Assembly (NCBI RefSeq): GCF_026391055.1
Contig: NZ_JAPLET010000026.1
Coordinates: forward strand, 496,001-560,000
Source of the DNA: Spirosoma sp.
GTDB lineage: Bacteria; Bacteroidota; Bacteroidia; Cytophagales; Spirosomataceae
Direction: 5' to 3'
Length of the DNA: 64,000 nt
The translations under genes were made by a program, and so were the position numbers. The notes under the pieces were generated by a model. That model searched no databases. It was not told where the DNA came from and saw only the letters and a program-made list of their open reading frames with translations. Shown here in pieces: positions 1 to 64,000 of this stretch. Each line of letters starts with the position of its first letter. The stretch's first letter is position 1.

Positions 1-880
1 CCACTTGCTGGCGGTCGTCAACGACGAGTTCTACATAATAGCGACCAGCGATATGCTGGTCAAATAACTCCTGTTTTACAAGGGAGTCTTTCCGGTTGTC
101 GCGCTCCCGACGCATGAACAACAAATAATCCGTTTCCTGCCAACCGAAATGCTGATTCAGCCAGGTCGTTGTTTCCGGTCGACAAACGGCATCGCGACCC
201 GAAAAGAATATAATCGCGTACCCCGACGCCCGCATGGCCTGCACCAACCGGATAACGGGCCATTTAGGGGTATCGAGCCCCACCCGATGCCAGGCGAAGG
301 GCGACCGCGTTCCTCTGTCGGCAACGGTACCGTCAATATCGACCAGTATACAGCGGGGTAGTGTCTCGTCCTGCTCTCGTTGAAAAGCAGGTGGTCGGGT
401 CAGGATTTCGGTCTGAAATTTGAAATATCTCTTCAGCGACGTCAGCTGTTCAGCCTGTCGACGGATCACCTCCTCCCCCACCGAATCGGGCCGCTCCTGG
501 TCGCGACGGATACATTCTTCCAGCGGCACCTGGAGCAGCCTATATCGAATCTCTACGCTGTCGAAATGGCGTATCAGCAGTTGTCTAAATTCGTTGATAT
601 AGCTTAATTTAAGACTTGTGTTATCGATTAGTATATGCCAGCCGCGGCTCAGCCCTTCCAGAATAGCGGCTTTCTGCAATTCATTGACGACCATTTCGAC
701 CCGGTCTTTCTCCCGCTCCGGCCAGCTTTCATAATACTCCCGAAGCGGTACGGACAGCAGACTTCGCCGGAAATCATCCCGATTAACACGCAGCCAGTTC
801 GGGTGCTCTTCGCAAAACGTTCGGGCAAAGGTTGTTTTACCGCTGCCACTCAGGCCCGTTAGAATCAGGACTTTTTTCAT
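1..880 (-). CDS. T4 Pnkp-like polynucleotide kinase / 3'-phosphatase (C-terminus off window)
   Basis: The frame stays open from the ATG at 880 to the window edge, giving 293 codons with no stop. The N-terminus reads MKKVLILTGLSGSGKTT, a P-loop (GLSGSGKT) of the polynucleotide-kinase type, followed by a VNRDDFR segment that fits the D/R pair of the T4 Pnkp kinase active site. After about 165 residues comes ILVDIDGTVADRG, the DxDGT motif of HAD-type phosphatases, then FFSGRD. Kinase followed by HAD phosphatase is the T4 polynucleotide kinase-phosphatase order, which heals 5'-OH and 3'-phosphate ends of nucleic acid; the function here is inferred from that order. A second in-frame ATG at 889 adds three residues (MYF); 880 is preferred because the beta-strand leading to the P-loop starts there. 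It begins 30 nt after the pncB stop, so the two are probably co-transcribed. Confidence 0.85.
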   Translation of the reverse strand, partial: MKKVLILTGLSGSGKTTFARTFCEEHPNWLRVNRDDFRRSLLSVPLREYYESWPEREKDRVEMVVNELQKAAILEGLSRGWHILIDNTSLKLSYINEFRQLLIRHFDSVEIRYRLLQVPLEECIRRDQERPDSVGEEVIRRQAEQLTSLKRYFKFQTEILTRPPAFQREQDETLPRCILVDIDGTVADRGTRSPFAWHRVGLDTPKWPVIRLVQAMRASGYAIIFFSGRDAVCRPETTTWLNQHFGWQETDYLLFMRRERDNRKDSLVKQELFDQHIAGRYYVELVVDDRQQV

Positions 881-910
881 AAAATACATGAGTAGCGTGC
901 CCGTACGTTA

Positions 911-2428
911 CTAGCCTTCGCGAAGCTTCAGAATCAGTTTGGTTTTCAGTTCATGTAAGCCTTTCTCCAACCCCACGGGATACGTATGCGGATTTACGAA
1001 CCGCTTGACGCCCGGATGCAGATTGGCCAACTGAGTCTGCACCTTTTCGCGCACGGTATGAATATCCGGACTCTCATAAATCCGTTTGCTCGACTTTACG
1101 ACCGGCACCAGCAGATCTTCATACGGCCGATCAGCCTCAAAACGTCGACGTTTGGTAAAGTCGAGGGGGTCGATCATCGTGGTTGCCTGGCTGGCCGAAC
1201 CCTCCAGGCTTTCGGTATCGTAGATCATATCGGCCACAAAACCCTGCTCATCCCGAAACCGGCGTACCTGCTGAATGCCGGGCGTCGAAATTTTTATGGC
1301 CTGTTCCGAAAGCTTCATTTTGTATTCCCAGCCGTTGGTTCGTGGCGCATCGGTTTGTTCTGTCGTTTTGACGGTCTCGGCAGACTGTTCCTGGCGCAGG
1401 GCAGCCAGTTTGTACACGCCCCCCAGCGCGGGTTGATCGTAAGCCGTGACGAGCTTGGTGCCAACGCCCCAGATATTAATTTTTGCACCCTGCTGCCGCA
1501 GACTGCTGATGATCGTTTCGTCGAGGTCGTTGCTGGCTACGATGCCTGTATCCTCAAAACCGGCGGCATCGAGCAGTTTTCGGGCTTCGATACTCAGGTA
1601 AGCCAAATCGCCCGAATCGAGCCGGATGGCGGCCAGTTTATACCCGCGCTGCACCAGTTTACGACCGGTTTCGATGGCGTGTTTAACCCCCTGCAAACTA
1701 TCGTAGGTATCGACAAGCAAGGTTACATTATTGGGTAGTACCTCGGCGTAGGCATCAAACGCCTGCTGTTCGTCGGCAAACGACATCACCCAGCTGTGCG
1801 CGTGCGTACCGCCAACGGGAATATCATATAACTTGCCGGCCAGCACGTTAGAGGTCGCATCGCACCCGCCAATGTACGCAGCCCGGCTGGCGGTCATGCC
1901 TCCATCAATCCCCTGTGCCCGACGCAGGCCAAACTCCAGCAGCGTGTCTTTCTCCACGACCAGCCGAAGCCGGGCGGCTTTGGTCGCAATCAGGGATTCG
2001 AAATTGACGAGATTCAGCAGTGGTGTTTCCAGCAACTGACACTGCAAAATAGGCCCACGAACGCGAATAAGAGGTTCGTTCGGAAAAACGACCGTTCCTT
2101 CCGGTATGGCCTCAATATCGCAGGTGAGCTTCAGATCGGCCAGATAGTCCATAAATTCGGGCTCAAACATGGGCTTTCCATCATTGCCCTTCAGGGTACT
2201 GAGGTACCGTAGATCTTTTTTTGAAAAGCCGAAATTTTCGATGTAGCCCAGCACATTTGCCAGTCCACAGGCGATAGTGAAGCCACCACCAAACGGATTT
2301 TTCCGAAAATAAAGGTTGAACACTGCCTCTTTTTCCGATGTTTTAGTTTTCCAGTAGCCGTACGCCATCGTTACCTGATAAAGGTCCGTGAGCAGGCTTA
2401 GCGAAGTGTCATAAAGCTTGTTCGTCAT
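911..2428 (-). CDS. pncB: Nicotinate phosphoribosyltransferase
   Basis: This enzyme converts nicotinate and PRPP (with ATP) to nicotinate mononucleotide in the Preiss-Handler NAD salvage pathway, in the cytoplasm. The N-terminus LLTDLYQVTMAYGYWK and the FNLYFRKNPFGGGFTIACGL block are typical of the family. The GGTHAHSWVMSF segment carries the conserved histidine region and LAAIRLDSGDLAYLS the phosphate-binding region. The length of 505 residues is normal for the long bacterial type. The start is the ATG at 2428; the frame also extends to a TTG at 2446, but all family similarity begins after the ATG. It is the upstream gene of a likely two-gene unit with the polynucleotide kinase/phosphatase and is divergent from rpoN. 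Confidence 0.95.
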   Translation of the reverse strand: MTNKLYDTSLSLLTDLYQVTMAYGYWKTKTSEKEAVFNLYFRKNPFGGGFTIACGLANVLGYIENFGFSKKDLRYLSTLKGNDGKPMFEPEFMDYLADLKLTCDIEAIPEGTVVFPNEPLIRVRGPILQCQLLETPLLNLVNFESLIATKAARLRLVVEKDTLLEFGLRRAQGIDGGMTASRAAYIGGCDATSNVLAGKLYDIPVGGTHAHSWVMSFADEQQAFDAYAEVLPNNVTLLVDTYDSLQGVKHAIETGRKLVQRGYKLAAIRLDSGDLAYLSIEARKLLDAAGFEDTGIVASNDLDETIISSLRQQGAKINIWGVGTKLVTAYDQPALGGVYKLAALRQEQSAETVKTTEQTDAPRTNGWEYKMKLSEQAIKISTPGIQQVRRFRDEQGFVADMIYDTESLEGSASQATTMIDPLDFTKRRRFEADRPYEDLLVPVVKSSKRIYESPDIHTVREKVQTQLANLHPGVKRFVNPHTYPVGLEKGLHELKTKLILKLREG

Positions 2429-2496
2429 TAAATGCGAAGGTAGCAAGTTGATACTTTACAGAAAATTCGTGTTATGAAAAACATTTTTTAATTAAA

Positions 2497-2526
2497 TTGG
2501 CCTGATAATTGTGAGGGGCACTTTTG
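2497..2526 (+). promoter_or_regulatory. Candidate Bacteroidota promoter for rpoN
   Basis: A TTG at 2497-2499 (-33 element) is separated by 19 nt from CACTTTTG at 2519-2526, which matches seven of eight positions of the Bacteroidota -7 consensus TAnnTTTG. The rpoN ATG lies 54 nt downstream. Confidence 0.45.
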
Positions 2527-2580
2527 CCAATGTCTCTCTGCTCAACGTAACCCACTTATCTACAGACGCCCGTACGACCT

Positions 2581-4029
2581 ATGCAGAAATTAAGTCTTTC
2601 TCAATCGCTTCAGCAAAAGCTCTCCCCGCAACAGATTCAGTTCATCAAACTGTTGCAGATACCCACCGCTGAACTAGACACACGTATTGAAGAGGAACTG
2701 GAAATAAACCCAGCTCTGGAAGAGGGCATGGACGAGGAGTTTGATCAGAAAGATGATGACGACTACGACGATACTGACGATTTTAAGGACCGCGACGATG
2801 ACCTCGACATTGACGGCTACATACAGGACGAAGATTACGCAGGCTATAAAATGCAGGGCGATGGCAATTACGGGGAAGAAGACCGGGATATGCCCCTGCC
2901 CACCAGTTCCAGCCTGATGGATTCGCTGCTCCAGCAGTTTGGCTACCTGAACCTAACGGAGGAGCAGCGTGTAATTGGTTATCAACTCATTGGCAGCATT
3001 GAGGCCGATGGCTACATCCGCCGGTCGGTTCAGGCCATTGTCAACGATCTGGCCTTCTCCCAGAATGTATTTACCGATGCCGAAGAAGTAGAGGATGTGC
3101 TGCATAAAATCCAGTCGTTCGATCCGGCCGGCATTGGCGCCCGCTCCCTGCCCGAATGCCTGCTGCTGCAACTCCGGCGCAAGGACCAGTCCGACCCTTA
3201 TAACATCCTGGCTATCCGGATCATCGACGAGTTCTTCGACGAATTTTCAAAAAAACATTATGACAAAATTCAGCGCCGACTCAACATCAGTGACGAGTCG
3301 CTGAAGAAAGTGATCGATATTATCATCCGGCTCAATCCCAAACCCGGATCGATGGAGGGCGAAGCGGGAAATATACAGTACCTCATCCCCGATTTCCTGC
3401 TGACCAACAACAACGGCAAACTTGAACTATCGCTGAACTCAAAAAACGCGCCCGAACTGCGCATCAGCCGTTCCTTTGCCGATATGCTCGACACCTACGA
3501 CAAGAGCAACAAAAAACAGAACAAGAACCTGAAAGAAACAGTCTCTTTCGTTAAGCAGAAACTCGACGCGGCCAAGTGGTTCATCGACGCCATTAAACAA
3601 CGGCAGCAAACCCTGCTCCGCACCATGAACGCCATTGTGCGTTATCAGTACGACTTCTTCCTGACCGGCGATGAGTCCCGGCTGCGGCCCATGATTCTGA
3701 AAGACATTGCCACGCTCATCGACATGGACGTATCGACGGTGTCGCGGGTAGCCAACAGCAAGGCTGTTCAAACCGAATTTGGTATCTATCCGCTCAAATA
3801 TTTCTTCTCGGAGGGTATCTCGACTGATACCGGCGAGGATGTCAGCAGCCGGGAGGTGAAAAACATTCTGAGAGATCTGATCGATGCCGAGCCCAAGCTT
3901 CACCCGCTGTCGGATGACAAACTTGAGAAAATCCTGAACGACCGCGGCTACAACATTGCCCGACGAACGGTAGCCAAATACCGCGAGCAGTTGAATATAC
4001 CCGTGGCGCGGCTTAGGAAACAGTTATAA
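2581..4029 (+). CDS. rpoN: RNA polymerase sigma-54 factor
   Basis: Sigma-54 directs RNA polymerase to -24/-12 promoters and needs an AAA+ activator to open them. Residues 1-50 are the glutamine/leucine-rich region I (QKLSLSQSLQQKLSPQQ, IEEELEINPAL) that contacts activators. About residues 50-95 form a very acidic region II rich in Asp, as is usual. The core-binding and HTH regions follow (DIATLIDMDVSTVSRVANSK). The RpoN box ARRTVAKYR occupies residues 460-468, near the C-terminus, and is intact. At 482 residues the length is normal for Bacteroidota. The gene is complete and no sigma-54 activator gene is visible in the window. Confidence 0.97.
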   Translation: MQKLSLSQSLQQKLSPQQIQFIKLLQIPTAELDTRIEEELEINPALEEGMDEEFDQKDDDDYDDTDDFKDRDDDLDIDGYIQDEDYAGYKMQGDGNYGEEDRDMPLPTSSSLMDSLLQQFGYLNLTEEQRVIGYQLIGSIEADGYIRRSVQAIVNDLAFSQNVFTDAEEVEDVLHKIQSFDPAGIGARSLPECLLLQLRRKDQSDPYNILAIRIIDEFFDEFSKKHYDKIQRRLNISDESLKKVIDIIIRLNPKPGSMEGEAGNIQYLIPDFLLTNNNGKLELSLNSKNAPELRISRSFADMLDTYDKSNKKQNKNLKETVSFVKQKLDAAKWFIDAIKQRQQTLLRTMNAIVRYQYDFFLTGDESRLRPMILKDIATLIDMDVSTVSRVANSKAVQTEFGIYPLKYFFSEGISTDTGEDVSSREVKNILRDLIDAEPKLHPLSDDKLEKILNDRGYNIARRTVAKYREQLNIPVARLRKQL

Positions 4030-4038
4030 AAAATGAAT

Positions 4039-4115
4039 AATGGATAATGTACAATGTGAAATGCAATAGGGTTGGCGCGTATTTTTACACAATTATTCAT
4101 TTTACATTATCCATT
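4039..4115. repeat. Imperfect inverted repeat after rpoN
   Basis: The 18-bp arm AATGGATAATGTACAATG at 4039-4056 pairs with CATTTTACATTATCCATT at 4098-4115 with one mismatch. A second ATTATCCATT copy follows the right arm. No T-run follows, so it is not a clear intrinsic terminator. It resembles short AT-rich intergenic repeats and lies just upstream of the next gene's start. Confidence 0.6.
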
Positions 4116-4120
4116 ATCCA

Positions 4121-4759
4121 TTGAGTACCCGTTTTGCTCATTTTATATCGGCGGTTTTTCATCCGTTGCTGATGCCGACGCTGCTGTTTGCACTATTGCT
4201 GTTTCGGGTGCCTGCCATACTGGGGCTGGATGCATTTTCGGTCTCCCTCCGACTCAGTCTGCTGATCCTGATTTTTGTCGGCACCTTCATGACCCCTACC
4301 CTGCTGATCTATTATCTGTTCCGCACGGGCTACGTTAAAAATTTGAAGATGACAACCTTGTCCGACCGGCGGTTACCCTACTTCCTAACGGCTCTGGTTT
4401 ACACGATAACGGCTTACCTGTTTACCTACCAGATGCAGGGACTCTCGAGCCTGGCACCCGAAGTAGGCACCCTCATTGCCAGTATAGCCGTTTCCATTCT
4501 GCTGGTTGGCCTCATCAGTCTGTACTGGCAAATCAGTGCGCATTGCGTAGGTATTGCGGGGGTTGTTGGCGTTATTGGCAGCCTTATGCTCAAATTCAGC
4601 ATCACCGATCTGTTTTTTCCGCTGCTCCTGCTGGTTATGCTGACAGGTTTTGTAGCCAGTGCCCGGCTGCGGCTCAACGCCCATAACCCCGCCCAGATTC
4701 TGGCCGGTCTGGCACTTGGGCTTACTGTCAGTCTGCTGACGGTAGTTTGGCTCATCTAG
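4121..4759 (+). CDS. PAP2-like integral membrane protein
   Basis: The product has about 212 residues, most of them in six or so hydrophobic segments. The pattern FHPLLMPT near the N-terminus, then TLSDRRLPYF, then SAHCVGIAGVVG and ARLRLNAHNPAQILAGLALG near the end matches the layout of PAP2/phosphatidic-acid-phosphatase-like proteins of Bacteroidota, where His and Arg residues near the membrane face form the phosphatase site. The assignment is from pattern recognition; the canonical KxxxxxxRP motif is not fully visible. The start is probably the TTG at 4121, since no ATG lies between the upstream repeat and the FHPLLMP block. A strong terminator follows at 4777. Confidence 0.7.
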   Translation: MSTRFAHFISAVFHPLLMPTLLFALLLFRVPAILGLDAFSVSLRLSLLILIFVGTFMTPTLLIYYLFRTGYVKNLKMTTLSDRRLPYFLTALVYTITAYLFTYQMQGLSSLAPEVGTLIASIAVSILLVGLISLYWQISAHCVGIAGVVGVIGSLMLKFSITDLFFPLLLLVMLTGFVASARLRLNAHNPAQILAGLALGLTVSLLTVVWLI

Positions 4760-4776
4760 CTTTTTTGTAACTTACC

Positions 4777-4837
4777 GCCAGCGATTGATAAACGCCATAT
4801 CTTGACGATATGACGTTTATCAATCGCTGGCTTTTTA
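4777..4837 (+). terminator. Strong intrinsic terminator with 25-bp arms
   Basis: The arms at 4777-4801 and 4807-4831 are complementary over 25 positions with a single mismatch and a 5-nt loop, followed by TTTTT at 4832. The stem is much longer than a typical terminator. It separates the PAP2-like gene from the enoyl-CoA hydratase gene. Confidence 0.85.
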
Positions 4838-4862
4838 TTTATCAGGTACTCCCTTTTCCGTC

Positions 4863-5660
4863 ATGTACGAAAATCTGCTTTATGATGTCAGCGGTGCTGT
4901 TTGCCGGATAACCCTCAACCGTCCGCACGTATACAATGCTCTCAGTCCCGGACTAATCCGCGATATTACGGCCGCCATGGAAGCCGCCGGTGCCGACACG
5001 CAAGTTCGTGTTGTTGTGCTGACGGGTGCGGGCGACAAAGCTTTTTCATCCGGTGCCGATCTGAAAGAAGGTGTCATGCAGGCAGCCGCTTCGGATAGTC
5101 AACTTGCCCTCGGCGACTCCCTCCGCACAACCTACCACCCCATGATTCAGGCCATCCGCAACCTGGCGAAACCCGTAATCGGGCGCATCAATGGTGTAGC
5201 CGCCGGAGCGGGCTGTTCGCTGGCGCTGGCCTGCGATGTGGTTATCTGCACCGACGAAGCCTATTTCAGCCAGATTTTCGTCAACATCGGTCTCATGCCC
5301 GATGCGGGCTCGACATTCTTTTTGCCCCGGCTCATCGGCCCACAACGCGCCTTCGAGTTGTGCAGTACCGGCCGACGCGTTTATGGTCCGGAGGCCGCCC
5401 GGATCGGACTGGTAAGCCAGTCGGTACCGGCGGCTGAATTAGACGCGTCTGTCGAAGCCGTTGTGGGCTATTATGCCGCTGCGCCTACGCTGGCCATTGG
5501 TAAGATGAAAAAAGTTTTGAATGAATCGCTCTATTCCGACCTGAGCCATCAGCTCGAACAAGAAGCTGACAATCAGGACGAACTAGGCCGTTCTGCCGAT
5601 GCTGCCGAGGGTATCGGCGCCTTCCTGATGAAGCGAAAAGCAAATTTTTCCGGCAAATAG
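4863..5660 (+). CDS. Enoyl-CoA hydratase/isomerase family protein (PaaG-like)
   Basis: A 265-residue crotonase-fold enzyme acting on enoyl-CoA thioesters in fatty-acid or phenylacetate-type catabolism. The oxyanion-hole motifs are clear: FSSGADL near residue 62 and NGVAAGAGCSLALACD near 108. The catalytic loop reads GLMPDAGST, with Asp where classical hydratases often have Glu. That variant is common in PaaG-type isomerases, so isomerase activity is as likely as hydratase activity. Length and start (ATG at 4863) are ordinary. It stands alone between a terminator upstream and the tRNA promoter immediately downstream. Confidence 0.9.
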   Translation: MYENLLYDVSGAVCRITLNRPHVYNALSPGLIRDITAAMEAAGADTQVRVVVLTGAGDKAFSSGADLKEGVMQAAASDSQLALGDSLRTTYHPMIQAIRNLAKPVIGRINGVAAGAGCSLALACDVVICTDEAYFSQIFVNIGLMPDAGSTFFLPRLIGPQRAFELCSTGRRVYGPEAARIGLVSQSVPAAELDASVEAVVGYYAAAPTLAIGKMKKVLNESLYSDLSHQLEQEADNQDELGRSADAAEGIGAFLMKRKANFSGK

Positions 5661-5661
5661 A

Positions 5662-5692
5662 TTGACAAGCGTCGTTTTTCTGCCTACTTTTG
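5662..5692 (+). promoter_or_regulatory. Promoter for the tRNA-Arg transcript
   Basis: TTG at 5662-5664 and a perfect -7 element TACTTTTG at 5685-5692 are spaced by 20 nt, an excellent match to the Bacteroidota housekeeping consensus. It starts right at the stop of the preceding gene. Transcription would begin near 5698, upstream of both the tRNA relic and the intact tRNA. Confidence 0.7.
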
Positions 5693-5713
5693 CACTCCCA
5701 ATCAACGGGAAAT

Positions 5714-5765
5714 GCATTTGTACTAGGGTCGCGCTCGACATCAATTGGGTAGAGCACCTCACTAC
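5714..5765 (+). pseudogene. Decayed partial tRNA-Arg copy
   Basis: GCATTTGTA (5714-5722) equals the first nine bases of the intact tRNA-Arg. After 18 unrelated bases, 5741-5765 matches the D-arm to anticodon-stem part of the same tRNA with one mismatch. The sequence then diverges and has no T-arm or 3' acceptor strand. It lies within the same transcript 16 nt upstream of the intact gene. Confidence 0.7.
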
Positions 5766-5780
5766 ACTGCAACACATTAC

Positions 5781-5854
5781 GCATTTGTAGCTCAATTGGA
5801 TAGAGCACCTCACTACGGATGAGGAGGTTTGGGGTTCGAATCCCTACAAGTGCA
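5781..5854 (+). tRNA. tRNA-Arg (anticodon ACG)
   Basis: The acceptor stem GCATTTG (5781-5787) pairs with CAAGTGC (5847-5853), with discriminator A at 5854. The D-arm is GCTC..GAGC, the anticodon stem CCTCA/TGAGG encloses loop CTACGGA, and the T-loop is TTCGAAT. The anticodon ACG (read as ICG after modification) decodes CGN arginine codons. CCA is not encoded. It is followed at once by an intrinsic terminator and then by the AT-rich insert. Confidence 0.95.
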
Positions 5855-5867
5855 CGAAAAGTTAGAA

Positions 5868-5904
5868 AATCCCTCAAAACAGGCTGTTTTGAGGGATTTT
5901 TCTT
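5868..5904 (+). terminator. Intrinsic terminator after tRNA-Arg
   Basis: Perfect 13-bp arms at 5868-5880 and 5886-5898 with a 5-nt loop are followed by a T-rich run (TTTCTTTT). It ends the tRNA transcript. Confidence 0.9.
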
Positions 5905-6061
5905 TTAGCTGTACCCAATTTTAATTCAAAAAATATACCATAATCGAATATACATGCGCCCGTGGTGAGTGTTCGCATCCCTTTGGACTATGCTTATAAG
6001 GCTTGATTTTCTCTCCCAAATTGGTAAATTGTACTATTACTATATATAGGACACAAGAAGT

Positions 6062-7634
6062 ATGAGTACTCAAAATAAGCTCCAAATTATTCCTAAAAAG
6101 CCTTGTTATCAATCCAATGACCTTATCGAATTTATCATAAATGGAAACGTTGTTGACGAATTCAATTTTATTCGACTTAGAATATATAGAATTTCTATAG
6201 AAGAAGAATATGACATTCTCGAGAAGTTTTTTTTCTTCGATTTGTTAAAGGATAATGAGGGATTATATATAGTAAGAGTAAAAGCAGAATATTTAGATCC
6301 GGGGCTTTACCGCATTGCTTATGCTGAATTAAATATTATTGAAAAGGAAAACCGAGACCAAATTCTCAGATTTGATATATATGAAGATGATCAAATAAAT
6401 AGTCCTGGTTTTGAACTATCTACAACATCATGCGCTCAAACTAGCTTTGATCTTATCAATAGCAAGATTAATAATATTTATTTACACAGGATAAATATTA
6501 TGAACTCTGGCTTCGGTGATAATACAAAAAATTCTTTTTTTAAAGTATTTGTGTTTTGTAAAGATATCTATCTCACAAAAAGGTATGATTATGATAAGTA
6601 TGAAATTATACCTTTTGAATCATTAGGGTATTATGATACTATTGAATTAATAAATAAATTTCTTTTAATAAATAATTTACAACCGCTTACTTATCCATTA
6701 GGAGATGAAGTATCGTCTCATAATTCTCCTGGCATAGTGATATCCTTCCCTAAATTGTTTGCTGATAATGTAGATGAGGCAGGTAACATAGCGGAAGAGG
6801 AGGTTTTAACCCTGTTAAAGGCTTTTTCACTAACTAGAGTTAGCTATGGATCAATTATCAGTTGCACTGTCCTAGATGAAGCAAGCTTGAATATTAGAAT
6901 TTATAAACCGAGTTATACTGGTAGTCTAATGCCTGGTGACGAGTTTGGAGAAAATCCGTTTAATAACAGAGCAATAGTCAAATTTTTGAAAGATAATGGG
7001 TTTCTAAATCTCTGCGTATCACTATACGCAGAGGCATTAAATGAGAAGAATATTGAGCTTGCATACTCAAAGTTATGGTCAATATTAGAATCTATGGCTA
7101 CTAAAAAAGCATATCCTATTGGGCAGTTCAGAAAAATATATCTAGATGGTAGTAAGATTCAAGGAGTCCCACAACCTACTAAGGATAAAGAAGTTAGCGC
7201 TAAAGATAAAGTGAGGGAGTTAATAAGAGAGTTTATAAATAAAAAACCCAAAATTAAAAAGGGTAATTAATGAAAAATACGATGGTATAATAATACCAGA
7301 TGACATTCTTTCTATATGGAGCCGCCATAGGAATTGTATGCTACATACTGGTGGTTGCTTCCCAAATAATATACAGATATGTACAATTAAAAAGGATGAT
7401 TTTAGAGTTTGTAATCAAGCTCATAATAATATTTTGAAAAACAATAAAACGAGAACATTACATAATGATACCTTCTTTGATTTACTAAGACAAACAGTTA
7501 GGATTATCTTAGTTGAAGAATGTTTAGGCAGTTCAAAGGCAACGAAATATATTGATATTAATAATTTATTTCTGACTCTTCATCAAGTTCCTGAATATAG
7601 ATTTTCATCATTCCCTTTAACAGTTGTAAAATAA
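6062..7634 (+). pseudogene. HEPN-domain-like protein gene split by a +1 frameshift (defence-type candidate)
   Basis: Two consecutive reading frames appear to be one gene. The first (6062-7270, 402 residues) starts with a beta-rich, Ig-like region. It ends in a helical region with AYSKLWSILESMA, which resembles the first helices of HEPN domains of the ApeA-like type. The frame stops at 7270. The +1 frame is open from 7239 to 7634 and encodes IWSRHRNCMLHTGGC, containing RNCMLH (R at 7329, H at 7344). That is an RX4H match to the catalytic motif of HEPN ribonucleases. Removing one A from the A6 run at 7241-7246 joins the two into about 523 residues (FINKNPKLKRVINEKYDG across the joint). The gene is far more AT-rich than its neighbours and follows a tRNA, so it was probably acquired by transfer. 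The HEPN call and the defence role are inferences. The frameshift could be real decay, a phase-variable tract or a sequencing error. Confidence 0.6.
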
Positions 7635-7980
7635 ACTTAGCAATAGACAGGAGCAATTCACGACTATTACTAAGTTTATTTCAGATAGTAGTTTAAAATA
7701 ATTAGAGGTTCAGAGAACTCTCTTTTGATCCTCTAATTATTTATTATATTTTATAACCAACCTTTTTACTTAAGAAAGTAAGCATTCCTATTTCGTTGTA
7801 CTTTAATTACCCATTTTCCTTTTTAGCCAATAATTCATGACAGCTATTTAACGAAGCTTCTTCCTGATTTTATCATCTTGGGTATTATCTAGTATAGGTT
7901 CAGTGGGAATGAGGACGTCGATACCGGGTCAGGGGCAACGTCAAAACCAATAAACCGCCTTTGGGGGCTGCGGGTGGCGT
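7635..7980. other. Gap without a gene: right edge of the AT-rich insert
   Basis: No convincing reading frame. It holds the AT-rich hairpin at 7696-7742. Base composition changes from AT-rich to the normal level near 7900. I found no copy of the tRNA 3' end here that would mark an attachment site. Confidence 0.6.
7696..7742. terminator. AT-rich hairpin after the HEPN-like gene
   Basis: AAATAATTAGAGG (7696-7708) and CCTCTAATTATTT (7730-7742) are perfect 13-bp arms, with a second small stem possible in the loop. T- and A-rich flanks on both sides would let it act as a terminator in either direction. Confidence 0.55.
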
Positions 7981-8316
7981 TTAAGCCGCCAGCAACAGAT
8001 CAACATCGTACGACTCAAATTGACCGAAGAGCGTATCAACAGTCTCTGTTTTTGGCCCAAAAGCGCTTACCAACGCCGGAAGTGTAACATTCAGAAAGGA
8101 CATCAGCGGTGAGTGCCCTACCATGGCGGTCATACTGACCGTCTCAAACCAGTTGACAGAAATCAGTTGACCTGCTTTCTGAAAGCGGTGGTGAGGATAT
8201 GTGACAAACGCATGTTGCTGATCAGGCGTTATGAAATGAACGTAAATCCATTGCGCTTTTTCGACGAAGGTTGGATACGTAAACAGGTATAGGCCGGCTT
8301 GAGGGATGGTAGTCAT
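7981..8316 (-). CDS. Hypothetical protein, 111 residues
   Basis: I do not recognise this protein. It starts at an ATG (8316), has no signal peptide or clear membrane helix, and contains an aromatic-rich N-terminal part (YLFTYPTFVEKAQWIYVHF) with a hydrophobic C-terminus ending DLLLAA. Codon use and composition are like the host, not like the AT-rich insert next to it. It stands alone on the minus strand, convergent with the HEPN-like gene. Confidence 0.55.
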   Translation of the reverse strand: MTTIPQAGLYLFTYPTFVEKAQWIYVHFITPDQQHAFVTYPHHRFQKAGQLISVNWFETVSMTAMVGHSPLMSFLNVTLPALVSAFGPKTETVDTLFGQFESYDVDLLLAA

Positions 8317-8729
8317 CTGTTTATGGGAGAGTTAGTAGTTATGACTAAAGCTGGTAAAAAGATTCGTCCTGAATATTACTGCGTTGATTTCATTGTAAAA
8401 TTAGGATGGCCACCAGGCTCAGCAACTGACAATTGTTAGGCATTCGTATGAGTAAGATCATGGACCATTTTTTCATATATAATGCTGGCCTGGGAGTTCG
8501 TATGCAACTGAGTATACCGGGTTACCGGGCAGGTACATTTAACTACGAGCAGGGCACCGGGCCAAAGGCCTATGTCTCCTTGTGATGCGGTTAGGCCGAA
8601 GCCAAATTCAACAATGAGTAATACAATTTTTATCATACCATCGAATTGGTTACCCCTAGTTAGTCAATAGATAAAAATCAAAATATATATGTGATATTTG
8701 TTTAGTTAGAATTCAGAGAAGTGACTGGT
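8317..8729. other. Gap without a supported gene
   Basis: A 66-codon minus-strand frame (8436-8636) exists but has no recognisable features and poor start context. The remaining sequence near 8680-8710 is AT-rich and is likely the promoter region of the hybrid kinase, though no consensus -7 element is obvious. Confidence 0.4.
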
Positions 8730-11700
8730 ATGGATATTGTGAATGAAGCAGGAAGGCTAGACGCGTTAAAGAGCTACACTATTCTGGATACCTTACCCCA
8801 GAAAGAATTTGACCGGCTTACGGAACTGGCCTCCCTGATTTGTCAAACCCCCATGTCACTCATCACACTACTGGATCAGGACAGGCAGTGGTTCAAGTCC
8901 CGGATAGGCCTTGATCTGTCGGAAACCAGACGGGATATTGCTTTCTGCCGGTATACTATCCTCGAAGAAGGGTTAACGGAAATTGAAGATGCGACGCTGG
9001 ATAGCCGGTTTAGTAAAAACCCGCTGGTTCTATCCGATCCATCGATCCGTTTTTACGCGGGTTACCCCCTGACGGACCCTAATGGGTTTACCCTTGGAAC
9101 AATTTGTGTACTGGACAAAGTACCCCGAAAGCTTTCCCCAACTCAGCAAGAGGCTTTAAGGGTACTGGCTGAAACGGCCATTGAGCTGATTATCAGGCGA
9201 CGACAGACCCAGGAAATTATTCACTTAAAACAACTTTTCGACTTATCGAATGACCTCATCTGCTTGGCAGGTGTGGATGGTTTCTTAAAAAAAGTTAATC
9301 CTGCTTTCCATCAGGTACTGGGCTGGGACGAGCCTTATTTACTTAGCCATTCGTTTTATGAACTGGTTCATCCGGACGACCTGATTGATACCCAGCGCGA
9401 AATTTCCCAGTTAGCCGACGGTAAGAAGACCATTAATTTTGTCCATCGGTTTCGGTGCTTTGACGGCACCTACTGCTATCTTCAGTGGGTAGCTACCCCA
9501 GAACCCGCAACGGGGTATGTATTTGCCATTGCGCGCAATGTTACCGAGGAAAAACAGCGGGAACTAAGGCTGAATCATTCGGAAGCCAAATTCCGAACCT
9601 TCTTCGAAAACTCTCAGGGGCTACTGTGTATTCATGACCTTAATGGTAAGTTGTTATCCGTCAACATGGCCGGGGCGCAGGCTTTAGGCTACCAGCCCGA
9701 CGAATTGGTCGGGCGTCGGCTGGCGGATATTGTTTCGATGGATCATCAGGAAGGGCTGGCCCGCTATTTACAGATCGCCCATACAAAGGGACGGGCGAGC
9801 GGCCTGATGCACACGCTTCATAAAGACGGTTCGCTACGGATCTGGCTGTTCAACAACATCCTGGAGCAAGACCTGGACGAACAACCCTACATTCTGGGCA
9901 ACGCCATTGACATAACCGAACGGCATCGCCTGGAAGTTGAATTGAACCGCACCCAGCAGATGCTGTCGCAAACCAATGAAGTGGCTCGCATTGGTTTCTG
10001 GGAAGTTAATGTACTGGAGCAAACCATCCACTGGTCGGCCGTGACCCGCTCCATTCACGAAGTTGCCGAGGATTTTATTCCGAATCTGGAGACAGCCATC
10101 TACTTTTTTAAAGGAGACCATCAGGCAGCCATCCGTAATGCCGTGACGCGGGCCATTGAGGAAGGCGTAGGCTACGATCTGGAATTGCAGATTATAACGG
10201 CTAAGGGTAAAACGGTATGGGTAAGAGCACTGGGTATTCCCGAATTTGATCAGGGGCGATGCCTGCGCCTTTATGGCACGTTTCAGGATATTGACGAAAA
10301 AAAGAAAGTTGAACAGGCCTTACTAACCGAGAAACTACGATTGGCCGCTTTCGTTAAACATGCGCCCGCTGCGGTAGCCATGTTCGACCGGCAGATGAAC
10401 TACATCGCTGTCAGCAACCGCTGGATGGAGGACTACCACCTCACAGGCACGATCATCGGGCGATGTCATTATGAGGTGTTTCCCACAACTCCCGAATCGT
10501 GGAAAGCCATTCATGCGCGGTGTAATCAGGGGGCAGTGGAAAAAAAGGAAGAAGATGTCTGGCGACCGCTGGGCTGGACTCATGATCAGTATGTGCGGTG
10601 GGAGGTAAGACCCTGGTACCAATTTGACGGGACGATCGGGGGCATTATGATGCTGACCCAGGATATAACGGAGATTTGTTTACAGCGGGATGAGCTGAAA
10701 AAGGCCAAATTGGTGGCCGAGCAGGCGAGTCAGGCCAAATCAGAATTTCTGGCCAACATGAGCCATGAAATCAGAACGCCCCTCAATGGGGTCATCGGCT
10801 TTACGGATCTGGTGCTGAAAACAACGCTGACGCCTACCCAGCATCAATACTTAACCATTGTCAATCAATCGGCGAATGCCCTGTTGACGACAATTAATGA
10901 TATACTGGATTTTTCCAAAATCGAAGCGGGCAAACTGGAGCTCACTATCGAAAAGATAGACATTTATGAACTGACCAGCCAGGCAGCCGAAATCATTACC
11001 TATCAGGCTCAAACCAAAGGGCTGGAAGTGTTGCTGAATGTGGCCCCCGATGTTCCCCGGTTTATCTATACCGATTCGGTACGCTTGAAACAGGTACTGG
11101 TTAATCTGCTGGGCAATGCTGTCAAGTTTACCCAGCAGGGTGAGATCGAACTAAAAGTCACCGCAACGGGTGCATCAGAAGCCGGTGAGGAAGCCATCCG
11201 GTTTGCTGTTCGTGATACGGGCATGGGTATTCGGGCGGATATGCAGCAAAAAATATTCCACGCCTTCTCTCAGGAAGACCCATCAACGACCAAGAAGTTT
11301 GGGGGCACCGGGCTCGGGTTAACGATCGCCAATAAGTTATTGGGCCTTATGGGGAGTCAACTGGAACTCATCAGCGAACCCGGAGCAGGCAGTTGCTTTT
11401 ATTTTACCGTTCAGCTGAAGACCGAAGCCGGGGATGCCATCGACTGGGGCGATCTGAGCTGGATCAAACGAGTGCTGATTGTGGATGACAATGCCAATAA
11501 CCGGTTGATTCTACGGCAACTGCTTCTATTGAAACAAATTGCCGTAGAAGAAGCCAGCAATGGCTTTGAAGCGCTTCAGTTGCTGGCCGCCAAACCCCAG
11601 GGGTTCGATGTCATCCTGATGGATTACCATATGCCTTATCTGGATGGGCTGGAAACGATCGAAAAAATACGAGCTAACTTTTCGACCTCCCCAGCTGAAC

Positions 11701-12659
11701 CAACCATTCTGCTGCTGCACAGTTCGTCGGAAGACGAACGAATCGATAAAGCCTGCGCCCGGTTAGGCGTCCATCAACGGTTCGTGAAACCGCTTAAAAT
11801 AGATGATCTGTTTATAGTATTAGGCCGTATTGGTCGGCAGGAAAGCCCGTCAGCCAGTATTCAGGAAAATGCCGCAACTCCGCCGGTAGCGCTAAAAAGC
11901 ATCGCGGCTCCTCTCAACGTGCTGATTGCTGAAGATAATCCGGTAAACCAGCTGCTCACCCGGACAATTATTAACCGGATTGCACCCCAGGCCCAAATCG
12001 TCGAAGCTGTCAACGGAATAGAAGCCGTTCAGCTTTACCAGCAGCAAAGGCCCGATCTGATTTTAATGGATATTCAGATGCCCGAGATGAATGGCTACGA
12101 GGCCACACGCCAAATTCGCGAACTCGATCCAACCGCTCATGTCCGCATTATTGCCCTCACCGCCGGTACTGTAAAGGGCGAACGCGAAAAGTGTCTGGCA
12201 GCCGGTATGGATGATTTCATTACCAAGCCAATCGTGGAAGAATCGCTTCGTCCCTTCTTTGACAAGTGGATGGAGGAACGAACGGATACTGATTCAGCAT
12301 CGGACAAAATAGCGGAAGAGGAACTTCATGTCGACTGGCGTGTCCTGGAGTCGATCGGAGGTAACGATCTGATTTTGCTGGAGTCGTTACGGGCAACAGC
12401 GAGCCAGGAGTTAACCCAGTCCATCGTGACGCTTCAACAGGAAATCCAGCACCAGAACCTGGCGGGATTAAAAGCACTGGGGCATAAGCTGCGGGGAACA
12501 GCCCTGAGCGCGGGTATGCCCAGGCTCGCCCGACTCGCTCAACGTCTTGAGCAATCAGACTCGTTTGAAGGAGCAATTAGAAGCGCTCTGCACAGTGATA
12601 TTGAGCAGGAATGTCAAACCATTCTGGTCATAATGAGCCAGGCTAGCTCGGTCGGTTAG
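8730..12659 (+). CDS. Hybrid sensor histidine kinase: GAF-PAS(4)-HisKA-HATPase-REC-REC-Hpt
   Basis: A 1309-residue multistep phosphorelay protein, probably soluble because no membrane segment is visible. A GAF domain covers about residues 15-160 (RLDALKSYTILDTLP, typical GAF entry). Four PAS/PAC units cover about 175-665. HisKA has the H-box FLANMSHEIRTPLNG with His679. HATPase_c includes the G2 box GGTGLGLTIANKL. Receiver 1 starts VLIVDDN with acceptor Asp965. Receiver 2 starts VLIAEDNPVN with acceptor Asp1114. A C-terminal Hpt domain has LGHKLRGTALSAG, His1252. All phosphotransfer residues are present, so His-Asp-His transfer within one chain is possible. The ATG at 8730 is preferred over the in-frame GTG at 8721. 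The small LuxR-type HTH gene next door, convergent with it, is a possible but unproven output. Confidence 0.93.
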   Translation: MDIVNEAGRLDALKSYTILDTLPQKEFDRLTELASLICQTPMSLITLLDQDRQWFKSRIGLDLSETRRDIAFCRYTILEEGLTEIEDATLDSRFSKNPLVLSDPSIRFYAGYPLTDPNGFTLGTICVLDKVPRKLSPTQQEALRVLAETAIELIIRRRQTQEIIHLKQLFDLSNDLICLAGVDGFLKKVNPAFHQVLGWDEPYLLSHSFYELVHPDDLIDTQREISQLADGKKTINFVHRFRCFDGTYCYLQWVATPEPATGYVFAIARNVTEEKQRELRLNHSEAKFRTFFENSQGLLCIHDLNGKLLSVNMAGAQALGYQPDELVGRRLADIVSMDHQEGLARYLQIAHTKGRASGLMHTLHKDGSLRIWLFNNILEQDLDEQPYILGNAIDITERHRLEVELNRTQQMLSQTNEVARIGFWEVNVLEQTIHWSAVTRSIHEVAEDFIPNLETAIYFFKGDHQAAIRNAVTRAIEEGVGYDLELQIITAKGKTVWVRALGIPEFDQGRCLRLYGTFQDIDEKKKVEQALLTEKLRLAAFVKHAPAAVAMFDRQMNYIAVSNRWMEDYHLTGTIIGRCHYEVFPTTPESWKAIHARCNQGAVEKKEEDVWRPLGWTHDQYVRWEVRPWYQFDGTIGGIMMLTQDITEICLQRDELKKAKLVAEQASQAKSEFLANMSHEIRTPLNGVIGFTDLVLKTTLTPTQHQYLTIVNQSANALLTTINDILDFSKIEAGKLELTIEKIDIYELTSQAAEIITYQAQTKGLEVLLNVAPDVPRFIYTDSVRLKQVLVNLLGNAVKFTQQGEIELKVTATGASEAGEEAIRFAVRDTGMGIRADMQQKIFHAFSQEDPSTTKKFGGTGLGLTIANKLLGLMGSQLELISEPGAGSCFYFTVQLKTEAGDAIDWGDLSWIKRVLIVDDNANNRLILRQLLLLKQIAVEEASNGFEALQLLAAKPQGFDVILMDYHMPYLDGLETIEKIRANFSTSPAEPTILLLHSSSEDERIDKACARLGVHQRFVKPLKIDDLFIVLGRIGRQESPSASIQENAATPPVALKSIAAPLNVLIAEDNPVNQLLTRTIINRIAPQAQIVEAVNGIEAVQLYQQQRPDLILMDIQMPEMNGYEATRQIRELDPTAHVRIIALTAGTVKGEREKCLAAGMDDFITKPIVEESLRPFFDKWMEERTDTDSASDKIAEEELHVDWRVLESIGGNDLILLESLRATASQELTQSIVTLQQEIQHQNLAGLKALGHKLRGTALSAGMPRLARLAQRLEQSDSFEGAIRSALHSDIEQECQTILVIMSQASSVG

Positions 12660-12784
12660 AAACGGATGCGGCTGGTCCGGGCTGACTACTATATACGACT
12701 GACAGGGGCAATCAAGTGCAAAAACAGCGGTGAAGCATTCCTAAAAGCCAGTCGGAGTCGGGCTAGAGTTACTAGCCAGTTTCT

Positions 12785-12988
12785 TTACAAGTACACCTTG
12801 GCGGAAATACGAGTTAATTCATCCATATCCGTCAAGCCCAGTTTATCGGCCATCTGTTGTTTGTGTGCCAAAACCACAGCGACAGACAAGGACAAGCGCG
12901 TAGCGATAGCTGCGTCGGTAAGCCCCTTGGCCAGTAAACGCATAATGTCTTTTTGCTGGAGTGAAAGTCTTGATAAATCTGGCTGCAT
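12785..12988 (-). CDS. LuxR-type helix-turn-helix-only protein
   Basis: The 67-residue product consists almost entirely of a GerE/LuxR HTH: LSLQQKDIMRLLAKGLTDAAIATRLSLS followed by VVLAHKQQMADKLGL, in the register of LuxR helices 1-4. There is no receiver or ligand domain. The ATG at 12988 is chosen. An upstream ATG at 13099 would add 37 poorly conserved residues and would place the start inside the hairpin at 13089-13121. It may be a stand-alone DNA-binding effector or the C-terminal remnant of a response regulator. It faces the hybrid kinase gene tail to tail. Confidence 0.7.
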   Translation of the reverse strand: MQPDLSRLSLQQKDIMRLLAKGLTDAAIATRLSLSVAVVLAHKQQMADKLGLTDMDELTRISAKVYL

Positions 12989-13088
12989 AAGTTTACGATT
13001 TACCGGGTAACGATTTACCGGGTACCACTGAATGGTTTTGCATCTTAAACCCTTTTCCAGGGCCGCTGATTTTGAGGTACTCAGTAAC

Positions 13089-13121
13089 ACCCCAACCATT
13101 TCAAAGCGAGATGGTTGGGGT
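13089..13121. terminator. Hairpin after the beta-helix surface protein gene
   Basis: ACCCCAACCAT (13089-13099) and ATGGTTGGGGT (13111-13121) form perfect 11-bp arms around an 11-nt loop. It lies just past the stop of the minus-strand gene at 13139. No strong T-run follows, so it may stabilise the 3' end rather than terminate. Confidence 0.55.
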
Positions 13122-13138
13122 GCATACTATCGAATAGC

Positions 13139-16100
13139 TTAATTAACTTTGAGTACTTTCACCGTCTGACGCCGGGCAGGAGTGCTGATCTGTAGCAGCA
13201 GGAGGCCTGCCCCCTGGCTACCCGTACTCAGCGTCTGCCGCTCTACAGCATTCGGCTGGGCTACCTGCCGGGTGTCAATCAACTTCCCAACTGCATCGGT
13301 AACTGTGTAGACAAGAGACTGCCCCTGCGCCCCGCTCACTTCTATCACTACCTCACTACCTGCTATCGGGTTACCCAACACCCGTACCTGCCAGTTGTCG
13401 TCGACAAACGTTTCCACGCGACCGGCCGCCAGTCGGGCTGCTGCCGGATTGATCACCGTAAAGGACACTATCAGCGGAGTGCCCGCAACACCCGTCCCAC
13501 CCACACTTGAATAGGGTGTGGCCGTTAGTGTGTAAGTTCCCAAGGCCGGCGTCCAGCCCAGAAAGTTACCCTGATCATCACCAAACAGCGCATAAGGTGC
13601 CAGCGTCTCCACCTGCTGACGACTCTGTCGGCCGCTCAGCGCAAAGACCACCGAGCCGACTGCCGTGGGTTCGGTGAGGGCCTGAATAGCCAGATTCTTG
13701 GTGGACAGTTTAGAGAGGTCGATTTGCAGGCCATTAGTCAGTTCCTGAATGGGCTGATCGGTGTCGGCATTGATGAGCCACAGATGAGCCAGCCGCCCGG
13801 CAGCCGGTGTGGCAGAGTCGATCACGGTAAAGGAAACGCTCAGCGCCGTACCGACACTACCCGTGCCCCCCGCTCCCGAAAACGGAGTCGCCGTGAGTTT
13901 GTAGTTGCCGAGGGGCGGTGTCCAGCTGTAATAATGGCCACCCTGGTTGTCGCCAAACAGCGCATAGGGTGCCAGCGTCTCCACTTGTTGGTGGCTCTGC
14001 TGTCCGCTCAGGGCGAACACGACCGAACCGACCGCCGTGGGCTCAGTGACAGCCTGAACAGCCAGATTCCGGGTGGGCAGTTTGGCGAGGTCAAGCTGCT
14101 GGCCATTGGTCAGTTCCTGAATGGGCTGATCGGTATCGGCATTGATGAGCCACAGATGAGCCAGTCGCCCGGCAGCAGGTGTGGCAGAGTCGATCACGGT
14201 AAAGGAAACGCTCAACGCCGTACCGACACTACCCGTGCCTCCCGCTCCCGAAAACGGAGTCGCCGTCAGGCGGTAGTTGCCGGTGGCGGGGGTCCAGGGC
14301 AGGTAGTTACCCTTGTTATCGTCGCCGAACAACGCGTATGGGGCCAGCGTTTCCACTTGCCGACGTGTCTCCTGGCCGCTGAGTTGAAAGACTACGGAGC
14401 CCACGGCGGTCGGTTCGGTAGTAGCCTGAATAGCAACCCGACGGCTGGGAAGTGTGGACAGATTAATAGACTGCCCATTGGTCAGTTCGCGGATGGGCTG
14501 GTTGTTATCGGCATTGATGAGCCAGAAGTGGGCAAGGCTGGATACGGACGGGCTAGCCACGATGGTGACCGACTGGCTGGCCGCGCCACTACAGCCATTG
14601 GCATCGGTAAAGGCATAGCTGACCGAGTGCGTACCCAGCGTCAGAGCGGCCGGATTAAGGACCGTAGCCGTGTTACCATCGATGGTAAAGGTGCCTCCGG
14701 CAGGTGTGCCTGCTCCGGCCAGCGTTACGGCGGGGGCCGTTTGAGAATAGGTACTGGCCAGCCCATTGATGGATACGACGGGTTTGGCATTAACCACTAG
14801 CGACACACTGGCCGTGGCCGTCAGGTTATTGGCATCGGTGACCAGCAGGTTGACAAGTACACTTCCCGCGGTCGTGGCGCTGAAGCGGATGGTATTGTCA
14901 AGCTGATTATCCAGGCTTCCGGCGGAGGTGGACCAACTGTAGGTGTAAGGGGCCGTACCACCACTAACCTGAGCCGTCAGACCGGTCGTGCTACCCACAC
15001 ACAAGGCACTCTGGCCGGTGGTTGCGCTGACCACTGGCGGCTGAGCGACGGGCGGAGTTACCGATAAACTAAACGCGGTGGAGGTAACGCTGTTACAGGC
15101 ACTGGTAGCCACGAGCGAATACGAACCCGCCTGAGCGAGTTGCACGTTGGTGAGCCGGAGGGTGGCCGAGGTTTGACCCGTCACGATCAGGCCATCTTTG
15201 TACCAGGCGTAGCTGTCGGCGGGCGCATTGAGGCCGACGGTTGTCTCGACGGTGGCCCCGGCCACCACGCTGGACTGGCTGGCGGGTTGCTGGGTGATGG
15301 CCAGGGGTGTGGCGGGCGGGCCCTGAAACTCGTAGGCCCCAATGTCGATGGTGCCGCCCGAGGGGTAAATCCGGGGATTTCCGGCGATATCGGTTGTTGT
15401 ACCAACTTCAGTACCATTAGTATAATACGAGTTGGTGCCCGCATCAATGGCCGGTGAGCAAGGCCCCGGCTCTAAACTTTGTTCGTTGCGAAAGGGCGAA
15501 CTGGTAATGACTCGTACCAGCGGATCGGAAGGTTCCGAACTGCTTACCCCTTGTTCAACCAGGCAGTTGAATAGTCGGGCAATGCCTTTGCCCAGTATGC
15601 TCGGCGTAAAGGCGAATGTCGGCGTGTTGAAGATAGCCGTTGATCCGCCATTGTTCCAGAGAATACAGTTATAGAGATAAGGACCACTCAAGACCTGATA
15701 GGGAGCGCCGTTGCCATAGTCACCTGGGTAACCTGCATTATAGAAGGCCCCTCCCTGCGGTGCCGAGTTGTTACTCAGGGTACAATTTCGCAACTCAGGG
15801 TTGGCTCTGGTGCTGCCAATTCCTGTTGCATACGTATACATGACCCCGCCTGTGCTGGAAGCTCTATTGCCGGAAAAAATACAGTTAAAAATCCGCGGGC
15901 TGGCAGTGGCAATGGTCCGACTGAACGGAGAATAAGCACCCCGGGCATAATTGTAAATGGCAGCCCCACTCCCGGCATTGTTATTGAGAAATCGACAGTT
16001 GGAGATCACCGGATACGATTGGTGCAGTTCACCGGCATTGCAGATTGCCCCACCCTCGCCGGCGGTGTTACGAACGAAGTCACAGTTTTGTATAAACGGG

Positions 16101-16798
16101 TTAGTCCGGCCGTTAACGCCATCATTCAATATACCTCCTCCCCGGCTGGGGGCGTAGTTGAACGTAATCAGGCAGTTCTGAATCAAAGGGCTACTGACGC
16201 CATTGTTATCATTGAAGAAGTCCCCATAATTCAGGATACCCCCTCCTCCGGCGGCTGTCGTTCCAGTATACTTTCGGGTCGTGGCATAGCCGCCCGTAAT
16301 AACGACTCCATCCAATTGCGTACCTCCTCCTTCGCCGACATTATAGAACATGACCACATTGTTGGCGTTTTCCGCGTCGAGGGTGTTGTCGTTATCAATG
16401 TCTCCCGACAAGGTGGTGCTGCTGGGTTGTCCAACGATGGCGAAGTTAACCCGGCTGTCGGGGTTAGGTCCAGTACCGGCGTAGCCTCCGAAGAGGGCTA
16501 TGCCGGCTGGAATATTGAACGAAACCATCCGATCGCCCGTGGCACTGGGTTTGTACAGCCCGGCCGCCACTCTGAAAATACTACCTGAACGGGCACTCGC
16601 CAGGGTAGACCGGAGCTGGCTACCGGGCAGGGCATTGGCCCAGTCGGCACCGGTTTGCTGACCGGCTCCATCCTGAGTAACATACACCGTTTGAGCCTGC
16701 AAACTCAGGGCGCTCATCAGCCATAATACCACCCCCAGCAGGCAGGCAGGCAGGTAGGCAGGGTTCTTACTACGAAATCGGGTAAAGTTGTTTTTCAT
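13139..16798 (-). CDS. Secreted beta-helix/Ig-like protein with T9SS C-terminal sorting tail
   Basis: A 1219-residue exported protein. Residues 1-36 form a signal peptide (LPACLLGVVLWLMSALSLQA-Q). About residues 37-480 hold right-handed parallel beta-helix repeats: recurrent N-C-x-F/I-x-N-N elements such as ISNCRFLNNNAG, ending GNPRIYPSGGTIDIGAYEF, the 'choice-of-anchor' pattern of surface pectate-lyase-like proteins. Two or three Ig/PKD-like modules follow (AGSYSLVATSACNS, SYAFTDANGCSGAAS). Next are three copies of a 124-residue module beginning LAH(F/L)WLINAD. The last ~80 residues (VRVLGNPIAGSEVVIEVSG ... KVLKVN) are a type A T9SS sorting domain. It is probably attached to or released at the cell surface, with an adhesive or glycan-binding role inferred. 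Confidence 0.88.
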   Translation of the reverse strand: MKNNFTRFRSKNPAYLPACLLGVVLWLMSALSLQAQTVYVTQDGAGQQTGADWANALPGSQLRSTLASARSGSIFRVAAGLYKPSATGDRMVSFNIPAGIALFGGYAGTGPNPDSRVNFAIVGQPSSTTLSGDIDNDNTLDAENANNVVMFYNVGEGGGTQLDGVVITGGYATTRKYTGTTAAGGGGILNYGDFFNDNNGVSSPLIQNCLITFNYAPSRGGGILNDGVNGRTNPFIQNCDFVRNTAGEGGAICNAGELHQSYPVISNCRFLNNNAGSGAAIYNYARGAYSPFSRTIATASPRIFNCIFSGNRASSTGGVMYTYATGIGSTRANPELRNCTLSNNSAPQGGAFYNAGYPGDYGNGAPYQVLSGPYLYNCILWNNGGSTAIFNTPTFAFTPSILGKGIARLFNCLVEQGVSSSEPSDPLVRVITSSPFRNEQSLEPGPCSPAIDAGTNSYYTNGTEVGTTTDIAGNPRIYPSGGTIDIGAYEFQGPPATPLAITQQPASQSSVVAGATVETTVGLNAPADSYAWYKDGLIVTGQTSATLRLTNVQLAQAGSYSLVATSACNSVTSTAFSLSVTPPVAQPPVVSATTGQSALCVGSTTGLTAQVSGGTAPYTYSWSTSAGSLDNQLDNTIRFSATTAGSVLVNLLVTDANNLTATASVSLVVNAKPVVSINGLASTYSQTAPAVTLAGAGTPAGGTFTIDGNTATVLNPAALTLGTHSVSYAFTDANGCSGAASQSVTIVASPSVSSLAHFWLINADNNQPIRELTNGQSINLSTLPSRRVAIQATTEPTAVGSVVFQLSGQETRRQVETLAPYALFGDDNKGNYLPWTPATGNYRLTATPFSGAGGTGSVGTALSVSFTVIDSATPAAGRLAHLWLINADTDQPIQELTNGQQLDLAKLPTRNLAVQAVTEPTAVGSVVFALSGQQSHQQVETLAPYALFGDNQGGHYYSWTPPLGNYKLTATPFSGAGGTGSVGTALSVSFTVIDSATPAAGRLAHLWLINADTDQPIQELTNGLQIDLSKLSTKNLAIQALTEPTAVGSVVFALSGRQSRQQVETLAPYALFGDDQGNFLGWTPALGTYTLTATPYSSVGGTGVAGTPLIVSFTVINPAAARLAAGRVETFVDDNWQVRVLGNPIAGSEVVIEVSGAQGQSLVYTVTDAVGKLIDTRQVAQPNAVERQTLSTGSQGAGLLLLQISTPARRQTVKVLKVN
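13440..14540 (-). repeat. Three tandem 372-bp repeats within the surface-protein gene
   Basis: The segment beginning CCATT(A/G)GTCAGTTC recurs at 13731, 14103 and 14475, an exact period of 372 bp (124 codons). Units 1 and 2 share long nearly identical stretches, while the outer ends are more diverged. Each unit encodes the module LAH(F/L)WLINAD...VETLAPYALFGD...LTATP. Confidence 0.9.
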
Positions 16799-17372
16799 AC
16801 GTGCTTGATTTTAAAATTGTTAATTGATAGACATACTAGATATTCAGAAAAAGAAAGCGACTCTGGACATAAGGTCAGACGCTCCTGCTGCCAAAGGCAA
16901 TGGTTTAAAAGGCCACAGGCTGTAGCTGTTTTGGAGAGGAGTTAAACAGGAACCCTGGCTGCGGGTAAGGCCAACTAAAATTGAAGAAAGGTAGGCGCAT
17001 CGGCTGGTAGGGGTAAAGAACAAGCCTTACCGACCTCCAAAGTAGGAAAATGAAGGTATGTATGACCCTTCTTTATATGAAGAAATTGAGAAAACCGAGG
17101 TATCGGCCCTGTATCGTTTCTAACATGCTATTAAAGTAACTATTTGTTAATCAATCCGTAGAAGCGATTGACTGTTCACGCGCTTGGCAGTCTATTGCAA
17201 CAGTCTCTTCTTGAATTAGCTGACGTTTACCGAATGGAAGGCTATACCAATGAGCTTTTCATGAAACAGGCAGAGATACTCCTACAATAAGGCGAGCTAT
17301 GTTAGAATACAAGGCATACTAGTTACAATTTATACAAAATATTGTACATTTGAGTAAGCATTTATTACCCTT
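16799..17372. other. Gap between divergent surface-protein and kinase genes
   Basis: About 570 bp serving two divergent genes. It contains the kinase promoter at 17323-17352. A short open frame at 17162-17290 (41 codons after a stop) reads LGSLLQQSLLELADVYRMEGYTNELF, which looks protein-like but has no start or family I can name. It may be the tail of a decayed gene. Confidence 0.45.
17323..17352 (+). promoter_or_regulatory. Candidate promoter of the 1507-residue sensor kinase
   Basis: A perfect -7 element TACATTTG (17345-17352) lies 20 nt before the ATG. TTA at 17323-17325, 19 nt upstream, matches two of three -33 positions. Confidence 0.5.
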
Positions 17373-20300
17373 ATGATTAGTTCGATTAACTCACTTAAGA
17401 CCTGTCGAGTTTCTACGTCTTTTGCATCCGCTTTTTCTTTTATGTATCTGGAAGGCGTATTTTTTCCAGACAATAAACTTGCGGATCTGCGAATTGGCTG
17501 GGCTTCCTCAGGTGAGCTGACCGGCACGATCTTATCAGAATTTATATCGGCGGGGGTGTTAAGTTCACTCTGTTTCAACCTCGCACAGGGAGATGTTGCC
17601 TGTCTGAACATAAGTAACGATGATTGTTTACAGGGAACCTGGCAGATCGTCCCCTTCAAAGAGGGGTATCTCGCTACGCTTCAATCGCACAACACGAGCT
17701 ACAATCCGGAAAATACCATATCTGAAAGTTCAGAAGAACTCCTTCGTCGTCTTGAGTACCGACGAATCTTCAATGGCTTGACCAGCGCCTTAATTAACCT
17801 GCCTTTTTCGAAACTCGACGAGTTTTTGCTCGACGCCCTGGAGCAAATGGGGCGTTATACCCAAGTCGATCGCTGTTATGTGTTCAGGTATTCAGCGTCG
17901 GCCGACGAGATGAGCTGTACCCACGAATGGTCTGCAGCAGGCATTTCGCCCCAGCAGGAATTGTTGCAGGTCTTACCGGTAAGCCTGTTTCCGTGGTGGC
18001 ACCAGAAAATGGTACGTGGTGAAACCATCTGCCTATACTCGCTGGAAGACCTGCCCGCTGAGGCTCAAGCGGAACGAGACATATTGGCCGATCAGCAAAT
18101 TCTATCCCTGTTGGTCATTCCGATTATGATGGAGCAGCGCCCCCTGGGATTTATCGGGTTTGATGCGGTTACTGAAGCCAGGCACTGGAATAGCGAGGAT
18201 GTCGAATTGCTGGAGACGTTCTCTCAACTGTTGGTAAATACCCTAAAGCGATTCTCGCATGAGCAGTCGATCATTGCGTTCAGTCGCCGGGAGTCAATCA
18301 TGAATCTGATTCATGAGACCTTGCTGGCTCGTGAAATAACTCCATTCGGTGCTCAGTCGCAGGTATTGCAACATCTGTATACGCTTGTACCGGCTGAGTT
18401 GATGGCCATATACAATGTGGCACAAGAACCACCACTAGCCGTAGCTACCAGCTGGCTGATAAGCGGAAACGTCACGAGTGAGTTCGATACACGTTATCCC
18501 GAAACGATACCTTTAGTAAACTGTCCGGAACCTGAACGGGCCCAACTCCTGTCAGCAGCGGTAAAGGCCGGGCGGCCCTGCGAGTCGGTATGCTGCATAC
18601 CTATTCAGCAGGAAAGCCGACTGTTGGGGTACCTCCTGATTGCCGACCCACGCAGGCACCTGTTAACCCAGGACGACCTGGCACTTCTTCAACGGGCGGC
18701 CTATCTGCTGGCCGACTTCCGGGTCCGAAAGGAATTGGTGGAACAGCTGCAGGTGCAGGCTAATCAATTGACCGAGACCAACCAGCTCTTATCGGCAATC
18801 GTGGACAGTACACCGGCCGGCCTTGCGTTATTCAGCCCCCAATGGCAGAATGACCGGATTTATGACTTTACGTATCGGTTTACCAACCCGGCCAATGTGA
18901 GGCTTACCGGCCGAAGCCTTGACCAGATGAGAGACAACACCTTGTTGACGCTCTTTCCAGAAATAAACCAGATAGGGTTGTTTGACAAACTGGCTCAGAC
19001 CGCACTTACCGGCCAGGCGCAACATTTTGACGAATACGTTCGTCATGATGGGATGAGTATGTGGGGTTACTTTAATCTTATCCCAATTGGGCCGGATGTT
19101 CTTTTTACCGTGCAGGATATTACTCCGCAAAAAGAAGCAGAAGAACTCCTGCGCCATCAGAATGAACTACTGGAAAGGCAGGTCGAGTTACGGGCCAACG
19201 AAATCAGACACCTGAATGCGCTTCAGAAAGCCATCATCAATTACGCTGCGCTGGGATTTGCCGCAACAGATGCACAAGGGATTATTCAGCTGATAAACCC
19301 GGCTCTGGAAGTAATGACGGGGTATAAAGCCCATGAGTTAATCGGCAAGGTCTCTCCCGGCGCGCTTCGGGCTCCCCAAACCCACCAGCGGCTGATTCAG
19401 GAGCTTACTCCCCACCTGGACGATCCAACACTGGAGGGCGATGCACTTATAACGGCCTATGTCCAGGACCATACTTTTTTACAACGGGAAAATACACTGC
19501 AGCATAAAGATGGCCATCTACTACCGGTTCTCTCAACGGTCAGCGGTTTATACGACGAGCAGGGAGTATTGCTGGGGTATGTTGATTTTGTAACGGATAT
19601 CTCCGTGTTTAAACAGGCACAGGAAACGGCAAAGAGGGCTTACCACCGGCTTCAGCTAGCTGCCGATACGGCCGGACTAGGCATTTGGGAATATGACCTG
19701 GCGACAGAAAAGGTTAGTCTGGACGAGCAGATGCAGCGTATCTGTGGCATCGATAACCAGCACATGCCGCTTGATGCAGAACTGTTCAGCAACCTCATTC
19801 ACCCCGCTGACCGGGAACGCTTTCAACAGGCAAAGGCACACGCACTAGCATACAAGCTAACCAGTAGTCTTAATTTTCGTCTGCTACAACCCAGTGGGCA
19901 GCTTGTTTATGGCGAAATGCGCATGCAACCCCTGCTGGATGAGCACCAGCAGCCGCTTCAGTTAATTGGCGTCGTGCAGGACCGTACGGCTCAACGACAA
20001 ACGGAACTGGCGCTTCAGCGAAACAAGGAACAGTATCTGGCTTTAGTCAATAATCTGCATGAAATTGTTTTTCAGATGGATTTAACCGGGTCGTTCACCT
20101 TCCTGAATAACGCCTGGACCGAAACGATTGGTTATCCGCTGGCAGATTCGATCGGTCAATCCATTCTTTCATTTCTTTCTCCCGCCGATCATCAGGTATG
20201 TAGCCAGCTGATCACTCAGCTGGTAAGCAGAGAAATACAGATCTGCCAAAAGACAGTTGCATTTATCGCTCAGAATGGAGAAACAAAAATAGCCGAAGTG

Positions 20301-21896
20301 GATGCCCGGCTCCTGACCGACGCGCAGGAGTTACCGATAGGCATAACGGGCACATTCCGGGATGTGACGGAACAAAACAAAGCTACTGATGCGCTGCGGC
20401 AAAGTGAACAGCGCTTCAAAGCCATTTTTAATTCGACCTTCCAGATGATAGGACTACTCTGCCCACAGGGGACTATCCTCGAAATGAATGATACCGCCTG
20501 TCTGGCATCTGGAAAAAGCATGGATGAACTGGCCGGTCAGTATCTGTGGGAAACGTATTGCTGGCAACTATCACCGGCGATCTGGCAAAAATGCCGGGCA
20601 GCCGTTACCAAAGCGGCAGGCGGAGAACCCGTAAACTACGAAACGAACATTTGGCTGGCGGGCCAAACGGTAGTTACCATCGACTTTTCGGTGCGGCCCT
20701 TGTTCAACGATGCCGGAGAGGTCGTGCTGCTGATTGTAGAAGGGCACGACCTGTCTAGCTACAAGCAGATGCAGCAGGCGTTACAGGAAAGTGAGCAACG
20801 ATTCCGGGAAATTGCCGAGAAAGTAGACTCCCTGTTGTGGATTCGTGAAAGCGGATCGCCCCGGTTCAGCTACGTTAACCCTATGTATGAACGCTTAACG
20901 GGAAGAGCCTGTGAAAGCTTGTATGAAGACCCAACCTCGTTTCTGGACTTTGTGGTTGAGGAAGACAGGCCCATACTTCTACAGCTTTTGATGTCGAACC
21001 AGCCTTATGACGGCCCGACTTATCTCCGGGCCAGAATAGCCGGTGAAATCCGCTGGTTTGAAATCCGAGGCTTTTTCACCAAAGATGCAACCGGTAAAGT
21101 GGTGAGGCATATTGGAGTTGGCCAGGATGTGACCAGCCAGATGGAGAATAAACAAGTGCTGGAAGCAGCCCTTGAACGGGAGCAGGCCCTGAACAAGCTT
21201 AAATCCCTGTTTGTGTCCATGGCCTCGCACCAGTTTCGAACACCCCTGATGACCATTCAGTCCAGCTCAGAATTAATTGAGTTTTTAGTTAATCAGGACA
21301 ATGCCGACCAAAAGCCGGCTGTGCAGCGCCACCTGCACCGAATCAGGGGGGAAGTCGGGAAATTAACCAGCATTCTGGCCGATATTCTATTGTTGGGTCA
21401 GTCGGACTCCGGCAAGATTTGTATGCAGGCCGAACAGGTGAATCTGTTGCCCTATATTACCCAGATTCGGGACGACTATTTTTCCACTGGGTTAGGTCAA
21501 CGGCGTGTTCTGATCCAGGCCAATGAACAGGACTACTGGGCTGCTGTTGACAGGAAGCTAATGAGTCACGTACTACAGAATCTGTTGACAAATGCCACAA
21601 AATATTCCAAGGGCGACCCCCTGATTCGACTCACTCAAACGGAGCAAACGATCCAAATTGAGGTAATCGATGATGGTATTGGCATACCTGCCGGGGAGCT
21701 ATCCCATTTGTTTGACTCTTTTTTCCGCGCCAGTAATGCCCGCCAGTTTCAGGGAACAGGATTGGGCCTGTCGATCGCCCGCCAGTTTGTCGAATTGCAT
21801 AATGGCACCATAGCCGTACAAAGTGAGGCAGGAAAAGGGACAACGTTTATAGTCACCTTACCAGCCGGAGAGCCCTCCTTGCCAGAAGCTGTCTGA
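17373..21896 (+). CDS. Multi-PAS/GAF sensor histidine kinase, 1507 residues
   Basis: A large, apparently soluble sensor kinase without receiver domains. The N-terminal ~110 residues are unlike anything I recognise. Two GAF-type domains follow at about 125-300 (DEFLLDALEQMGRYTQVDRCYVFRYS) and 305-455. Six PAS units start near residues 475, 620, 760, 890, 1018 and 1146. The last has PMYERLTGRACESLYEDP. HisKA has the H-box ASHQFRTPL with His1286. HATPase_c has IGIPAGELSHLF and GTGLGLSIARQFVELHNG. All kinase motifs are intact. No response regulator is adjacent, so the partner is elsewhere. Its last PAS and kinase core closely resemble those of the orphan kinase at 49878-52136, which suggests paralogy. 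Start: ATG 21 nt after a good -7 element. Confidence 0.93.
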   Translation: MISSINSLKTCRVSTSFASAFSFMYLEGVFFPDNKLADLRIGWASSGELTGTILSEFISAGVLSSLCFNLAQGDVACLNISNDDCLQGTWQIVPFKEGYLATLQSHNTSYNPENTISESSEELLRRLEYRRIFNGLTSALINLPFSKLDEFLLDALEQMGRYTQVDRCYVFRYSASADEMSCTHEWSAAGISPQQELLQVLPVSLFPWWHQKMVRGETICLYSLEDLPAEAQAERDILADQQILSLLVIPIMMEQRPLGFIGFDAVTEARHWNSEDVELLETFSQLLVNTLKRFSHEQSIIAFSRRESIMNLIHETLLAREITPFGAQSQVLQHLYTLVPAELMAIYNVAQEPPLAVATSWLISGNVTSEFDTRYPETIPLVNCPEPERAQLLSAAVKAGRPCESVCCIPIQQESRLLGYLLIADPRRHLLTQDDLALLQRAAYLLADFRVRKELVEQLQVQANQLTETNQLLSAIVDSTPAGLALFSPQWQNDRIYDFTYRFTNPANVRLTGRSLDQMRDNTLLTLFPEINQIGLFDKLAQTALTGQAQHFDEYVRHDGMSMWGYFNLIPIGPDVLFTVQDITPQKEAEELLRHQNELLERQVELRANEIRHLNALQKAIINYAALGFAATDAQGIIQLINPALEVMTGYKAHELIGKVSPGALRAPQTHQRLIQELTPHLDDPTLEGDALITAYVQDHTFLQRENTLQHKDGHLLPVLSTVSGLYDEQGVLLGYVDFVTDISVFKQAQETAKRAYHRLQLAADTAGLGIWEYDLATEKVSLDEQMQRICGIDNQHMPLDAELFSNLIHPADRERFQQAKAHALAYKLTSSLNFRLLQPSGQLVYGEMRMQPLLDEHQQPLQLIGVVQDRTAQRQTELALQRNKEQYLALVNNLHEIVFQMDLTGSFTFLNNAWTETIGYPLADSIGQSILSFLSPADHQVCSQLITQLVSREIQICQKTVAFIAQNGETKIAEVDARLLTDAQELPIGITGTFRDVTEQNKATDALRQSEQRFKAIFNSTFQMIGLLCPQGTILEMNDTACLASGKSMDELAGQYLWETYCWQLSPAIWQKCRAAVTKAAGGEPVNYETNIWLAGQTVVTIDFSVRPLFNDAGEVVLLIVEGHDLSSYKQMQQALQESEQRFREIAEKVDSLLWIRESGSPRFSYVNPMYERLTGRACESLYEDPTSFLDFVVEEDRPILLQLLMSNQPYDGPTYLRARIAGEIRWFEIRGFFTKDATGKVVRHIGVGQDVTSQMENKQVLEAALEREQALNKLKSLFVSMASHQFRTPLMTIQSSSELIEFLVNQDNADQKPAVQRHLHRIRGEVGKLTSILADILLLGQSDSGKICMQAEQVNLLPYITQIRDDYFSTGLGQRRVLIQANEQDYWAAVDRKLMSHVLQNLLTNATKYSKGDPLIRLTQTEQTIQIEVIDDGIGIPAGELSHLFDSFFRASNARQFQGTGLGLSIARQFVELHNGTIAVQSEAGKGTTFIVTLPAGEPSLPEAV

Positions 21897-21966
21897 GTCC
21901 AGAGCGATCAGGTTAACCCGTTACGCTAACCTGAACGGCCACCAGCAAGTCTAAACGTTCAATAAT

Positions 21967-22000
21967 TTTGAATTATTGATTACAAAAAGACTTAAATTTG
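21967..22000 (+). promoter_or_regulatory. Candidate promoter of the GntR regulator gene
   Basis: A perfect -7 element TAAATTTG lies at 21993-22000, with TTTG at 21967-21970 as a -33 element (spacer 22, slightly long). A 12-of-14 match to the operator motif (21974-21987) lies between them, and the full operator lies just downstream of the expected start point. Confidence 0.5.
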
Positions 22001-22018
22001 CGCTCGCTGTATATCAAT

Positions 22019-22032
22019 TTTTGTTTACAAAA
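22019..22032. promoter_or_regulatory. Near-palindromic operator TTTTGTTTACAAAA upstream of the GntR gene
   Basis: TTTTGT and ACAAAA are perfect inverted halves around a 2-bp centre. The site ends one base before the GntR ATG and lies downstream of the -7 element, a position suited to autorepression. The same 14-mer occurs at 22883. A 12-of-14 variant is at 21974-21987. Confidence 0.65.
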
Positions 22033-22033
22033 T

Positions 22034-22672
22034 ATGAAAGTCGATTCGCTTGCTAACAAAGCTTATATTGAGATTAGACGAAAAATATTATCTAACCAAT
22101 TAGTAGCGGGCACTCGCTTAAAAGAAGATTTGTGGGCAAAAAAGATGGAGGTTAACCGGATAGCCGTTCGTGAGGCCCTAACCCGACTACAGGGCGAACA
22201 ACTGATTGTTTTTGGCGAGAAGGGCGGCTATTTCGTAAAGTCGATGACGGCCGATGACATTCGGGAAATACGGGAAATACGGGAAATCCTGGAGTTAGGA
22301 GCCCTACGGCTAGCCATTCAGAAGATTGACGAACAGCAGCTTGGCAGACTGGAAGAAATCTGTAATGATTTTACGTCTATGGTAGAAAGGGGATACCTGA
22401 GCGGTGCTCTAGAAGCCGACGTAAAATTCCACGAAACCCTGATCGACTGCGCTGGCAATTCAAAATTACTGGATATTTACCAGATCAGTAATATTCCTTT
22501 ATTCCACCAGAAAATCGGCAAAACTCAGATCCATATGGATGACTATGAGCAAACAGATCAGGAACATCGCCAGATCCTTAAAGCGCTAAAAGAGAAAAAC
22601 TTAGCCCTTGCCCAGGAAGCATTGACCCGGCATCTGCTCCGTGGCGAATCAGCTTCATTAGAAATTGAATAA
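22034..22672 (+). CDS. GntR-family transcriptional regulator (FCD subfamily)
   Basis: A 212-residue regulator. Residues 1-65 are a winged HTH (ANKAYIEIRRKILSNQLVAG, LKEDLWAKKMEVNRIAVREAL, LIVFGEKGGYFVK), the canonical GntR signature. Residues 75-205 are an FCD all-helical ligand domain (REIREIREILELGALRLAI ... EADVKFHETLIDCAGNSKLL ... DQEHRQILKALKEKNLALA). The D/H residues of that domain usually bind a metal and a sugar acid or other organic acid. The ATG at 22034 is chosen over a TTG at 21998 because the HTH begins right after it and the operator sits immediately before it. It is the likely local regulator of the following SusCD catabolic run, since the same operator occurs in front of both. 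Confidence 0.92.
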   Translation: MKVDSLANKAYIEIRRKILSNQLVAGTRLKEDLWAKKMEVNRIAVREALTRLQGEQLIVFGEKGGYFVKSMTADDIREIREIREILELGALRLAIQKIDEQQLGRLEEICNDFTSMVERGYLSGALEADVKFHETLIDCAGNSKLLDIYQISNIPLFHQKIGKTQIHMDDYEQTDQEHRQILKALKEKNLALAQEALTRHLLRGESASLEIE

Positions 22673-23171
22673 ACCCAAACCTGCCCCTAAACAGGATTCC
22701 CCCAGCAGCCCCCCTGCTTTCTTAGGCGCTCTCCCCGACCTGCTGTTCGTCACCACTTTATTGGCCATTGGCTCTCTCCTGGCCCTGCCTTCTTTTACGA
22801 TTAACACCAGTCTTAGCCCTGCTTGCCCCCCTGCTGTTCGGCCCTTCGGTTTGTAGAAATATATTTTTTTGTCTCTACTTTATTTTGTTTACAAAATTTA
22901 CCTTTATTTGTAGTCAAAAATAGTGAGACAAATTGTGTGGTTGCTAGTAAGCCGACCGAAAGACCATTGCCTGAAGTTTAATTTTCAGGTTTAATACCGA
23001 CTCTCTGGCGCAGGCTTCCTAACAGATACATACGCCCAAAAGCTCCATGACAATCCCTGGGGCTATCAGGAAACCTATTGCCCGACACGTCTCTATTGCA
23101 GCCCGATTCTCAGCGTACTTTTAACTACTATCTAACCTTTATCGAGCGGTTTTTTTACAAAAAGCTACCTT
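22673..23171. other. Long leader between the GntR gene and susC
   Basis: No supported gene; a short frame overlapping the GntR stop (22665-22856) is proline-rich with only a TTG start. The stretch holds the second operator (22883-22896), a 7-of-8 -7 element TTTATTTG at 22903-22910, and a weak 12-of-14 operator-like site at 23149-23162. If transcription starts near 22917, the susC leader is about 250 nt. Confidence 0.5.
22883..22896. promoter_or_regulatory. Second copy of operator TTTTGTTTACAAAA, upstream of susC
   Basis: Identical over 14 bases to the site at 22019-22032, and palindromic over 16 bases here apart from the centre (A at 22882, T at 22897). It lies 6 nt upstream of the candidate -7 element TTTATTTG (22903-22910), so bound regulator would block the polymerase. 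Confidence 0.65.
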
Positions 23172-26100
23172 ATGAAAACACAAGTAAAAGCATCAGTCAG
23201 TTGTCCTGATCGCAGTACAGGCAAGCACTTCTGGCGGGTCTTCCGTCTGACTATTTTTCTACTCGGTATTGAAGGGGCGTTGAGTCTGATGAACCTGTCT
23301 ACCGCAAATCGGGCCTTCGCACAGCAGGTAAGACAGCTTACAGGTCGCGTATTGGATAGCCAGAAAAACTCTGTTCCGGGCGCCACGATTGTGGCCAAAG
23401 GGAGTAATACGGGCGTTACAACCGATGCCGACGGAAAATTTACCCTTTCCATTTCCAATACGATCAGTTCACTCGTCATCTCCTATATTGGCATGACACC
23501 GCAGGAAATTGAAGTGGGGAATCGCTCTGCAATGGGTGATATCGTTCTGTCGGAAAGCAGCATGGTACTACGCGAAGTGGTCGTAACGGCACTAGGTATC
23601 GAACGAGCGGCCAAAACCATTACTTACTCGATCCAGAAACTTGGTGGTGAGCAAATTAATGAGGTGCGTGATGCTAACTTTACTAACACACTCTCCGGAA
23701 AAATTGCCGGTCTGACCATCACGCCATCGGCAAACGGCCCCGGCGGTGCTACCCGCATTGTGCTGCGGGGAAACCGCTCCATTCAAGGTTCCAACAATGC
23801 CCTGATCGTTGTCGACGGGGTGCCTATCGACAACTCAACGCCCGCAGGTCAGGTGCGAAGTGATGCCGGTGGACAAAGCGGCAGCGATGGCGCGTCGAGC
23901 ATAAACCCCGATGATATTGAGTCACTTAACGTACTGAAAGGAGCCGCCGGAGCCGCCTTGTATGGTAGCCGGGCCGCCAACGGAGTTATCATTATCACGA
24001 CGAAAAAAGGAAAAAGTGGTAAGCTTGACGTCAATATCAACTCAGGGGTGACTGTCGACCGGGCTTTAACCACACCCAGCTTACAGAACTCGTACGCTCA
24101 GGGATCGGGAGGAACCTACTCAACACTGGCAAGCGGAAGCTGGGGGCCAGCCATCAGCGGACAGAGCGTAACCAACTGGCAGGGCCAAACGGTTAATCTT
24201 CAAGCTTATCCCGATAATATCAAAGACTTTTTCCAGACTGCGGTTTCAACCAATAACTCAGTGGGCGTGAGTGGTGGTTCCGAAAAAATACAGACTTATC
24301 TGTCGTATTCGAACAATTACATCAACGGTATCGTACCTAATAACCGACTGTCGCGCAACACCTTCAATGGTCGGATGAGCGTCGATTTAACGAGTCGGCT
24401 ATCCGTCGATGCCAAGGTCACTTACATGCTTCAGAACATTTACGATAAGCCCGGTGTGGGTGGCGACGGCCTGGTAGTTGCCAACATTTTCAGGATTCCC
24501 CGAAGTGTGGACCCCGAAACCCTGAAGTCCTATAAGACGGTGAACCTCAGTGGAATTGAAACGCCCACCTACTGGACCACCACGGATGCCGTCTATATGA
24601 ATCCTTACTGGACGATAAACAATACCCACCACGACGAGAGCCGGAGTCGGGTAACGGGCCTGCTGGTGATGCGCTACAAACTTACCGACTGGCTGAACAT
24701 TCAGGGGCGTGTCAGCTCCGACAGTTACAACGACTTTATAACCCAGAAGTACGCCAACAATACCGTTAACTACGCTCGTCAGCCCGGTGGTTTTTATTCG
24801 GAAGGCAATGATTTCATTGCCGAGCACAATCTGGACGTATTACTAACCGGTACTAACCGGCTGACGGATGATTTGAAAGTAAACTATAACCTGGGTGGCT
24901 CTGTGCTGAGCCGGAGCCTGCGCCACCGTGTCAATGCGGCAGATGGTCTTGGCTTCCCCAACAAATATGACCTCAGCTATGCTACTACGCTGAAAGTAGA
25001 AGCCGTTACCAGTAAACGGGAACTTCAATCCGTTTACGGAACGGCCCAATTTGCCTATCGGGATTACCTGTTCCTGGACCTGACAGCCCGCAACGACTGG
25101 TCGAGCACGTTACCTTCGCCTTACGCCTACTTTTATCCATCTGTTGGTGTATCAGCTATCCTTTCCGAAATGGTCAGGATGCCCACCTGGATTAGCCTTG
25201 GCAAAGTTCGGGCCTCGGTAACCAAGGTGGGGAACGACGCCAGTCCTTATCTGTTAGGCCAGACGTATAGCTATATCCGTGGGGGCTTCGGCGGCTATAT
25301 TGCCAGCAGCAGCACCAAAGCTATATCGGACCTTAAACCAGAGCTGACCCAATCGCTGGAGATCGGTACGGAGTGGGGCTTTTACAACAACCGGCTGGGA
25401 CTTGATCTAACTTATTACAAAACCAACTCTCAGAACCAGTTGCTCCAGGTCGCGTCACCGGCCTCGTCCGGCTATTCGACGCTAAATGTGAATGCGGGCA
25501 ATATCCAGAACTCGGGTGTAGAGGTGGTGTTGACCGCTAAGCCAATTGTAACAAAGGATTTTACCTGGAGTATTGGCCTGAATTATGCCCGAAACACCAA
25601 TAAAGTACTTGAATTATATGAGGGAGTGAGCCTGTTTTACCTCGGTTCATCGGCCAACATACGTATGGCCACACCCGTTATCAAAGAGGGCGGTTCGTAC
25701 GGCGACCTCTATGGTTACAAATGGCAAAGAATGAACGATCAGTACGTGGTCAACGCCAATGGTGTACCGGTAAAAACCGACGCTATTGAAAAACTGGGCA
25801 ACTTTAACCCGAAGTTCACCGCCGGCTTAAGCAACAATTTCACCTACAAAAACTGGAACCTGAACCTGCTCATCGACGGCAAGTTTGGTGGAATAGTAAC
25901 TTCGGGCACATCCGCTCAGATGGCCTATGCGGGCACCTCGGCCAGTACGGCAACCTTCCGGGAAGCCAACTCCTGGCTCATTCCCGGTGTCACCCCCGAG
26001 GGTCAACCTAATACAGTCTCCGTAAATGCAGAGAAATTTTGGCAAACCGTTTCACAGGGCGACTACTCGTGGGGCGAGTTCTTCACCTACGACGCTACCA

Positions 26101-26363
26101 ATGTTCGGGTACGTGAATTGACACTGGGCTACAATTTTACCCGGCTGCCAGGCTTCTTCAAAAACGCCCGCCTATCGTTCGTAGCACGCAACCTGCTCTT
26201 CCTCTACCGGGGAAATGCCCTCCTCAACGTACCCGGTATTGGCAAACGGAAACTGGATTTCGACCCCGAGGTGAGCTTCGGCAACAGCAACTTCCAGGGT
26301 GTGGAGTACTATAACCTGCCATCGACCCGAAACATTGGTGTGAACCTCAAACTCTCTTTTTAA
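23172..26363 (+). CDS. SusC/RagA-family TonB-linked outer membrane protein
   Basis: A 1063-residue TonB-dependent importer for the substrate of the downstream run. An extended N-terminus with a signal peptide (about 1-50, ending NRAFA-QQ) is followed by a carboxypeptidase-D-like domain (LTGRVLDSQKNSVPGATIVAKG). The SusC-type junction VLREVVVTALGIERAAK comes next. The plug holds NALIVVDGVPIDN and LKGAAGAALYGSRAANGVIIITTKKG. The rest is a 22-strand barrel ending in FNLKLSF-like residues (NIGVNLKLSF). Length is normal. SusC works as a pair with the SusD lipoprotein that follows 11 nt later. The leader contains the putative GntR operator. Confidence 0.96.
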   Translation: MKTQVKASVSCPDRSTGKHFWRVFRLTIFLLGIEGALSLMNLSTANRAFAQQVRQLTGRVLDSQKNSVPGATIVAKGSNTGVTTDADGKFTLSISNTISSLVISYIGMTPQEIEVGNRSAMGDIVLSESSMVLREVVVTALGIERAAKTITYSIQKLGGEQINEVRDANFTNTLSGKIAGLTITPSANGPGGATRIVLRGNRSIQGSNNALIVVDGVPIDNSTPAGQVRSDAGGQSGSDGASSINPDDIESLNVLKGAAGAALYGSRAANGVIIITTKKGKSGKLDVNINSGVTVDRALTTPSLQNSYAQGSGGTYSTLASGSWGPAISGQSVTNWQGQTVNLQAYPDNIKDFFQTAVSTNNSVGVSGGSEKIQTYLSYSNNYINGIVPNNRLSRNTFNGRMSVDLTSRLSVDAKVTYMLQNIYDKPGVGGDGLVVANIFRIPRSVDPETLKSYKTVNLSGIETPTYWTTTDAVYMNPYWTINNTHHDESRSRVTGLLVMRYKLTDWLNIQGRVSSDSYNDFITQKYANNTVNYARQPGGFYSEGNDFIAEHNLDVLLTGTNRLTDDLKVNYNLGGSVLSRSLRHRVNAADGLGFPNKYDLSYATTLKVEAVTSKRELQSVYGTAQFAYRDYLFLDLTARNDWSSTLPSPYAYFYPSVGVSAILSEMVRMPTWISLGKVRASVTKVGNDASPYLLGQTYSYIRGGFGGYIASSSTKAISDLKPELTQSLEIGTEWGFYNNRLGLDLTYYKTNSQNQLLQVASPASSGYSTLNVNAGNIQNSGVEVVLTAKPIVTKDFTWSIGLNYARNTNKVLELYEGVSLFYLGSSANIRMATPVIKEGGSYGDLYGYKWQRMNDQYVVNANGVPVKTDAIEKLGNFNPKFTAGLSNNFTYKNWNLNLLIDGKFGGIVTSGTSAQMAYAGTSASTATFREANSWLIPGVTPEGQPNTVSVNAEKFWQTVSQGDYSWGEFFTYDATNVRVRELTLGYNFTRLPGFFKNARLSFVARNLLFLYRGNALLNVPGIGKRKLDFDPEVSFGNSNFQGVEYYNLPSTRNIGVNLKLSF

Positions 26364-26374
26364 ACGATTTGATC

Positions 26375-27961
26375 ATGTCTAAACGGCTATATTCCCTTTA
26401 TTCGGCAACCGCAAAGCTTATTGTGCTGGCGCTGGTAAGCATTGGCTTAGCCAATTGCACTAATCAGTTTGAAACGCTGAATACCGATCCAACCAAAATC
26501 AGCAGTGTTGGCAGTACTGAGTACCCATTTTTATTTGCCTACGCGCTGATGACACCCACGCTGAGCCCCGATAATTTTGAAGTAGGCGAAGGCACGGTAG
26601 CATCGGTATACTCTCAGTTCTTTGCTCAGGCAGCGCAGTCGTTCCCCACCGACCGGTATGTCGTCCGGCAGGACTGGATGCCCGCCTGCTGGAACCCCGT
26701 GTATACATCCGCAGCCCCGCAGCTCAAAACGATTATGGCAGGAACATCCCCACAATCGGCCGAAAATGCGGTGGCAACTGTCTGGTGGGTATGGATGTTC
26801 CACCGGGTAACCGATTATTTTGGCCCCATTCCTTACTTCGATGCGGCTTCGGGCAAGCGGTATATTTCGTACACTCCACAGGACTCTATTTATACTGATT
26901 TTTTCAAAAAATTAGAGGCAGCCTCTACCGTTTTGAAAGCCCGACCAACCGACAAACCATTCGGTACGTATGATCTGGTATATGGAAAAACCGCAAATCC
27001 GACAGTTGCCTGGATGAAACTGGCCAATACCCTGCGCCTGCGACTTGCCTTGCGGATTTCGAAAGTAAACCCGTCTCTGGCTAAACAACAGGCCGAAGCC
27101 GCCCTGGCAGCAGGCGTTATGACGGATATTGCCGATGACGCGTATATGCCCAAATCGACCACTACCTACAACGAATACAATGGGCTGGCGGTAACAGCAG
27201 GTTGGGACGATATTCGAATGAGCACCTCGATGGAGTCCATTTTAAAGGGCTATAACGACCCCCGACTACCTGTTTACTTCCAGCCAGCCGTTGCCACGGG
27301 CACCTACGAAGGGGTAAGGAATGGCCTGTTCACCTCCGAGAAGATCATTCCGATCAACTCCCGCCCCTATACCTCCAACATGGGTACTCGCTGGGTTAAC
27401 TGGGTCAATAATGACTGGAAAACGACCTATAATGTCCCGCAGGATTTGATGCACTCCGCCGAAGCGTACTTCCTGCGGGCCGAAGGTGCACTGAACGGCT
27501 GGAGTATGGGCGGCTCGGCCGAAGAACTGTACAAAAAAGGCATTGAAACATCGATGACTCAATGGGGTATTAAAGACCCCGCAGCTATTGCCGCTTATAT
27601 CAGCAACACAGCCGTACCGATTACCCCGCAGGATGGAATGAACTCGCCGGCCGTCAACGATTATCCGGTGAAATGGAGTGCATCGACCGATATGCAGCGA
27701 AAACAGATTGCGCAGCAGAAATGGCTGGCGCTCTACCCCGATGGCATGGAGGCCTGGGCCGATATACGTCGGAGCGGTCTGCCCAAACTGTACCCGGTCG
27801 TTCATTCCGAAAACACCGATCTGCCTACCGGTACCTTTATTCGGCGGATGCCATTCCTGGATTCGGAAAAGCAAACGAACGCGCCGGAAGTTGCCAAGGC
27901 CGTTAAGATGCTCAGCGGACCCGATAATGCCGCTACGCCACTTTGGTGGGACAAAAACTAG
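26375..27961 (+). CDS. SusD/RagB-family substrate-binding lipoprotein
   Basis: A 528-residue surface lipoprotein that caps SusC. The signal sequence ends in a lipobox (GLANC) with Cys28. The N-terminal NQFETLNTDPTKIS and the helical TPR-like repeats with YFLRAEGALNGW and LYKKGIETSMTQWG are typical of the SusD-like_2 (RagB) group. The C-terminus carries WLALYPDGMEAWADIRRSGLP, a hallmark of this group. The ATG at 26375 is preferred over a TTG two codons upstream. It follows susC at 11 nt and precedes the creatininase-like gene at 49 nt. Confidence 0.95.
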   Translation: MSKRLYSLYSATAKLIVLALVSIGLANCTNQFETLNTDPTKISSVGSTEYPFLFAYALMTPTLSPDNFEVGEGTVASVYSQFFAQAAQSFPTDRYVVRQDWMPACWNPVYTSAAPQLKTIMAGTSPQSAENAVATVWWVWMFHRVTDYFGPIPYFDAASGKRYISYTPQDSIYTDFFKKLEAASTVLKARPTDKPFGTYDLVYGKTANPTVAWMKLANTLRLRLALRISKVNPSLAKQQAEAALAAGVMTDIADDAYMPKSTTTYNEYNGLAVTAGWDDIRMSTSMESILKGYNDPRLPVYFQPAVATGTYEGVRNGLFTSEKIIPINSRPYTSNMGTRWVNWVNNDWKTTYNVPQDLMHSAEAYFLRAEGALNGWSMGGSAEELYKKGIETSMTQWGIKDPAAIAAYISNTAVPITPQDGMNSPAVNDYPVKWSASTDMQRKQIAQQKWLALYPDGMEAWADIRRSGLPKLYPVVHSENTDLPTGTFIRRMPFLDSEKQTNAPEVAKAVKMLSGPDNAATPLWWDKN

Positions 27962-28010
27962 TAGACTGATATTCAGTCCTAACCTTAGCCAGCTAGCCTG
28001 TTCGCCGAGC

Positions 28011-28805
28011 ATGACGTTTTCTGAACTTAGCTACCCACAAATTAACAATCATAAAGACAAGGTCCTTGTGCTGCCCATTGCCGCTATGGAGCAGCACGGA
28101 CCTCATCTTTCTGTCTCTACCGATACCGATATTGTTACCCGGCTGGCGGTCGAGGCCGAAAAGGCCCTGCCCGACCTGGTGCTGCTCTGTCCTACTCTGC
28201 CGTATGGATCAAGCCATCATCATCTCTCATTCGGCGGTACGATGAGTCTGGACCCGGAACTATACACGCAGGTAATTAGCTGTCTGGTAGAGTCGCTGAT
28301 CCTCAGCGGGCATCAGCGGATTGTGCTCCTGAACGGACATGGAGGCAACATTACGCCCGTAAAGCAGGCACTGGCCATAGTGAGCAAACGTTTCGATGCG
28401 AGTCATAAGCCAACCCTGGCGCTGGCAACGTACTGGGAGCTGGCCGGTTCCGTTTATGCGGGCGAACCGCCGATGGAAAGCCCCGCACTGAGTCATGCCT
28501 GCGAATACGAAACGAGTCTGATGCTGCATCTTTTTCCCGAAAAAGTCTGGATGGACCAGGCCGAACGGGCACAGCGACCGGAACGAAACGGCTACATAGG
28601 CTGGGAAGACGACGAGCCATATCGGGGTGTAACTGTATTCAAACAGACCGAATTTATTTCCGGCAACGGCAGCAGTGGCGAACCCCAACGGGGAACACCC
28701 GAAAAAGGAAAACATCTGTTCGACCATGCTGTATCGGCACTGGTCCAGTTCCTGGAAGCCTTCAAAACCTGGCCGTTATCTGAAAACCTGGCAACAAAAT
28801 TATGA
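28011..28805 (+). CDS. Creatininase-family amidohydrolase
   Basis: A 264-residue metal-dependent hydrolase of the creatininase fold. The signature AAMEQHGPHLS (metal-binding Glu and His), TDTDIVTRLA and LNGHGGNI are all present, as is the glutamate-rich HACEYETSLMLHL block near residue 165. The family opens cyclic amides (creatinine, lactams) or hydrolyses formamides; the substrate here is unknown. The ATG at 28011 is used. The frame extends upstream through the susD gene, but that part is out-of-frame susD sequence. It overlaps the RidA gene by 4 nt (ATGA), so translation is coupled. Confidence 0.9.
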   Translation: MTFSELSYPQINNHKDKVLVLPIAAMEQHGPHLSVSTDTDIVTRLAVEAEKALPDLVLLCPTLPYGSSHHHLSFGGTMSLDPELYTQVISCLVESLILSGHQRIVLLNGHGGNITPVKQALAIVSKRFDASHKPTLALATYWELAGSVYAGEPPMESPALSHACEYETSLMLHLFPEKVWMDQAERAQRPERNGYIGWEDDEPYRGVTVFKQTEFISGNGSSGEPQRGTPEKGKHLFDHAVSALVQFLEAFKTWPLSENLATKL

Positions 28806-29188
28806 GTAAACTGGAAATCAAACATCCCGATAAGGCCGCCAATACGGGTGCTTATTCGGCGGGGGTGCTGGCAGGTGACCTGCTGTTTATCAGCGGACAG
28901 GGCCCGCTGGATCTGGCAACGGGAGCGGTCCGGCACGGAACCATTGAAGAAGAAACCCTGCTCACGCTGTCGCACATCCGCAAGATTGTGGAAGCGGCTG
29001 GCGGCAGCATCGACGACATTGTAAAGTGTACTGTCCATCTGGAAGACATGCGCGAGTTCGACCGCTACGATGCCGCCTATGGCTCGTTTTTTAGCGGCAT
29101 ACGCCCGGCCCGCACCACGGTTCAGTCGGTGTTGTCGGACGGGATCAAAATCGAAATTGACGCCATTGCCCGAATATCCGGCAGATAA
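28802..29188 (+). CDS. RidA-family enamine/imine deaminase
   Basis: A 128-residue YjgF/YER057c/UK114 protein. LFISGQGPLDLATG near residue 30, DDIVKCTVHLEDMREFDRYDAAY in the middle and RPARTTVQS near residue 100 carry the conserved contacts, including the arginine that binds the carboxylate of the 2-aminoacrylate-type substrate. RidA proteins hydrolyse reactive enamines/imines released by PLP enzymes or amine-forming dehydratases. Its presence inside this run suggests an enamine or imine intermediate in the pathway (inference). Confidence 0.92.
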   Translation: MSKLEIKHPDKAANTGAYSAGVLAGDLLFISGQGPLDLATGAVRHGTIEEETLLTLSHIRKIVEAAGGSIDDIVKCTVHLEDMREFDRYDAAYGSFFSGIRPARTTVQSVLSDGIKIEIDAIARISGR

Positions 29189-29207
29189 AGCTCAACCCCG
29201 GCAACGT

Positions 29208-30170
29208 ATGACACAGAAAATAGACATAGCAACGGTAGGATTGGGCTTGATGGGCAGTAGCATTGCTACCTGCATCCTGGCGTCTGGCCATGCAGTTACG
29301 TCGCTGATCAAAGAGATGGGCACCGCCGACGAAGCGCGGGTCCGCATTCTGGGCTACCTGCATCAACTCGACCAGGAAGGTTTGTTAATCGAAACGCCCG
29401 AACAGATCATCGAGCGGCTTACCATCACCGACGACGTTTCGTTACTTAGCGGCCATACCGTTGTGATTGAGTCGATTACGGAGAGCCTGGACGAAAAGAA
29501 AACCCTCTACCACCAACTGGAAGCAGTTCTCTCCCCTACCGCCATCATTGGCAGCAACACCTCGGCCATTCCGGTGTCAGTATTGCAGAGCGGCCTAAAG
29601 CACCCCGACCGGCTGCTTGGAATCCACTGGGCCGAACCGGCGCACATCACCCGGTTTATGGAAGTCATTTGCGGCAAAGACTCCGATTTGGCTTCGGCCA
29701 ACGCGATCGTCGCCCTGGCCGAAAGCTGGGGGAAAGAGCCTTCGCTGCTCAGGAAAGACATTCGGGGATTCATTACCAACCGGATCATGTACGCCATGCT
29801 CCGAGAATCGTTCCATCTGGTCGAAAATGGCTACGCCACCATTGACGATGTGGACCGCTCACTTCGCAACGACCTGGGTTACTGGATCACCTTCGCCGGG
29901 CCATTCCGGTTCATGGACCTCACCGGCATTCCGGCTTACCTGACCGTCATGAAAGACCTTTTTCCGGAACTGAGCAACAGCCCCGAAACCCCGAAGCTGA
30001 TGGAAGAGCTGGTGGCGTCGGGGGCCAAAGGTGTACAGAATGCGCAGGGTTTTTACCCCTATACGCCCGAATCGGCTAAAGAGTGGGAAGAGAAATTCAT
30101 CGACTTCAGCTACGACATACGAAAGCTGGCCCAAAAATATATCCCAACCCCTGTCGAAGAAGTGAAATGA
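29208..30170 (+). CDS. 3-hydroxyacyl-CoA dehydrogenase-family NAD-dependent dehydrogenase
   Basis: A 320-residue protein with an N-terminal Rossmann fold (IATVGLGLMGSSIATC) and a C-terminal helical domain (DIRGFITNRIMYAMLRESFHLVENG, DDVDRSLRNDLGYW). The catalytic region reads GIHWAEPAHITRFMEV, where fatty-acid enzymes have HFFNPV; this places it closer to the hydroxy-acid dehydrogenase relatives (L-gulonate 3-dehydrogenase/carnitine dehydrogenase type) than to beta-oxidation. A sugar-acid or hydroxy-acid substrate fits the neighbours. The ATG at 29208 starts the Rossmann strand; the longer frame upstream overlaps RidA and is not used. The stop overlaps the next start (ATGA). Confidence 0.88.
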   Translation: MTQKIDIATVGLGLMGSSIATCILASGHAVTSLIKEMGTADEARVRILGYLHQLDQEGLLIETPEQIIERLTITDDVSLLSGHTVVIESITESLDEKKTLYHQLEAVLSPTAIIGSNTSAIPVSVLQSGLKHPDRLLGIHWAEPAHITRFMEVICGKDSDLASANAIVALAESWGKEPSLLRKDIRGFITNRIMYAMLRESFHLVENGYATIDDVDRSLRNDLGYWITFAGPFRFMDLTGIPAYLTVMKDLFPELSNSPETPKLMEELVASGAKGVQNAQGFYPYTPESAKEWEEKFIDFSYDIRKLAQKYIPTPVEEVK

Positions 30171-31300
30171 CTGTCATTCAATCCATAAAGGCTACTGAAG
30201 TTATTGTTCCGGCCAGACCGGGCAGTCTGAATTCCGACGAAGTAATCGACCGGGATTCGGCCTTTGCCCAAAAATTCCTGACGGGTGAGCGGTGGACGGA
30301 GTTTGCCAACCAACCCAAGTGGGTCCTTGAACTAACGCTTGCCAATGGCCTGACCGGTATTGGCGAAACCTACCGCAGTGCTTCCGGCGAGTTGCTCCGA
30401 CTGGCCATGCAGGAGCTGGCAGGGCAGAATGTGCTGAAACTAAACTGGCGACGGCTACCCATTGTGGACAAGCGCATTTACGAAGCCTTTGAATCGGCGG
30501 TGCTGGACGTGGTGGGCAAGTTGCTAAACGTACCGGTGGCTCAACTGCTGGGTGGCGCTTACCGAGACCGAATCGATTGCTTCGGCTGGACGGGCCGGCG
30601 AACGCCCGAAGAGGCCGCCCAAAAAGCTTACGACGCCATGCAGACAGGCCATAAGGCGTTCAAATTCAAGTGTTCCGACGAAGACCCCGTTCGGCTCTGG
30701 ACGGAGGCAATCCGGGACAAGTGCGGTGACGGCATTAAAATTCTGCTCGATCCCAACCAGCGCTGGACTGACGTTGACACAACCCTCCGCCTGATGGACG
30801 GCGTCGACAAAACCATCATGCTGGGCCTGGAAGACCCCATCCTGCACGAGGATGTTGCCGGGTACAAATACCTGCGCGAAACGCTCGCTATGCCCGTGTA
30901 TCGGCATATTTCGCTGCCTTACACGCAGGACATCCGCGCCATGATTGCCTTTGTCCGGGCCGATGCGGTAGATGGCTACAACATCAACGGGTCGGCCTAC
31001 AACTCGGTACTGCTGGCTGAAATCGCCCATCTGGAAGGCAAATCCTGCTGGCGGGGCTCTGAGGTCGACCTGGGAATTTCGGAAACGATGGGCTTGCACA
31101 TTGCCGCAGCCAGCATTAACTGTACCATCCCTTCCGATCTGTTTGGCGAGCTTGTCCGCACCGACGACCTGATTGCGGAACCCATCCAATTTGAGCATGG
31201 AGCGGCTTTGGTGCCTCAGGGCGCGGGCTTGGGTATCGAACTGGATTATGCCGCCCTGAATACCTTTAAAACAGGACAAACCTTACTCATCAGTGTATGA
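30167..31300 (+). CDS. Mandelate racemase/muconate lactonizing enzyme (enolase superfamily)
   Basis: A 377-residue enolase-superfamily enzyme. The N-terminal capping domain is followed by the barrel with AFKFKC (KxK general base position), ILLDPNQRW (first metal ligand Asp) and GLEDPI (second ligand Glu). VRADAVDGYNINGSA probably carries the third. These enzymes abstract a proton alpha to a carboxylate, giving dehydration, epimerisation or cycloisomerisation of sugar acids or amino-acid derivatives. In this run a sugar-acid dehydratase feeding the DapA-like aldolase is the simplest reading (inference). The ATG at 30167 overlaps the preceding stop. Confidence 0.9.
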   Translation: MTVIQSIKATEVIVPARPGSLNSDEVIDRDSAFAQKFLTGERWTEFANQPKWVLELTLANGLTGIGETYRSASGELLRLAMQELAGQNVLKLNWRRLPIVDKRIYEAFESAVLDVVGKLLNVPVAQLLGGAYRDRIDCFGWTGRRTPEEAAQKAYDAMQTGHKAFKFKCSDEDPVRLWTEAIRDKCGDGIKILLDPNQRWTDVDTTLRLMDGVDKTIMLGLEDPILHEDVAGYKYLRETLAMPVYRHISLPYTQDIRAMIAFVRADAVDGYNINGSAYNSVLLAEIAHLEGKSCWRGSEVDLGISETMGLHIAAASINCTIPSDLFGELVRTDDLIAEPIQFEHGAALVPQGAGLGIELDYAALNTFKTGQTLLISV

Positions 31301-32238
31301 ACAAGTCAATTCAATCGTGGGCTATCCTGTTTTTTTGCAACCTGATCTGGGCCTTTCATTTTACGAGCATCAAGCTGACCCAGGCGCAGGTGGGGCCGTA
31401 TTTCACGGTTTGGGCACCTATGCTCCTGGCCACTATTTTTCTGGGGCCCTTTGTGATCCGGGACTTCCGCAAGGGTGGCAAGAAGTTGACCGACAGCCTG
31501 ATCTTCGTGCAGCTGGCAGCTTTGGGCGCTTTTCCATCGCAGGTACTGATGACTTGGGGAACGCAGTATTCGCTGGCCAGCAACGCAGCCATACTGGTCA
31601 TGACGCTGCCCGTGATTACGGCCGTGTTCGCCTTCCTGATTTTGAAAGAAAAGATGAATGCCGCCCGCTGGATCAGCTTTGCCATCGCCATCATCGGGGT
31701 GGCCCTCTGCTCAACCGACGACATTAAACGGGTGGATCTCAGTTCGCGCTATGCGCTGGGCAACGTCCTCATTTTTCTGGCCATTCTGGGCAATGCCTAT
31801 TACAACGTGGGCTGCAAAAAAGTATCGGGTCAGTACACCGAAATGGAGATGGTTTTTTACACCTATCTGGTCATGTCCATTCTGCTGACTCCGCTGGTGC
31901 TGTACTATGAGCCTGAGATGTTTGCCCGGGTGCCATTCTTTACCACAAACACCTGGATCGGCATGATCTCGCTCACACTTTTCCACAACTTCCTGTCGAT
32001 GCTCCTGTTTTTCAAAGCCCTGAAAAATCTGGACGCCACACAGGTTGCCTTGTCCAACTACCTCATCACGTTTATGGGCCTGCCCATTGCCGCCATCTGG
32101 CTTGGCGAAACCCTGAACCGACAGGCCATTATCGGCGGACTGCTCGTGCTGGCCTCAACGCTTATCCTATCCATTGTCGATACCAGAGTACAACAAAAGA
32201 AAGTAGCTAATCAAAATCAAGAACCGGCAAAGTTATGA
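31297..32238 (+). CDS. EamA/DMT-family inner-membrane transporter
   Basis: A 313-residue protein with about ten transmembrane helices in two EamA repeats. Typical landmarks are FCNLIWAFHFTSIKL at the first helix, LMTWGTQYSLASNAAIL in the middle, and ALSNYLITFMGLPIAAIWLGE near the end. DMT transporters move small metabolites such as amino acids or sugar derivatives; here it probably carries the product released in the periplasm. It is translationally coupled on both sides (ATGA overlaps at 31297 and 32235). Confidence 0.92.
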   Translation: MNKSIQSWAILFFCNLIWAFHFTSIKLTQAQVGPYFTVWAPMLLATIFLGPFVIRDFRKGGKKLTDSLIFVQLAALGAFPSQVLMTWGTQYSLASNAAILVMTLPVITAVFAFLILKEKMNAARWISFAIAIIGVALCSTDDIKRVDLSSRYALGNVLIFLAILGNAYYNVGCKKVSGQYTEMEMVFYTYLVMSILLTPLVLYYEPEMFARVPFFTTNTWIGMISLTLFHNFLSMLLFFKALKNLDATQVALSNYLITFMGLPIAAIWLGETLNRQAIIGGLLVLASTLILSIVDTRVQQKKVANQNQEPAKL

Positions 32239-33188
32239 CGTACACAGACAACGAACTGTTTGGCGTAGTACCCATTATTCCAACACCTTTCACCGAAAAT
32301 GAGGAGATCGACGAAGACGCACTCCGTCGTTTAATTGACTTTGCCATCGATGGCGGTATCAAGGCCGTGTGCCTGCCCGCCTACGCCAGCGAATTTTACA
32401 AACTGACCGACGAAGAGAAACTACAGGTTGTCCGGGTGGCTGTAGAACGGGCTGCGGGCCGGTTGAAGATCGTGGCTCAGTCGAATCATCCATCGCTGAA
32501 AGTAGCCATTAAACTGGCGCAGGCCAACGTAAAGGCCGGTGCCGATGTCATCTCGCTGGCCGTTCCGCGGATATTCAGCCTGCCCGAAAACTCCCTGAAG
32601 GCCTACCTGTCGGAGTTTTTGCAGTCGATTCCGGACACACCCGTGCTGATTCAGGATTTTAACCCCGGCGGGTCGTCGATCAGTGTCGGGTTTATTAAAG
32701 AGCTGATGGACGAAAACCCCAACTTCAAATACCTGAAGCTGGAGGAGCCCCTGTGTGCGCCCAAATTTGAAAGTATCATTCAGGCGACCAACGACAGGAT
32801 TGGGCTGTTTGAAGGCTGGGGCGGCCTATACATGCTCGAACTGGTGCCCATTGGCATCCGTGGAGTGATGCCGGGTCTGGCCGTTGCCGATATTCTGCAA
32901 AAGATTTTCACCCTGCGTTCCGGGGGAGACGATGTCAAAGCGTTTGAGCTATTCGAACGGGTAATGCCGCAGATCTTCTTCTCGCTGCAAAATATGGAGC
33001 TGTTTCATTATGCCGAGAAGGAACTGCTGATAGCGCGGGGAGTACTGAGTAACAGCATAGCCCGCAAAGCCGCCTACATCCCCGACCCATCGTCGGTCAG
33101 CTACATCCGGGAGCTGAACCAACGCATTCTGGACATCGTCGGCGACGAAAAATATGCGATCCGACCGGTAGAGAACAGTATTGTCTAG
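32235..33188 (+). CDS. Dihydrodipicolinate synthase-family aldolase/hydratase
   Basis: A 317-residue TIM-barrel class I aldolase-type enzyme. The opening GVVPIIPTPFTENEEID is the family signature and FKYLKLEEP carries the Schiff-base lysine, Lys168. The usual catalytic tyrosine strand reads VLIQDFNPGG, without the Tyr-Asn-x-P of true DapA, so it is not a lysine-pathway enzyme. Members with this strand act on 2-keto-3-deoxy sugar acids or related keto acids. It fits as the cleaving enzyme after the enolase-superfamily dehydratase (inference). It overlaps the transporter gene by 4 nt. Confidence 0.9.
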   Translation: MTYTDNELFGVVPIIPTPFTENEEIDEDALRRLIDFAIDGGIKAVCLPAYASEFYKLTDEEKLQVVRVAVERAAGRLKIVAQSNHPSLKVAIKLAQANVKAGADVISLAVPRIFSLPENSLKAYLSEFLQSIPDTPVLIQDFNPGGSSISVGFIKELMDENPNFKYLKLEEPLCAPKFESIIQATNDRIGLFEGWGGLYMLELVPIGIRGVMPGLAVADILQKIFTLRSGGDDVKAFELFERVMPQIFFSLQNMELFHYAEKELLIARGVLSNSIARKAAYIPDPSSVSYIRELNQRILDIVGDEKYAIRPVENSIV

Positions 33189-33229
33189 GCTTGTTCTCAC
33201 CGGATTCAGACAAAAATCAAAATTATATC

Positions 33230-33973
33230 ATGGGAGAATTTACTGGACAGGTTGTCCTTGTTGCCGGAGCTGCATCCGGAATCGGGTTGTCCATCGCACG
33301 CAAATTACTCGACGAAGGAGCCCGGGTCGGCCTGCTCGACGCCAACGAAAGTGCCTTACAAAACGCATTTGCCGCCTACGGCCCCGATGCAGTATTGATT
33401 GGTATCGACATTACCGACGAAGCCCGGGTAGCGCAGGCCGTTACCCAGGTTCATGAGCAGTTTGGCAAGATCGACGCTCTTATCAACTGTGTGGGTATTA
33501 CCGGCATCACGAACGTACAGAGTCATGAGGTGAGCAGCGAAAATCTGCACAAGGTATTTGAGGTCAACTTCATGAGCAGTTTCTACACCTCGAAGGCGGT
33601 ACTGCCCCTGATGCTGGCCCGTAATTATGGGCGCATCCTACACGTTGCCTCCATTGCGGGCAAAGAAGGAAACGCGGGTATGCTGGCCTACTCGGCCTCA
33701 AAAGCTGCCGTGATCTGCATGGCTAAAGTGCAGGGAAAAGAGTACGCCGAACGGGGCATTACGGTCAATGCCCTGGCACCGGCGGTCATTCAAACGCCAC
33801 TGGTCGATGCCATGCCCGAGGTGCAGGTCAAGTATATGACGGATAAAATTCCGATGAAACGCTGTGGCACGCTCGACGAAGCAGCGAATCTGGCGGCCTA
33901 TATTGTATCGCCCAAAAACAGTTTCACCACCGGTTTCACCTTCGACTTATCGGGGGGCCGGGCAACTTATTAG
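33230..33973 (+). CDS. Short-chain dehydrogenase/reductase
   Basis: A 247-residue classical SDR. The cofactor motif AGAASGIG (residues 12-19), LINCVGI (NAG-type), and the catalytic YSASK with Tyr154 and Lys158 are present, with Ser in HVASIAGKEG. It probably oxidises or reduces a hydroxyl of the sugar-acid intermediates with NAD(P). The ATG at 33230 is used because the beta-strand of the Rossmann fold begins right after it. Confidence 0.93.
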   Translation: MGEFTGQVVLVAGAASGIGLSIARKLLDEGARVGLLDANESALQNAFAAYGPDAVLIGIDITDEARVAQAVTQVHEQFGKIDALINCVGITGITNVQSHEVSSENLHKVFEVNFMSSFYTSKAVLPLMLARNYGRILHVASIAGKEGNAGMLAYSASKAAVICMAKVQGKEYAERGITVNALAPAVIQTPLVDAMPEVQVKYMTDKIPMKRCGTLDEAANLAAYIVSPKNSFTTGFTFDLSGGRATY

Positions 33974-33985
33974 GTTGGTTCGATA

Positions 33986-34009
33986 GGGTGCGGGCACTTG
34001 CCCGCACCC
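33986..34009. other. GC-rich hairpin inside the operon
   Basis: GGGTGCGGGC (33986-33995) and GCCCGCACCC (34000-34009) are perfect 10-bp arms with loop ACTT. No T-run follows. It divides the metabolic genes from the glycosidase genes and could act as an RNA-processing or partial-attenuation point. Confidence 0.6.
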
Positions 34010-34033
34010 ATAGTACACATCAGGTATCTACCC

Positions 34034-36100
34034 ATGAAAAACCTCTGGATCAGTTGTATTTTCGTTTATGGCTGGCTTGGCGTAGCCTCGGCGCAGCAGC
34101 GTGCTACCTTGCTGCCAGCCCCGCAGTCTGTTCAGTACGGACAGGGGGCGCTGCCGGTTCGGAACCTGACCCTGTATGTGGCTCCCAACGCATCGGCCGA
34201 CGTAGTTTTTGCCCTGAATGAGCTAAAGGAACTACTCGCCGAGCGCTCCGGCAAACCCGTACAATCAAGTTCGTCCGTCACGGCATCCACGGTTCGGTAT
34301 CTGGTCAAAACTACCGGGCAGGAGTTGCCGGGCACTCGCGAGGCTACCAACGGAAATAGGCGTGAGTACTATACGCTCACGATTACCCGGAAAGGCATCG
34401 ATATCAACGCCCAAACCTCAACGGGTCTGTACTACGCCGTGCAAACGATTCGTCAATTGATACAAGGGCAGGGCCCACACACTTTTCTGCCCTTTGTTAC
34501 GATCAGCGATCAACCCAAACTGGCTTACCGCGGAGTGATGATGGACTTTGCGCATGGCGGTTTGCTGACGGTGGCCGAAATTAAAAAGCAGATCGACTTT
34601 CTGGCCCGCTGGAAAACCAACCAATATTATTTTTACAATGAGGTCAGTATTCAGCTGGAAGGATTCCCGACCCTGAATTACAAGGCAAGTTATTCGCAGA
34701 CCCAGATTAAACACATTATTGCCTACGCCCGCGAGCGGCATATAGACATCATTCCGTTCGTTAACTTCTACGGGCATCTGCATGAGCTGATTCGCAACGA
34801 AAAATACGCATCGCTGGGCATCGGGAAGTATGGGCACGAACTGGACCCGCGTAACCCGGCCGTGCAGACACTCCTAAAAAACTGGATCAGGCAATACACG
34901 AGCCTGTTCCAAAGCCCGTTCATTCACGTCGGCTTCGACGAAACCTGGGAAACCAAACGGCTGGCCAATGCCGCCCCAACCCGGCTGGACCCCGAAGCTA
35001 TGTATATTCAGCAACTTACGTTCGTGAGCAACGAGTTCAGGCAGTACGGCAAAACGCTGCTGGCCTGGACAGACATGAACGCCTTTTACCCGAACGTTCT
35101 GGCCAAATTCCCAAAAGATATCATCCCCGTTATCTGGGAATATTCGCCCGATACGACGGCCATCAGCAAGTACCTGAATCCGGTTCTGAAAGAGCAGAAA
35201 CCATTTTTTATTCAGCCCGCCGTTTCTGGCTGGGGGCATATTTACCCCGCGGCCGACTATACCTACGAAAATATAAATCTGTGCCTGAAAGCGGGCCTTC
35301 AGCACAACACCCTAGGCTTTATCACCTCGGTCTGGACCGACTCTGTCGAGCCGTTTGTCCGGACATCCTGGCTGTTTATGGCCTATGGCTGCATAGCAGC
35401 CTGGCAGGGTACAGTACCCGACAAAACCACCTTTACTGGGCATTATAGCTCGGTCGTTTACCCATCGGTAGCGCCGGATATACAGGCAGCTTTCGACCAT
35501 ATTGCCACCGCTGGTCAGTACCTCGAAAAATGCCTGGGAAAGAATACCCAGAGTTTGCCCCGGGGTACGCTCGTGGAAAGCTGGTCGAATCCATTTTCGG
35601 CTTATTACCTGGCAAATACAACCGAACACAAAGCCGATTTCCAGCAGGTTCGCTCCCATACCGAGGAGGCTCAGGAAAAGCTGATCCGGGCCCTTCAGCA
35701 GGCAAACCCGTCCGATACCAGTTTCATTCAGTCGATGCTGGTATCGGCCCGGCTGATCAACTATTCGGCCAGTCGTTTTTTGTGGGCCAGAGCCATCGTA
35801 GATCGTTGGCACGATGGCACGATGGCCCAACCGAACGATGATTACGTATTCTATGACCTGACCTACCCCTGCCACAGCTTACTGGTCGATGCCATGGACG
35901 AAACGGGTGAACTAAAACAAGCGTACGCACAGGCCTGGCTATCTGAGAATATGCCGTACCGGCTAAACACCATGCTGGGCCGGTTCGATACGGATTTCGC
36001 TCTTTGGCGGAAGATCCATTTAAATGTGCTGGACTTTAAGATTCAGAAAAAGACCGGCCCCCTGCAATCCTTTGAGTTGATGTTTACCCCTGATTTTTAG
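34034..36100 (+). CDS. Exported family GH20 beta-N-acetylhexosaminidase
   Basis: A 688-residue enzyme with a signal peptide (1-20, GVASA-QQ). The GH20b-type N-terminal domain (about 25-165, STGLYYAVQTIRQLI) is followed by a TIM barrel (KLAYRGVMMDFAHGGLLT). FIHVGFDETWE supplies the catalytic pair Asp302-Glu303 of substrate-assisted hydrolysis. The remaining ~200 residues form a helical C-terminal region. It removes terminal GlcNAc/GalNAc-type residues in the periplasm. The ATG at 34034 begins the signal peptide. It is 5 nt from the next gene and paired with the GH109-like enzyme downstream, which points to an N-acetylhexosamine-containing substrate. Confidence 0.9.
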   Translation: MKNLWISCIFVYGWLGVASAQQRATLLPAPQSVQYGQGALPVRNLTLYVAPNASADVVFALNELKELLAERSGKPVQSSSSVTASTVRYLVKTTGQELPGTREATNGNRREYYTLTITRKGIDINAQTSTGLYYAVQTIRQLIQGQGPHTFLPFVTISDQPKLAYRGVMMDFAHGGLLTVAEIKKQIDFLARWKTNQYYFYNEVSIQLEGFPTLNYKASYSQTQIKHIIAYARERHIDIIPFVNFYGHLHELIRNEKYASLGIGKYGHELDPRNPAVQTLLKNWIRQYTSLFQSPFIHVGFDETWETKRLANAAPTRLDPEAMYIQQLTFVSNEFRQYGKTLLAWTDMNAFYPNVLAKFPKDIIPVIWEYSPDTTAISKYLNPVLKEQKPFFIQPAVSGWGHIYPAADYTYENINLCLKAGLQHNTLGFITSVWTDSVEPFVRTSWLFMAYGCIAAWQGTVPDKTTFTGHYSSVVYPSVAPDIQAAFDHIATAGQYLEKCLGKNTQSLPRGTLVESWSNPFSAYYLANTTEHKADFQQVRSHTEEAQEKLIRALQQANPSDTSFIQSMLVSARLINYSASRFLWARAIVDRWHDGTMAQPNDDYVFYDLTYPCHSLLVDAMDETGELKQAYAQAWLSENMPYRLNTMLGRFDTDFALWRKIHLNVLDFKIQKKTGPLQSFELMFTPDF

Positions 36101-36105
36101 CCGCA

Positions 36106-37194
36106 ATGAACAATACCTTTCAGTTTTTAAGTCCTATTGATGGGGATATGATCCACGCCCGCGATGGCGTGACAACGGCTGACGGACTGGAGATCGATGT
36201 ACAGTTCTCCGCCCCTTCGTCGCACGTCTTAACAATCAACGGCATCAGCGCAACCTATGCCAAGGGCATCTTCTCCGGAAAAATCCGGCTGAATCAGGCC
36301 AAAAATTCGATCACCGTTTACGATTATACTACCGCCGAAAGCAGGCAGATTACCGTTTACCTGCTTCCCCATTTTGCAGGCCATTACCGCCTGTCGATTG
36401 ACGATAACATCTGGTTTCTGCGGGATATTTATCAGCAACAGGACAATTACCCGTCGCTGTTCGACAATCCGTATTTAGGCTTTCTGAAGCAAGTGCACGA
36501 CACCTACGGCACTACCATTCACCTCAATCTTTTTTACGAAACGGAAGGGTTCAACCTATCGCAATTTCCGGATCGTTTCAAGCCGGAATGGCAGGCCAAT
36601 GCCGATTGGCTCCGACTGAGTTTTCATGCCCGGAGCGAATTTCCTGACCGCCCCTACCAGCAGGCAGGTTATGAGCAGGTGAAACACGACTGCGACTGTG
36701 TAAAAGAACAGATTTTACGGTTCGCGGGAGAGACCGTAATGGGACCTGTAACGACGCTGCACTGGGGCGAAGCTACGGTTGAAGGCTCGCGAGCCCTACG
36801 CGATGCGGGCTATATCGCGCAACTGGGCTACTTCAACGTCGATGATGAGCTGCCGCCCGTTTCGTATTACCTCACGGTGGAACAGCGCCGGAATATGAAA
36901 AAGCGGTTCGTCTGGCACGATAATCAGGAAGGCATCACCTTCGTCCGGGCCAGTATCGTCATCGATAAAACCGGACTTTCCGACATTGTCCCGTTTCTGG
37001 ACAACTATGCGGACAAGCCGTCGGGTCTGCCGCCGTTTGTCGATTTACTCGTTCATGAGCAATATTTCTACCCCTTTTACGAAGCTTACCAGCTCGACTT
37101 CCGGGAGCGTGTTCTGACCGCCGTAAAATGGGCCGCCGACAAAGGCTATACCCCTGCTTTTCTGGGCGATTGTCTTTTCACTGACGCGCCGTAA
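36106..37194 (+). CDS. NodB/polysaccharide deacetylase-like protein
   Basis: A 362-residue protein without a signal peptide. The first ~90 residues look like a small beta-domain. The following part has HYRLSIDDNIWFLRD, resembling the DD metal motif, then LRLSFHARSEFPDRPY, resembling the HxxxH(P) motif, and TTLHWGEATVEGSRALRDAGY. This is the order seen in NodB-fold carbohydrate esterases. The metal triad is not complete by eye, so deacetylase activity is only a suggestion. It lies between the GH20 and GH109-like genes in the same run. Confidence 0.65.
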   Translation: MNNTFQFLSPIDGDMIHARDGVTTADGLEIDVQFSAPSSHVLTINGISATYAKGIFSGKIRLNQAKNSITVYDYTTAESRQITVYLLPHFAGHYRLSIDDNIWFLRDIYQQQDNYPSLFDNPYLGFLKQVHDTYGTTIHLNLFYETEGFNLSQFPDRFKPEWQANADWLRLSFHARSEFPDRPYQQAGYEQVKHDCDCVKEQILRFAGETVMGPVTTLHWGEATVEGSRALRDAGYIAQLGYFNVDDELPPVSYYLTVEQRRNMKKRFVWHDNQEGITFVRASIVIDKTGLSDIVPFLDNYADKPSGLPPFVDLLVHEQYFYPFYEAYQLDFRERVLTAVKWAADKGYTPAFLGDCLFTDAP

Positions 37195-37232
37195 AGACGC
37201 AGGGGATTGTGTTTACACAAACGAAAACGAAC

Positions 37233-38654
37233 ATGGAAAACACGCGACGAAATTTCTTGAAAAAAGCCGGGCTAAGTGGCCTGGGACTGGTTGCCGCCAG
37301 TCCGTTTGCCACTTACGCCACCACGCCGGAAGCACTGGTAAGCATTGGCGAACAAGCGGCCCGAACACCTCCGCAAGTCTTCAACATGAGCGGGTATGCC
37401 GCACCAAAGCTGGATGTTGTCCGCATTGGCATTGTCGGCATCGGTAACCGGGGCATGGGGGCGGTGGAGCGGATGAACAAAATTGAAGGCGTTGCCATAA
37501 AAGCCCTTTGCGACTTGCGTCCCGAGCGGGTAAATCTGGCGCAGAAACTCGTGGAAGCCAGTGGTCACCGCCCGCAAATGTATTCGGGAAGCCCCGAAGC
37601 CTGGAAGAAACTCTGCGAACGAACCGACCTCGACCTGATTTACATTCTTACGCCCTGGGCACTGCACACGCCCATTGCGGTCTTCTCCATGAATCACGGC
37701 AAGCACGTTTGCGTGGAGGTTCCGGCAGCCAAAACGCTCGAAGAATGCTGGCAGTTGGTCGAAACCTCGGAGCGGACCAGGAAACACTGTATGATGACCG
37801 AAAACTGCTGCTACGACTTCACCGAGTTGCTCACGCTGAACATGGCGCGGCACGGCTTCTTCGGCGACATAGTCCATTGCGAGGGTTCCTATATCCATAA
37901 CCTGCAGGAACTGGTCTTTTCGAAAGATCACTTCTATCAGATGTGGGAATTGACCGAAATGTATAAGCGTACCGGCAACCTCTACCCCACCCACGGCCTG
38001 GGGCCAATCTGTCAGGTGCTTGACATCAACCGGGGCGATCAGATGGATTATCTGGTCTCCATGTCCAGTAATGACTTTGTGTTGGGCAATATGGCTCGTT
38101 CTCTGGCGACCAGCGACGATTTTTACAAGCCCTACGCTGGAAAGCCCTACAACGGTAATATGAATACAAGCACCATCCGTACCAAAAAAGGAAAGACCAT
38201 TATGGTGCAGTTCGACGTCTCTTCTCCCCGACCCTATTCACGGATTCAACTGGTTAGCGGCACCAAAGGGGTAGCTCTGAAATACCCCGAACCAGCCCGC
38301 TACTCAACGGGGCATGAGTGGATGACGGAACAGGAAATCAAATCCATTGAGCAAAAATACATGCCGCCCATCGTGAAAAAAATGGGCGAAGTCGCGAAAA
38401 ACGTGGGCGGTCATGGTGGGATGGATTTTCTGATGGATTGGCGTACCATCGACTGCCTTCGGAATGGGCTCCCGCTCGACCAGGACGTCTATGATGCCGC
38501 CCTGTGGAGTTCGGTAGGGCCGTTGAGCGCATGGTCGGTAGCGCATCGCTCCAATTCGATCGATGTCCCCGATTTTACGGGCGGATCCTGGCAGAAAAAC
38601 AAACCCATCGACATTTCGATGACCCAGGGTGGAAATACACAGGCAAAAGTGTAG
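37233..38654 (+). CDS. GH109-like Gfo/Idh/MocA protein (alpha-N-acetylgalactosaminidase family)
   Basis: A 473-residue protein with a Tat signal (TRRNFLKKAGLSG). The NAD-binding Rossmann motif VRIGIVGIGNRGMGAV follows. The block NLYPTHGLGPICQVLDINRGD and YLVSMSS is highly characteristic of family GH109, whose members use bound NAD in a redox-elimination mechanism to cleave alpha-GalNAc. Length agrees with that family. The ATG at 37233 is used; a GTG at 37209 would put eight residues before the Tat motif. Activity on alpha-linked N-acetylhexosamine is inferred from family membership. Confidence 0.85.
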   Translation: MENTRRNFLKKAGLSGLGLVAASPFATYATTPEALVSIGEQAARTPPQVFNMSGYAAPKLDVVRIGIVGIGNRGMGAVERMNKIEGVAIKALCDLRPERVNLAQKLVEASGHRPQMYSGSPEAWKKLCERTDLDLIYILTPWALHTPIAVFSMNHGKHVCVEVPAAKTLEECWQLVETSERTRKHCMMTENCCYDFTELLTLNMARHGFFGDIVHCEGSYIHNLQELVFSKDHFYQMWELTEMYKRTGNLYPTHGLGPICQVLDINRGDQMDYLVSMSSNDFVLGNMARSLATSDDFYKPYAGKPYNGNMNTSTIRTKKGKTIMVQFDVSSPRPYSRIQLVSGTKGVALKYPEPARYSTGHEWMTEQEIKSIEQKYMPPIVKKMGEVAKNVGGHGGMDFLMDWRTIDCLRNGLPLDQDVYDAALWSSVGPLSAWSVAHRSNSIDVPDFTGGSWQKNKPIDISMTQGGNTQAKV

Positions 38655-38747
38655 GCACTCTGTTGGATACCGCGCTGGAGTTACCTGCGGCACTAACCCA
38701 AAAAAAATAGCCTAACATTCAATAACTTAGCACATAAAACTATCTAT

Positions 38748-39749
38748 ATGCATACCGGCCGACGAACCTTTATGAAGCAGGCAACCCAAAGCTGTGCGGC
38801 ATTGCTGCTGGCCCCTTCCTCACTCAGGGCCAGCCTGGCTGTGGCCACCGGCAAACGGGTAGGCATTATCGGACTGGATACGTCGCACAGTACCGCCTTT
38901 GTCAAAGCCCTCAACGGCCCCGACCCCAATGCCGGTTTTTTAGGATACAAAGTCGTGGCGGCCTATCCGCAAGGCAGTAAAGACATCGAAAGCAGCACCT
39001 CGCGGGTACCGGCCTACACCGAAGAAGTAAAAAAGCAGAACGTCGAAATCGTCAGCACGATCAGCGATTTACTCAAAAAAGTCGATGTGGTGTTGCTGGA
39101 AACGAACGATGGCCGGCTCCATCTCGAACAGGCGATTCAGGTCCTGAAAGCTGGCAAACGCCTGTTTATCGACAAACCCGTTGCGGCTTCATTGCCAGAT
39201 GCCATTGCTATTTACGAAGCTTCCCGAAAATACAACATTCCGCTCTTTTCGGCCTCTTCCCTGCGGCATATCAAAGGGATTGAACAGGTCGACAAGCGCA
39301 AGGTTGTAGGGGCCGATACGTTCAGCCCTGCTGTTCTCGAAAAAACCCACCCCGATTTTTTCTGGTACGGCATTCACGGCGTTGAAACGCTGTATACCGT
39401 CATGGGAACGGGTTGCAAACAGGTGGTTCGGGTACATACCGACGGCACCGATATCATTGTGGGTACCTGGGCCGATGGCCGCATCGGTACGGTTCGTGGT
39501 ACCCGTACGGGCAGGCACGATTACGGCGGTACGGTCTTTACCCAGACGGGCAACCTTGTCTTGGGGCCATACGGTGGGTATGAACCCCTTTTACAGGATA
39601 TTATAACTTATTACGAGACGGGCGAAGTACCCGTTACGCCTGAGGAGACTATCGAGATTTTCGCCTTTATGGAAGCTGCGGATGAAAGCAAACGTCGCGG
39701 GGGGGCGCCCGTTACCCTCGAAAGTGTCATGGCTAAAGCAACGAAATAA
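38748..39749 (+). CDS. Tat-signal Gfo/Idh/MocA-family oxidoreductase
   Basis: A 333-residue protein. The start MHTGRRTFMKQA is a twin-arginine signal. It is followed by KRVGIIGLDTSHSTAFVKAL, a Rossmann strand with a modified glycine motif. LFIDKPVAASLPDAIAIY contains the EKP-like motif (DKP here) of this family. It is distinct from the GH109-like protein before it and shorter. It probably oxidises or epimerises a sugar outside the cytoplasm; the substrate is unknown. Confidence 0.85.
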   Translation: MHTGRRTFMKQATQSCAALLLAPSSLRASLAVATGKRVGIIGLDTSHSTAFVKALNGPDPNAGFLGYKVVAAYPQGSKDIESSTSRVPAYTEEVKKQNVEIVSTISDLLKKVDVVLLETNDGRLHLEQAIQVLKAGKRLFIDKPVAASLPDAIAIYEASRKYNIPLFSASSLRHIKGIEQVDKRKVVGADTFSPAVLEKTHPDFFWYGIHGVETLYTVMGTGCKQVVRVHTDGTDIIVGTWADGRIGTVRGTRTGRHDYGGTVFTQTGNLVLGPYGGYEPLLQDIITYYETGEVPVTPEETIEIFAFMEAADESKRRGGAPVTLESVMAKATK

Positions 39750-39767
39750 CCTTAACCACCCAACAGC

Positions 39768-41180
39768 ATGTCGCATCCCAATGTATCAAGAAGGGAGTTT
39801 TTAAAGCGAAACTCGTTAACGGGTCTGAGCGCCATCCTGACGCCTTCGTTACTCACCAATACGCCCGCACTCACCTCTGGAACAACAAAAGCCCCTGTAC
39901 AGTCGGGTTCGTTTTCGCTGGCAGAGCCCCCGGCCCTGCTGGGTGGCAAACCCATCCGAACCGCCGAATGGCCGGTATGGCCCATCTGGAAACCCGAGCA
40001 GGACGAAAAACAGTTGCTTGACGTGATTCGCGGTGGCATCTGGTCGAGGGCTAGCGTGGTGAGTGAGTTTGAAGCCAAATGGGCAGCTACCCTCGGGGTT
40101 AAACGGTCGCTGGCAGTCGTAAATGGTACCAACGCCATCATGGCAGCACTGGCCCAGTTGGATATTCGCGGGGGCGACGAAGTGCTGGTACCGCCTTACA
40201 CGTTTATTGGAACGGTAGCCCCCGTACTGGCAACGGGAGCCATGCCCGTATTCGTGGATGTTGACCCCGAAACGTTCCAGATCGACCCGGCCCGGATTGA
40301 AGCGAAGATCACCCCCCGGACGAAGGCAATTATTCCGGTGCATATCCTGGGGCTACCAGCCAATATGCCGCAGATTCTGGCCATTGCCAAAAAACATAAT
40401 CTGGTCGTTATTGAGGATGCCTGTCAGGCGCATCTGGCCGAAATCAGTCATCAGAAAGTGGGGACCTTCGGACATGCGGGCTGCTTTAGCTTTCAGAACT
40501 CCAAGAACCTGGCCATTGGCGAAGGGGGAGCCATTGTTAGTAATGATGATGCCTTTATGGACCGCTGTTTCTCGTACCATAATTACGGGAATCCGTACGG
40601 TATGGTATCGGGCGTTATCGGTGCGGGTACGCTAATCCAGGGCACGAAACTCCGCCTAACCGAATACCAGGCGGCTATCGGCCTGGCGCAGCTGAAACGG
40701 CTCGATGCCGAAACGACTACGCGAAACACCAACGCGACCTACCTGAAAGCCAAAATCAGCAGCATACCGGGTATTGTTCCCTATAAACTTTACGACAGTG
40801 TAACACGGGCGGCCTTCCATCTTTTTCCGTTTCGGTACAAAAAAGAATCCTTCAAAGGCCTTTCGCGTGATGTGTTTCTGAAGGCCCTTACGGCGGAGGG
40901 GATTCCCTGTTCGAAAGGGTACGCCACGCTGAACAACATGCCTTACCTTAACGACGCTTTCCAGTCGAAAAATTTCCAGAAGATGTATCCCAAAGGCATG
41001 CTGAACTTCAACAGCTACGTAGAGCGGAACCAATGCCCGCAAAACGACCGGCTGTGCAATGAGGAAGCCGTCTGGTTTACGCAGAATATGCTGCTGGGTA
41101 GTCAGTCCGACATGGATGACATTGCCCGTGCCATCGAGAAAATTTACACCTACGCGGATAAACTCCTGAGTCAGAAATGA
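39768..41180 (+). CDS. DegT/DnrJ/EryC1/StrS aminotransferase with Tat signal
   Basis: A 470-residue PLP-dependent enzyme. It opens with SRREFLKRNSLTGLSAIL, a twin-arginine signal and hydrophobic stretch. The aminotransferase domain begins near residue 55 (LLGGKPIRTAEWPVWP). It has LAVVNGTNAIMAALAQLDI, VLVPPYTFIGTVAPVLATGA, VVIEDACQAH, and CFSFQNSKNLAIGEGG with the Schiff-base Lys246. All PLP-site elements are present. Such enzymes transaminate keto sugars or cyclitols. Export of a PLP sugar aminotransferase is unusual and suggests chemistry on the substrate in the periplasm, or an amine-removing reaction run in reverse (inference). Confidence 0.88.
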   Translation: MSHPNVSRREFLKRNSLTGLSAILTPSLLTNTPALTSGTTKAPVQSGSFSLAEPPALLGGKPIRTAEWPVWPIWKPEQDEKQLLDVIRGGIWSRASVVSEFEAKWAATLGVKRSLAVVNGTNAIMAALAQLDIRGGDEVLVPPYTFIGTVAPVLATGAMPVFVDVDPETFQIDPARIEAKITPRTKAIIPVHILGLPANMPQILAIAKKHNLVVIEDACQAHLAEISHQKVGTFGHAGCFSFQNSKNLAIGEGGAIVSNDDAFMDRCFSYHNYGNPYGMVSGVIGAGTLIQGTKLRLTEYQAAIGLAQLKRLDAETTTRNTNATYLKAKISSIPGIVPYKLYDSVTRAAFHLFPFRYKKESFKGLSRDVFLKALTAEGIPCSKGYATLNNMPYLNDAFQSKNFQKMYPKGMLNFNSYVERNQCPQNDRLCNEEAVWFTQNMLLGSQSDMDDIARAIEKIYTYADKLLSQK

Positions 41181-42538
41181 GCAACAGACCAGGAGTTATC
41201 TGGCTCTTGTGGCTGGTTGTATTTATCGATATCCCGGCTTCGGCTCAGGGCTGGAAAGCGGGAACGGCCCGCGTGATAATCACGCCCAAAGAACCCCTCT
41301 GGCAGGCGGGTTACGCATCCCGTACGCACGCTGCCGATGGTAAACTACACGACCTATGGGCCAAAGCGCTGGCGCTGGAAGACAGTACGGGCAAGCGGGC
41401 TGTGCTGGTCACGACCGATATGCTGGGGTTCCCCAAAGCGATGTCCGACCGGATTCGAGCCCGACTGAACAGCCAGTTTGGTCTGTCGAAGGCGCAGGTC
41501 ATTCTCAATAGTTCACACACCCATTCGGGGCCAGTGCTGGATAATGCTCTGCAGGATATTTATCCGCTCGATACGAAGGAGCAAGAGAAAATTGATCGAT
41601 ACTCCCGATGGCTGGAAACACAGATTGTGACTCTGGCGAGTCAGGCGTTGCAGAAACTGGCACCAGCCACCCTATTCTCTCAAAATGGGGTTACTCGATT
41701 TCAGGTGAATCGCCGGGCTAATAAAGAGAATGCTCTGCCGGAACAAACGGAGCTGAAAGGGCCGAACGACTATGCCGTTCCTGTGATCCGGATTATTGAT
41801 GCCAGGGGGAAGCTTAAAGCCATCGTGTTTGGGTATGCCTGCCACCCCACCGTGCTGGATTTATACCAATGGTCGGGAGATTACGCAGGCTTTGCTCAAT
41901 TGGAGCTGGAAAAAGCGCACCCTGGTGCCACCGCGCTGTTTTTTCAGGGCGCAGCCGGAGATCAGAACCCACTGCCCCGACGAACCATTCCGCTGGCTCG
42001 TCAGTATGGGCGGGAATTGGCCGCTGCCGTTGATCGTGTACTCGACGAACCCATGCGAAACCTGTCACCGCAGCTCCGCACGGCTTATTCGGAAATTGAA
42101 CTCCCCCTTTCGGCTCCGCCTTCCGAAGCAGAACTGATAAAAACAAGTCAGGATGGCGAAGGCTATATGAAACGCTGGGCAACGCGTCTGCTGGCCGAAA
42201 CGAAGCAGGGCAAACCCTTTATAACCAGCTATCTGTACCCGTTGCAGATCTGGCAGCTAGGCAGCCAGCCTATCCTGAGCTTTGGGGGCGAACTCGTAGT
42301 TCAGTACGCTCTCGACTGTAAAAAACGATTCGGGCAGGGCATTTTCGTGATGGGCTACGCCAACGATGTGATGGGTTATATTCCCTCAGTCACCATTTTA
42401 CGGGAAGGTGGTTACGAAGGCGCTTCATCGCAGATGGTGTACGGCCTGCCGAGCATCTGGGCAGCGGAAGTTCCGACCCTGATTGACCGGGAGATTAACC
42501 GGCTTGCCGAACAGATAGGCCTGACTACGTTGAAGTAA
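41177..42538 (+). CDS. Neutral/alkaline non-lysosomal ceramidase-like hydrolase
   Basis: A 453-residue exported protein (signal peptide 1-23, PASA-QG). The N-terminal WKAGTARVIITP and the zinc motif NSSHTHSGP (His114, His116) match the neutral ceramidase N-terminal domain, with a later YACHPTVLD histidine block. The C-terminal immunoglobulin-like domain of true ceramidases is absent. Members of this truncated group are common beside sugar-enzyme clusters in Bacteroidota, so an amide bond in an N-acylated sugar or lipid may be the real target (inference). It overlaps the aminotransferase gene by 4 nt. Confidence 0.85.
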   Translation: MSNRPGVIWLLWLVVFIDIPASAQGWKAGTARVIITPKEPLWQAGYASRTHAADGKLHDLWAKALALEDSTGKRAVLVTTDMLGFPKAMSDRIRARLNSQFGLSKAQVILNSSHTHSGPVLDNALQDIYPLDTKEQEKIDRYSRWLETQIVTLASQALQKLAPATLFSQNGVTRFQVNRRANKENALPEQTELKGPNDYAVPVIRIIDARGKLKAIVFGYACHPTVLDLYQWSGDYAGFAQLELEKAHPGATALFFQGAAGDQNPLPRRTIPLARQYGRELAAAVDRVLDEPMRNLSPQLRTAYSEIELPLSAPPSEAELIKTSQDGEGYMKRWATRLLAETKQGKPFITSYLYPLQIWQLGSQPILSFGGELVVQYALDCKKRFGQGIFVMGYANDVMGYIPSVTILREGGYEGASSQMVYGLPSIWAAEVPTLIDREINRLAEQIGLTTLK

Positions 42539-42621
42539 TCTATATGTGAATCACAATACCGAATCCAGTCAACCCGGAGATCAATTACTAGGCGGCCAAT
42601 TAACAGACCTTTGACAGAAAC

Positions 42622-43923
42622 ATGATGAATCCAGTTACCGAAACCGATGTGGCCCCTTCATTGATCGCAACCCCGTATTATTCAGGCTTTGCGCTGGCAC
42701 ACGATACGTACAATGCCATTACCGCTGCCAGCGACGGTAAAATCTACTACGTCCTCTCCTCCGAGTCATACGAGCAGGGCGGGCAGATGTACGTATACGA
42801 CCCCGCTACCGACAGTACGAACTGGCTGGCCGATTTAACCGACATCTGTGGTGAAGCAAAAGCCAATGCCATTCCGCAGGGCAAAAGCCACGTCCGGTTT
42901 TACGAAAGCAACGGCAAGTTGTATTTCGCTACGCACATTGGCGTCTACGAACTGATCGACGGTATGGAGCAACTTCCGCAAAACGTACCCAATGGCAGAA
43001 AACGCTACCCCGGCGGACATTTCATTTCCTACGATTTGGCCTCGGGCGAGTTTCAGAATCTGGCCATCGCCCCCGAAGGGGAAGGCATTCTGACTATGAC
43101 CATCGACCACGTTCGCGGGCATCTGTACGGCATCACCTGGCCGCTGGGCTACTTTATCGACTACAACATTCGGGCAAACAGTCTCAAGACCGTCGGGCTC
43201 GTTTCGGCCAGAGGAGAAGCGGGTGTTCCTGGAGCCGACTACCGGGTTCTATGTCGTTCGATGGTAGTTGACCCACTCGATGGAGCGGTCTATTTTTCAA
43301 CCTCGGAAGGCGATATTGACACGTATCACCCCGACAAGGCAGGGATACAGAAACTTGACAACGTCGATTTACGGCTCGATTACTTCGGAAAGTATGACCC
43401 TACGCGTCCTGGAAGCATGGGGTACAACTGGCGCAAAATATTCTGGTATGCCCCCGAAGAAGTGGCCTACGGCATCCACGGCAACTCAGGTTACCTGTTC
43501 AAATTCGACCCGCGTCAGCAACGGATCGAACTCGTTGAGCGACTTACCTCTGAGCCATCCCGTAAAAGCGGCATGTTCGACCAGTTCAGCTACGGCTATC
43601 TGGGTTTTCAGCTAGGGCCCGATCAAAAAACTATTTACTACCTCACGGGCGGCCCCATTTACATCAACGGCAAACGAGTAAAGGGCGAAGACCAGATTGC
43701 CAGAGGGGGAGCCAAAGGGCTCGAAAATCTGCACCTGATCACGTTCCACATTCAAAGCAGAACCTACCGCGACCACGGCCCTATTGTTTACGCCGATGGC
43801 ACCCGGCCAACCTACGTAAATTCGCTGGCAATCGGTGCCGATGGGTCGGTGTATACCCTCGCCCGATTCGATCATAACGGTCATGAAATTCAGGATTTAG
43901 TCAAGATTCCGGCGGTGGTTTAA
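42622..43923 (+). CDS. Beta-propeller-like protein of unknown function
   Basis: A 433-residue protein without signal peptide. Repeating beta-blade elements can be seen: DGKIYYVLSSES..YVYDPATDS, NGKLYFATHIGVYEL, RGHLYGITWPLGYFIDYNI, DGAVYFSTSEGDIDTY, YLFKFDPRQQR and ADGSVYTLARF. These suggest six or seven blades. The sequence resembles cytoplasmic propeller lyases or lactonases only in fold. It is the last gene of the collinear run. ATGs at 42622 and 42625 are both possible starts. Confidence 0.7.
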   Translation: MMNPVTETDVAPSLIATPYYSGFALAHDTYNAITAASDGKIYYVLSSESYEQGGQMYVYDPATDSTNWLADLTDICGEAKANAIPQGKSHVRFYESNGKLYFATHIGVYELIDGMEQLPQNVPNGRKRYPGGHFISYDLASGEFQNLAIAPEGEGILTMTIDHVRGHLYGITWPLGYFIDYNIRANSLKTVGLVSARGEAGVPGADYRVLCRSMVVDPLDGAVYFSTSEGDIDTYHPDKAGIQKLDNVDLRLDYFGKYDPTRPGSMGYNWRKIFWYAPEEVAYGIHGNSGYLFKFDPRQQRIELVERLTSEPSRKSGMFDQFSYGYLGFQLGPDQKTIYYLTGGPIYINGKRVKGEDQIARGGAKGLENLHLITFHIQSRTYRDHGPIVYADGTRPTYVNSLAIGADGSVYTLARFDHNGHEIQDLVKIPAVV

Positions 43924-44139
43924 CGTAGAAAAAGTTAATATGGCTTCAGTCCTCAACCACTTCCGTAACGTATACCACGGACTATTGTAGTTGCCGGGCT
44001 CCTTCGGAAATCAATTGCCTTCTAAAGCCTTATTCTGGAAAACGCAGCGGAAGTCGGTGCATCCCGAACCGAAACACATCCGCTACTCATACCGTTATAA
44101 CAGGCGGATAAATCGTTCCGCACCGATCTCAAGCGACTC

Positions 44140-45810
44140 GTGGACAAAGGAGCCCCTCTACCCTCCATACCTGACCTGCCAACCATTAATATACTCTGGT
44201 TCAAGCGAGACCTGCGTCTGCGCGACCACGCCCCCCTTCAGGCAGCTATTGCAATGGGAAAGCGTGCCCCCAAACGACCCTTGCTCCTGCTGTACTGCTT
44301 CGAGCCATCGCTCATTGCCGATCCTAATTACGACCTCCGCCACTGGCGATTCGTCTACGAATGCCTGGCAGACCTCCGGCAGCAGCTGGCGACTGTACTT
44401 CCGCCAATTCCGTCGGACACAAGCCGTCTGGTGCACGAGTGGCTACCGTTTGAATTCGACGATCAGGCGGATGATCATCAACCGGAAACGGGCCTTCCCA
44501 CAGTTTGGGCATTTCATCGGGAGGTGACCGATGTGCTGACCGCGCTGCAGACACAATTCACCATTGGTTCGATTTTCTCCTATCAGGAAACGGGTCTGGC
44601 CGTTACTTACGACCGCGATAAAGCGGTTGCCCAATTTTGCCGGCAACAGGGGATTGGCTGGCAAGAATTTCAAAACAATGGTGTGTTCCGACGCCTGAAA
44701 AATCGGGATACCTGGGCAGCGCAGTGGCAGCAGACCATGCAGCAACCCCAACAGCATCCGGACCTGACGGCCTGGTACCCCGCCGATGTACCCTCGGCAT
44801 GGTTCGAAGCCGAACGCGGCCCCGATTTACCGGCAGCGTGGCAACGACCAAATCCGTCGTTTCAGCCCGGCGGGGAACACAATGGGCATCGTTATCTGGC
44901 CAGCTTTCTTCAGGAGCGAATCGCCCTGTATGCGGCTTCCATCTCAAAGCCCTTCGAAAGCCGCCGGGGGTGTAGCCGTCTGTCGCCTTACCTGGCCTGG
45001 GGTTGTTTGAGTATCCGGCAGGTGTACCAGGCTCAGCAACAGGCCGCTAAGAAGCCCCAACTGGCGGGATTGAGACGGCAATTGGCGGCATTTGCCTCCC
45101 GGCTGCGCTGGCATTGTCATTTTATCCAAAAGTTTGAGCGTGAAGAGCGGATGGAATTCGAGAACGTGAACCGGGCTTTCGATGCCGTTCAAAAAAATAT
45201 CAACCCCGACCATTATGCAGCCTGGCGGGATGGGCGCACGGGGTATCCGCTCGTCGACGCCTGTATGCGCTGTCTGGCCGCTACGGGCTACATTAACTTT
45301 CGTATGCGAGCTATGTTAACCTCCTTTCTGACCCACCATCTGTTTCAGCATTGGCAGGAAGGAGGCTGGCACCTGGCTCGGCTCTATACCGATTTCGAGC
45401 CGGGTATTCATTACGCCCAGCTTCAGATGCAATCGGGCATGACGGGTACCAATACAATCCGGATTTATAACCCCGTCAAACAATCGCAGGAACATGACCC
45501 GCAGGGCGTATTCATCAAACAGTGGGTGCCCGAACTGGCCAACTGCCCCCTGGTTTATATTCACCAGCCGTGGACGATGCCTCCGCTGGAACAGGCGATG
45601 GAGCACTTTCAGATCGGCATCGACTACCCCGCCCCAATTATTGATGCAGCCGCTATGGCACGCCGGGCCCGCATACAACTTCACGAGCCCCGCCAGACTG
45701 AAGTGGGGCTTGCCGAGCAAACCCGCATTTTAACAACGCATAGCTTGCCAGCTACGGATCGACCCAACCGAAAAGAACGAAAATCGGTACAAAAGCCGGC
45801 GGTTAAATAG
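44140..45810 (+). CDS. Cryptochrome/photolyase-family protein
   Basis: A 556-residue FAD protein. The N-terminal antenna/Rossmann domain begins [16 protein letters not shown] (photolyase signature). The FAD domain includes [47 protein letters not shown] and [20 protein letters not shown]. The segment normally NWQW-like reads [10 protein letters not shown], the variant of one bacterial photolyase/cryptochrome branch. It probably repairs UV dimers with blue light, but a signalling role cannot be excluded. No ATG precedes the conserved region; the GTG at 44140 is the likely start. The frame is open from 44101 without another start. Confidence 0.9.
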
Positions 45811-45822
45811 GCCGCTAATCCT

Positions 45823-45830
45823 TAGCTTTG
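45823..45830 (+). promoter_or_regulatory. Candidate -7 element before the DinB-like gene
   Basis: TAGCTTTG matches TAnnTTTG perfectly and ends 33 nt before the ATG. No good -33 TTG is seen at the usual spacing. Confidence 0.35.
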
Positions 45831-45863
45831 CTTGGGTGATTAACTATCTTTCGATCAATAAAC

Positions 45864-46313
45864 ATGCAAAAACAGATTCTCCTGGATATGCTGGCCCAAA
45901 ACCGAACGACCTGTTCGTTTGCCTTTGACCAGATTACAGCTCAGAATGCCGATTTCAGACTCAATCAGGAAACGGCGTCGATTGGCTTTATTTACCGGCA
46001 TACCGGTGAGATGATGAATATGTTTGGCTTATTCTTCGGTCTTCCTGTGGCAGTGCAAAATACCACCATGGGCCTGACCGACACCGGTCAGGGGCAGGAT
46101 GTCCTGGCTAGTCAGCATCTGTTGGAAGAAGGGTACCAAATGCTTCAAACCTACATAGAAACGACTGCTGACGAAGCGTGGCAGGACCCGATCGAGACTC
46201 CCTTTTTCGGTACGGTCTCCCGGGCAAGGCTGTTAGGGCATATTCTGTTTCACACGGCACATCACGCAGGACAGATTTCCCTTACCCTGAGCAAAGGGCA
46301 GAAATTCACGTAA
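45864..46313 (+). CDS. DinB-family protein
   Basis: A 149-residue four-helix-bundle protein. The metal-binding histidines appear as YRHTGEMM near residue 50 and LGHILFHTAHHAGQIS near residue 130, the DinB/YfiT triad pattern. Members are thiol-S-transferases or have unknown roles, often in stress responses. It ends 11 bp from the 3' end of the truncated AraC-type gene on the other strand. Confidence 0.88.
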   Translation: MQKQILLDMLAQNRTTCSFAFDQITAQNADFRLNQETASIGFIYRHTGEMMNMFGLFFGLPVAVQNTTMGLTDTGQGQDVLASQHLLEEGYQMLQTYIETTADEAWQDPIETPFFGTVSRARLLGHILFHTAHHAGQISLTLSKGQKFT

Positions 46314-46324
46314 CACACCGAGAC

Positions 46325-47026
46325 TTAAGAGCCGGATTGACCGATAGCTGTGTTCCCTTGTGGTGCCTTTACAGGGTTACGCTCGATAACAGAAACATGG
46401 CGCATTGTGAGGTAGTGTTGAGTAACTAACCGACGAAACTGATTGGCTAACTCGGCGGGGCGGTTCGTAAGCGTCAAATCAGATCTGCCAAATTCGCCTT
46501 TATTATAAATATGGTTCAAATTGGCCAATAGCGCCTGCAGGACAAACCCGCCGGGCTGTGAAGCAGCCTGATCTACGGGCCAGTAATGATGTTCAATTAC
46601 ATCGATCAACGCATTGATCCGCTGCCATTCTTCGCGTGTCAAGGTCATGACAATTGGCGCGGGGGGCTGAAAAAAACCGAGTGTCATTACCTGCGCCGGG
46701 TTCCGTAAACAATTTGTTAGAAACGCATCGGTAAAAAACAGGCTACGCATGGCAAAATCAGCACTACACGACAGAATACGATGAATCTGGCCGGGCGAAA
46801 TGATCATTATTTGCCCGGGTTGTACTTCAAAAGTATCCAGATTAAGACTTCCTGACAGGCTTCCCGAAACCGGAACACCAAGGGCATAGCTGTGGACGCG
46901 GTAGGGATAGGGAAGTAGACGGTCCTGCCCGGTAAAGTAACCCAGATGGAAGGTATTATCCTCTATGAATTGTCCTGTTATCAAATGAAGTAACTGAGCG
47001 ATCGAATAAGTGCAAAGTGATGCCAT
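46325..47026 (-). pseudogene. AraC-type regulator lacking its DNA-binding domain
   Basis: The first ~205 residues match the N-terminal part of AraC-family regulators of Bacteroidota: FHLGYFTGQDRLLPYPYRVHSYAL, FEVQPGQIMIISPGQIHRI (cupin) and a helical linker PAELANQFRRLVTQHYLTMRHVS. At that point the HTH domain should begin (usually another ~90 residues). Instead the frame runs into about 20 unrelated residues (VIERNPVKAPQGNTAIGQ) and stops. The missing part is not present in another frame nearby; the DinB gene begins instead. A deletion or rearrangement near 46385 removed it. As it stands it could sense but not bind DNA. Confidence 0.75.
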
Positions 47027-47184
47027 AGTGTTTCGGGCGCATCGGATGACTGTAGGTAGGCTGAGTTCAAAGAATCCGTAATTCAGACGAATTATGCCGT
47101 AGTTCGGACCTGTTTTATCCTGATTAATCAGCCAATTTTGCCTGTCCTTCGAACGAAGGTATTGACAAAAAAAATGGCAACAAT

Positions 47185-48468
47185 ATGCGCCGTTACAGAA
47201 CCTTACTCTTTGTTGTAGCCCTAGTGGTGATTAATGCCCTGGGCCTGAGCCTTACTCTGGTCAACAGGGGAAGTTACAGGAACTCGCTTTATTATCGCTT
47301 TACCCGGCAACGATTTGCCTGGATACTCAGTGACCCCCGCCCTGCCTATCCGATTCAGGCTGGCTGGGCAAGCGTAGCCGTTAGTCTGGCAGGCACATCT
47401 ACGGCCGGGACAACACCTGACTCTATTCGAACCCAGGCACTGGCCCTTACTAATGGCACAACGCGAGCAGTTATCCTGTCCGTCGATTTACCAATGATGC
47501 CTCCTCCCGTTGCTCAGGCACTGGAACAAAAGCTGCCTAAGCTCGGCTTCGCCTGGAAAAATGTGTATCTGGGGGCTACGTATTCCCAACCGGGGCTGGG
47601 TAGCTGGACCAACGATTATATGGCGCAACGACAATTCGGTCCCTACAACCAGCAACGGGTCAATCAATTGACTGCGGCTATTCTCAAAGCGGTAAGTTTG
47701 GCTCAAAGCCAGATGGCAACTGTCCAGCTTGGCTACACGCAGGCCGATCAGAACGGCCAGGAACAGCGCATCATCGACCGCCGTCAGGTACTCCATCTCC
47801 TTCAATTTCGCAAGCCAACCGGCGAATCGGCTCTGGTTTACACGGCGCCCGTCCGTTCGATGCCGGGGGGCGAAACTGCCAACGCCCCTGATCAGACTGT
47901 CGGTCTTCAGGCGCTGACGAACCAGCTTGAAAAACAAACGCACTCGTTTACCCTGGCTTTGGCCGGATCGATTGACGATACCGGGCTCTCCAGTCAACTA
48001 ACCAGCGGAAACGTACAGGCATTAGCGGTTCGTCTGGCCACTTTACTCACCCGGCAGCCACTGCATACCGACAGTACGCTGATCGCCCAAACAGCCCCGC
48101 TCATCCAGAATGACCCCCAAATCCGGATCAGCCAAAACTGGCGGCTAAAACCCTGGCTAGCCAAAGCCCTTTACGGAGACTACCCAGCCGAGTTAAAAGC
48201 CTTACGCATCGGCCAAACTGTTTTTGTGGGCTGTCCGGGTGGCGTTTCGACAGAATTAGCCGGGAATTTGCTGACCTTGCCGATAGCGGATCAGCGGCCC
48301 CTGGTTATCACCAGCTACAACGGAGGCAATCTGGGTAGAATCGTCCCCGACTCCTATTATTATGCTGAAAACAGCCCTTACATGATTAGTCAGACTAACC
48401 GATTTGGCCCGCATACCGCCCAATTTTTCGAAGATATGACCCAAAGCCTGGTCAGCAGCTTAAAATAG
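47185..48468 (+). CDS. Ceramidase-like protein without the zinc-binding motif
   Basis: A 427-residue protein with an N-terminal membrane anchor or signal (residues 6-27). The layout follows neutral ceramidases: IQAGWASVAVSLAG, ALALTNGTTRAVILSVDLPMMP, KNVYLGATYSQPGLGSW. The zinc motif T-H-x-H-S-G-P is here ATYSQPG, with Tyr133 and Gln135 in place of the two histidines. The C-terminal part (VFVGCPGGVSTELAGNLL, LVITSYNGGNLGRIVPD) also follows the family. It is therefore a likely pseudoenzyme or has changed chemistry. It is divergent from the truncated AraC gene; the intact relative at 41177 lies 6 kb away. Confidence 0.7.
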   Translation: MRRYRTLLFVVALVVINALGLSLTLVNRGSYRNSLYYRFTRQRFAWILSDPRPAYPIQAGWASVAVSLAGTSTAGTTPDSIRTQALALTNGTTRAVILSVDLPMMPPPVAQALEQKLPKLGFAWKNVYLGATYSQPGLGSWTNDYMAQRQFGPYNQQRVNQLTAAILKAVSLAQSQMATVQLGYTQADQNGQEQRIIDRRQVLHLLQFRKPTGESALVYTAPVRSMPGGETANAPDQTVGLQALTNQLEKQTHSFTLALAGSIDDTGLSSQLTSGNVQALAVRLATLLTRQPLHTDSTLIAQTAPLIQNDPQIRISQNWRLKPWLAKALYGDYPAELKALRIGQTVFVGCPGGVSTELAGNLLTLPIADQRPLVITSYNGGNLGRIVPDSYYYAENSPYMISQTNRFGPHTAQFFEDMTQSLVSSLK

Positions 48469-48648
48469 ATTCGCAGCCGAAGAGCAACGAAACCAGACTG
48501 GTATAACGTCAGCTTATGGACTGAGCAGTATCAGCGTTATTCCATCGTGAAAAGGGCAAATTAGGCCCGATTTAACGCCCTCGCCAGTCGACTATCTGTT
48601 CTTTTCTGATACACCGGCCGGGCGGCTATCTGGTAACTCGGCTTATAT

Positions 48649-49770
48649 ATGTTTCGAATTGCATTGACCGGCCTTCTGTTCCTGCACGGGCTTATTCATG
48701 TATTGGGCTTCATCAGCCTGGGGCGGCTGGCCAGGGTAGCTCCGCTTCAAAGACACACACTGATCCTGGTATCGAAAAACACGTCTAAACTATTGGGACT
48801 GGGTTGGCTGCTGGCCTGCTTTGGTTTTATCATCGCACTGATCGGCTACTGGGCGCAGCGCGACGGATGGATAACGCTTACCCTGATTAGTGTCGTACTC
48901 TCGCAGTTCCTGATTATTGTTTACTGGCCAGAAGCCAAAGCAGGAACGCTGGTCAATGGGCTTATTACGCTGGCACTGCTACTGACTTATGCCCAGCTTC
49001 AGTTCGGCCAGCGCGCAGACGGCGAAGCCCGTCAATTGCTCCGGCAGGCTAGGCCGAGTCGTACCAGTATAACAGCCGACAGACTGAAGGACCTGCCCTT
49101 ACCCGTTCGGCAGTGGCTGATAGCATCGGGGGTAGTGGGTAAAGAGCCAATAACCACCGTCCGGCTCCAGCAGCAGGGCTTAATGCGCACCAGTCCCGAC
49201 GGCGACTGGATGCCCACGCAAGCCCGGCAGTATTTCAGCATCGACCCACCGGGTTTTGTTTGGAAAGCCAATGTGCAGATGCGGTCGTTTCTGCCGTTGG
49301 CAGGCCGCGACAAATACATTGAGGGCAAGGGCAATATGCTCATTAAAGCCTTGTCGCTTGTGCCTGTGGTGGATGCTGCCGATGCCAAAACTGATCAGGG
49401 CAGCCTGCTTCGGTTTTTAGGAGAGATGTGCTGGTTTCCCTCAGCCGCCCTGAGTTCTTACCTGTCGTGGCGGGCGATCGATGCTACGCAGGCAGAAGCT
49501 ACGATGCAGTATGCAGGTGTAACGGCCAAAGCCGTATTTGCCTTCGATGCCCAACACCGGCTTACCTGTGTAACGGCCCGGCGCTACATGGGCGGAGGGC
49601 AGGAAGGCAAACTGGAAACCTGGTATATTCCCTGCAAGGCCTGGAAGACGTTCCACGGGATAACTATCCCGGTGGCCGGGGACGTGATCTGGAAATTACC
49701 CACGGGTGACTTCACGTATTACCAGTGGAAAATCCTGGCTATCGACTATAATAAGCCCGCCTTATATTGA
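48649..49770 (+). CDS. DUF6544-like membrane protein
   Basis: A 373-residue protein with three or four N-terminal membrane helices (LTGLLFLHGLIHVLGFI, LGLGWLLACFGFIIALIGYWA, LTLISVVLSQFLIIVYW, LVNGLITLALLLTYAQL). A soluble C-terminal domain follows, with VRLQQQGLMRTSPDGDWMP, ARQYFSIDPPGFVWKANVQM and LVPVVDAADAKTDQGSLLRFLGEMCWFPSA. That C-terminal pattern recurs in a family of uncharacterised proteins (DUF6544 by memory). Function unknown. It is preceded by a 180-bp spacer and follows the ceramidase-like gene on the same strand. Confidence 0.75.
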   Translation: MFRIALTGLLFLHGLIHVLGFISLGRLARVAPLQRHTLILVSKNTSKLLGLGWLLACFGFIIALIGYWAQRDGWITLTLISVVLSQFLIIVYWPEAKAGTLVNGLITLALLLTYAQLQFGQRADGEARQLLRQARPSRTSITADRLKDLPLPVRQWLIASGVVGKEPITTVRLQQQGLMRTSPDGDWMPTQARQYFSIDPPGFVWKANVQMRSFLPLAGRDKYIEGKGNMLIKALSLVPVVDAADAKTDQGSLLRFLGEMCWFPSAALSSYLSWRAIDATQAEATMQYAGVTAKAVFAFDAQHRLTCVTARRYMGGGQEGKLETWYIPCKAWKTFHGITIPVAGDVIWKLPTGDFTYYQWKILAIDYNKPALY

Positions 49771-49877
49771 CCCAGCCAGCACCTGTATGCTTTCCTACGG
49801 TGCCCTGGCAAATAAACCTTCGTGAAGTAAATCGGCACAGCCCCGCACATAACAAAGCGCGGAGGGGATGCCCTACA

Positions 49878-52136
49878 TCAGCCAGCCAATACACTGAAAT
49901 TAATCGGCAGGGTCATCGTAAACGTGCTTCCTTTATGCTCCTGACTCTGAACGCCCAGATGGCCGCTCAGGTGTTCAACAAACTGACGGGCAATGGCCAG
50001 ACCTAAGCCCGTACCACGAATAGCTCCGGCATTACTGGCCCGGAAGAAAGCCTGAAACAGATTACTCTGCTCAGAAAGAGGAATGCCAATCCCCTGGTCA
50101 ATCACGTGCACGACCACCTTAGACGGCTTAAACTCGATCCGCAGGGTGGGCGGATCAGTAGTTGAAAATTTAAACGCATTTGCCAGCAAATTAATCAGCA
50201 CATGCTCTACCAGCCGGGGGTCCGAATAAAGCTGACAGGCAGTACCCTCAACCAGAAAGTGGGCTCTGCGTTGATCCTGCCGACGGCTGAAATGAGTGCT
50301 GAGCAACTCTTCACAAAGGGCAGCCAGATCAAACCAGCGGGCGTTAACGCGGATGTTGCCGGATTCCAGTGCACTCGCTGATAGAAAGTCACTCAACAGG
50401 TCGGTAACTTTCTCGATTTCCTGTTCAATTACGCGCAGGTGTTTACTGATTGGTAAGGGAGCCGTGGCTGAAGCCAGGTGATAATTGATAAGTTCGAGGC
50501 TGGATTGCATCGTGGCCAGGGGCGTGCGAAACTCATGGGATACCGTCGCCACAAACTGCGACTTGAGCTGACTCAGTTCCTGCGTTCGTAGCAGGGCCTG
50601 CTGAAGCACCAACTCTTTTTCTTTCTGGCTGCTGATATCCGTAACCACACCCAAGTGCCTAATAATGTGACCAGCGGCATCCCGAACAATAAAGCTACGA
50701 ACCGAAACCCAGCACCTCGACCCATCGGGTCGTTCCAGCTGATAATCCATCTGCCTTTCTTTACCCGCCCGATAGTCCTGAATAAAGGCCTGCATCGCCG
50801 GTTTGTCCTCCGCGACGATCCCGTCAATGAATGACATCGGGTCTTCGTAAATACTTTCACAACTTCGCTGCCAGACCCGCTCATAGGCCGGGTTAATGTA
50901 AAGCAACTCAAACGGCTGGGCCGAGTGAATCCAGAAAACCTCATCAACATGGTCGGCAATTTGGCGAAACCGTTGCTCACTATCCCGCAGTGCGGCATCT
51001 GCCAGCATACGCGGGGTTATATCCCAGGCTACCCCGATAAGACGACGCGGGCGGCCATCAGGATACCGAAAGATTCGGCCGCTTGTTTCTATCCAGCGGA
51101 TTGTCCCGTCCGGCCAGTGAATTCGGTAAATTGCCTTCAGCCGGTCATCAGTACCGGCCAGTTCAAACTGTCTCTTTGTCAGGAAATCGGCCCGATCGTC
51201 GGGATGAATCGTTTGCAGGTAGTCGGCATAGGACCTTTTATGTTTCGAGGTGGGCAGCTCGTGAATTTCACACAACCGGTCATCCCAGATAATTTCATTT
51301 TTTTCCAGGTTGTTCTCCCAGATGCCCTGCCCTGCCGCCTGAGTGGCCAGTTGAAGCCGCTCATGGAGGGCGCGAAGCTGCTCCTGCGCCTGTTCCCGCT
51401 CCGTAATATCGCGAGCCGATCCATACACCACCTCATCAATACCAATGGCGTTCCACTCAAAAATCCGGTAAGTACCATCTTTTCTACGCAGGCGATTGAC
51501 CTGATTGCGCACCGGATGATGCAGGATATTTCGCAGTAGATTCTCATAAACCCACGATTGCTCATCGGGGTGAATCAGGTTTAAAAAAGGTATTTGCTTC
51601 AGTTCATCGGGGGAGTAGCCCAAGGTTTGGTAAAAGGCGTGATTGACTTCAAAAAACTTCCCCTGACTGTTGCTGATGCTGTGCATATCCAGCGCTCCGT
51701 CAAAGAAGGTCTTCAGTTCCCGATTCTTCTGTTGTAAGTAGTCTTCTACCGTTTTCAGAACGATAACATCCGTAGCATCGCCATTATCCGGAATGGGTGG
51801 GATTTCTTCGAGCAGCTCGACCAGATACCGTCCCGGCAAGGGAGTAACGGTCACCTTGCCTAGTTTCCCACTGGCCAGCTGATAATGCAGGCAACCAACC
51901 AGGTCCGCTTCCAGGGTCTGCCACAGTGGTTCCAGCAGCAGCGAGGAAGGCATACCCAGCCAGGACGAAAAGCAGACTTCGGTGACCGAAAGGGACGCTA
52001 AGGAAGCTGTCTCCAGCCATAAATCCACGAGTTTCCCTTGAGCATCCCGGAGGGGTAAAAAAAGAAAAACGGGACGTTTACCGGGCGACTCCTGGGTAAA
52101 GCCCGTTAGTTGAACTGCCTGTAGATGATTATACAT
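49878..52136 (-). CDS. PAS-domain sensor histidine kinase, 752 residues
   Basis: A soluble sensor kinase. A divergent PAS-like N-terminal region (about 1-120) is followed by three PAS/PAC units near residues 140, 275 and 395. HisKA has FVATVSHEFRTPLATMQSS with His534. HATPase_c has IGIPLSEQSNLFQAFFRASNAG and GTGLGLAIARQFVEHLSG. No receiver domain. The third PAS (PAYERVWQRSCESIYEDP) and the kinase core are closely similar to those of the 1507-residue kinase at 17373, so the two are probably paralogues. Start: ATG at 52136; a TTG at 52184 also lies in frame. No partner regulator is adjacent. Confidence 0.92.
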   Translation of the reverse strand: MYNHLQAVQLTGFTQESPGKRPVFLFLPLRDAQGKLVDLWLETASLASLSVTEVCFSSWLGMPSSLLLEPLWQTLEADLVGCLHYQLASGKLGKVTVTPLPGRYLVELLEEIPPIPDNGDATDVIVLKTVEDYLQQKNRELKTFFDGALDMHSISNSQGKFFEVNHAFYQTLGYSPDELKQIPFLNLIHPDEQSWVYENLLRNILHHPVRNQVNRLRRKDGTYRIFEWNAIGIDEVVYGSARDITEREQAQEQLRALHERLQLATQAAGQGIWENNLEKNEIIWDDRLCEIHELPTSKHKRSYADYLQTIHPDDRADFLTKRQFELAGTDDRLKAIYRIHWPDGTIRWIETSGRIFRYPDGRPRRLIGVAWDITPRMLADAALRDSEQRFRQIADHVDEVFWIHSAQPFELLYINPAYERVWQRSCESIYEDPMSFIDGIVAEDKPAMQAFIQDYRAGKERQMDYQLERPDGSRCWVSVRSFIVRDAAGHIIRHLGVVTDISSQKEKELVLQQALLRTQELSQLKSQFVATVSHEFRTPLATMQSSLELINYHLASATAPLPISKHLRVIEQEIEKVTDLLSDFLSASALESGNIRVNARWFDLAALCEELLSTHFSRRQDQRRAHFLVEGTACQLYSDPRLVEHVLINLLANAFKFSTTDPPTLRIEFKPSKVVVHVIDQGIGIPLSEQSNLFQAFFRASNAGAIRGTGLGLAIARQFVEHLSGHLGVQSQEHKGSTFTMTLPINFSVLAG

Positions 52137-52687
52137 AAAAAAGGGAGCTTGGTGGGTCAGCCCGCGATGATCAGTGAGTAGCAACTGTAATCCACCTCCT
52201 GAACCGAGTGCATGAATAGTGAACCTGGCTTATCAGGCAATGCATGTTTTGAACAGTAGGGCGTAGCAGGGTTGTCTCAATGAGATGAGCAGCCTCCGCG
52301 TGTGCGTAAATATGGTGTTTTTTCTCGATAACATATATTTGATGTATCCATTTTTATCATATAGATAATATATTAGATCATCGTTTCAACCTACCTACAC
52401 GCTGCGGGCTGAGTGACGCTGGTGGCGGCCTCGTTGCCGTCGGATGTTTGCAGAAATGGTCTTAAGAGCGAGCCAGCTTATATAAAGGCTCGCACATTAC
52501 GTCGATGCTTATCAATACGACAAACATGCCATACCCACAGTATCTAACAGACTAAAATTTTGACAACCAGTATGATTATTCACACTAAGTAAATATGACT
52601 CTTGTATTATTCAACGTAAGATAACATACGCATCACATCCAGGAAATGTTGAACAGAGACCTTTGAGGGCACAAAAAACCCCGAATA
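52137..52687. other. Gap between divergent kinase and TonB-receptor genes
   Basis: No gene seen in about 550 bp. It contains a perfect -7 element TATATTTG at 52334-52341 and a 7-of-8 element GACCTTTG at 52658-52665, 22 nt before the receptor ATG. Neither has a convincing -33 TTG. The stretch 52320-52380 is very AT-rich. Confidence 0.45.
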
Positions 52688-55600
52688 ATGGTCAACTTCT
52701 CAAAGATAATTTTTGCACTTTTCCTATTTTCAATTCAAATTTCAAAAGCCCAGACAAATTTGGCCGGCGTTTACGGAAAGGTAACCGATCAGGATGGCAA
52801 GCCTCTGGAAATGGCTACCGTTCAGGTTAAAAACGAATCTACCGGTTTCAAGGCCAATACGGTGTCTAACGAAAAAGGCGAGTTTCGCTTCAAGGAATTA
52901 CCACTGGGAGCGCCGTACTCCATCGCGGTTCAGTTTGTTGGCATGGCAACGCAGTCGCAGACCGGCTTTTCACTTAGCCAGGGCGACCTGCTACAGGTAT
53001 CCTTCAAACTGGTCGAAAACTCGCAGCAACTGGAAACGGTCGTGGTTTCCTCAACGTCCTTAACCAATAAGATCGAAAATATTGGCACGGCCACGGCCAT
53101 TACGGCCAAAGACATCAATCGGCTGCCGGTAAACGGACGTAACTTCTCGACTCTGGCCGATCTTTCGCCCCTGAGTACCGGCAACAGCCTGGGTGGACAG
53201 CTGGGCTCGGCCACCAACTTCACCATTGATGGTATGGCGGCCCGGAGCACCATTGCCGGTGGGCAACCTACCGGTGCATATTCGATTACGATGGAGGCCG
53301 TTCGGGAGTTTCAGGTAGTGACTAACCAATATGACGTTACCTACGGAAACGCCGGTGGCGGTACTATCAGTACTGTAACAAAGTCGGGCACCAACAAGCT
53401 GAGCGGCAGCGCTTTCTCCTTCCTCAGAACCAGCTGGCTTTCGAGCCCATATGGACTGAATGAGCAGAAAAGAGACCTGCCTTTTAAAACAGCTCAATAC
53501 GGCTTTTCGCTGGGCGGGCCCATTATTAAAGACAAGATGCACTTTTTTGTTGCCTGGGACCGTCAGGCGAGTACGCAACCACTGCTGATTGCTCCCATTC
53601 AATCGACGGCCGATGCGCTGCGCTATAACGTTACCCAGGCCACCGAAGATAAGTTTCTAAGTATCGCCCGCAGCAAATATGGCGTGGGAAATGCCCCGCA
53701 GTTTGGCCAGTTCACCCGTTTCAAAAATACACAGGCTCTGTTTGCGCGTATTGACTGGCAGCTCAATGCCAGAAACCTGCTCACGATCCGGGATAACTAC
53801 ATTTATGACCTGGATAACCAGTCGGATGGCGACAATACGGCCATTAACATGTATGAGGTGTACAGCACCCGCAAAAGCTCCAACAACAGCCTGATGGCTT
53901 CTCTGCGTACCACGATCAGCCCGAAAGTGACCAACGAATTGAAGCTTCAGCACTTTTGGGAGTACAATAAAATGTATGCCAATCCGCAATTGCCGGAGGC
54001 CAATATCCCAAGGGCCACCGTGGCCAATGTGGCGTCTGTAAACCCAACCGACCCTACCAAGACGTTGTTTACGAGTATTCAATTGGGCGGACAGCGCTAC
54101 GGCGGTGATTACTTCAATAATAACCTGATTCAGTTGGTCGACAATTTGTACGTGAATACCAACAAATTCAACTTCACGTTTGGGGCGGGCCTGACGTTCA
54201 GCCACCAGAACTCCATTTACGGCAGCGAAACCAACGGCCGTTTCTGGTACACCGGACTAGATGCGTTTGATAATCTGGCTCCTTACCGCTTCACACGCGA
54301 TGTGTATCTGAGCAACACGCCCAATGTCAAATTCAACGTGCTTATCCCCACCATCTACGCGCAGGCTCAAACGACCGTTGCGCCGGGTCTGAACGTGACG
54401 GGGGGTATCCGGGTCGATTATACTGATTATCTGACCAAACCGAATTTCAGCCAGACCGTCTTCAACACGCTGGGGCTACGAACCGACAACCGGCTGGCTA
54501 CCCTTCAGGTACAGCCTCGCGTACAGGCTACCTGGGATGTTCATCAGGATGGTAGAGATATCATTCGTGTAGGGGGCGGCATTCTGGGCTCTGCTCTGAA
54601 CCCTTATTCGATGATCAATAACATGCTGTTTGACGGCAGCCACATTGCCAGCATTGATGTGACCGGCAACCTGGTGCCAACGCCCAACTTCCCCGCCTAT
54701 CGAGCCAATCCGGCCGCAGCACCGGGTATGGACTTGGTCAATAACCCCAATGTGCCCAAACTGTATACCATCAACATGAACGGTAAGGACGCCAAAGTGC
54801 CTACCGTTTATAAAATCAATGGGTCGTACAGCCACTTCTTTAGCTCTAATTTTCGGATGAGTATTGCGGGATATATGTCGTTTGCCCGTAATAACTACAC
54901 GTACATCGACAAGAATATGGTCGATCAGCCCTACTTCACGTTGTCGCAGGAAGCCAACCGCCCCGTTTATGTACCTGCTTCGTCTATTCTAACGTCTAAC
55001 GGCTCCCAGAACTGGACACTGGGCCGCAAAACGACTGAAGTAGGCCGCGTGCTGCAACTGGAAAGTCTGGGCAAAGTGAATCAGGCTGCCGTTGTTGTCG
55101 ATGCCAACTACCGATATTTCAGGGATGGCGAAATTGCCGCTTCCTATACCTGGAACGATACCCGGGACAACACCTCCTATAACGGGAACGTAGCCAATAC
55201 CGCAACCCTGGTTCAGTATACAGCCGGTGACCCCCGCACGCTGAATCAGATAAACTACTCCGACAATCAGTTCCGGACCAAGATTGTTGTTTATGGAAAT
55301 ACGCCTACTTTCTACGGATTCAACCTGGGTTTCCGCTTTTCGGGCCTGAGCGGCACGCGCTATTCGATGATTGTCAATGGCAACATCAACGGCGATTTTG
55401 TAGAAACAAACGATCTGGCCTTTGTGTATAACCCAAACAGCGCCGAAACACCACAGTACTTAAAAGATGGTATCAATGCTATTCTGAATAACCCGAACGT
55501 GGAAAAAAGTGCGAAGGACTACATCCGCAACAGCTTCGGGAAGATTGCCGAGCGCAATGGTGGCGTGAATCCATTTTATGGAACGGTAGATCTGCGGCTG

Positions 55601-55846
55601 ACCTACAAAGTCAAAACGTTCGGCAAACAATACCTCGAACTGTCAGGCGACCTGTTTAACACGGCTAACCTGATCAATAAATCATGGGGAGTCAACCACG
55701 CGCTGGGAGCTACTACGTTGTTGTCGAGAACCGGTTTCGACCCGGCTACCAACAGCTATAAATATGCGGTGAATACCAACGCGGGTGTATCCGGCCTGAG
55801 TGGCAGCCCCTATCAGTTCCAGCTTGGTGCCCGATACGGGTTCTAA
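52688..55846 (+). CDS. Oar-like TonB-dependent receptor
   Basis: A 1052-residue outer-membrane protein. Signal peptide 1-21 (ISKA-QT). The carboxypeptidase-regulatory-like domain is GVYGKVTDQDGKPLEMATVQVKN. The plug has DINRLPVNGRNFSTLADLSP and ATNFTIDGM, then VREFQVVTNQYDVTYGNAGGGTISTVTKSG. A long barrel follows, ending FQLGARYGF with the aromatic C-terminus. The REFQVVTNQYD/EYG and GGxIS motifs mark the Oar group, whose members in other bacteria take up or export peptides/proteins (OmpA-like receptors of Myxococcus and Xanthomonas). No SusD follows. Complete, with a hairpin downstream. Confidence 0.93.
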   Translation: MVNFSKIIFALFLFSIQISKAQTNLAGVYGKVTDQDGKPLEMATVQVKNESTGFKANTVSNEKGEFRFKELPLGAPYSIAVQFVGMATQSQTGFSLSQGDLLQVSFKLVENSQQLETVVVSSTSLTNKIENIGTATAITAKDINRLPVNGRNFSTLADLSPLSTGNSLGGQLGSATNFTIDGMAARSTIAGGQPTGAYSITMEAVREFQVVTNQYDVTYGNAGGGTISTVTKSGTNKLSGSAFSFLRTSWLSSPYGLNEQKRDLPFKTAQYGFSLGGPIIKDKMHFFVAWDRQASTQPLLIAPIQSTADALRYNVTQATEDKFLSIARSKYGVGNAPQFGQFTRFKNTQALFARIDWQLNARNLLTIRDNYIYDLDNQSDGDNTAINMYEVYSTRKSSNNSLMASLRTTISPKVTNELKLQHFWEYNKMYANPQLPEANIPRATVANVASVNPTDPTKTLFTSIQLGGQRYGGDYFNNNLIQLVDNLYVNTNKFNFTFGAGLTFSHQNSIYGSETNGRFWYTGLDAFDNLAPYRFTRDVYLSNTPNVKFNVLIPTIYAQAQTTVAPGLNVTGGIRVDYTDYLTKPNFSQTVFNTLGLRTDNRLATLQVQPRVQATWDVHQDGRDIIRVGGGILGSALNPYSMINNMLFDGSHIASIDVTGNLVPTPNFPAYRANPAAAPGMDLVNNPNVPKLYTINMNGKDAKVPTVYKINGSYSHFFSSNFRMSIAGYMSFARNNYTYIDKNMVDQPYFTLSQEANRPVYVPASSILTSNGSQNWTLGRKTTEVGRVLQLESLGKVNQAAVVVDANYRYFRDGEIAASYTWNDTRDNTSYNGNVANTATLVQYTAGDPRTLNQINYSDNQFRTKIVVYGNTPTFYGFNLGFRFSGLSGTRYSMIVNGNINGDFVETNDLAFVYNPNSAETPQYLKDGINAILNNPNVEKSAKDYIRNSFGKIAERNGGVNPFYGTVDLRLTYKVKTFGKQYLELSGDLFNTANLINKSWGVNHALGATTLLSRTGFDPATNSYKYAVNTNAGVSGLSGSPYQFQLGARYGF

Positions 55847-55886
55847 AAGCCGGGATGTACTCCATTGGAGTCGAATTGTTTTACCC

Positions 55887-55915
55887 ACCCCTCCCCTTAG
55901 TTAAAGGGGAGGGGT
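55887..55915 (+). terminator. GC-rich hairpin after the TonB receptor gene
   Basis: ACCCCTCCCCTT (55887-55898) and AAGGGGAGGGGT (55904-55915) are perfect 12-bp arms with a 5-nt loop. The following T-run is weak (ATTCTATT), so termination strength is uncertain. Confidence 0.7.
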
Positions 55916-55941
55916 ATTCTATTGCTAAAGTCCCCGCTGGA

Positions 55942-55958
55942 CATAGTCTGTGACTACG
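55942..55958. repeat. REP-like palindrome, left copy
   Basis: CATAGTCTGTGACTACG is a near-perfect hairpin (7-bp arms, one mismatch, loop TGT). Sixteen of 17 bases match the reverse complement of 62195-62211, on the other side of the minus-strand block. Confidence 0.6.
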
Positions 55959-56005
55959 CCAAACATCACACCGACTGGTTTTATCAAACTGGAGAGTTGC
56001 CTTGG

Positions 56006-58345
56006 CTATCCTACTTTCCCAATCATATTCAGCACTTTCTTCTCGCCATCGACCTCATAACTGACTGTTAAGGAGCGGTTGACACCGTCGAGCAGAAAAC
56101 TGTTATTGGCAAAGCTAAGCAGGTAGTGACCCAACGCACGGACGTAATGCTCCTGACCCCAAAAGCACTGCATCTGAGTGAACGACTTCTTTACCACATC
56201 TGCATAGATCAGCCCCTGATTGAAGCCGTTACTCAGCATCAGGATGCCACTCCTGAATGCGCTCCAGTCTACACGTACGTTCGGGTTTACGGCCAGTGAG
56301 CTGGTAAACAGGTCTTCGTTAGGCAGCTGACTCAGCTTGGCATCAACCTCATGAGCGGCCAGCATGTTCTCGCTGAACTCTTTCAGGCGGTCACTGGCGG
56401 CAAAACCCAGCGCGCTGCGTTCTTCGGGTTCAATGGGGTTGTTGTTCTCGGTCTTGTTGGCTTTTATAAGACAGGCTGCCCACAAAGGTCCGTAGACTTT
56501 GGCCCGTAGCGCCACATTCTTACGAACAGCAAAATCTTTCCGGTAGGCCATAGCCGCCCCCAACGAGGTTGCCATTAGGGTAGCGTTGTCAAGGGGTTTG
56601 TGCTGAATCAGAAACCCGATGTTCAAAAGTATGGCTACAAACGTATCCGGATTTAAGCTGAGATGTACCGAAGCACGTATGTTTTTGGTGTTCTTATTGG
56701 CCAGTAAGTCCTGTAACTGCTGTTGAACCGTATCGAACTGATCCTGCGGCAAAACCTGCCAAAGTATGGCCTGGTCAACGATATGGCCGATGGTTTCCTG
56801 GCTAACACTTTTGGGCTTTTTCCACTCCGACATCAGAAACAGACTGTATGTCAACTCATTGACGAGCGGCATCGGATTCTGCGAAAAGCGTTCCATTTCC
56901 GCGTTGAAGTCGACCCGCCAGTTGTTCTCACTGCCGAAAAGATTGCCGTTATAACCCCTGACGCCTTTAAAGGCAATCTGACGATTTCCCCGGCTATTTT
57001 CCCGAATCGTCTCATTGATCTGTTTGTTGTCTTTCCCCTCCAGCGTCCATTTGCCAATGCCCAGCGAGAAACCCCATGACTGCGTTCGGCTGATCGTCTG
57101 CTCGTTCAGGTAGTTCTTCAGGGTTACCCCAGGCAGCGGCTGCCCGGCTTCTTCGGCTTTCCTAAAGTCACTTAACAGTCCCGGTCCCGTACCATTTCCA
57201 AACCCGTTCAGTTTGAAGCGGATCAGGCTCGAATGGTACGTTTTGAGGGCATCTTTGGTCAATTCGGCCTGCAGGACAACTTCGGTCGTGCTAACCCGAT
57301 TGTACTCGTACGCGAAACCGGCCTGAACTTTTGAGTTGGCCACTTCTTCGATGACCGTCCCCAGCTTTTCGTGCAGTGAACTGGCAAAATCGCCCACTGT
57401 TTTAATCAGGTCGCTATCCAATCCAAGGGCTTTGGCAACTTCCAGCACAATAGCCTTTTCCGAATCACTGAGGTTGTTCAGCGGATTTTTATCGAGTATG
57501 GGCTGTATCTTTCCTTTCAGCTTACCGAACAAGCCTTCCGTAACCAGTCCCAGTGCCTTTTTTACGGCGTCTTTGTCTTTAAAGGCCACCCCGATGGAAG
57601 CCGCAACGGAGCCACCAAGCTTGCTTGATGTAGCTTTATTCAGGAATACGTCGAAGGTATCACCGGCATTCCGACGAATTTGCAGCGAGAAATCGTCCTG
57701 TAGCTCAACGGTAAAATCGGCGGATACCGCTGCATTTATATCGAGGCTGAATAGCTGATTCGGGCCGAGGAGCTTCTGGAACAGCGACAGATTGCCGGTA
57801 AACAGATCGGACCAGCTTACGGCTATGGTCGTACTCAGTTTGCCAGGCATCCGAACGGACAGTATTTCGCCAGGATTCAGTTTTTCCGGATGACTGGCAT
57901 TAGCCAGAAAAAGATACGGGTTAAAATCCTTCAGAATCGACTCCTGAAGTTTGGCGTTCGGGTCTTTATGGACTCGATAACTGGTAAAAATAAGGCTTTT
58001 TTCGCCCGTTATATCAAACCCGGCCGACCCGAGGTCGAAACCCGCAGCAGCTTTCAGGTCGCTCCTGACCGAATATTTGAGCCAGGCCTGCGCCGGATCG
58101 AACTGGATAGAATTTTCGGCGGCAGTGCCAATCAGCTTATCGTCATCCACATCGTCGGGAGAATTAAAGAGCTGGATGGAAAAACTACCCGAAGCGCCAA
58201 ACGCAAAGGAAATACCGTCAAGTTCAATGGGCTTATCAACGGCAGCATTGAGCAAATCTGATTTAGTAAAGTCCTTGTCGGACAGAGATTTGCCTACCAG
58301 TAACTTCGTCACTTCATCCAGGTTCACTATGTTGATCTCATTCAT
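56006..58345 (-). CDS. Uncharacterised 779-residue protein
   Basis: I do not recognise this protein. It has no signal peptide or membrane helices. The N-terminal half is beta-rich with repeated short motifs such as FAFGASGSFSIQLFN, ISVRMPGKLSTTIAV-type strands and SLDINAAVSADFTVELQDDFSLQIRR. The middle has helices (LSDSEKAIVLEVAKALGLDSDLIK) and SWGFSLGIGKWTLEG. The C-terminal ~350 residues are mostly helical and include GFLIQHKPLDNATLMATSLGAAMAYRKDFAV. It is the last gene of a minus-strand run (patatin, membrane protein, M15 peptidase, this) and starts 64 nt after the peptidase stop. Composition is like the host. Confidence 0.8.
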   Translation of the reverse strand: MNEINIVNLDEVTKLLVGKSLSDKDFTKSDLLNAAVDKPIELDGISFAFGASGSFSIQLFNSPDDVDDDKLIGTAAENSIQFDPAQAWLKYSVRSDLKAAAGFDLGSAGFDITGEKSLIFTSYRVHKDPNAKLQESILKDFNPYLFLANASHPEKLNPGEILSVRMPGKLSTTIAVSWSDLFTGNLSLFQKLLGPNQLFSLDINAAVSADFTVELQDDFSLQIRRNAGDTFDVFLNKATSSKLGGSVAASIGVAFKDKDAVKKALGLVTEGLFGKLKGKIQPILDKNPLNNLSDSEKAIVLEVAKALGLDSDLIKTVGDFASSLHEKLGTVIEEVANSKVQAGFAYEYNRVSTTEVVLQAELTKDALKTYHSSLIRFKLNGFGNGTGPGLLSDFRKAEEAGQPLPGVTLKNYLNEQTISRTQSWGFSLGIGKWTLEGKDNKQINETIRENSRGNRQIAFKGVRGYNGNLFGSENNWRVDFNAEMERFSQNPMPLVNELTYSLFLMSEWKKPKSVSQETIGHIVDQAILWQVLPQDQFDTVQQQLQDLLANKNTKNIRASVHLSLNPDTFVAILLNIGFLIQHKPLDNATLMATSLGAAMAYRKDFAVRKNVALRAKVYGPLWAACLIKANKTENNNPIEPEERSALGFAASDRLKEFSENMLAAHEVDAKLSQLPNEDLFTSSLAVNPNVRVDWSAFRSGILMLSNGFNQGLIYADVVKKSFTQMQCFWGQEHYVRALGHYLLSFANNSFLLDGVNRSLTVSYEVDGEKKVLNMIGKVG

Positions 58346-58409
58346 GGCTTATGGATTTATACGATTGTGAAACGCTGAGCGGTTCGGGATACTACTTGTT
58401 TTGATAACA

Positions 58410-59153
58410 TTAAACCGAAGGCATTCTGAATTCATCCGGGAATGCCTGTTGTACCATATCTTCTACCTGCAGGAGCATTTCCGGTATGTTGGCCATGTCG
58501 ACCGAAATGCCTAATTCATTCAGCGCCTGACGCGATCGCTTACCGATATTCCCGTCAAGATTCCCGATTACTTTACCGAGCCGAATAAGACCCGACTGAA
58601 TAGCTGCCTGTCGCGTATCACCAAAATCATCGACTTGTATACCGACAGACAGAATAGCACTGGCAGCCGCAGCTTTGTAAGGTTTGAAGTTAGTTCCATT
58701 GCCCTGTTCGTAATAGTCATAAACGAGCTGATGGCTACCCCGACAGTCGAAGTGCCAGGCTTCCGACATACTGGCTTTGGGCTGACTGATAATAGGAACT
58801 ACACCATGCCCGGCCGCAATTTTCCAGAAGTCGGCGAGGGGTATTTTAAGCGCGCTCAAATCCAGGTCGAAACCCCGCCCGGCTTCATGAAAGCTGCCGC
58901 CGGGCGGGGGGCTAAACGCCTTTTTCTTCCCGGAAACAAAATCATTATGCGACTGCGACTGCATGTCGTAGCTGCGAAACAGGTCGCTTAAAATAAGTTT
59001 GCCCCCTTTTTGGGCAAGTTCAACGGCGATGTTAAAAATAGCCGTGTGGGTATCGGGTGTGCATTTTGCCATACGTATAGGCAACGGCAGGCGGTCCCCC
59101 AGCTTATTCGTGTAAACGGAAATAATGTCGATGGCTAATAAAGGAGATTTCAT
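58410..59153 (-). CDS. M15-type peptidase with putative peptidoglycan-binding tail
   Basis: A 247-residue protein. LILSDLFRSYDMQ (the S-x-x-R-S region), GSFHEAGRGFDLDL giving HxxGxxxD with His89 and Asp96, and SEAWHFDCRG giving ExxH with Glu131 and His134 are the zinc and catalytic motifs of D-Ala-D-Ala carboxypeptidase/endolysin-type M15 peptidases. The last ~80 residues (VDDFGDTRQAAIQSGLIRLGKVIGNLDG) resemble a PG_binding_1 fold, with NIGKRSRQALNEL. There is no signal peptide, so it must act in the cytoplasm, be exported by another route, or be released on lysis. That is how phage endolysins behave. Function in the run is unknown. Confidence 0.8.
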   Translation of the reverse strand: MKSPLLAIDIISVYTNKLGDRLPLPIRMAKCTPDTHTAIFNIAVELAQKGGKLILSDLFRSYDMQSQSHNDFVSGKKKAFSPPPGGSFHEAGRGFDLDLSALKIPLADFWKIAAGHGVVPIISQPKASMSEAWHFDCRGSHQLVYDYYEQGNGTNFKPYKAAAASAILSVGIQVDDFGDTRQAAIQSGLIRLGKVIGNLDGNIGKRSRQALNELGISVDMANIPEMLLQVEDMVQQAFPDEFRMPSV

Positions 59154-59234
59154 GGTCGTGTTATGGTGAGAAAATAAGTATCGTTAGGGCAAAATCGGCA
59201 AAAAACGAGCAGGAAAATCCGCCCAAGAAGTTAC

Positions 59235-59975
59235 TTACGACGTAGGTATTGGTCGATGCCGACCAAAACGGTATACCAGTGTTTTTCCGATGACATACAG
59301 GGCAAAGGCTCCAAAGGCCAGAAGTACAAGTCCAGTAAAGTGCGCTGCCTGATCGATACCCTCCCTGTCTGACAGCCGCTCTTCCAGGGCGAGTAAGCCG
59401 AAGAGAAAGACTATCAGAAAGAATACAGCCAGCCCTTTGGACCAGCTATCCCCTTTCCACAAAAAAGGAGCGATCAACACCATGAGTAATCCCGTCAACT
59501 CCCATTTTACCCAGGTAAACACAGAGAGCCTCGGCAGCTCAGGCTGGAAGGTGTCCATGGTGTTTTGCTCCACCTTAGCCAGGATGCCAAGCAACTGTAT
59601 GTTCTCCAATACGTCGAACAGGCCAACCGCCACAGCCAGAACTAACACAAACCGATTCGGAACAGTAGGATCAGCCTGAATGGCCTTCCAGCTGAACAGA
59701 AACGTGAATAGGGTATAAAACAGGATGAACAAAAAATCAAGCCTGGTGAGGAAACGCATCTTATCGACGAAGGCTATACGCGGCTTTTGCGGGGCATCTG
59801 TAAACAAAGCCCGAATATCAGCGGGAGTTCGGGCTAGTTCGAAGCGTATAACGGGTTGGGAATCCTTGGCTGCGTCGGCTGGTAGCACATCACGCTGGTA
59901 CAACATCGTACACATAGCTACCAGGAGGACCAGCAAAGCGAACACAGCTGGTAACGAGTAGGCAGATGACGGCAT
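59235..59975 (-). CDS. Uncharacterised membrane protein, 246 residues
   Basis: About five transmembrane helices: LPAVFALLVLLVAMCTML near the start, FLFILFYTLFTFLFSW, FVLVLAVAVGLFDVLENI, LTGLLMVLIAPFLW and GLAVFFLIVFLFGLLAL, then FTGLVLLAFGAFALYVIGK near the end. Between the first and second helix lies a soluble loop of about 60 residues. No family name can be given. It follows the patatin-like gene by 20 nt on the same strand. Confidence 0.75.
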   Translation of the reverse strand: MPSSAYSLPAVFALLVLLVAMCTMLYQRDVLPADAAKDSQPVIRFELARTPADIRALFTDAPQKPRIAFVDKMRFLTRLDFLFILFYTLFTFLFSWKAIQADPTVPNRFVLVLAVAVGLFDVLENIQLLGILAKVEQNTMDTFQPELPRLSVFTWVKWELTGLLMVLIAPFLWKGDSWSKGLAVFFLIVFLFGLLALEERLSDREGIDQAAHFTGLVLLAFGAFALYVIGKTLVYRFGRHRPIPTS

Positions 59976-59995
59976 GGTTTGAAAAGTTTAGTTAC

Positions 59996-62074
59996 TTACG
60001 AATTAGACGACTGGGGATGATCCATCCCCCGCTTTATTTTGATTTTTTCGATAAGTTTTTCCACACTCTCCAGATCCTCGGCAATGCGTATTTCAGCGGC
60101 AAGAACCCCAAGGTTAAGCGCTTCCTGCTTAGCCTTGAACAGCTCCCAGTTAAAGCCAAATAGAAAAGCCGCAGCAGCCTGAGCACCCCGCTTAAACAGG
60201 TCGATTTGCTGATCAGGGGGTAAATTAAAATTCAGCCAGTTAATATCCCTCACATCAATACAGGCGAGGCAGTCTCCAAATTGCGGATGCGTTATCAGGA
60301 AATCTTTATCATAATTGGCCCGCATGGTATTAATGATCGACGAGATAATGCCCCCCAGCGACTGGGTCGATCGGGAGTCTTCAGAATCACTATCCTGAAG
60401 TCTTGCGCCAAAGGTTGGCAGCCTTGGCGTTGTTGCTCTGGTTGGGTTGAATACGTTGATCGGAAAATTAGAGAGTGACCCACCATCCACAAATACAGCT
60501 TCTTTAATTTCGTTACCCTCATAGCTCAGGTACTGTAGCCACTCTTTGGCTCTCAACGACCGTTTCGGAATGTTTTTCTCCCGATAAGCTTCAAAGAAAA
60601 AGGGAATCGACATAGATGCCCGAACAAACTTGGCGGGCAGGGTATGGTCTTTATCATGGTAGAATAACCGCCACATCTTCGGAAAGATGATCTTGTTTTC
60701 GGTCACGATTTCGGTAGTGATCAGGGCCAGGGGCGGCTCATCTTCATCGGGCTTATAGGTATCCAGACCTGTCAGGACATGCTCTTTTGGATCTGAGAGT
60801 TTGTATTTTGTTTTGTATCCTTCTCCTTCGAATTTATACTCCAGTTTAGGGATGATCATTAACTTTTCTTCCAGGTCCCGTAGCGTACTTATCCCATTTT
60901 TATGATTAATAATGGATACCTTTCCACCAGGGTAAAGATCAATCTCCGTATTAACGTCGCCATTCTTCATAAGATCGGCAATCCACTCTTCAAAAGCATC
61001 GCCGGGGTTAATACCAAACTTACTCTCCCTGAATCGAGTGAATAAGAACAGCGTAATACTTCCCAGGAGCAGCGAAAAAAAGACGAGCAGCGAGATCCCG
61101 GCCTCCGACAGGTATTGGTAAGGGGTTATCATCCCGGTGTAAGTCTTTACCAACGGGTACTGCCAGAGAGCTATCTGAATGCGAAAAACCTGATTAAGAA
61201 TACCATCGAACAGAATAACTCCGAGAATTAAACAGACGACGTATTGAATAAACTGGAGATACCGGCCTGTGGTAGCCAGAAAGACAGAATAAACCAGTAG
61301 TAAGGCAATGGGAAGCAAGGCCAGAATGATCTGGTACTTACAATCCAAATCGTTTGGAACAATCGTTAAGCCCCAAGCACAAAGCAATACGAACAGAGCC
61401 GCTGAAAGAGCCCCTAAAAAGAACCGACTTTTCAGGTACTCCGCTACAGTACCGTTGCTGATGAATCCGCGTTTAAAAATTACCAGCGCTACCAGATAAG
61501 ACGTAACCAGACCTCCCAATAAGCCCTGTATGCTCTGGTCTTCCCATAAAAGCATACTACTGAACACAATTAAAACTAAGGCGCTGATAAGGGTAAACAG
61601 AGCTGACTTAACTAAACACTGAAAGTAGTTTTTGTAGTTGATGGTATTTTTGAGCAGCCACTTGGCAATTGGATGCCCATCTACAAAGTCGAACAGATTC
61701 TTTTGAGTCAGGTAATACAGTATAATGGGCGACTTTTTCACCTTAGTATCTTCAGGACGAACGACCGCCATCAAAGCAGCATTGATAGCCCCCGCACTAG
61801 TACCGGCTAGTTTGAGAAAACGGATACCCATACTTTCCAGTACGTAGGTATACCCCAGCAAGGCGATTCCCAGCACTCCGCCCCCCTCCTGCACCAGGTT
61901 GACATACTGATGTCCCTCTGTATCAAATACATCCGAAACGCGTACGGTCATACTGCCACTCTCATTACCGGGTTTGTTGGCTAAATCCTTACGCAGTCCC
62001 TCAACAATGCGTTCGCCTGTTTCCAGCATAGATTTTAGCAAATTCTCTTTGGCTAGCTTTTCCTCTTTGTTCAT
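59996..62074 (-). CDS. Patatin-like phospholipase with internal membrane segments
   Basis: A 692-residue protein. The patatin fold begins with YVNLVQEGGGVLGIALLGY (oxyanion G-rich loop) and the nucleophile elbow AGTSAG with Ser93. The catalytic Asp is in VFVDGGSLSNFPINVF, Asp530. Between them lie about six hydrophobic segments (ALFTLISALVLIVFSSMLL, GGLVTSYLVALVIF, ALSAALFVLLCAWGLTIV, IILALLPIALLLVYSVFLA and two more), then a soluble stretch. Ser-Asp dyads of this type hydrolyse membrane phospholipids. Patatins with membrane segments inserted between the two catalytic residues are uncommon. It is the first gene of a four-gene minus-strand run. Confidence 0.85.
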   Translation of the reverse strand: MNKEEKLAKENLLKSMLETGERIVEGLRKDLANKPGNESGSMTVRVSDVFDTEGHQYVNLVQEGGGVLGIALLGYTYVLESMGIRFLKLAGTSAGAINAALMAVVRPEDTKVKKSPIILYYLTQKNLFDFVDGHPIAKWLLKNTINYKNYFQCLVKSALFTLISALVLIVFSSMLLWEDQSIQGLLGGLVTSYLVALVIFKRGFISNGTVAEYLKSRFFLGALSAALFVLLCAWGLTIVPNDLDCKYQIILALLPIALLLVYSVFLATTGRYLQFIQYVVCLILGVILFDGILNQVFRIQIALWQYPLVKTYTGMITPYQYLSEAGISLLVFFSLLLGSITLFLFTRFRESKFGINPGDAFEEWIADLMKNGDVNTEIDLYPGGKVSIINHKNGISTLRDLEEKLMIIPKLEYKFEGEGYKTKYKLSDPKEHVLTGLDTYKPDEDEPPLALITTEIVTENKIIFPKMWRLFYHDKDHTLPAKFVRASMSIPFFFEAYREKNIPKRSLRAKEWLQYLSYEGNEIKEAVFVDGGSLSNFPINVFNPTRATTPRLPTFGARLQDSDSEDSRSTQSLGGIISSIINTMRANYDKDFLITHPQFGDCLACIDVRDINWLNFNLPPDQQIDLFKRGAQAAAAFLFGFNWELFKAKQEALNLGVLAAEIRIAEDLESVEKLIEKIKIKRGMDHPQSSNS

Positions 62075-62168
62075 TTATACCCTTGCAATCGACCTAGAAG
62101 ATGGCTCAATTGTCAAAAGCAAATTAACCAGCCATACAGACCGCATAAAACGGGGAAATCACCCTTTT

Positions 62169-62211
62169 TGTCGTGGTGTCGGATAACGCCACGACATAGT
62201 CACAGACTATG
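62169..62211. repeat. REP-like double palindrome, right copy
   Basis: TGTCGTGG/CCACGACA form one 8-bp stem (62169-62176 with 62189-62196). CATAGTC/GACTATG form a second perfect stem with loop ACA (62195-62211). The second hairpin is the inverse of the copy at 55942-55958. It sits just upstream of the patatin gene. Confidence 0.6.
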
Positions 62212-62271
62212 CCGATCAGTCGTTCTACCTTTTGGCAGTGCCCGGTGAACCCGTGATTGAGCGAATAGAAA

Positions 62272-62334
62272 TGAACAACAAAAACCCGGGGCTTTGGCTC
62301 GTCTGCTGAAACAGATTAGCCAAAGCCCCGGGTT
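62272..62334 (-). terminator. Intrinsic terminator of the ThuA-domain gene
   Basis: AACCCGGGGCTTTGGCT (62283-62299) and AGCCAAAGCCCCGGGTT (62318-62334) are perfect 17-bp arms. Read on the minus strand they are followed by TTTTGTTGTT, so the structure ends the gene whose stop is at 62361. Confidence 0.85.
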
Positions 62335-62360
62335 GTAAACTTCCCTGCCGAATAGCTCTT

Positions 62361-63344
62361 TTACTCCACGAAACTGCGTTTGCTGGTGGCACTTTCGGTC
62401 GGAAAATCGGCCGGTATCGGGATATCGACTTTACCCGTGGCGGCCCACTGCGCCCCCCGTTGCAAACAGGTAATGAAACCCACACATTCGACTGAGTAAT
62501 CGACATGGCCCAGGGGTGTATGGAAAATACGCCCTTTCCCGTAGTTGATGGTCATCAACATAGGTTCGTTGCGGTCGGTGCCGCGGTTCTCTTTCGACGA
62601 GAAGGCCGTTGCCAGTACGGTCATATTCTCGGCAGGGCCCCGCAGCCGATCATACATTTCATCTTTAGTGTGCATCCAGGTTAGCGGCATACCTTTCGTG
62701 ATGGGATGTTTGGTATCCCTAACGGTAATCTGAAACTCATTCTGCGCCCCGTGCGAACCGGCTCGACCTGGCTGTGGGTCCCGGATAAGTTTGCCCTCTT
62801 TGTCGTAATACACGAACGGACCATCTTTTTCGGTACGGTCGCCCCAGCCACCCAGACCAATCATTTTGTTGTAAGCAGGCCACATGGGAAACGAGTTGTC
62901 GGCGGCATGAACAACGACCAGACCACCCCCGTTTTTCATGAATTTCTCAAAGTCGGCCTGTGTTTCGTCAGACCAGGGAGCCGCATTCCATCCAAAATTA
63001 CATACTACGAGGTCGTATTTGGAAAAGTCGGGGTGAAAGCTGGAATCAGCTTTCGATTTCGGGAGGTCTACGGTGCTGCCAACGCCCGGAATCTTATATT
63101 TATTGACTAAATCGCCCCCGTTCCAGGTATAGTACGACCGCTTTACGTCGACCGAAAACTTACCCGTTTCTTCCAGGTAGCGCTTCATCATAAACGTAAT
63201 TTTGGGCCATTGGTCATGGTTGTTCTGTCCATCCACGATCAGCGTTCGAATGACTTTGGCATTTCCTTTTTTAGTTGATTGAGCAAGACCGTTCTCTGCA
63301 GAAAAAGCCAGAAACAGCAGCACCAGTACGTATATTGGTTTCAT
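62361..63344 (-). CDS. ThuA-domain exported protein
   Basis: A 327-residue protein with signal peptide 1-21 (LAFSAENGLA-QS). The ThuA fold (glutamine-amidotransferase-like) is seen in RTLIVDGQNNHDQWPKIT, YDLVVCNFGWNAAPW, FMKNGGGLVVVHAADNSF, and MYDRLRGPAENMTVLATAF with MLMTINYGKGRIFHTPLGH. ThuA-like proteins take part in disaccharide or glycoside metabolism in several bacteria; the exact role is unclear. The ATG at 63344 begins the signal peptide; longer frames upstream are not supported. A strong terminator follows. Confidence 0.9.
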   Translation of the reverse strand: MKPIYVLVLLFLAFSAENGLAQSTKKGNAKVIRTLIVDGQNNHDQWPKITFMMKRYLEETGKFSVDVKRSYYTWNGGDLVNKYKIPGVGSTVDLPKSKADSSFHPDFSKYDLVVCNFGWNAAPWSDETQADFEKFMKNGGGLVVVHAADNSFPMWPAYNKMIGLGGWGDRTEKDGPFVYYDKEGKLIRDPQPGRAGSHGAQNEFQITVRDTKHPITKGMPLTWMHTKDEMYDRLRGPAENMTVLATAFSSKENRGTDRNEPMLMTINYGKGRIFHTPLGHVDYSVECVGFITCLQRGAQWAATGKVDIPIPADFPTESATSKRSFVE

Positions 63345-63502
63345 GAAAAATTTTGTTTGACTGGAATGCGTCATAATAAATTGTACGAACCACCAGCATG
63401 CAGGCATGAGCAGACGACAAAGTTTAAAACAATTAACCGGGCAAATCTACTTTAACGATAGCACCTCCGTAGCAGATTGTGGCTCATAATACCCTCTATA
63501 CT

Positions 63503-63510
63503 TAGTTTTG
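63503..63510 (+). promoter_or_regulatory. Candidate -7 element close to the gene at the right edge
   Basis: TAGTTTTG is a perfect TAnnTTTG and ends 6 nt before the ATG at 63517. A TTG at 63477-63479 is 23 nt upstream, a long spacer. If used, the transcript would have almost no leader. Confidence 0.35.
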
Positions 63511-63516
63511 TCCCGT

Positions 63517-64000
63517 ATGAAACTCCAGCAAGAGAATACGCAAGCTCAACACATTGAACGAGAAATTTCCATTATCGACTCACTACTGCGAAACGAAGCA
63601 TTTACGCTGGCAGTAGCCGAGTCGCAACGTGCGGCTTACTACACGGGGCTCGGCGAAACGGCTCCCTCTTTTCTGCTGCCTGGAGAAGACACGGCGAACG
63701 TGCCGGTAAGCCGGAGAGTCGAAAAAATAGCCACTAATCTGGCTGGGTTTTACGCGCTGGAATGTGGCCTTGGCGCGTTGTCTGCCAAAAGCGGCCGAAA
63801 GCCCACCGACATACTACGGTCTATTGTCGCTAATCAGGCCGTCTCGTCTGAGGTACTGCTTCTCAACCGGTTTGCCAACACCACATGGAAAACCGGACAG
63901 CCGTTTCGCGGGCTGGAACGCATCAAACGACCAACCTTTAGAACGGCCAGTCTACTACCACCCGATGCGGTCAGGAAAGATTACGACCAGATTAAGGCCG
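63517..64000 (+). CDS. Hypothetical protein (3' end beyond window)
   Basis: The frame is open from the ATG at 63517 to the window edge (161 codons). It reads MKLQQENTQAQHIEREISII, then LAVAESQRAAYYTGLGETAPSF, LAGFYALECGLGALSAKSG and ILLLNRF-like VLLLNRFANTTWKTGQPFRGL. There is no signal peptide. I do not recognise the family. It is divergent from the ThuA gene. Confidence 0.7.
   Translation, partial: MKLQQENTQAQHIEREISIIDSLLRNEAFTLAVAESQRAAYYTGLGETAPSFLLPGEDTANVPVSRRVEKIATNLAGFYALECGLGALSAKSGRKPTDILRSIVANQAVSSEVLLLNRFANTTWKTGQPFRGLERIKRPTFRTASLLPPDAVRKDYDQIKA

Follow-up and report, generated by a model that had tools for sequence, protein, structure and literature searches.

A SusCD-led cassette in Spirosoma sp. 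that probably imports acetylated-amino-sugar glycans and degrades a derived sugar acid

Related systems

SusCD loci of the Bacteroidota combine a SusC/SusD pair with exported glycoside hydrolases and a local regulator, usually of the SusR, hybrid two-component or sigma-factor type. Sugar acids, in turn, are degraded by nonphosphorylative pathways such as the De Ley-Doudoroff, the L-arabinose and the L-rhamnose/L-fucose diketo routes, which employ an enolase-superfamily enzyme, a DHDPS-family lyase and dehydrogenases. A third related system is the ong cluster of Pseudoalteromonas prydzensis, devoted to oxidative chitin catabolism, in which growth on GlcNAc1A requires a RidA protein and growth on GlcNAc-GlcNAc1A requires a GH20 (PMC9537276).

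Layout of the cassette

The window analyzed here is a stretch of 64,000 nucleotides from Spirosoma sp. As proposed in the initial annotation, 16 collinear plus-strand genes follow a GntR/FCD regulator in it, forming a 17-gene cassette (22034-43923), and the ATGA overlaps, previously noticed at four or more junctions, number five (at 28802, 30167, 31297, 32235 and 41177). The features are as follows.

22019-22032, no strand assigned, palindromic operator candidate TTTTGTTTACAAAA, directly 5' of the gntR start codon
22034-22672, plus strand, GntR/FCD-family regulator (FCD 85.8 bits, GntR 43.3 bits)
22883-22896, no strand assigned, palindrome repeated exactly, between gntR and susC
23172-26363, plus strand, SusC-type TonB-dependent transporter
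26375-27961, plus strand, SusD-type lipoprotein (SusD-like 383.9 bits)
28011-28805, plus strand, core 1, creatininase-family hydrolase (with an NGHGGN stretch; falls short of all named models)
28802-29188, plus strand, core 2, RidA-family protein
29208-30170, plus strand, core 3, 3-hydroxyacyl-CoA-dehydrogenase-family (3HAD) NAD-dependent dehydrogenase
30167-31300, plus strand, core 4, enolase-superfamily (MR_MLE) enzyme (KFK motif; strand-5 and strand-6 positions altered)
31297-32238, plus strand, core 5, EamA inner-membrane transporter
32235-33188, plus strand, core 6, DapA/DHDPS-family lyase (closest to L-2-keto-3-deoxyarabonate dehydratases)
33230-33973, plus strand, core 7, short-chain dehydrogenase (SDR)
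34034-36100, plus strand, GH20 family protein (FIHvGFDETWET stretch conserved; Sec-type leader by eye)
36106-37194, plus strand, "NodB-like" protein (Ig-like domain and alpha/beta domain)
37233-38654, plus strand, GH109(-like) family protein (Tat-type leader by eye)
38748-39749, plus strand, unit 2, Gfo/Idh/MocA oxidoreductase (Tat-type leader by eye)
39768-41180, plus strand, unit 2, DegT aminotransferase (closest to glutamine:scyllo-inosose aminotransferases; Tat-type leader by eye)
41177-42538, plus strand, unit 2, short neutral-ceramidase-like hydrolase (Sec-type leader by eye)
42622-43923, plus strand, unit 2, propeller-like protein (by eye, no leader)

Pfam agreed with all the gene labels except "NodB-like" and propeller. 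A promoter and terminator scan of positions 26000 to 45000 gave matches no more numerous than in shuffles, and the next gene after the run encodes a photolyase (44140-45810).

With SusC and SusD adjacent and exported glycan-active enzymes (leaders by eye), the run qualifies as a SusCD-type polysaccharide utilization locus, but it differs from the usual ones in its GntR/FCD regulator and in holding a complete cytoplasmic module of acid-sugar type. Like the ong cluster as outlined in its report, it would combine TonB-dependent uptake, a periplasmic GH20, an inner-membrane carrier, cytoplasmic breakdown with a RidA protein and a dedicated repressor, and RidA and GH20 indeed stand in one cluster here. 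However, its genes showed no Pfam or NCBIfam match to the D-aminoacylase-type OngB, the PLP-type OngC, the KdgK kinase or the SSS carrier of that outline; creatininase-family, enolase-superfamily, 3HAD, DapA-like, SDR and EamA proteins are found instead, and the only PLP-family protein of the run is DegT, with its Tat-type leader. Given the missing OngB-, OngC- and KdgK-type matches, the locus is not a member of the ong pathway, although it may work like it. Oxidized chitin released by LPMOs was dropped as a source of the sugar acid, since an LPMO_10 gene was found in none of 200 family genomes, the window's own included (1 of 14 rings in the control set), so that the source used by the ong pathway is missing. 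The nonphosphorylative pathways share with the run the enolase-superfamily enzyme, the DHDPS-family lyase and the dehydrogenases, and at 7 of 44 related loci the SDR is directly followed by an FAA hydrolase that belongs to the 2,4-didehydro-3-deoxy-L-rhamnonate hydrolase type, a finding that fits a 2-keto-3-deoxyaldonate intermediate. Here, in contrast, RidA and the creatininase-family hydrolase are added, and the enolase-type enzyme scores far below the models of characterized dehydratases. In the titles and abstract openings returned by a literature search, this gene set was not described.

Conservation and modularity

Seven genes (creatininase-family hydrolase, RidA, 3HAD, enolase superfamily, EamA, DapA-like and SDR) form a core whose order is kept in all 20 family genomes read and at 35 of 44 named Bacteroidota loci. 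This compact cassette is common to Spirosomaceae- and Chitinophagaceae-type genomes, and Runella limosa and Dyadobacter fermentans are among the species that carry the locus. GntR, SusCD, GH20, GH109 and the "NodB-like" gene accompany it in 18 of the 20. Across the 200 family genomes, the enolase-superfamily gene occurs in 32, and the DapA-like (31 genomes) and "NodB-like" (30 genomes) genes only within those 32, so that the objection that the homologues might never co-occur does not hold. The last four genes behave differently. The Gfo-DegT-ceramidase-like-propeller unit lies downstream in 5 of the 20 relatives, divergently beyond gntR in 8, and is incomplete or absent in 7; because it is complete in only 13 and placed elsewhere in 8 of these, the run is modular, with a core, its companions and a detachable unit 2. 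Of the 168 family genomes that lack the core, 40 nevertheless have the propeller gene, and another SusC/SusD type was found in 11 of the 20 relatives. The initial reading of all 16 genes as a single unit was thus replaced by one of a core plus a detachable unit. When 42 rows of the enolase-superfamily gene were placed in a tree, genera mostly clustered, two Dyadobacter rows (L086 and L112) fell elsewhere and the deep forks were weak; lateral transfer of this gene is only suspected.

Each of the 18 gntR-bearing regions has the palindrome TTTTGTNNACAAAA in the gntR-susC interval, and it stands directly before the core in six. In total, 39 sites were counted in 20 regions versus 1 in one base-shuffled set. 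We infer that the GntR protein would bind this candidate operator and control the locus from TTTTGTNNACAAAA.

Core and accessory proteins

The creatininase-family protein carries a Pfam Creatininase domain (210 bits) and stays under the curated cut-offs for creatininase (101 against 235 bits), MftE (125 against 172) and IolN (65 against 245). The 3HAD protein retains stretches of the family's catalytic residues, whose roles we take to be the usual ones. For the enolase-superfamily protein, the best match was to the muconate cycloisomerase family (103.8 bits, cut-off 335), and the nearest types were muconate cycloisomerases and acylamino-acid racemases. Curated dehydratase models gave 29 to 67 bits, all far below their cut-offs, and in the alignments listed the acid usual on strand 5 and the lysine usual on strand 6 were missing, which makes dehydratase activity a guess and leaves the earlier label of sugar-acid dehydratase without backing. 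Its structure model was poor (mean pLDDT 64.7, with a bad second barrel half); Foldseek on the model gave enolase superfamily membership only, and active-site residues were read from the alignments rather than from the model. The DapA-like protein matched DHDPS with 91 bits and, as nearest solved structure, 7c0c with 90 bits; its YLKLEEP stretch, invariant in 41 rows, presumably carries the Schiff-base lysine. By its nearest match it may belong to the L-2-keto-3-deoxyarabonate (L-KDA) dehydratase branch, so that the name aldolase given to it before is unproven.

Among the accessory proteins, GH20 has a catalytic domain with the Asp-Glu pair (GFDETWET, kept in 25 rows), to which we assign the role known from the family. 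The GH109 protein has the family's C-terminal domain and, conserved across 25 rows, the stretches YPTHGLGP and GGHGGMDF, whose THGLGP and GGHGG motifs presumably keep their family roles; over most of its length it resembles 6t2b (GH109 protein 2, 331 bits) and 2ixa (alpha-N-acetylgalactosaminidase, 212 bits), suggesting a likeness to GH109 N-acetylgalactosaminidases. The NodB label of the gene at 36106-37194 found no confirmation by Pfam, PDB profile or fold. No polysaccharide-deacetylase match appeared in Pfam at E values up to 10 (HMMER filters drop most matches above 0.1), and no deacetylase was present among the PDB profile matches listed or the best 50 folds. It gave a sub-cut-off match to the Ig-type domain Glucodextran_B, and the best domain-scale folds among those 50 were other proteins, 5d6t (Sph3) and 2e67, with a TM of about 0.5 by target length. 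The propeller had no significant Pfam match in the window copy and nothing meaningful in a profile comparison with the PDB; its homologue at locus L116 gave weak Kelch/beta-propeller matches.

Substrate and proposed pathway

Genes for GH20, GH109, GH123 or NagA/NagB-like proteins were found near 37 of the 44 cores versus none of 40 control windows (GH20, GH109 or GH123 alone near 32); such a marker is absent at seven loci. A second locus in the window's own genome contains, besides Gfo and propeller genes, NagA, a SusC, an MFS type and a NagB-like gene under its cut-off. These data support the earlier proposal that N-acetylhexosamine is part of the substrate. The cassette probably imports acetylated-amino-sugar glycans and degrades a derived sugar acid with a previously undescribed combination of one transporter and six enzymes. 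In its full form, as SusCD-type utilization of an N-acetylhexosamine-containing glycan or glycoconjugate whose derived sugar acid is degraded by the core without phosphorylation, this is our preferred but tentative reading.

Under this proposal, fragments of the glycan would enter via SusCD, and GH20 and GH109 (in some relatives also GH123 or a heparinase II/III-type protein) would free N-acetylhexosamine-type units in the periplasm. The derived sugar acid would then reach the cytoplasm through EamA, where the creatininase-family hydrolase might take off the N-acetyl group or open a lactone. The enolase-superfamily enzyme would abstract the alpha proton of a 2-amino-2-deoxyaldonate, with elimination of the 3-hydroxyl, and RidA would hydrolyze the resulting imine to a 2-keto-3-deoxyaldonate with release of ammonia; the DapA-like lyase and both dehydrogenases would complete the conversion to central metabolites. 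We infer that the enolase-superfamily enzyme and RidA together take the place that a PLP deaminase has in the marine ong pathway. That the core amounts to a removal of amino-sugar nitrogen free of both kinase and PLP, in which the enolase-type enzyme eliminates water and RidA hydrolyzes the imine as an ordinary pathway enzyme rather than in damage control, is a doubtful refinement. The enamine intermediate proposed at the outset fits RidA and the ong precedent, but RidA is absent at four of the 44 loci (L087, L096, L102 and L110) that retain the other six core genes. If RidA is a stoichiometric pathway enzyme here, this would also suggest why the ong pathway depends on its RidA protein OngD, a question that the authors left open (PMC9537276). 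The cassette points to an uncharacterized amino-sugar-acid route and provides a common, testable substrate for at least four enzymes.

Alternative readings

It is possible, if less than probable, that the glycan combines N-acetylhexosamine with another acidic or oxidizable sugar (a uronate, or a 6-deoxyhexose via its aldonate), GH20, GH109 and Nag proteins handling the hexosamine and the core the other sugar, with RidA clearing stray enamines only. At 4 of 44 loci (L097, L100, L107 and L113), MFS transporter, NagA-like and NagB-like genes precede the core by about 1.5 kb, and three genomes of the same genus (G188, G152 and G121; Pfam on one representative each) have them downstream of unit 2. 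Such genes speak for a hexosamine in the substrate. Their presence beside some cores could also mean that the hexosamine takes the ordinary route and the core serves another sugar, which counts against our main reading. The FAA hydrolase, whose closest type is that of the L-rhamnonate pathway, a gene of heparinase II/III type near 3 of 44 cores, UxuA near 2 and the four loci without RidA also agree with another sugar, as does the match of the 3HAD protein (81 bits) to lambda-crystallin, which has a role as L-gulonate dehydrogenase. However, RidA is retained at 37 of 44 loci, cut loci included, none of the families reported for the window run was a uronate isomerase, a GH88 or a polysaccharide lyase, and hexosamine markers are near 37 of 44 loci, with uronate-type genes near few.

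We regard as unlikely that the core acts on a 3-oxidized (3-keto) amino sugar made by periplasmic Tat-type Gfo/Idh and GH109-like enzymes, with DegT swapping amino groups. Three Tat-type leaders (GH109-like, Gfo and DegT, by eye) on NAD- or PLP-binding families in one run would suit it, together with the weak scores (28 to 32 bits) that the GH109-like protein reached against models of glycoside and disaccharide 3-dehydrogenases and the proximity of DegT to scyllo-inosose aminotransferases. Against this, the core occurs without Gfo or DegT within the 40-kb region of five relatives (G169, G199, G166, G148 and G130), and the second locus of the window's own genome has Gfo and propeller without the core. 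Finally, that the genes are merely neighbors with no common role, as the shifting of unit 2 relative to the core and the swapped SusCD types among relatives might suggest, is very unlikely given the core order fixed at 35 of 44 loci, the co-inheritance in 200 genomes and the palindrome in common.

Gene organization and conservation

The genome (8.0 Mb) is distributed over 31 contigs. ORFs and profile searches bore out the run described in the initial annotation, and five ATGA overlaps were counted within it, in keeping with the at least four that had been claimed.

22034-43923, GntR/FCD regulator followed by 16 plus-strand genes
36106-37194, protein initially labeled NodB-like
38748-43923, plus strand, Gfo/Idh, DegT, ceramidase-like and propeller genes
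22019-22032 and 22883-22896, exact copies of the palindrome TTTTGTNNACAAAA

Seven of these genes, coding for a creatininase-family hydrolase, RidA, a 3HAD dehydrogenase, an enolase-superfamily protein, an EamA transporter, a DapA-like protein and an SDR, form a core. The enolase-superfamily gene was present in 32 of 200 genomes of the family, its own included. Regions of roughly 40 kb around this gene (35.6 kb in one case) were examined in 20 of the remaining 31 genomes, and the seven genes had the same order and strand in all 20. When the lists were compared by eye, the DapA-like gene (31/200; E ≤ 1e-60) and the NodB-like gene (30/200; E ≤ 1e-30) were confined to these 32 genomes, so that the proposed co-inheritance holds. 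A scan of named genomes gave 44 loci from Spirosoma, Runella, Arsenicibacter, Larkinella, Rudanella, Dyadobacter, Chitinophagaceae, and unclassified Bacteroidetes and Sphingobacteriales MAGs, together with one Pedobacter (L108) and one distant Latescibacterota match (L115; 33% identity). The full core, ordered and on a single strand, was found in 35 of them (≥45% identity). Among the nine exceptions, contig ends truncate L080 and L104, L086 lacks the SDR, and the Pedobacter and Latescibacterota loci have two and none of the seven genes at this threshold. RidA is absent from the remaining four (L087, L096, L102 and L110), with no match at E ≤ 0.01 and no space for it in three, about 150 bases being available in L087. 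The Latescibacterota contig carries four tandem enolase-superfamily matches (L115:3261-8056; 31 to 33% identity to the window protein). Only 5 of 395 genomes drawn phylum-wide, its own included, contained the enolase-superfamily gene, and its distribution is therefore patchy.

A detachable second unit

The reading of the run as a single unit did not stand as written. In 18 of the 20 genomes, the core is found together with GntR, a SusC/SusD pair, the GH20 orthologue, the NodB-like gene and GH109 (the orthologues are missing from G148 and G130). The GH20 gene follows the SDR in 14; in the other four (G058, G169, G199 and G166; in two pieces in G199) its position is between SusD and the core. 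Seven of these genomes share the window's SusC/SusD type, and eleven have a different one. The Gfo-DegT-ceramidase-like-propeller set is intact in 13 of the 20 genomes: five carry it downstream, on the same strand, and in eight it is divergent, beyond gntR. Of the rest, G161 has neither DegT nor the propeller, the ceramidase-like gene alone is left in G058, and five regions have none of the four. A genome-wide search found the propeller gene in 67 of the 200 genomes (27/32 with the core and 40/168 without it). Given this variable placement and the propeller in core-less genomes, the four genes are a second unit, often linked and outside the core, the genome-wide basis being the propeller.

In nine of the 20 relatives (G188, G152, G121, G004, G161, G075, G124, G086 and G058; e.g., L035/L055), a DUF7133/HEAT gene comes after the propeller or ceramidase-like gene, with a small HiPIP-like Tat-type protein next in six of these (Pfam on one representative each), which suggests a periplasmic redox pair. 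A second, weaker ceramidase-like protein lies outside the run (47185-48468; 28 bits, below the Pfam cutoff of 32.1).

Predicted chemistry of the core

No Tat- or Sec-type leader was seen by eye on the window's core proteins, which would place them, from sequence, in the cytoplasm, with EamA in the inner membrane. By the same reading, twin-arginine stretches start the GH109-like (TRRNFLKK), Gfo/Idh (GRRTFMKQ) and DegT (SRREFLKR) proteins, and Sec-type leaders the GH20 and ceramidase-like ones. With its Tat-type leader, the DegT sugar aminotransferase (39768-41180; DegT also at L097, L100, L107 and L092) is presumably a periplasmic PLP enzyme.

The 3HAD protein is closest to 5-formyl-3-hydroxy-2-methylpyridine-4-carboxylate dehydrogenase (163 bits) and keeps the SNTS, HWxEPAH, MEVICG and TNR stretches, which we take to contain the catalytic residues of the family. 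The NodB label is unconfirmed, as is that of aldolase for the DapA-like protein, which is closest to L-2-keto-3-deoxyarabonate dehydratase (90 bits; lysine of YLKLEEP invariant in 41 rows). RidA keeps PARTTVQSVL and EIDA in 38 rows, and the creatininase-family protein has NGHGGN and scores under every named model. The enolase-superfamily protein keeps KFK, DPN and LEDP. In three alignments it carries H247 (invariant in 16 rows) where relatives have the strand-5 acid, and the strand-6 position is without lysine, both positions being presumably catalytic as in the family. The loss of one of the two flanking bases makes racemase activity less likely; elimination with a single base is plausible. 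An FAA hydrolase directly 3' of the SDR (7/44 loci; two scored 212 and 224 bits against the NCBIfam 2,4-didehydro-3-deoxy-L-rhamnonate hydrolase model, below its cutoff of 500) and an RraA-like aldolase between DapA and SDR (2/44) would both fit a 2-keto-3-deoxy acid.

Evidence for an N-acetylhexosamine substrate

Solved GH109 enzymes aligned with most of the GH109-like protein (331 and 212 bits), which kept YPTHGLGP and GGHGGMDF in 25/25 rows (rows were omitted if <50% identity, <80% coverage or odd length). The GH20 is closest to solved beta-N-acetylhexosaminidases, with GFDETWET kept in 25 rows. Within the flanks of the 44 loci (up to 10 kb either side of the enolase-superfamily gene), GH20, GH109 or GH123 similarity was found in 32, or 37 counting NagA/NagB-like genes, against none of the 40 control windows (20 kb each), a contrast that is not a P value, as the loci are related and the controls come only from core-bearing genomes of the family. 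Of these controls, seven had an SDR match, and RidA, DegT and GH27-type matches each turned up in a single window. The substrate class proposed initially thus holds, and N-acetylhexosamine is probably part of the substrate, with GH109 and GH123 weakly favoring GalNAc over GlcNAc.

The seven marker-less loci are L080, L104 (cut), L115, L098, L099, L109 and L114. L098 and L099 each have a GH27-like gene by eye (NCBIfam on one gave no match). Tat-type proteins of about 700 residues lie just 5' of the core in L109 (two; 1756-7643) and L114 (three; 649-7636), and Pfam gave no match for L114:5534-7636. Pfam confirmed GH123 in L101, and similarity identified it in L108 and L110. In L101 a di-heme MauG/CCP-type protein (L101:1467-3293) adjoins GH123 before the core, with similar-sized genes at L108 and L110. 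A carrier (Pfam label MFS only) with NagA- and NagB-like genes lies about 1.5 kb upstream of the core in L097, L100, L107 and L113 and, past further genes, after the second unit in G188, G152 and G121 (Pfam on one representative each).

A second locus of the same genome, of N-acetylhexosamine type by its gene content, lies on contig 19 (G000:C19, L173/L174; ~59 to 76 kb). It has Gfo and propeller copies (72% and 67% to those of the window), NagA above the curated cutoff, a NagB-like gene (125 bits, below the cutoff of 237), SusC, an MFS carrier, another Gfo-like gene, a gene with weak similarity to GH20 (24% across 0.59 of the query) and, by eye, a LacI-type regulator and a SusD-type gene.

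Possible roles of the core

The nearest worked-out system found is the marine ong cluster of Pseudoalteromonas prydzensis, which degrades N-acetylglucosaminic acid and its oligomers with the help of GH20, KdgK, a deacetylase, a deaminase of the PLP type and a RidA protein with no assigned role (PMC9537276). The core could serve the same function through unrelated enzymes. The glycan may instead combine N-acetylhexosamine with a different acidic or oxidizable sugar, the latter being degraded by the core. This alternative keeps a sizeable minority of the probability because of the RidA-less loci, the neighboring NagA/NagB-like genes, the low dehydratase scores of the enolase-superfamily protein and the lack of LPMO_10 in 200 family genomes, all of which count against an ong-like role. 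A literature search, mostly of papers outside subscription journals, found no title or abstract opening that describes this gene set. The cassette is a conserved, uncharacterized variation on a familiar type of locus, and it merits enzymology because a single substrate panel could decide its role.

A palindrome around gntR

In a sequence comparison around gntR one palindrome, TTTTGTNNACAAAA, stood out, being present in 23 of 38 pieces; in five base-shuffled sets any palindrome reached at most two, and AT-run palindromes reached 8. Besides the two window copies (two or more sites, one mismatch allowed, in 3 of 100 shuffled windows), one further exact copy exists in the whole genome. Allowing one mismatch in the 20 regions, it was found between gntR and the next SusC gene in 18/18 gntR-bearing regions, before gntR in 11 and directly 5' of the core in six (G188, G161, G058, G169, G199 and G166), and in neither region without gntR. 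The total was 39 sites, two of them elsewhere, against 1 in one base-shuffled set of these regions. We infer that GntR binds this palindrome. Of the eight genomes with a divergent second unit, four also have a site between Gfo and gntR. Directly 5' of gntR is a 1507-residue ORF (17373-21896) that by eye resembles a multi-PAS sensor histidine kinase, with a high-identity match (91%) only in G167 among the 20 relatives.
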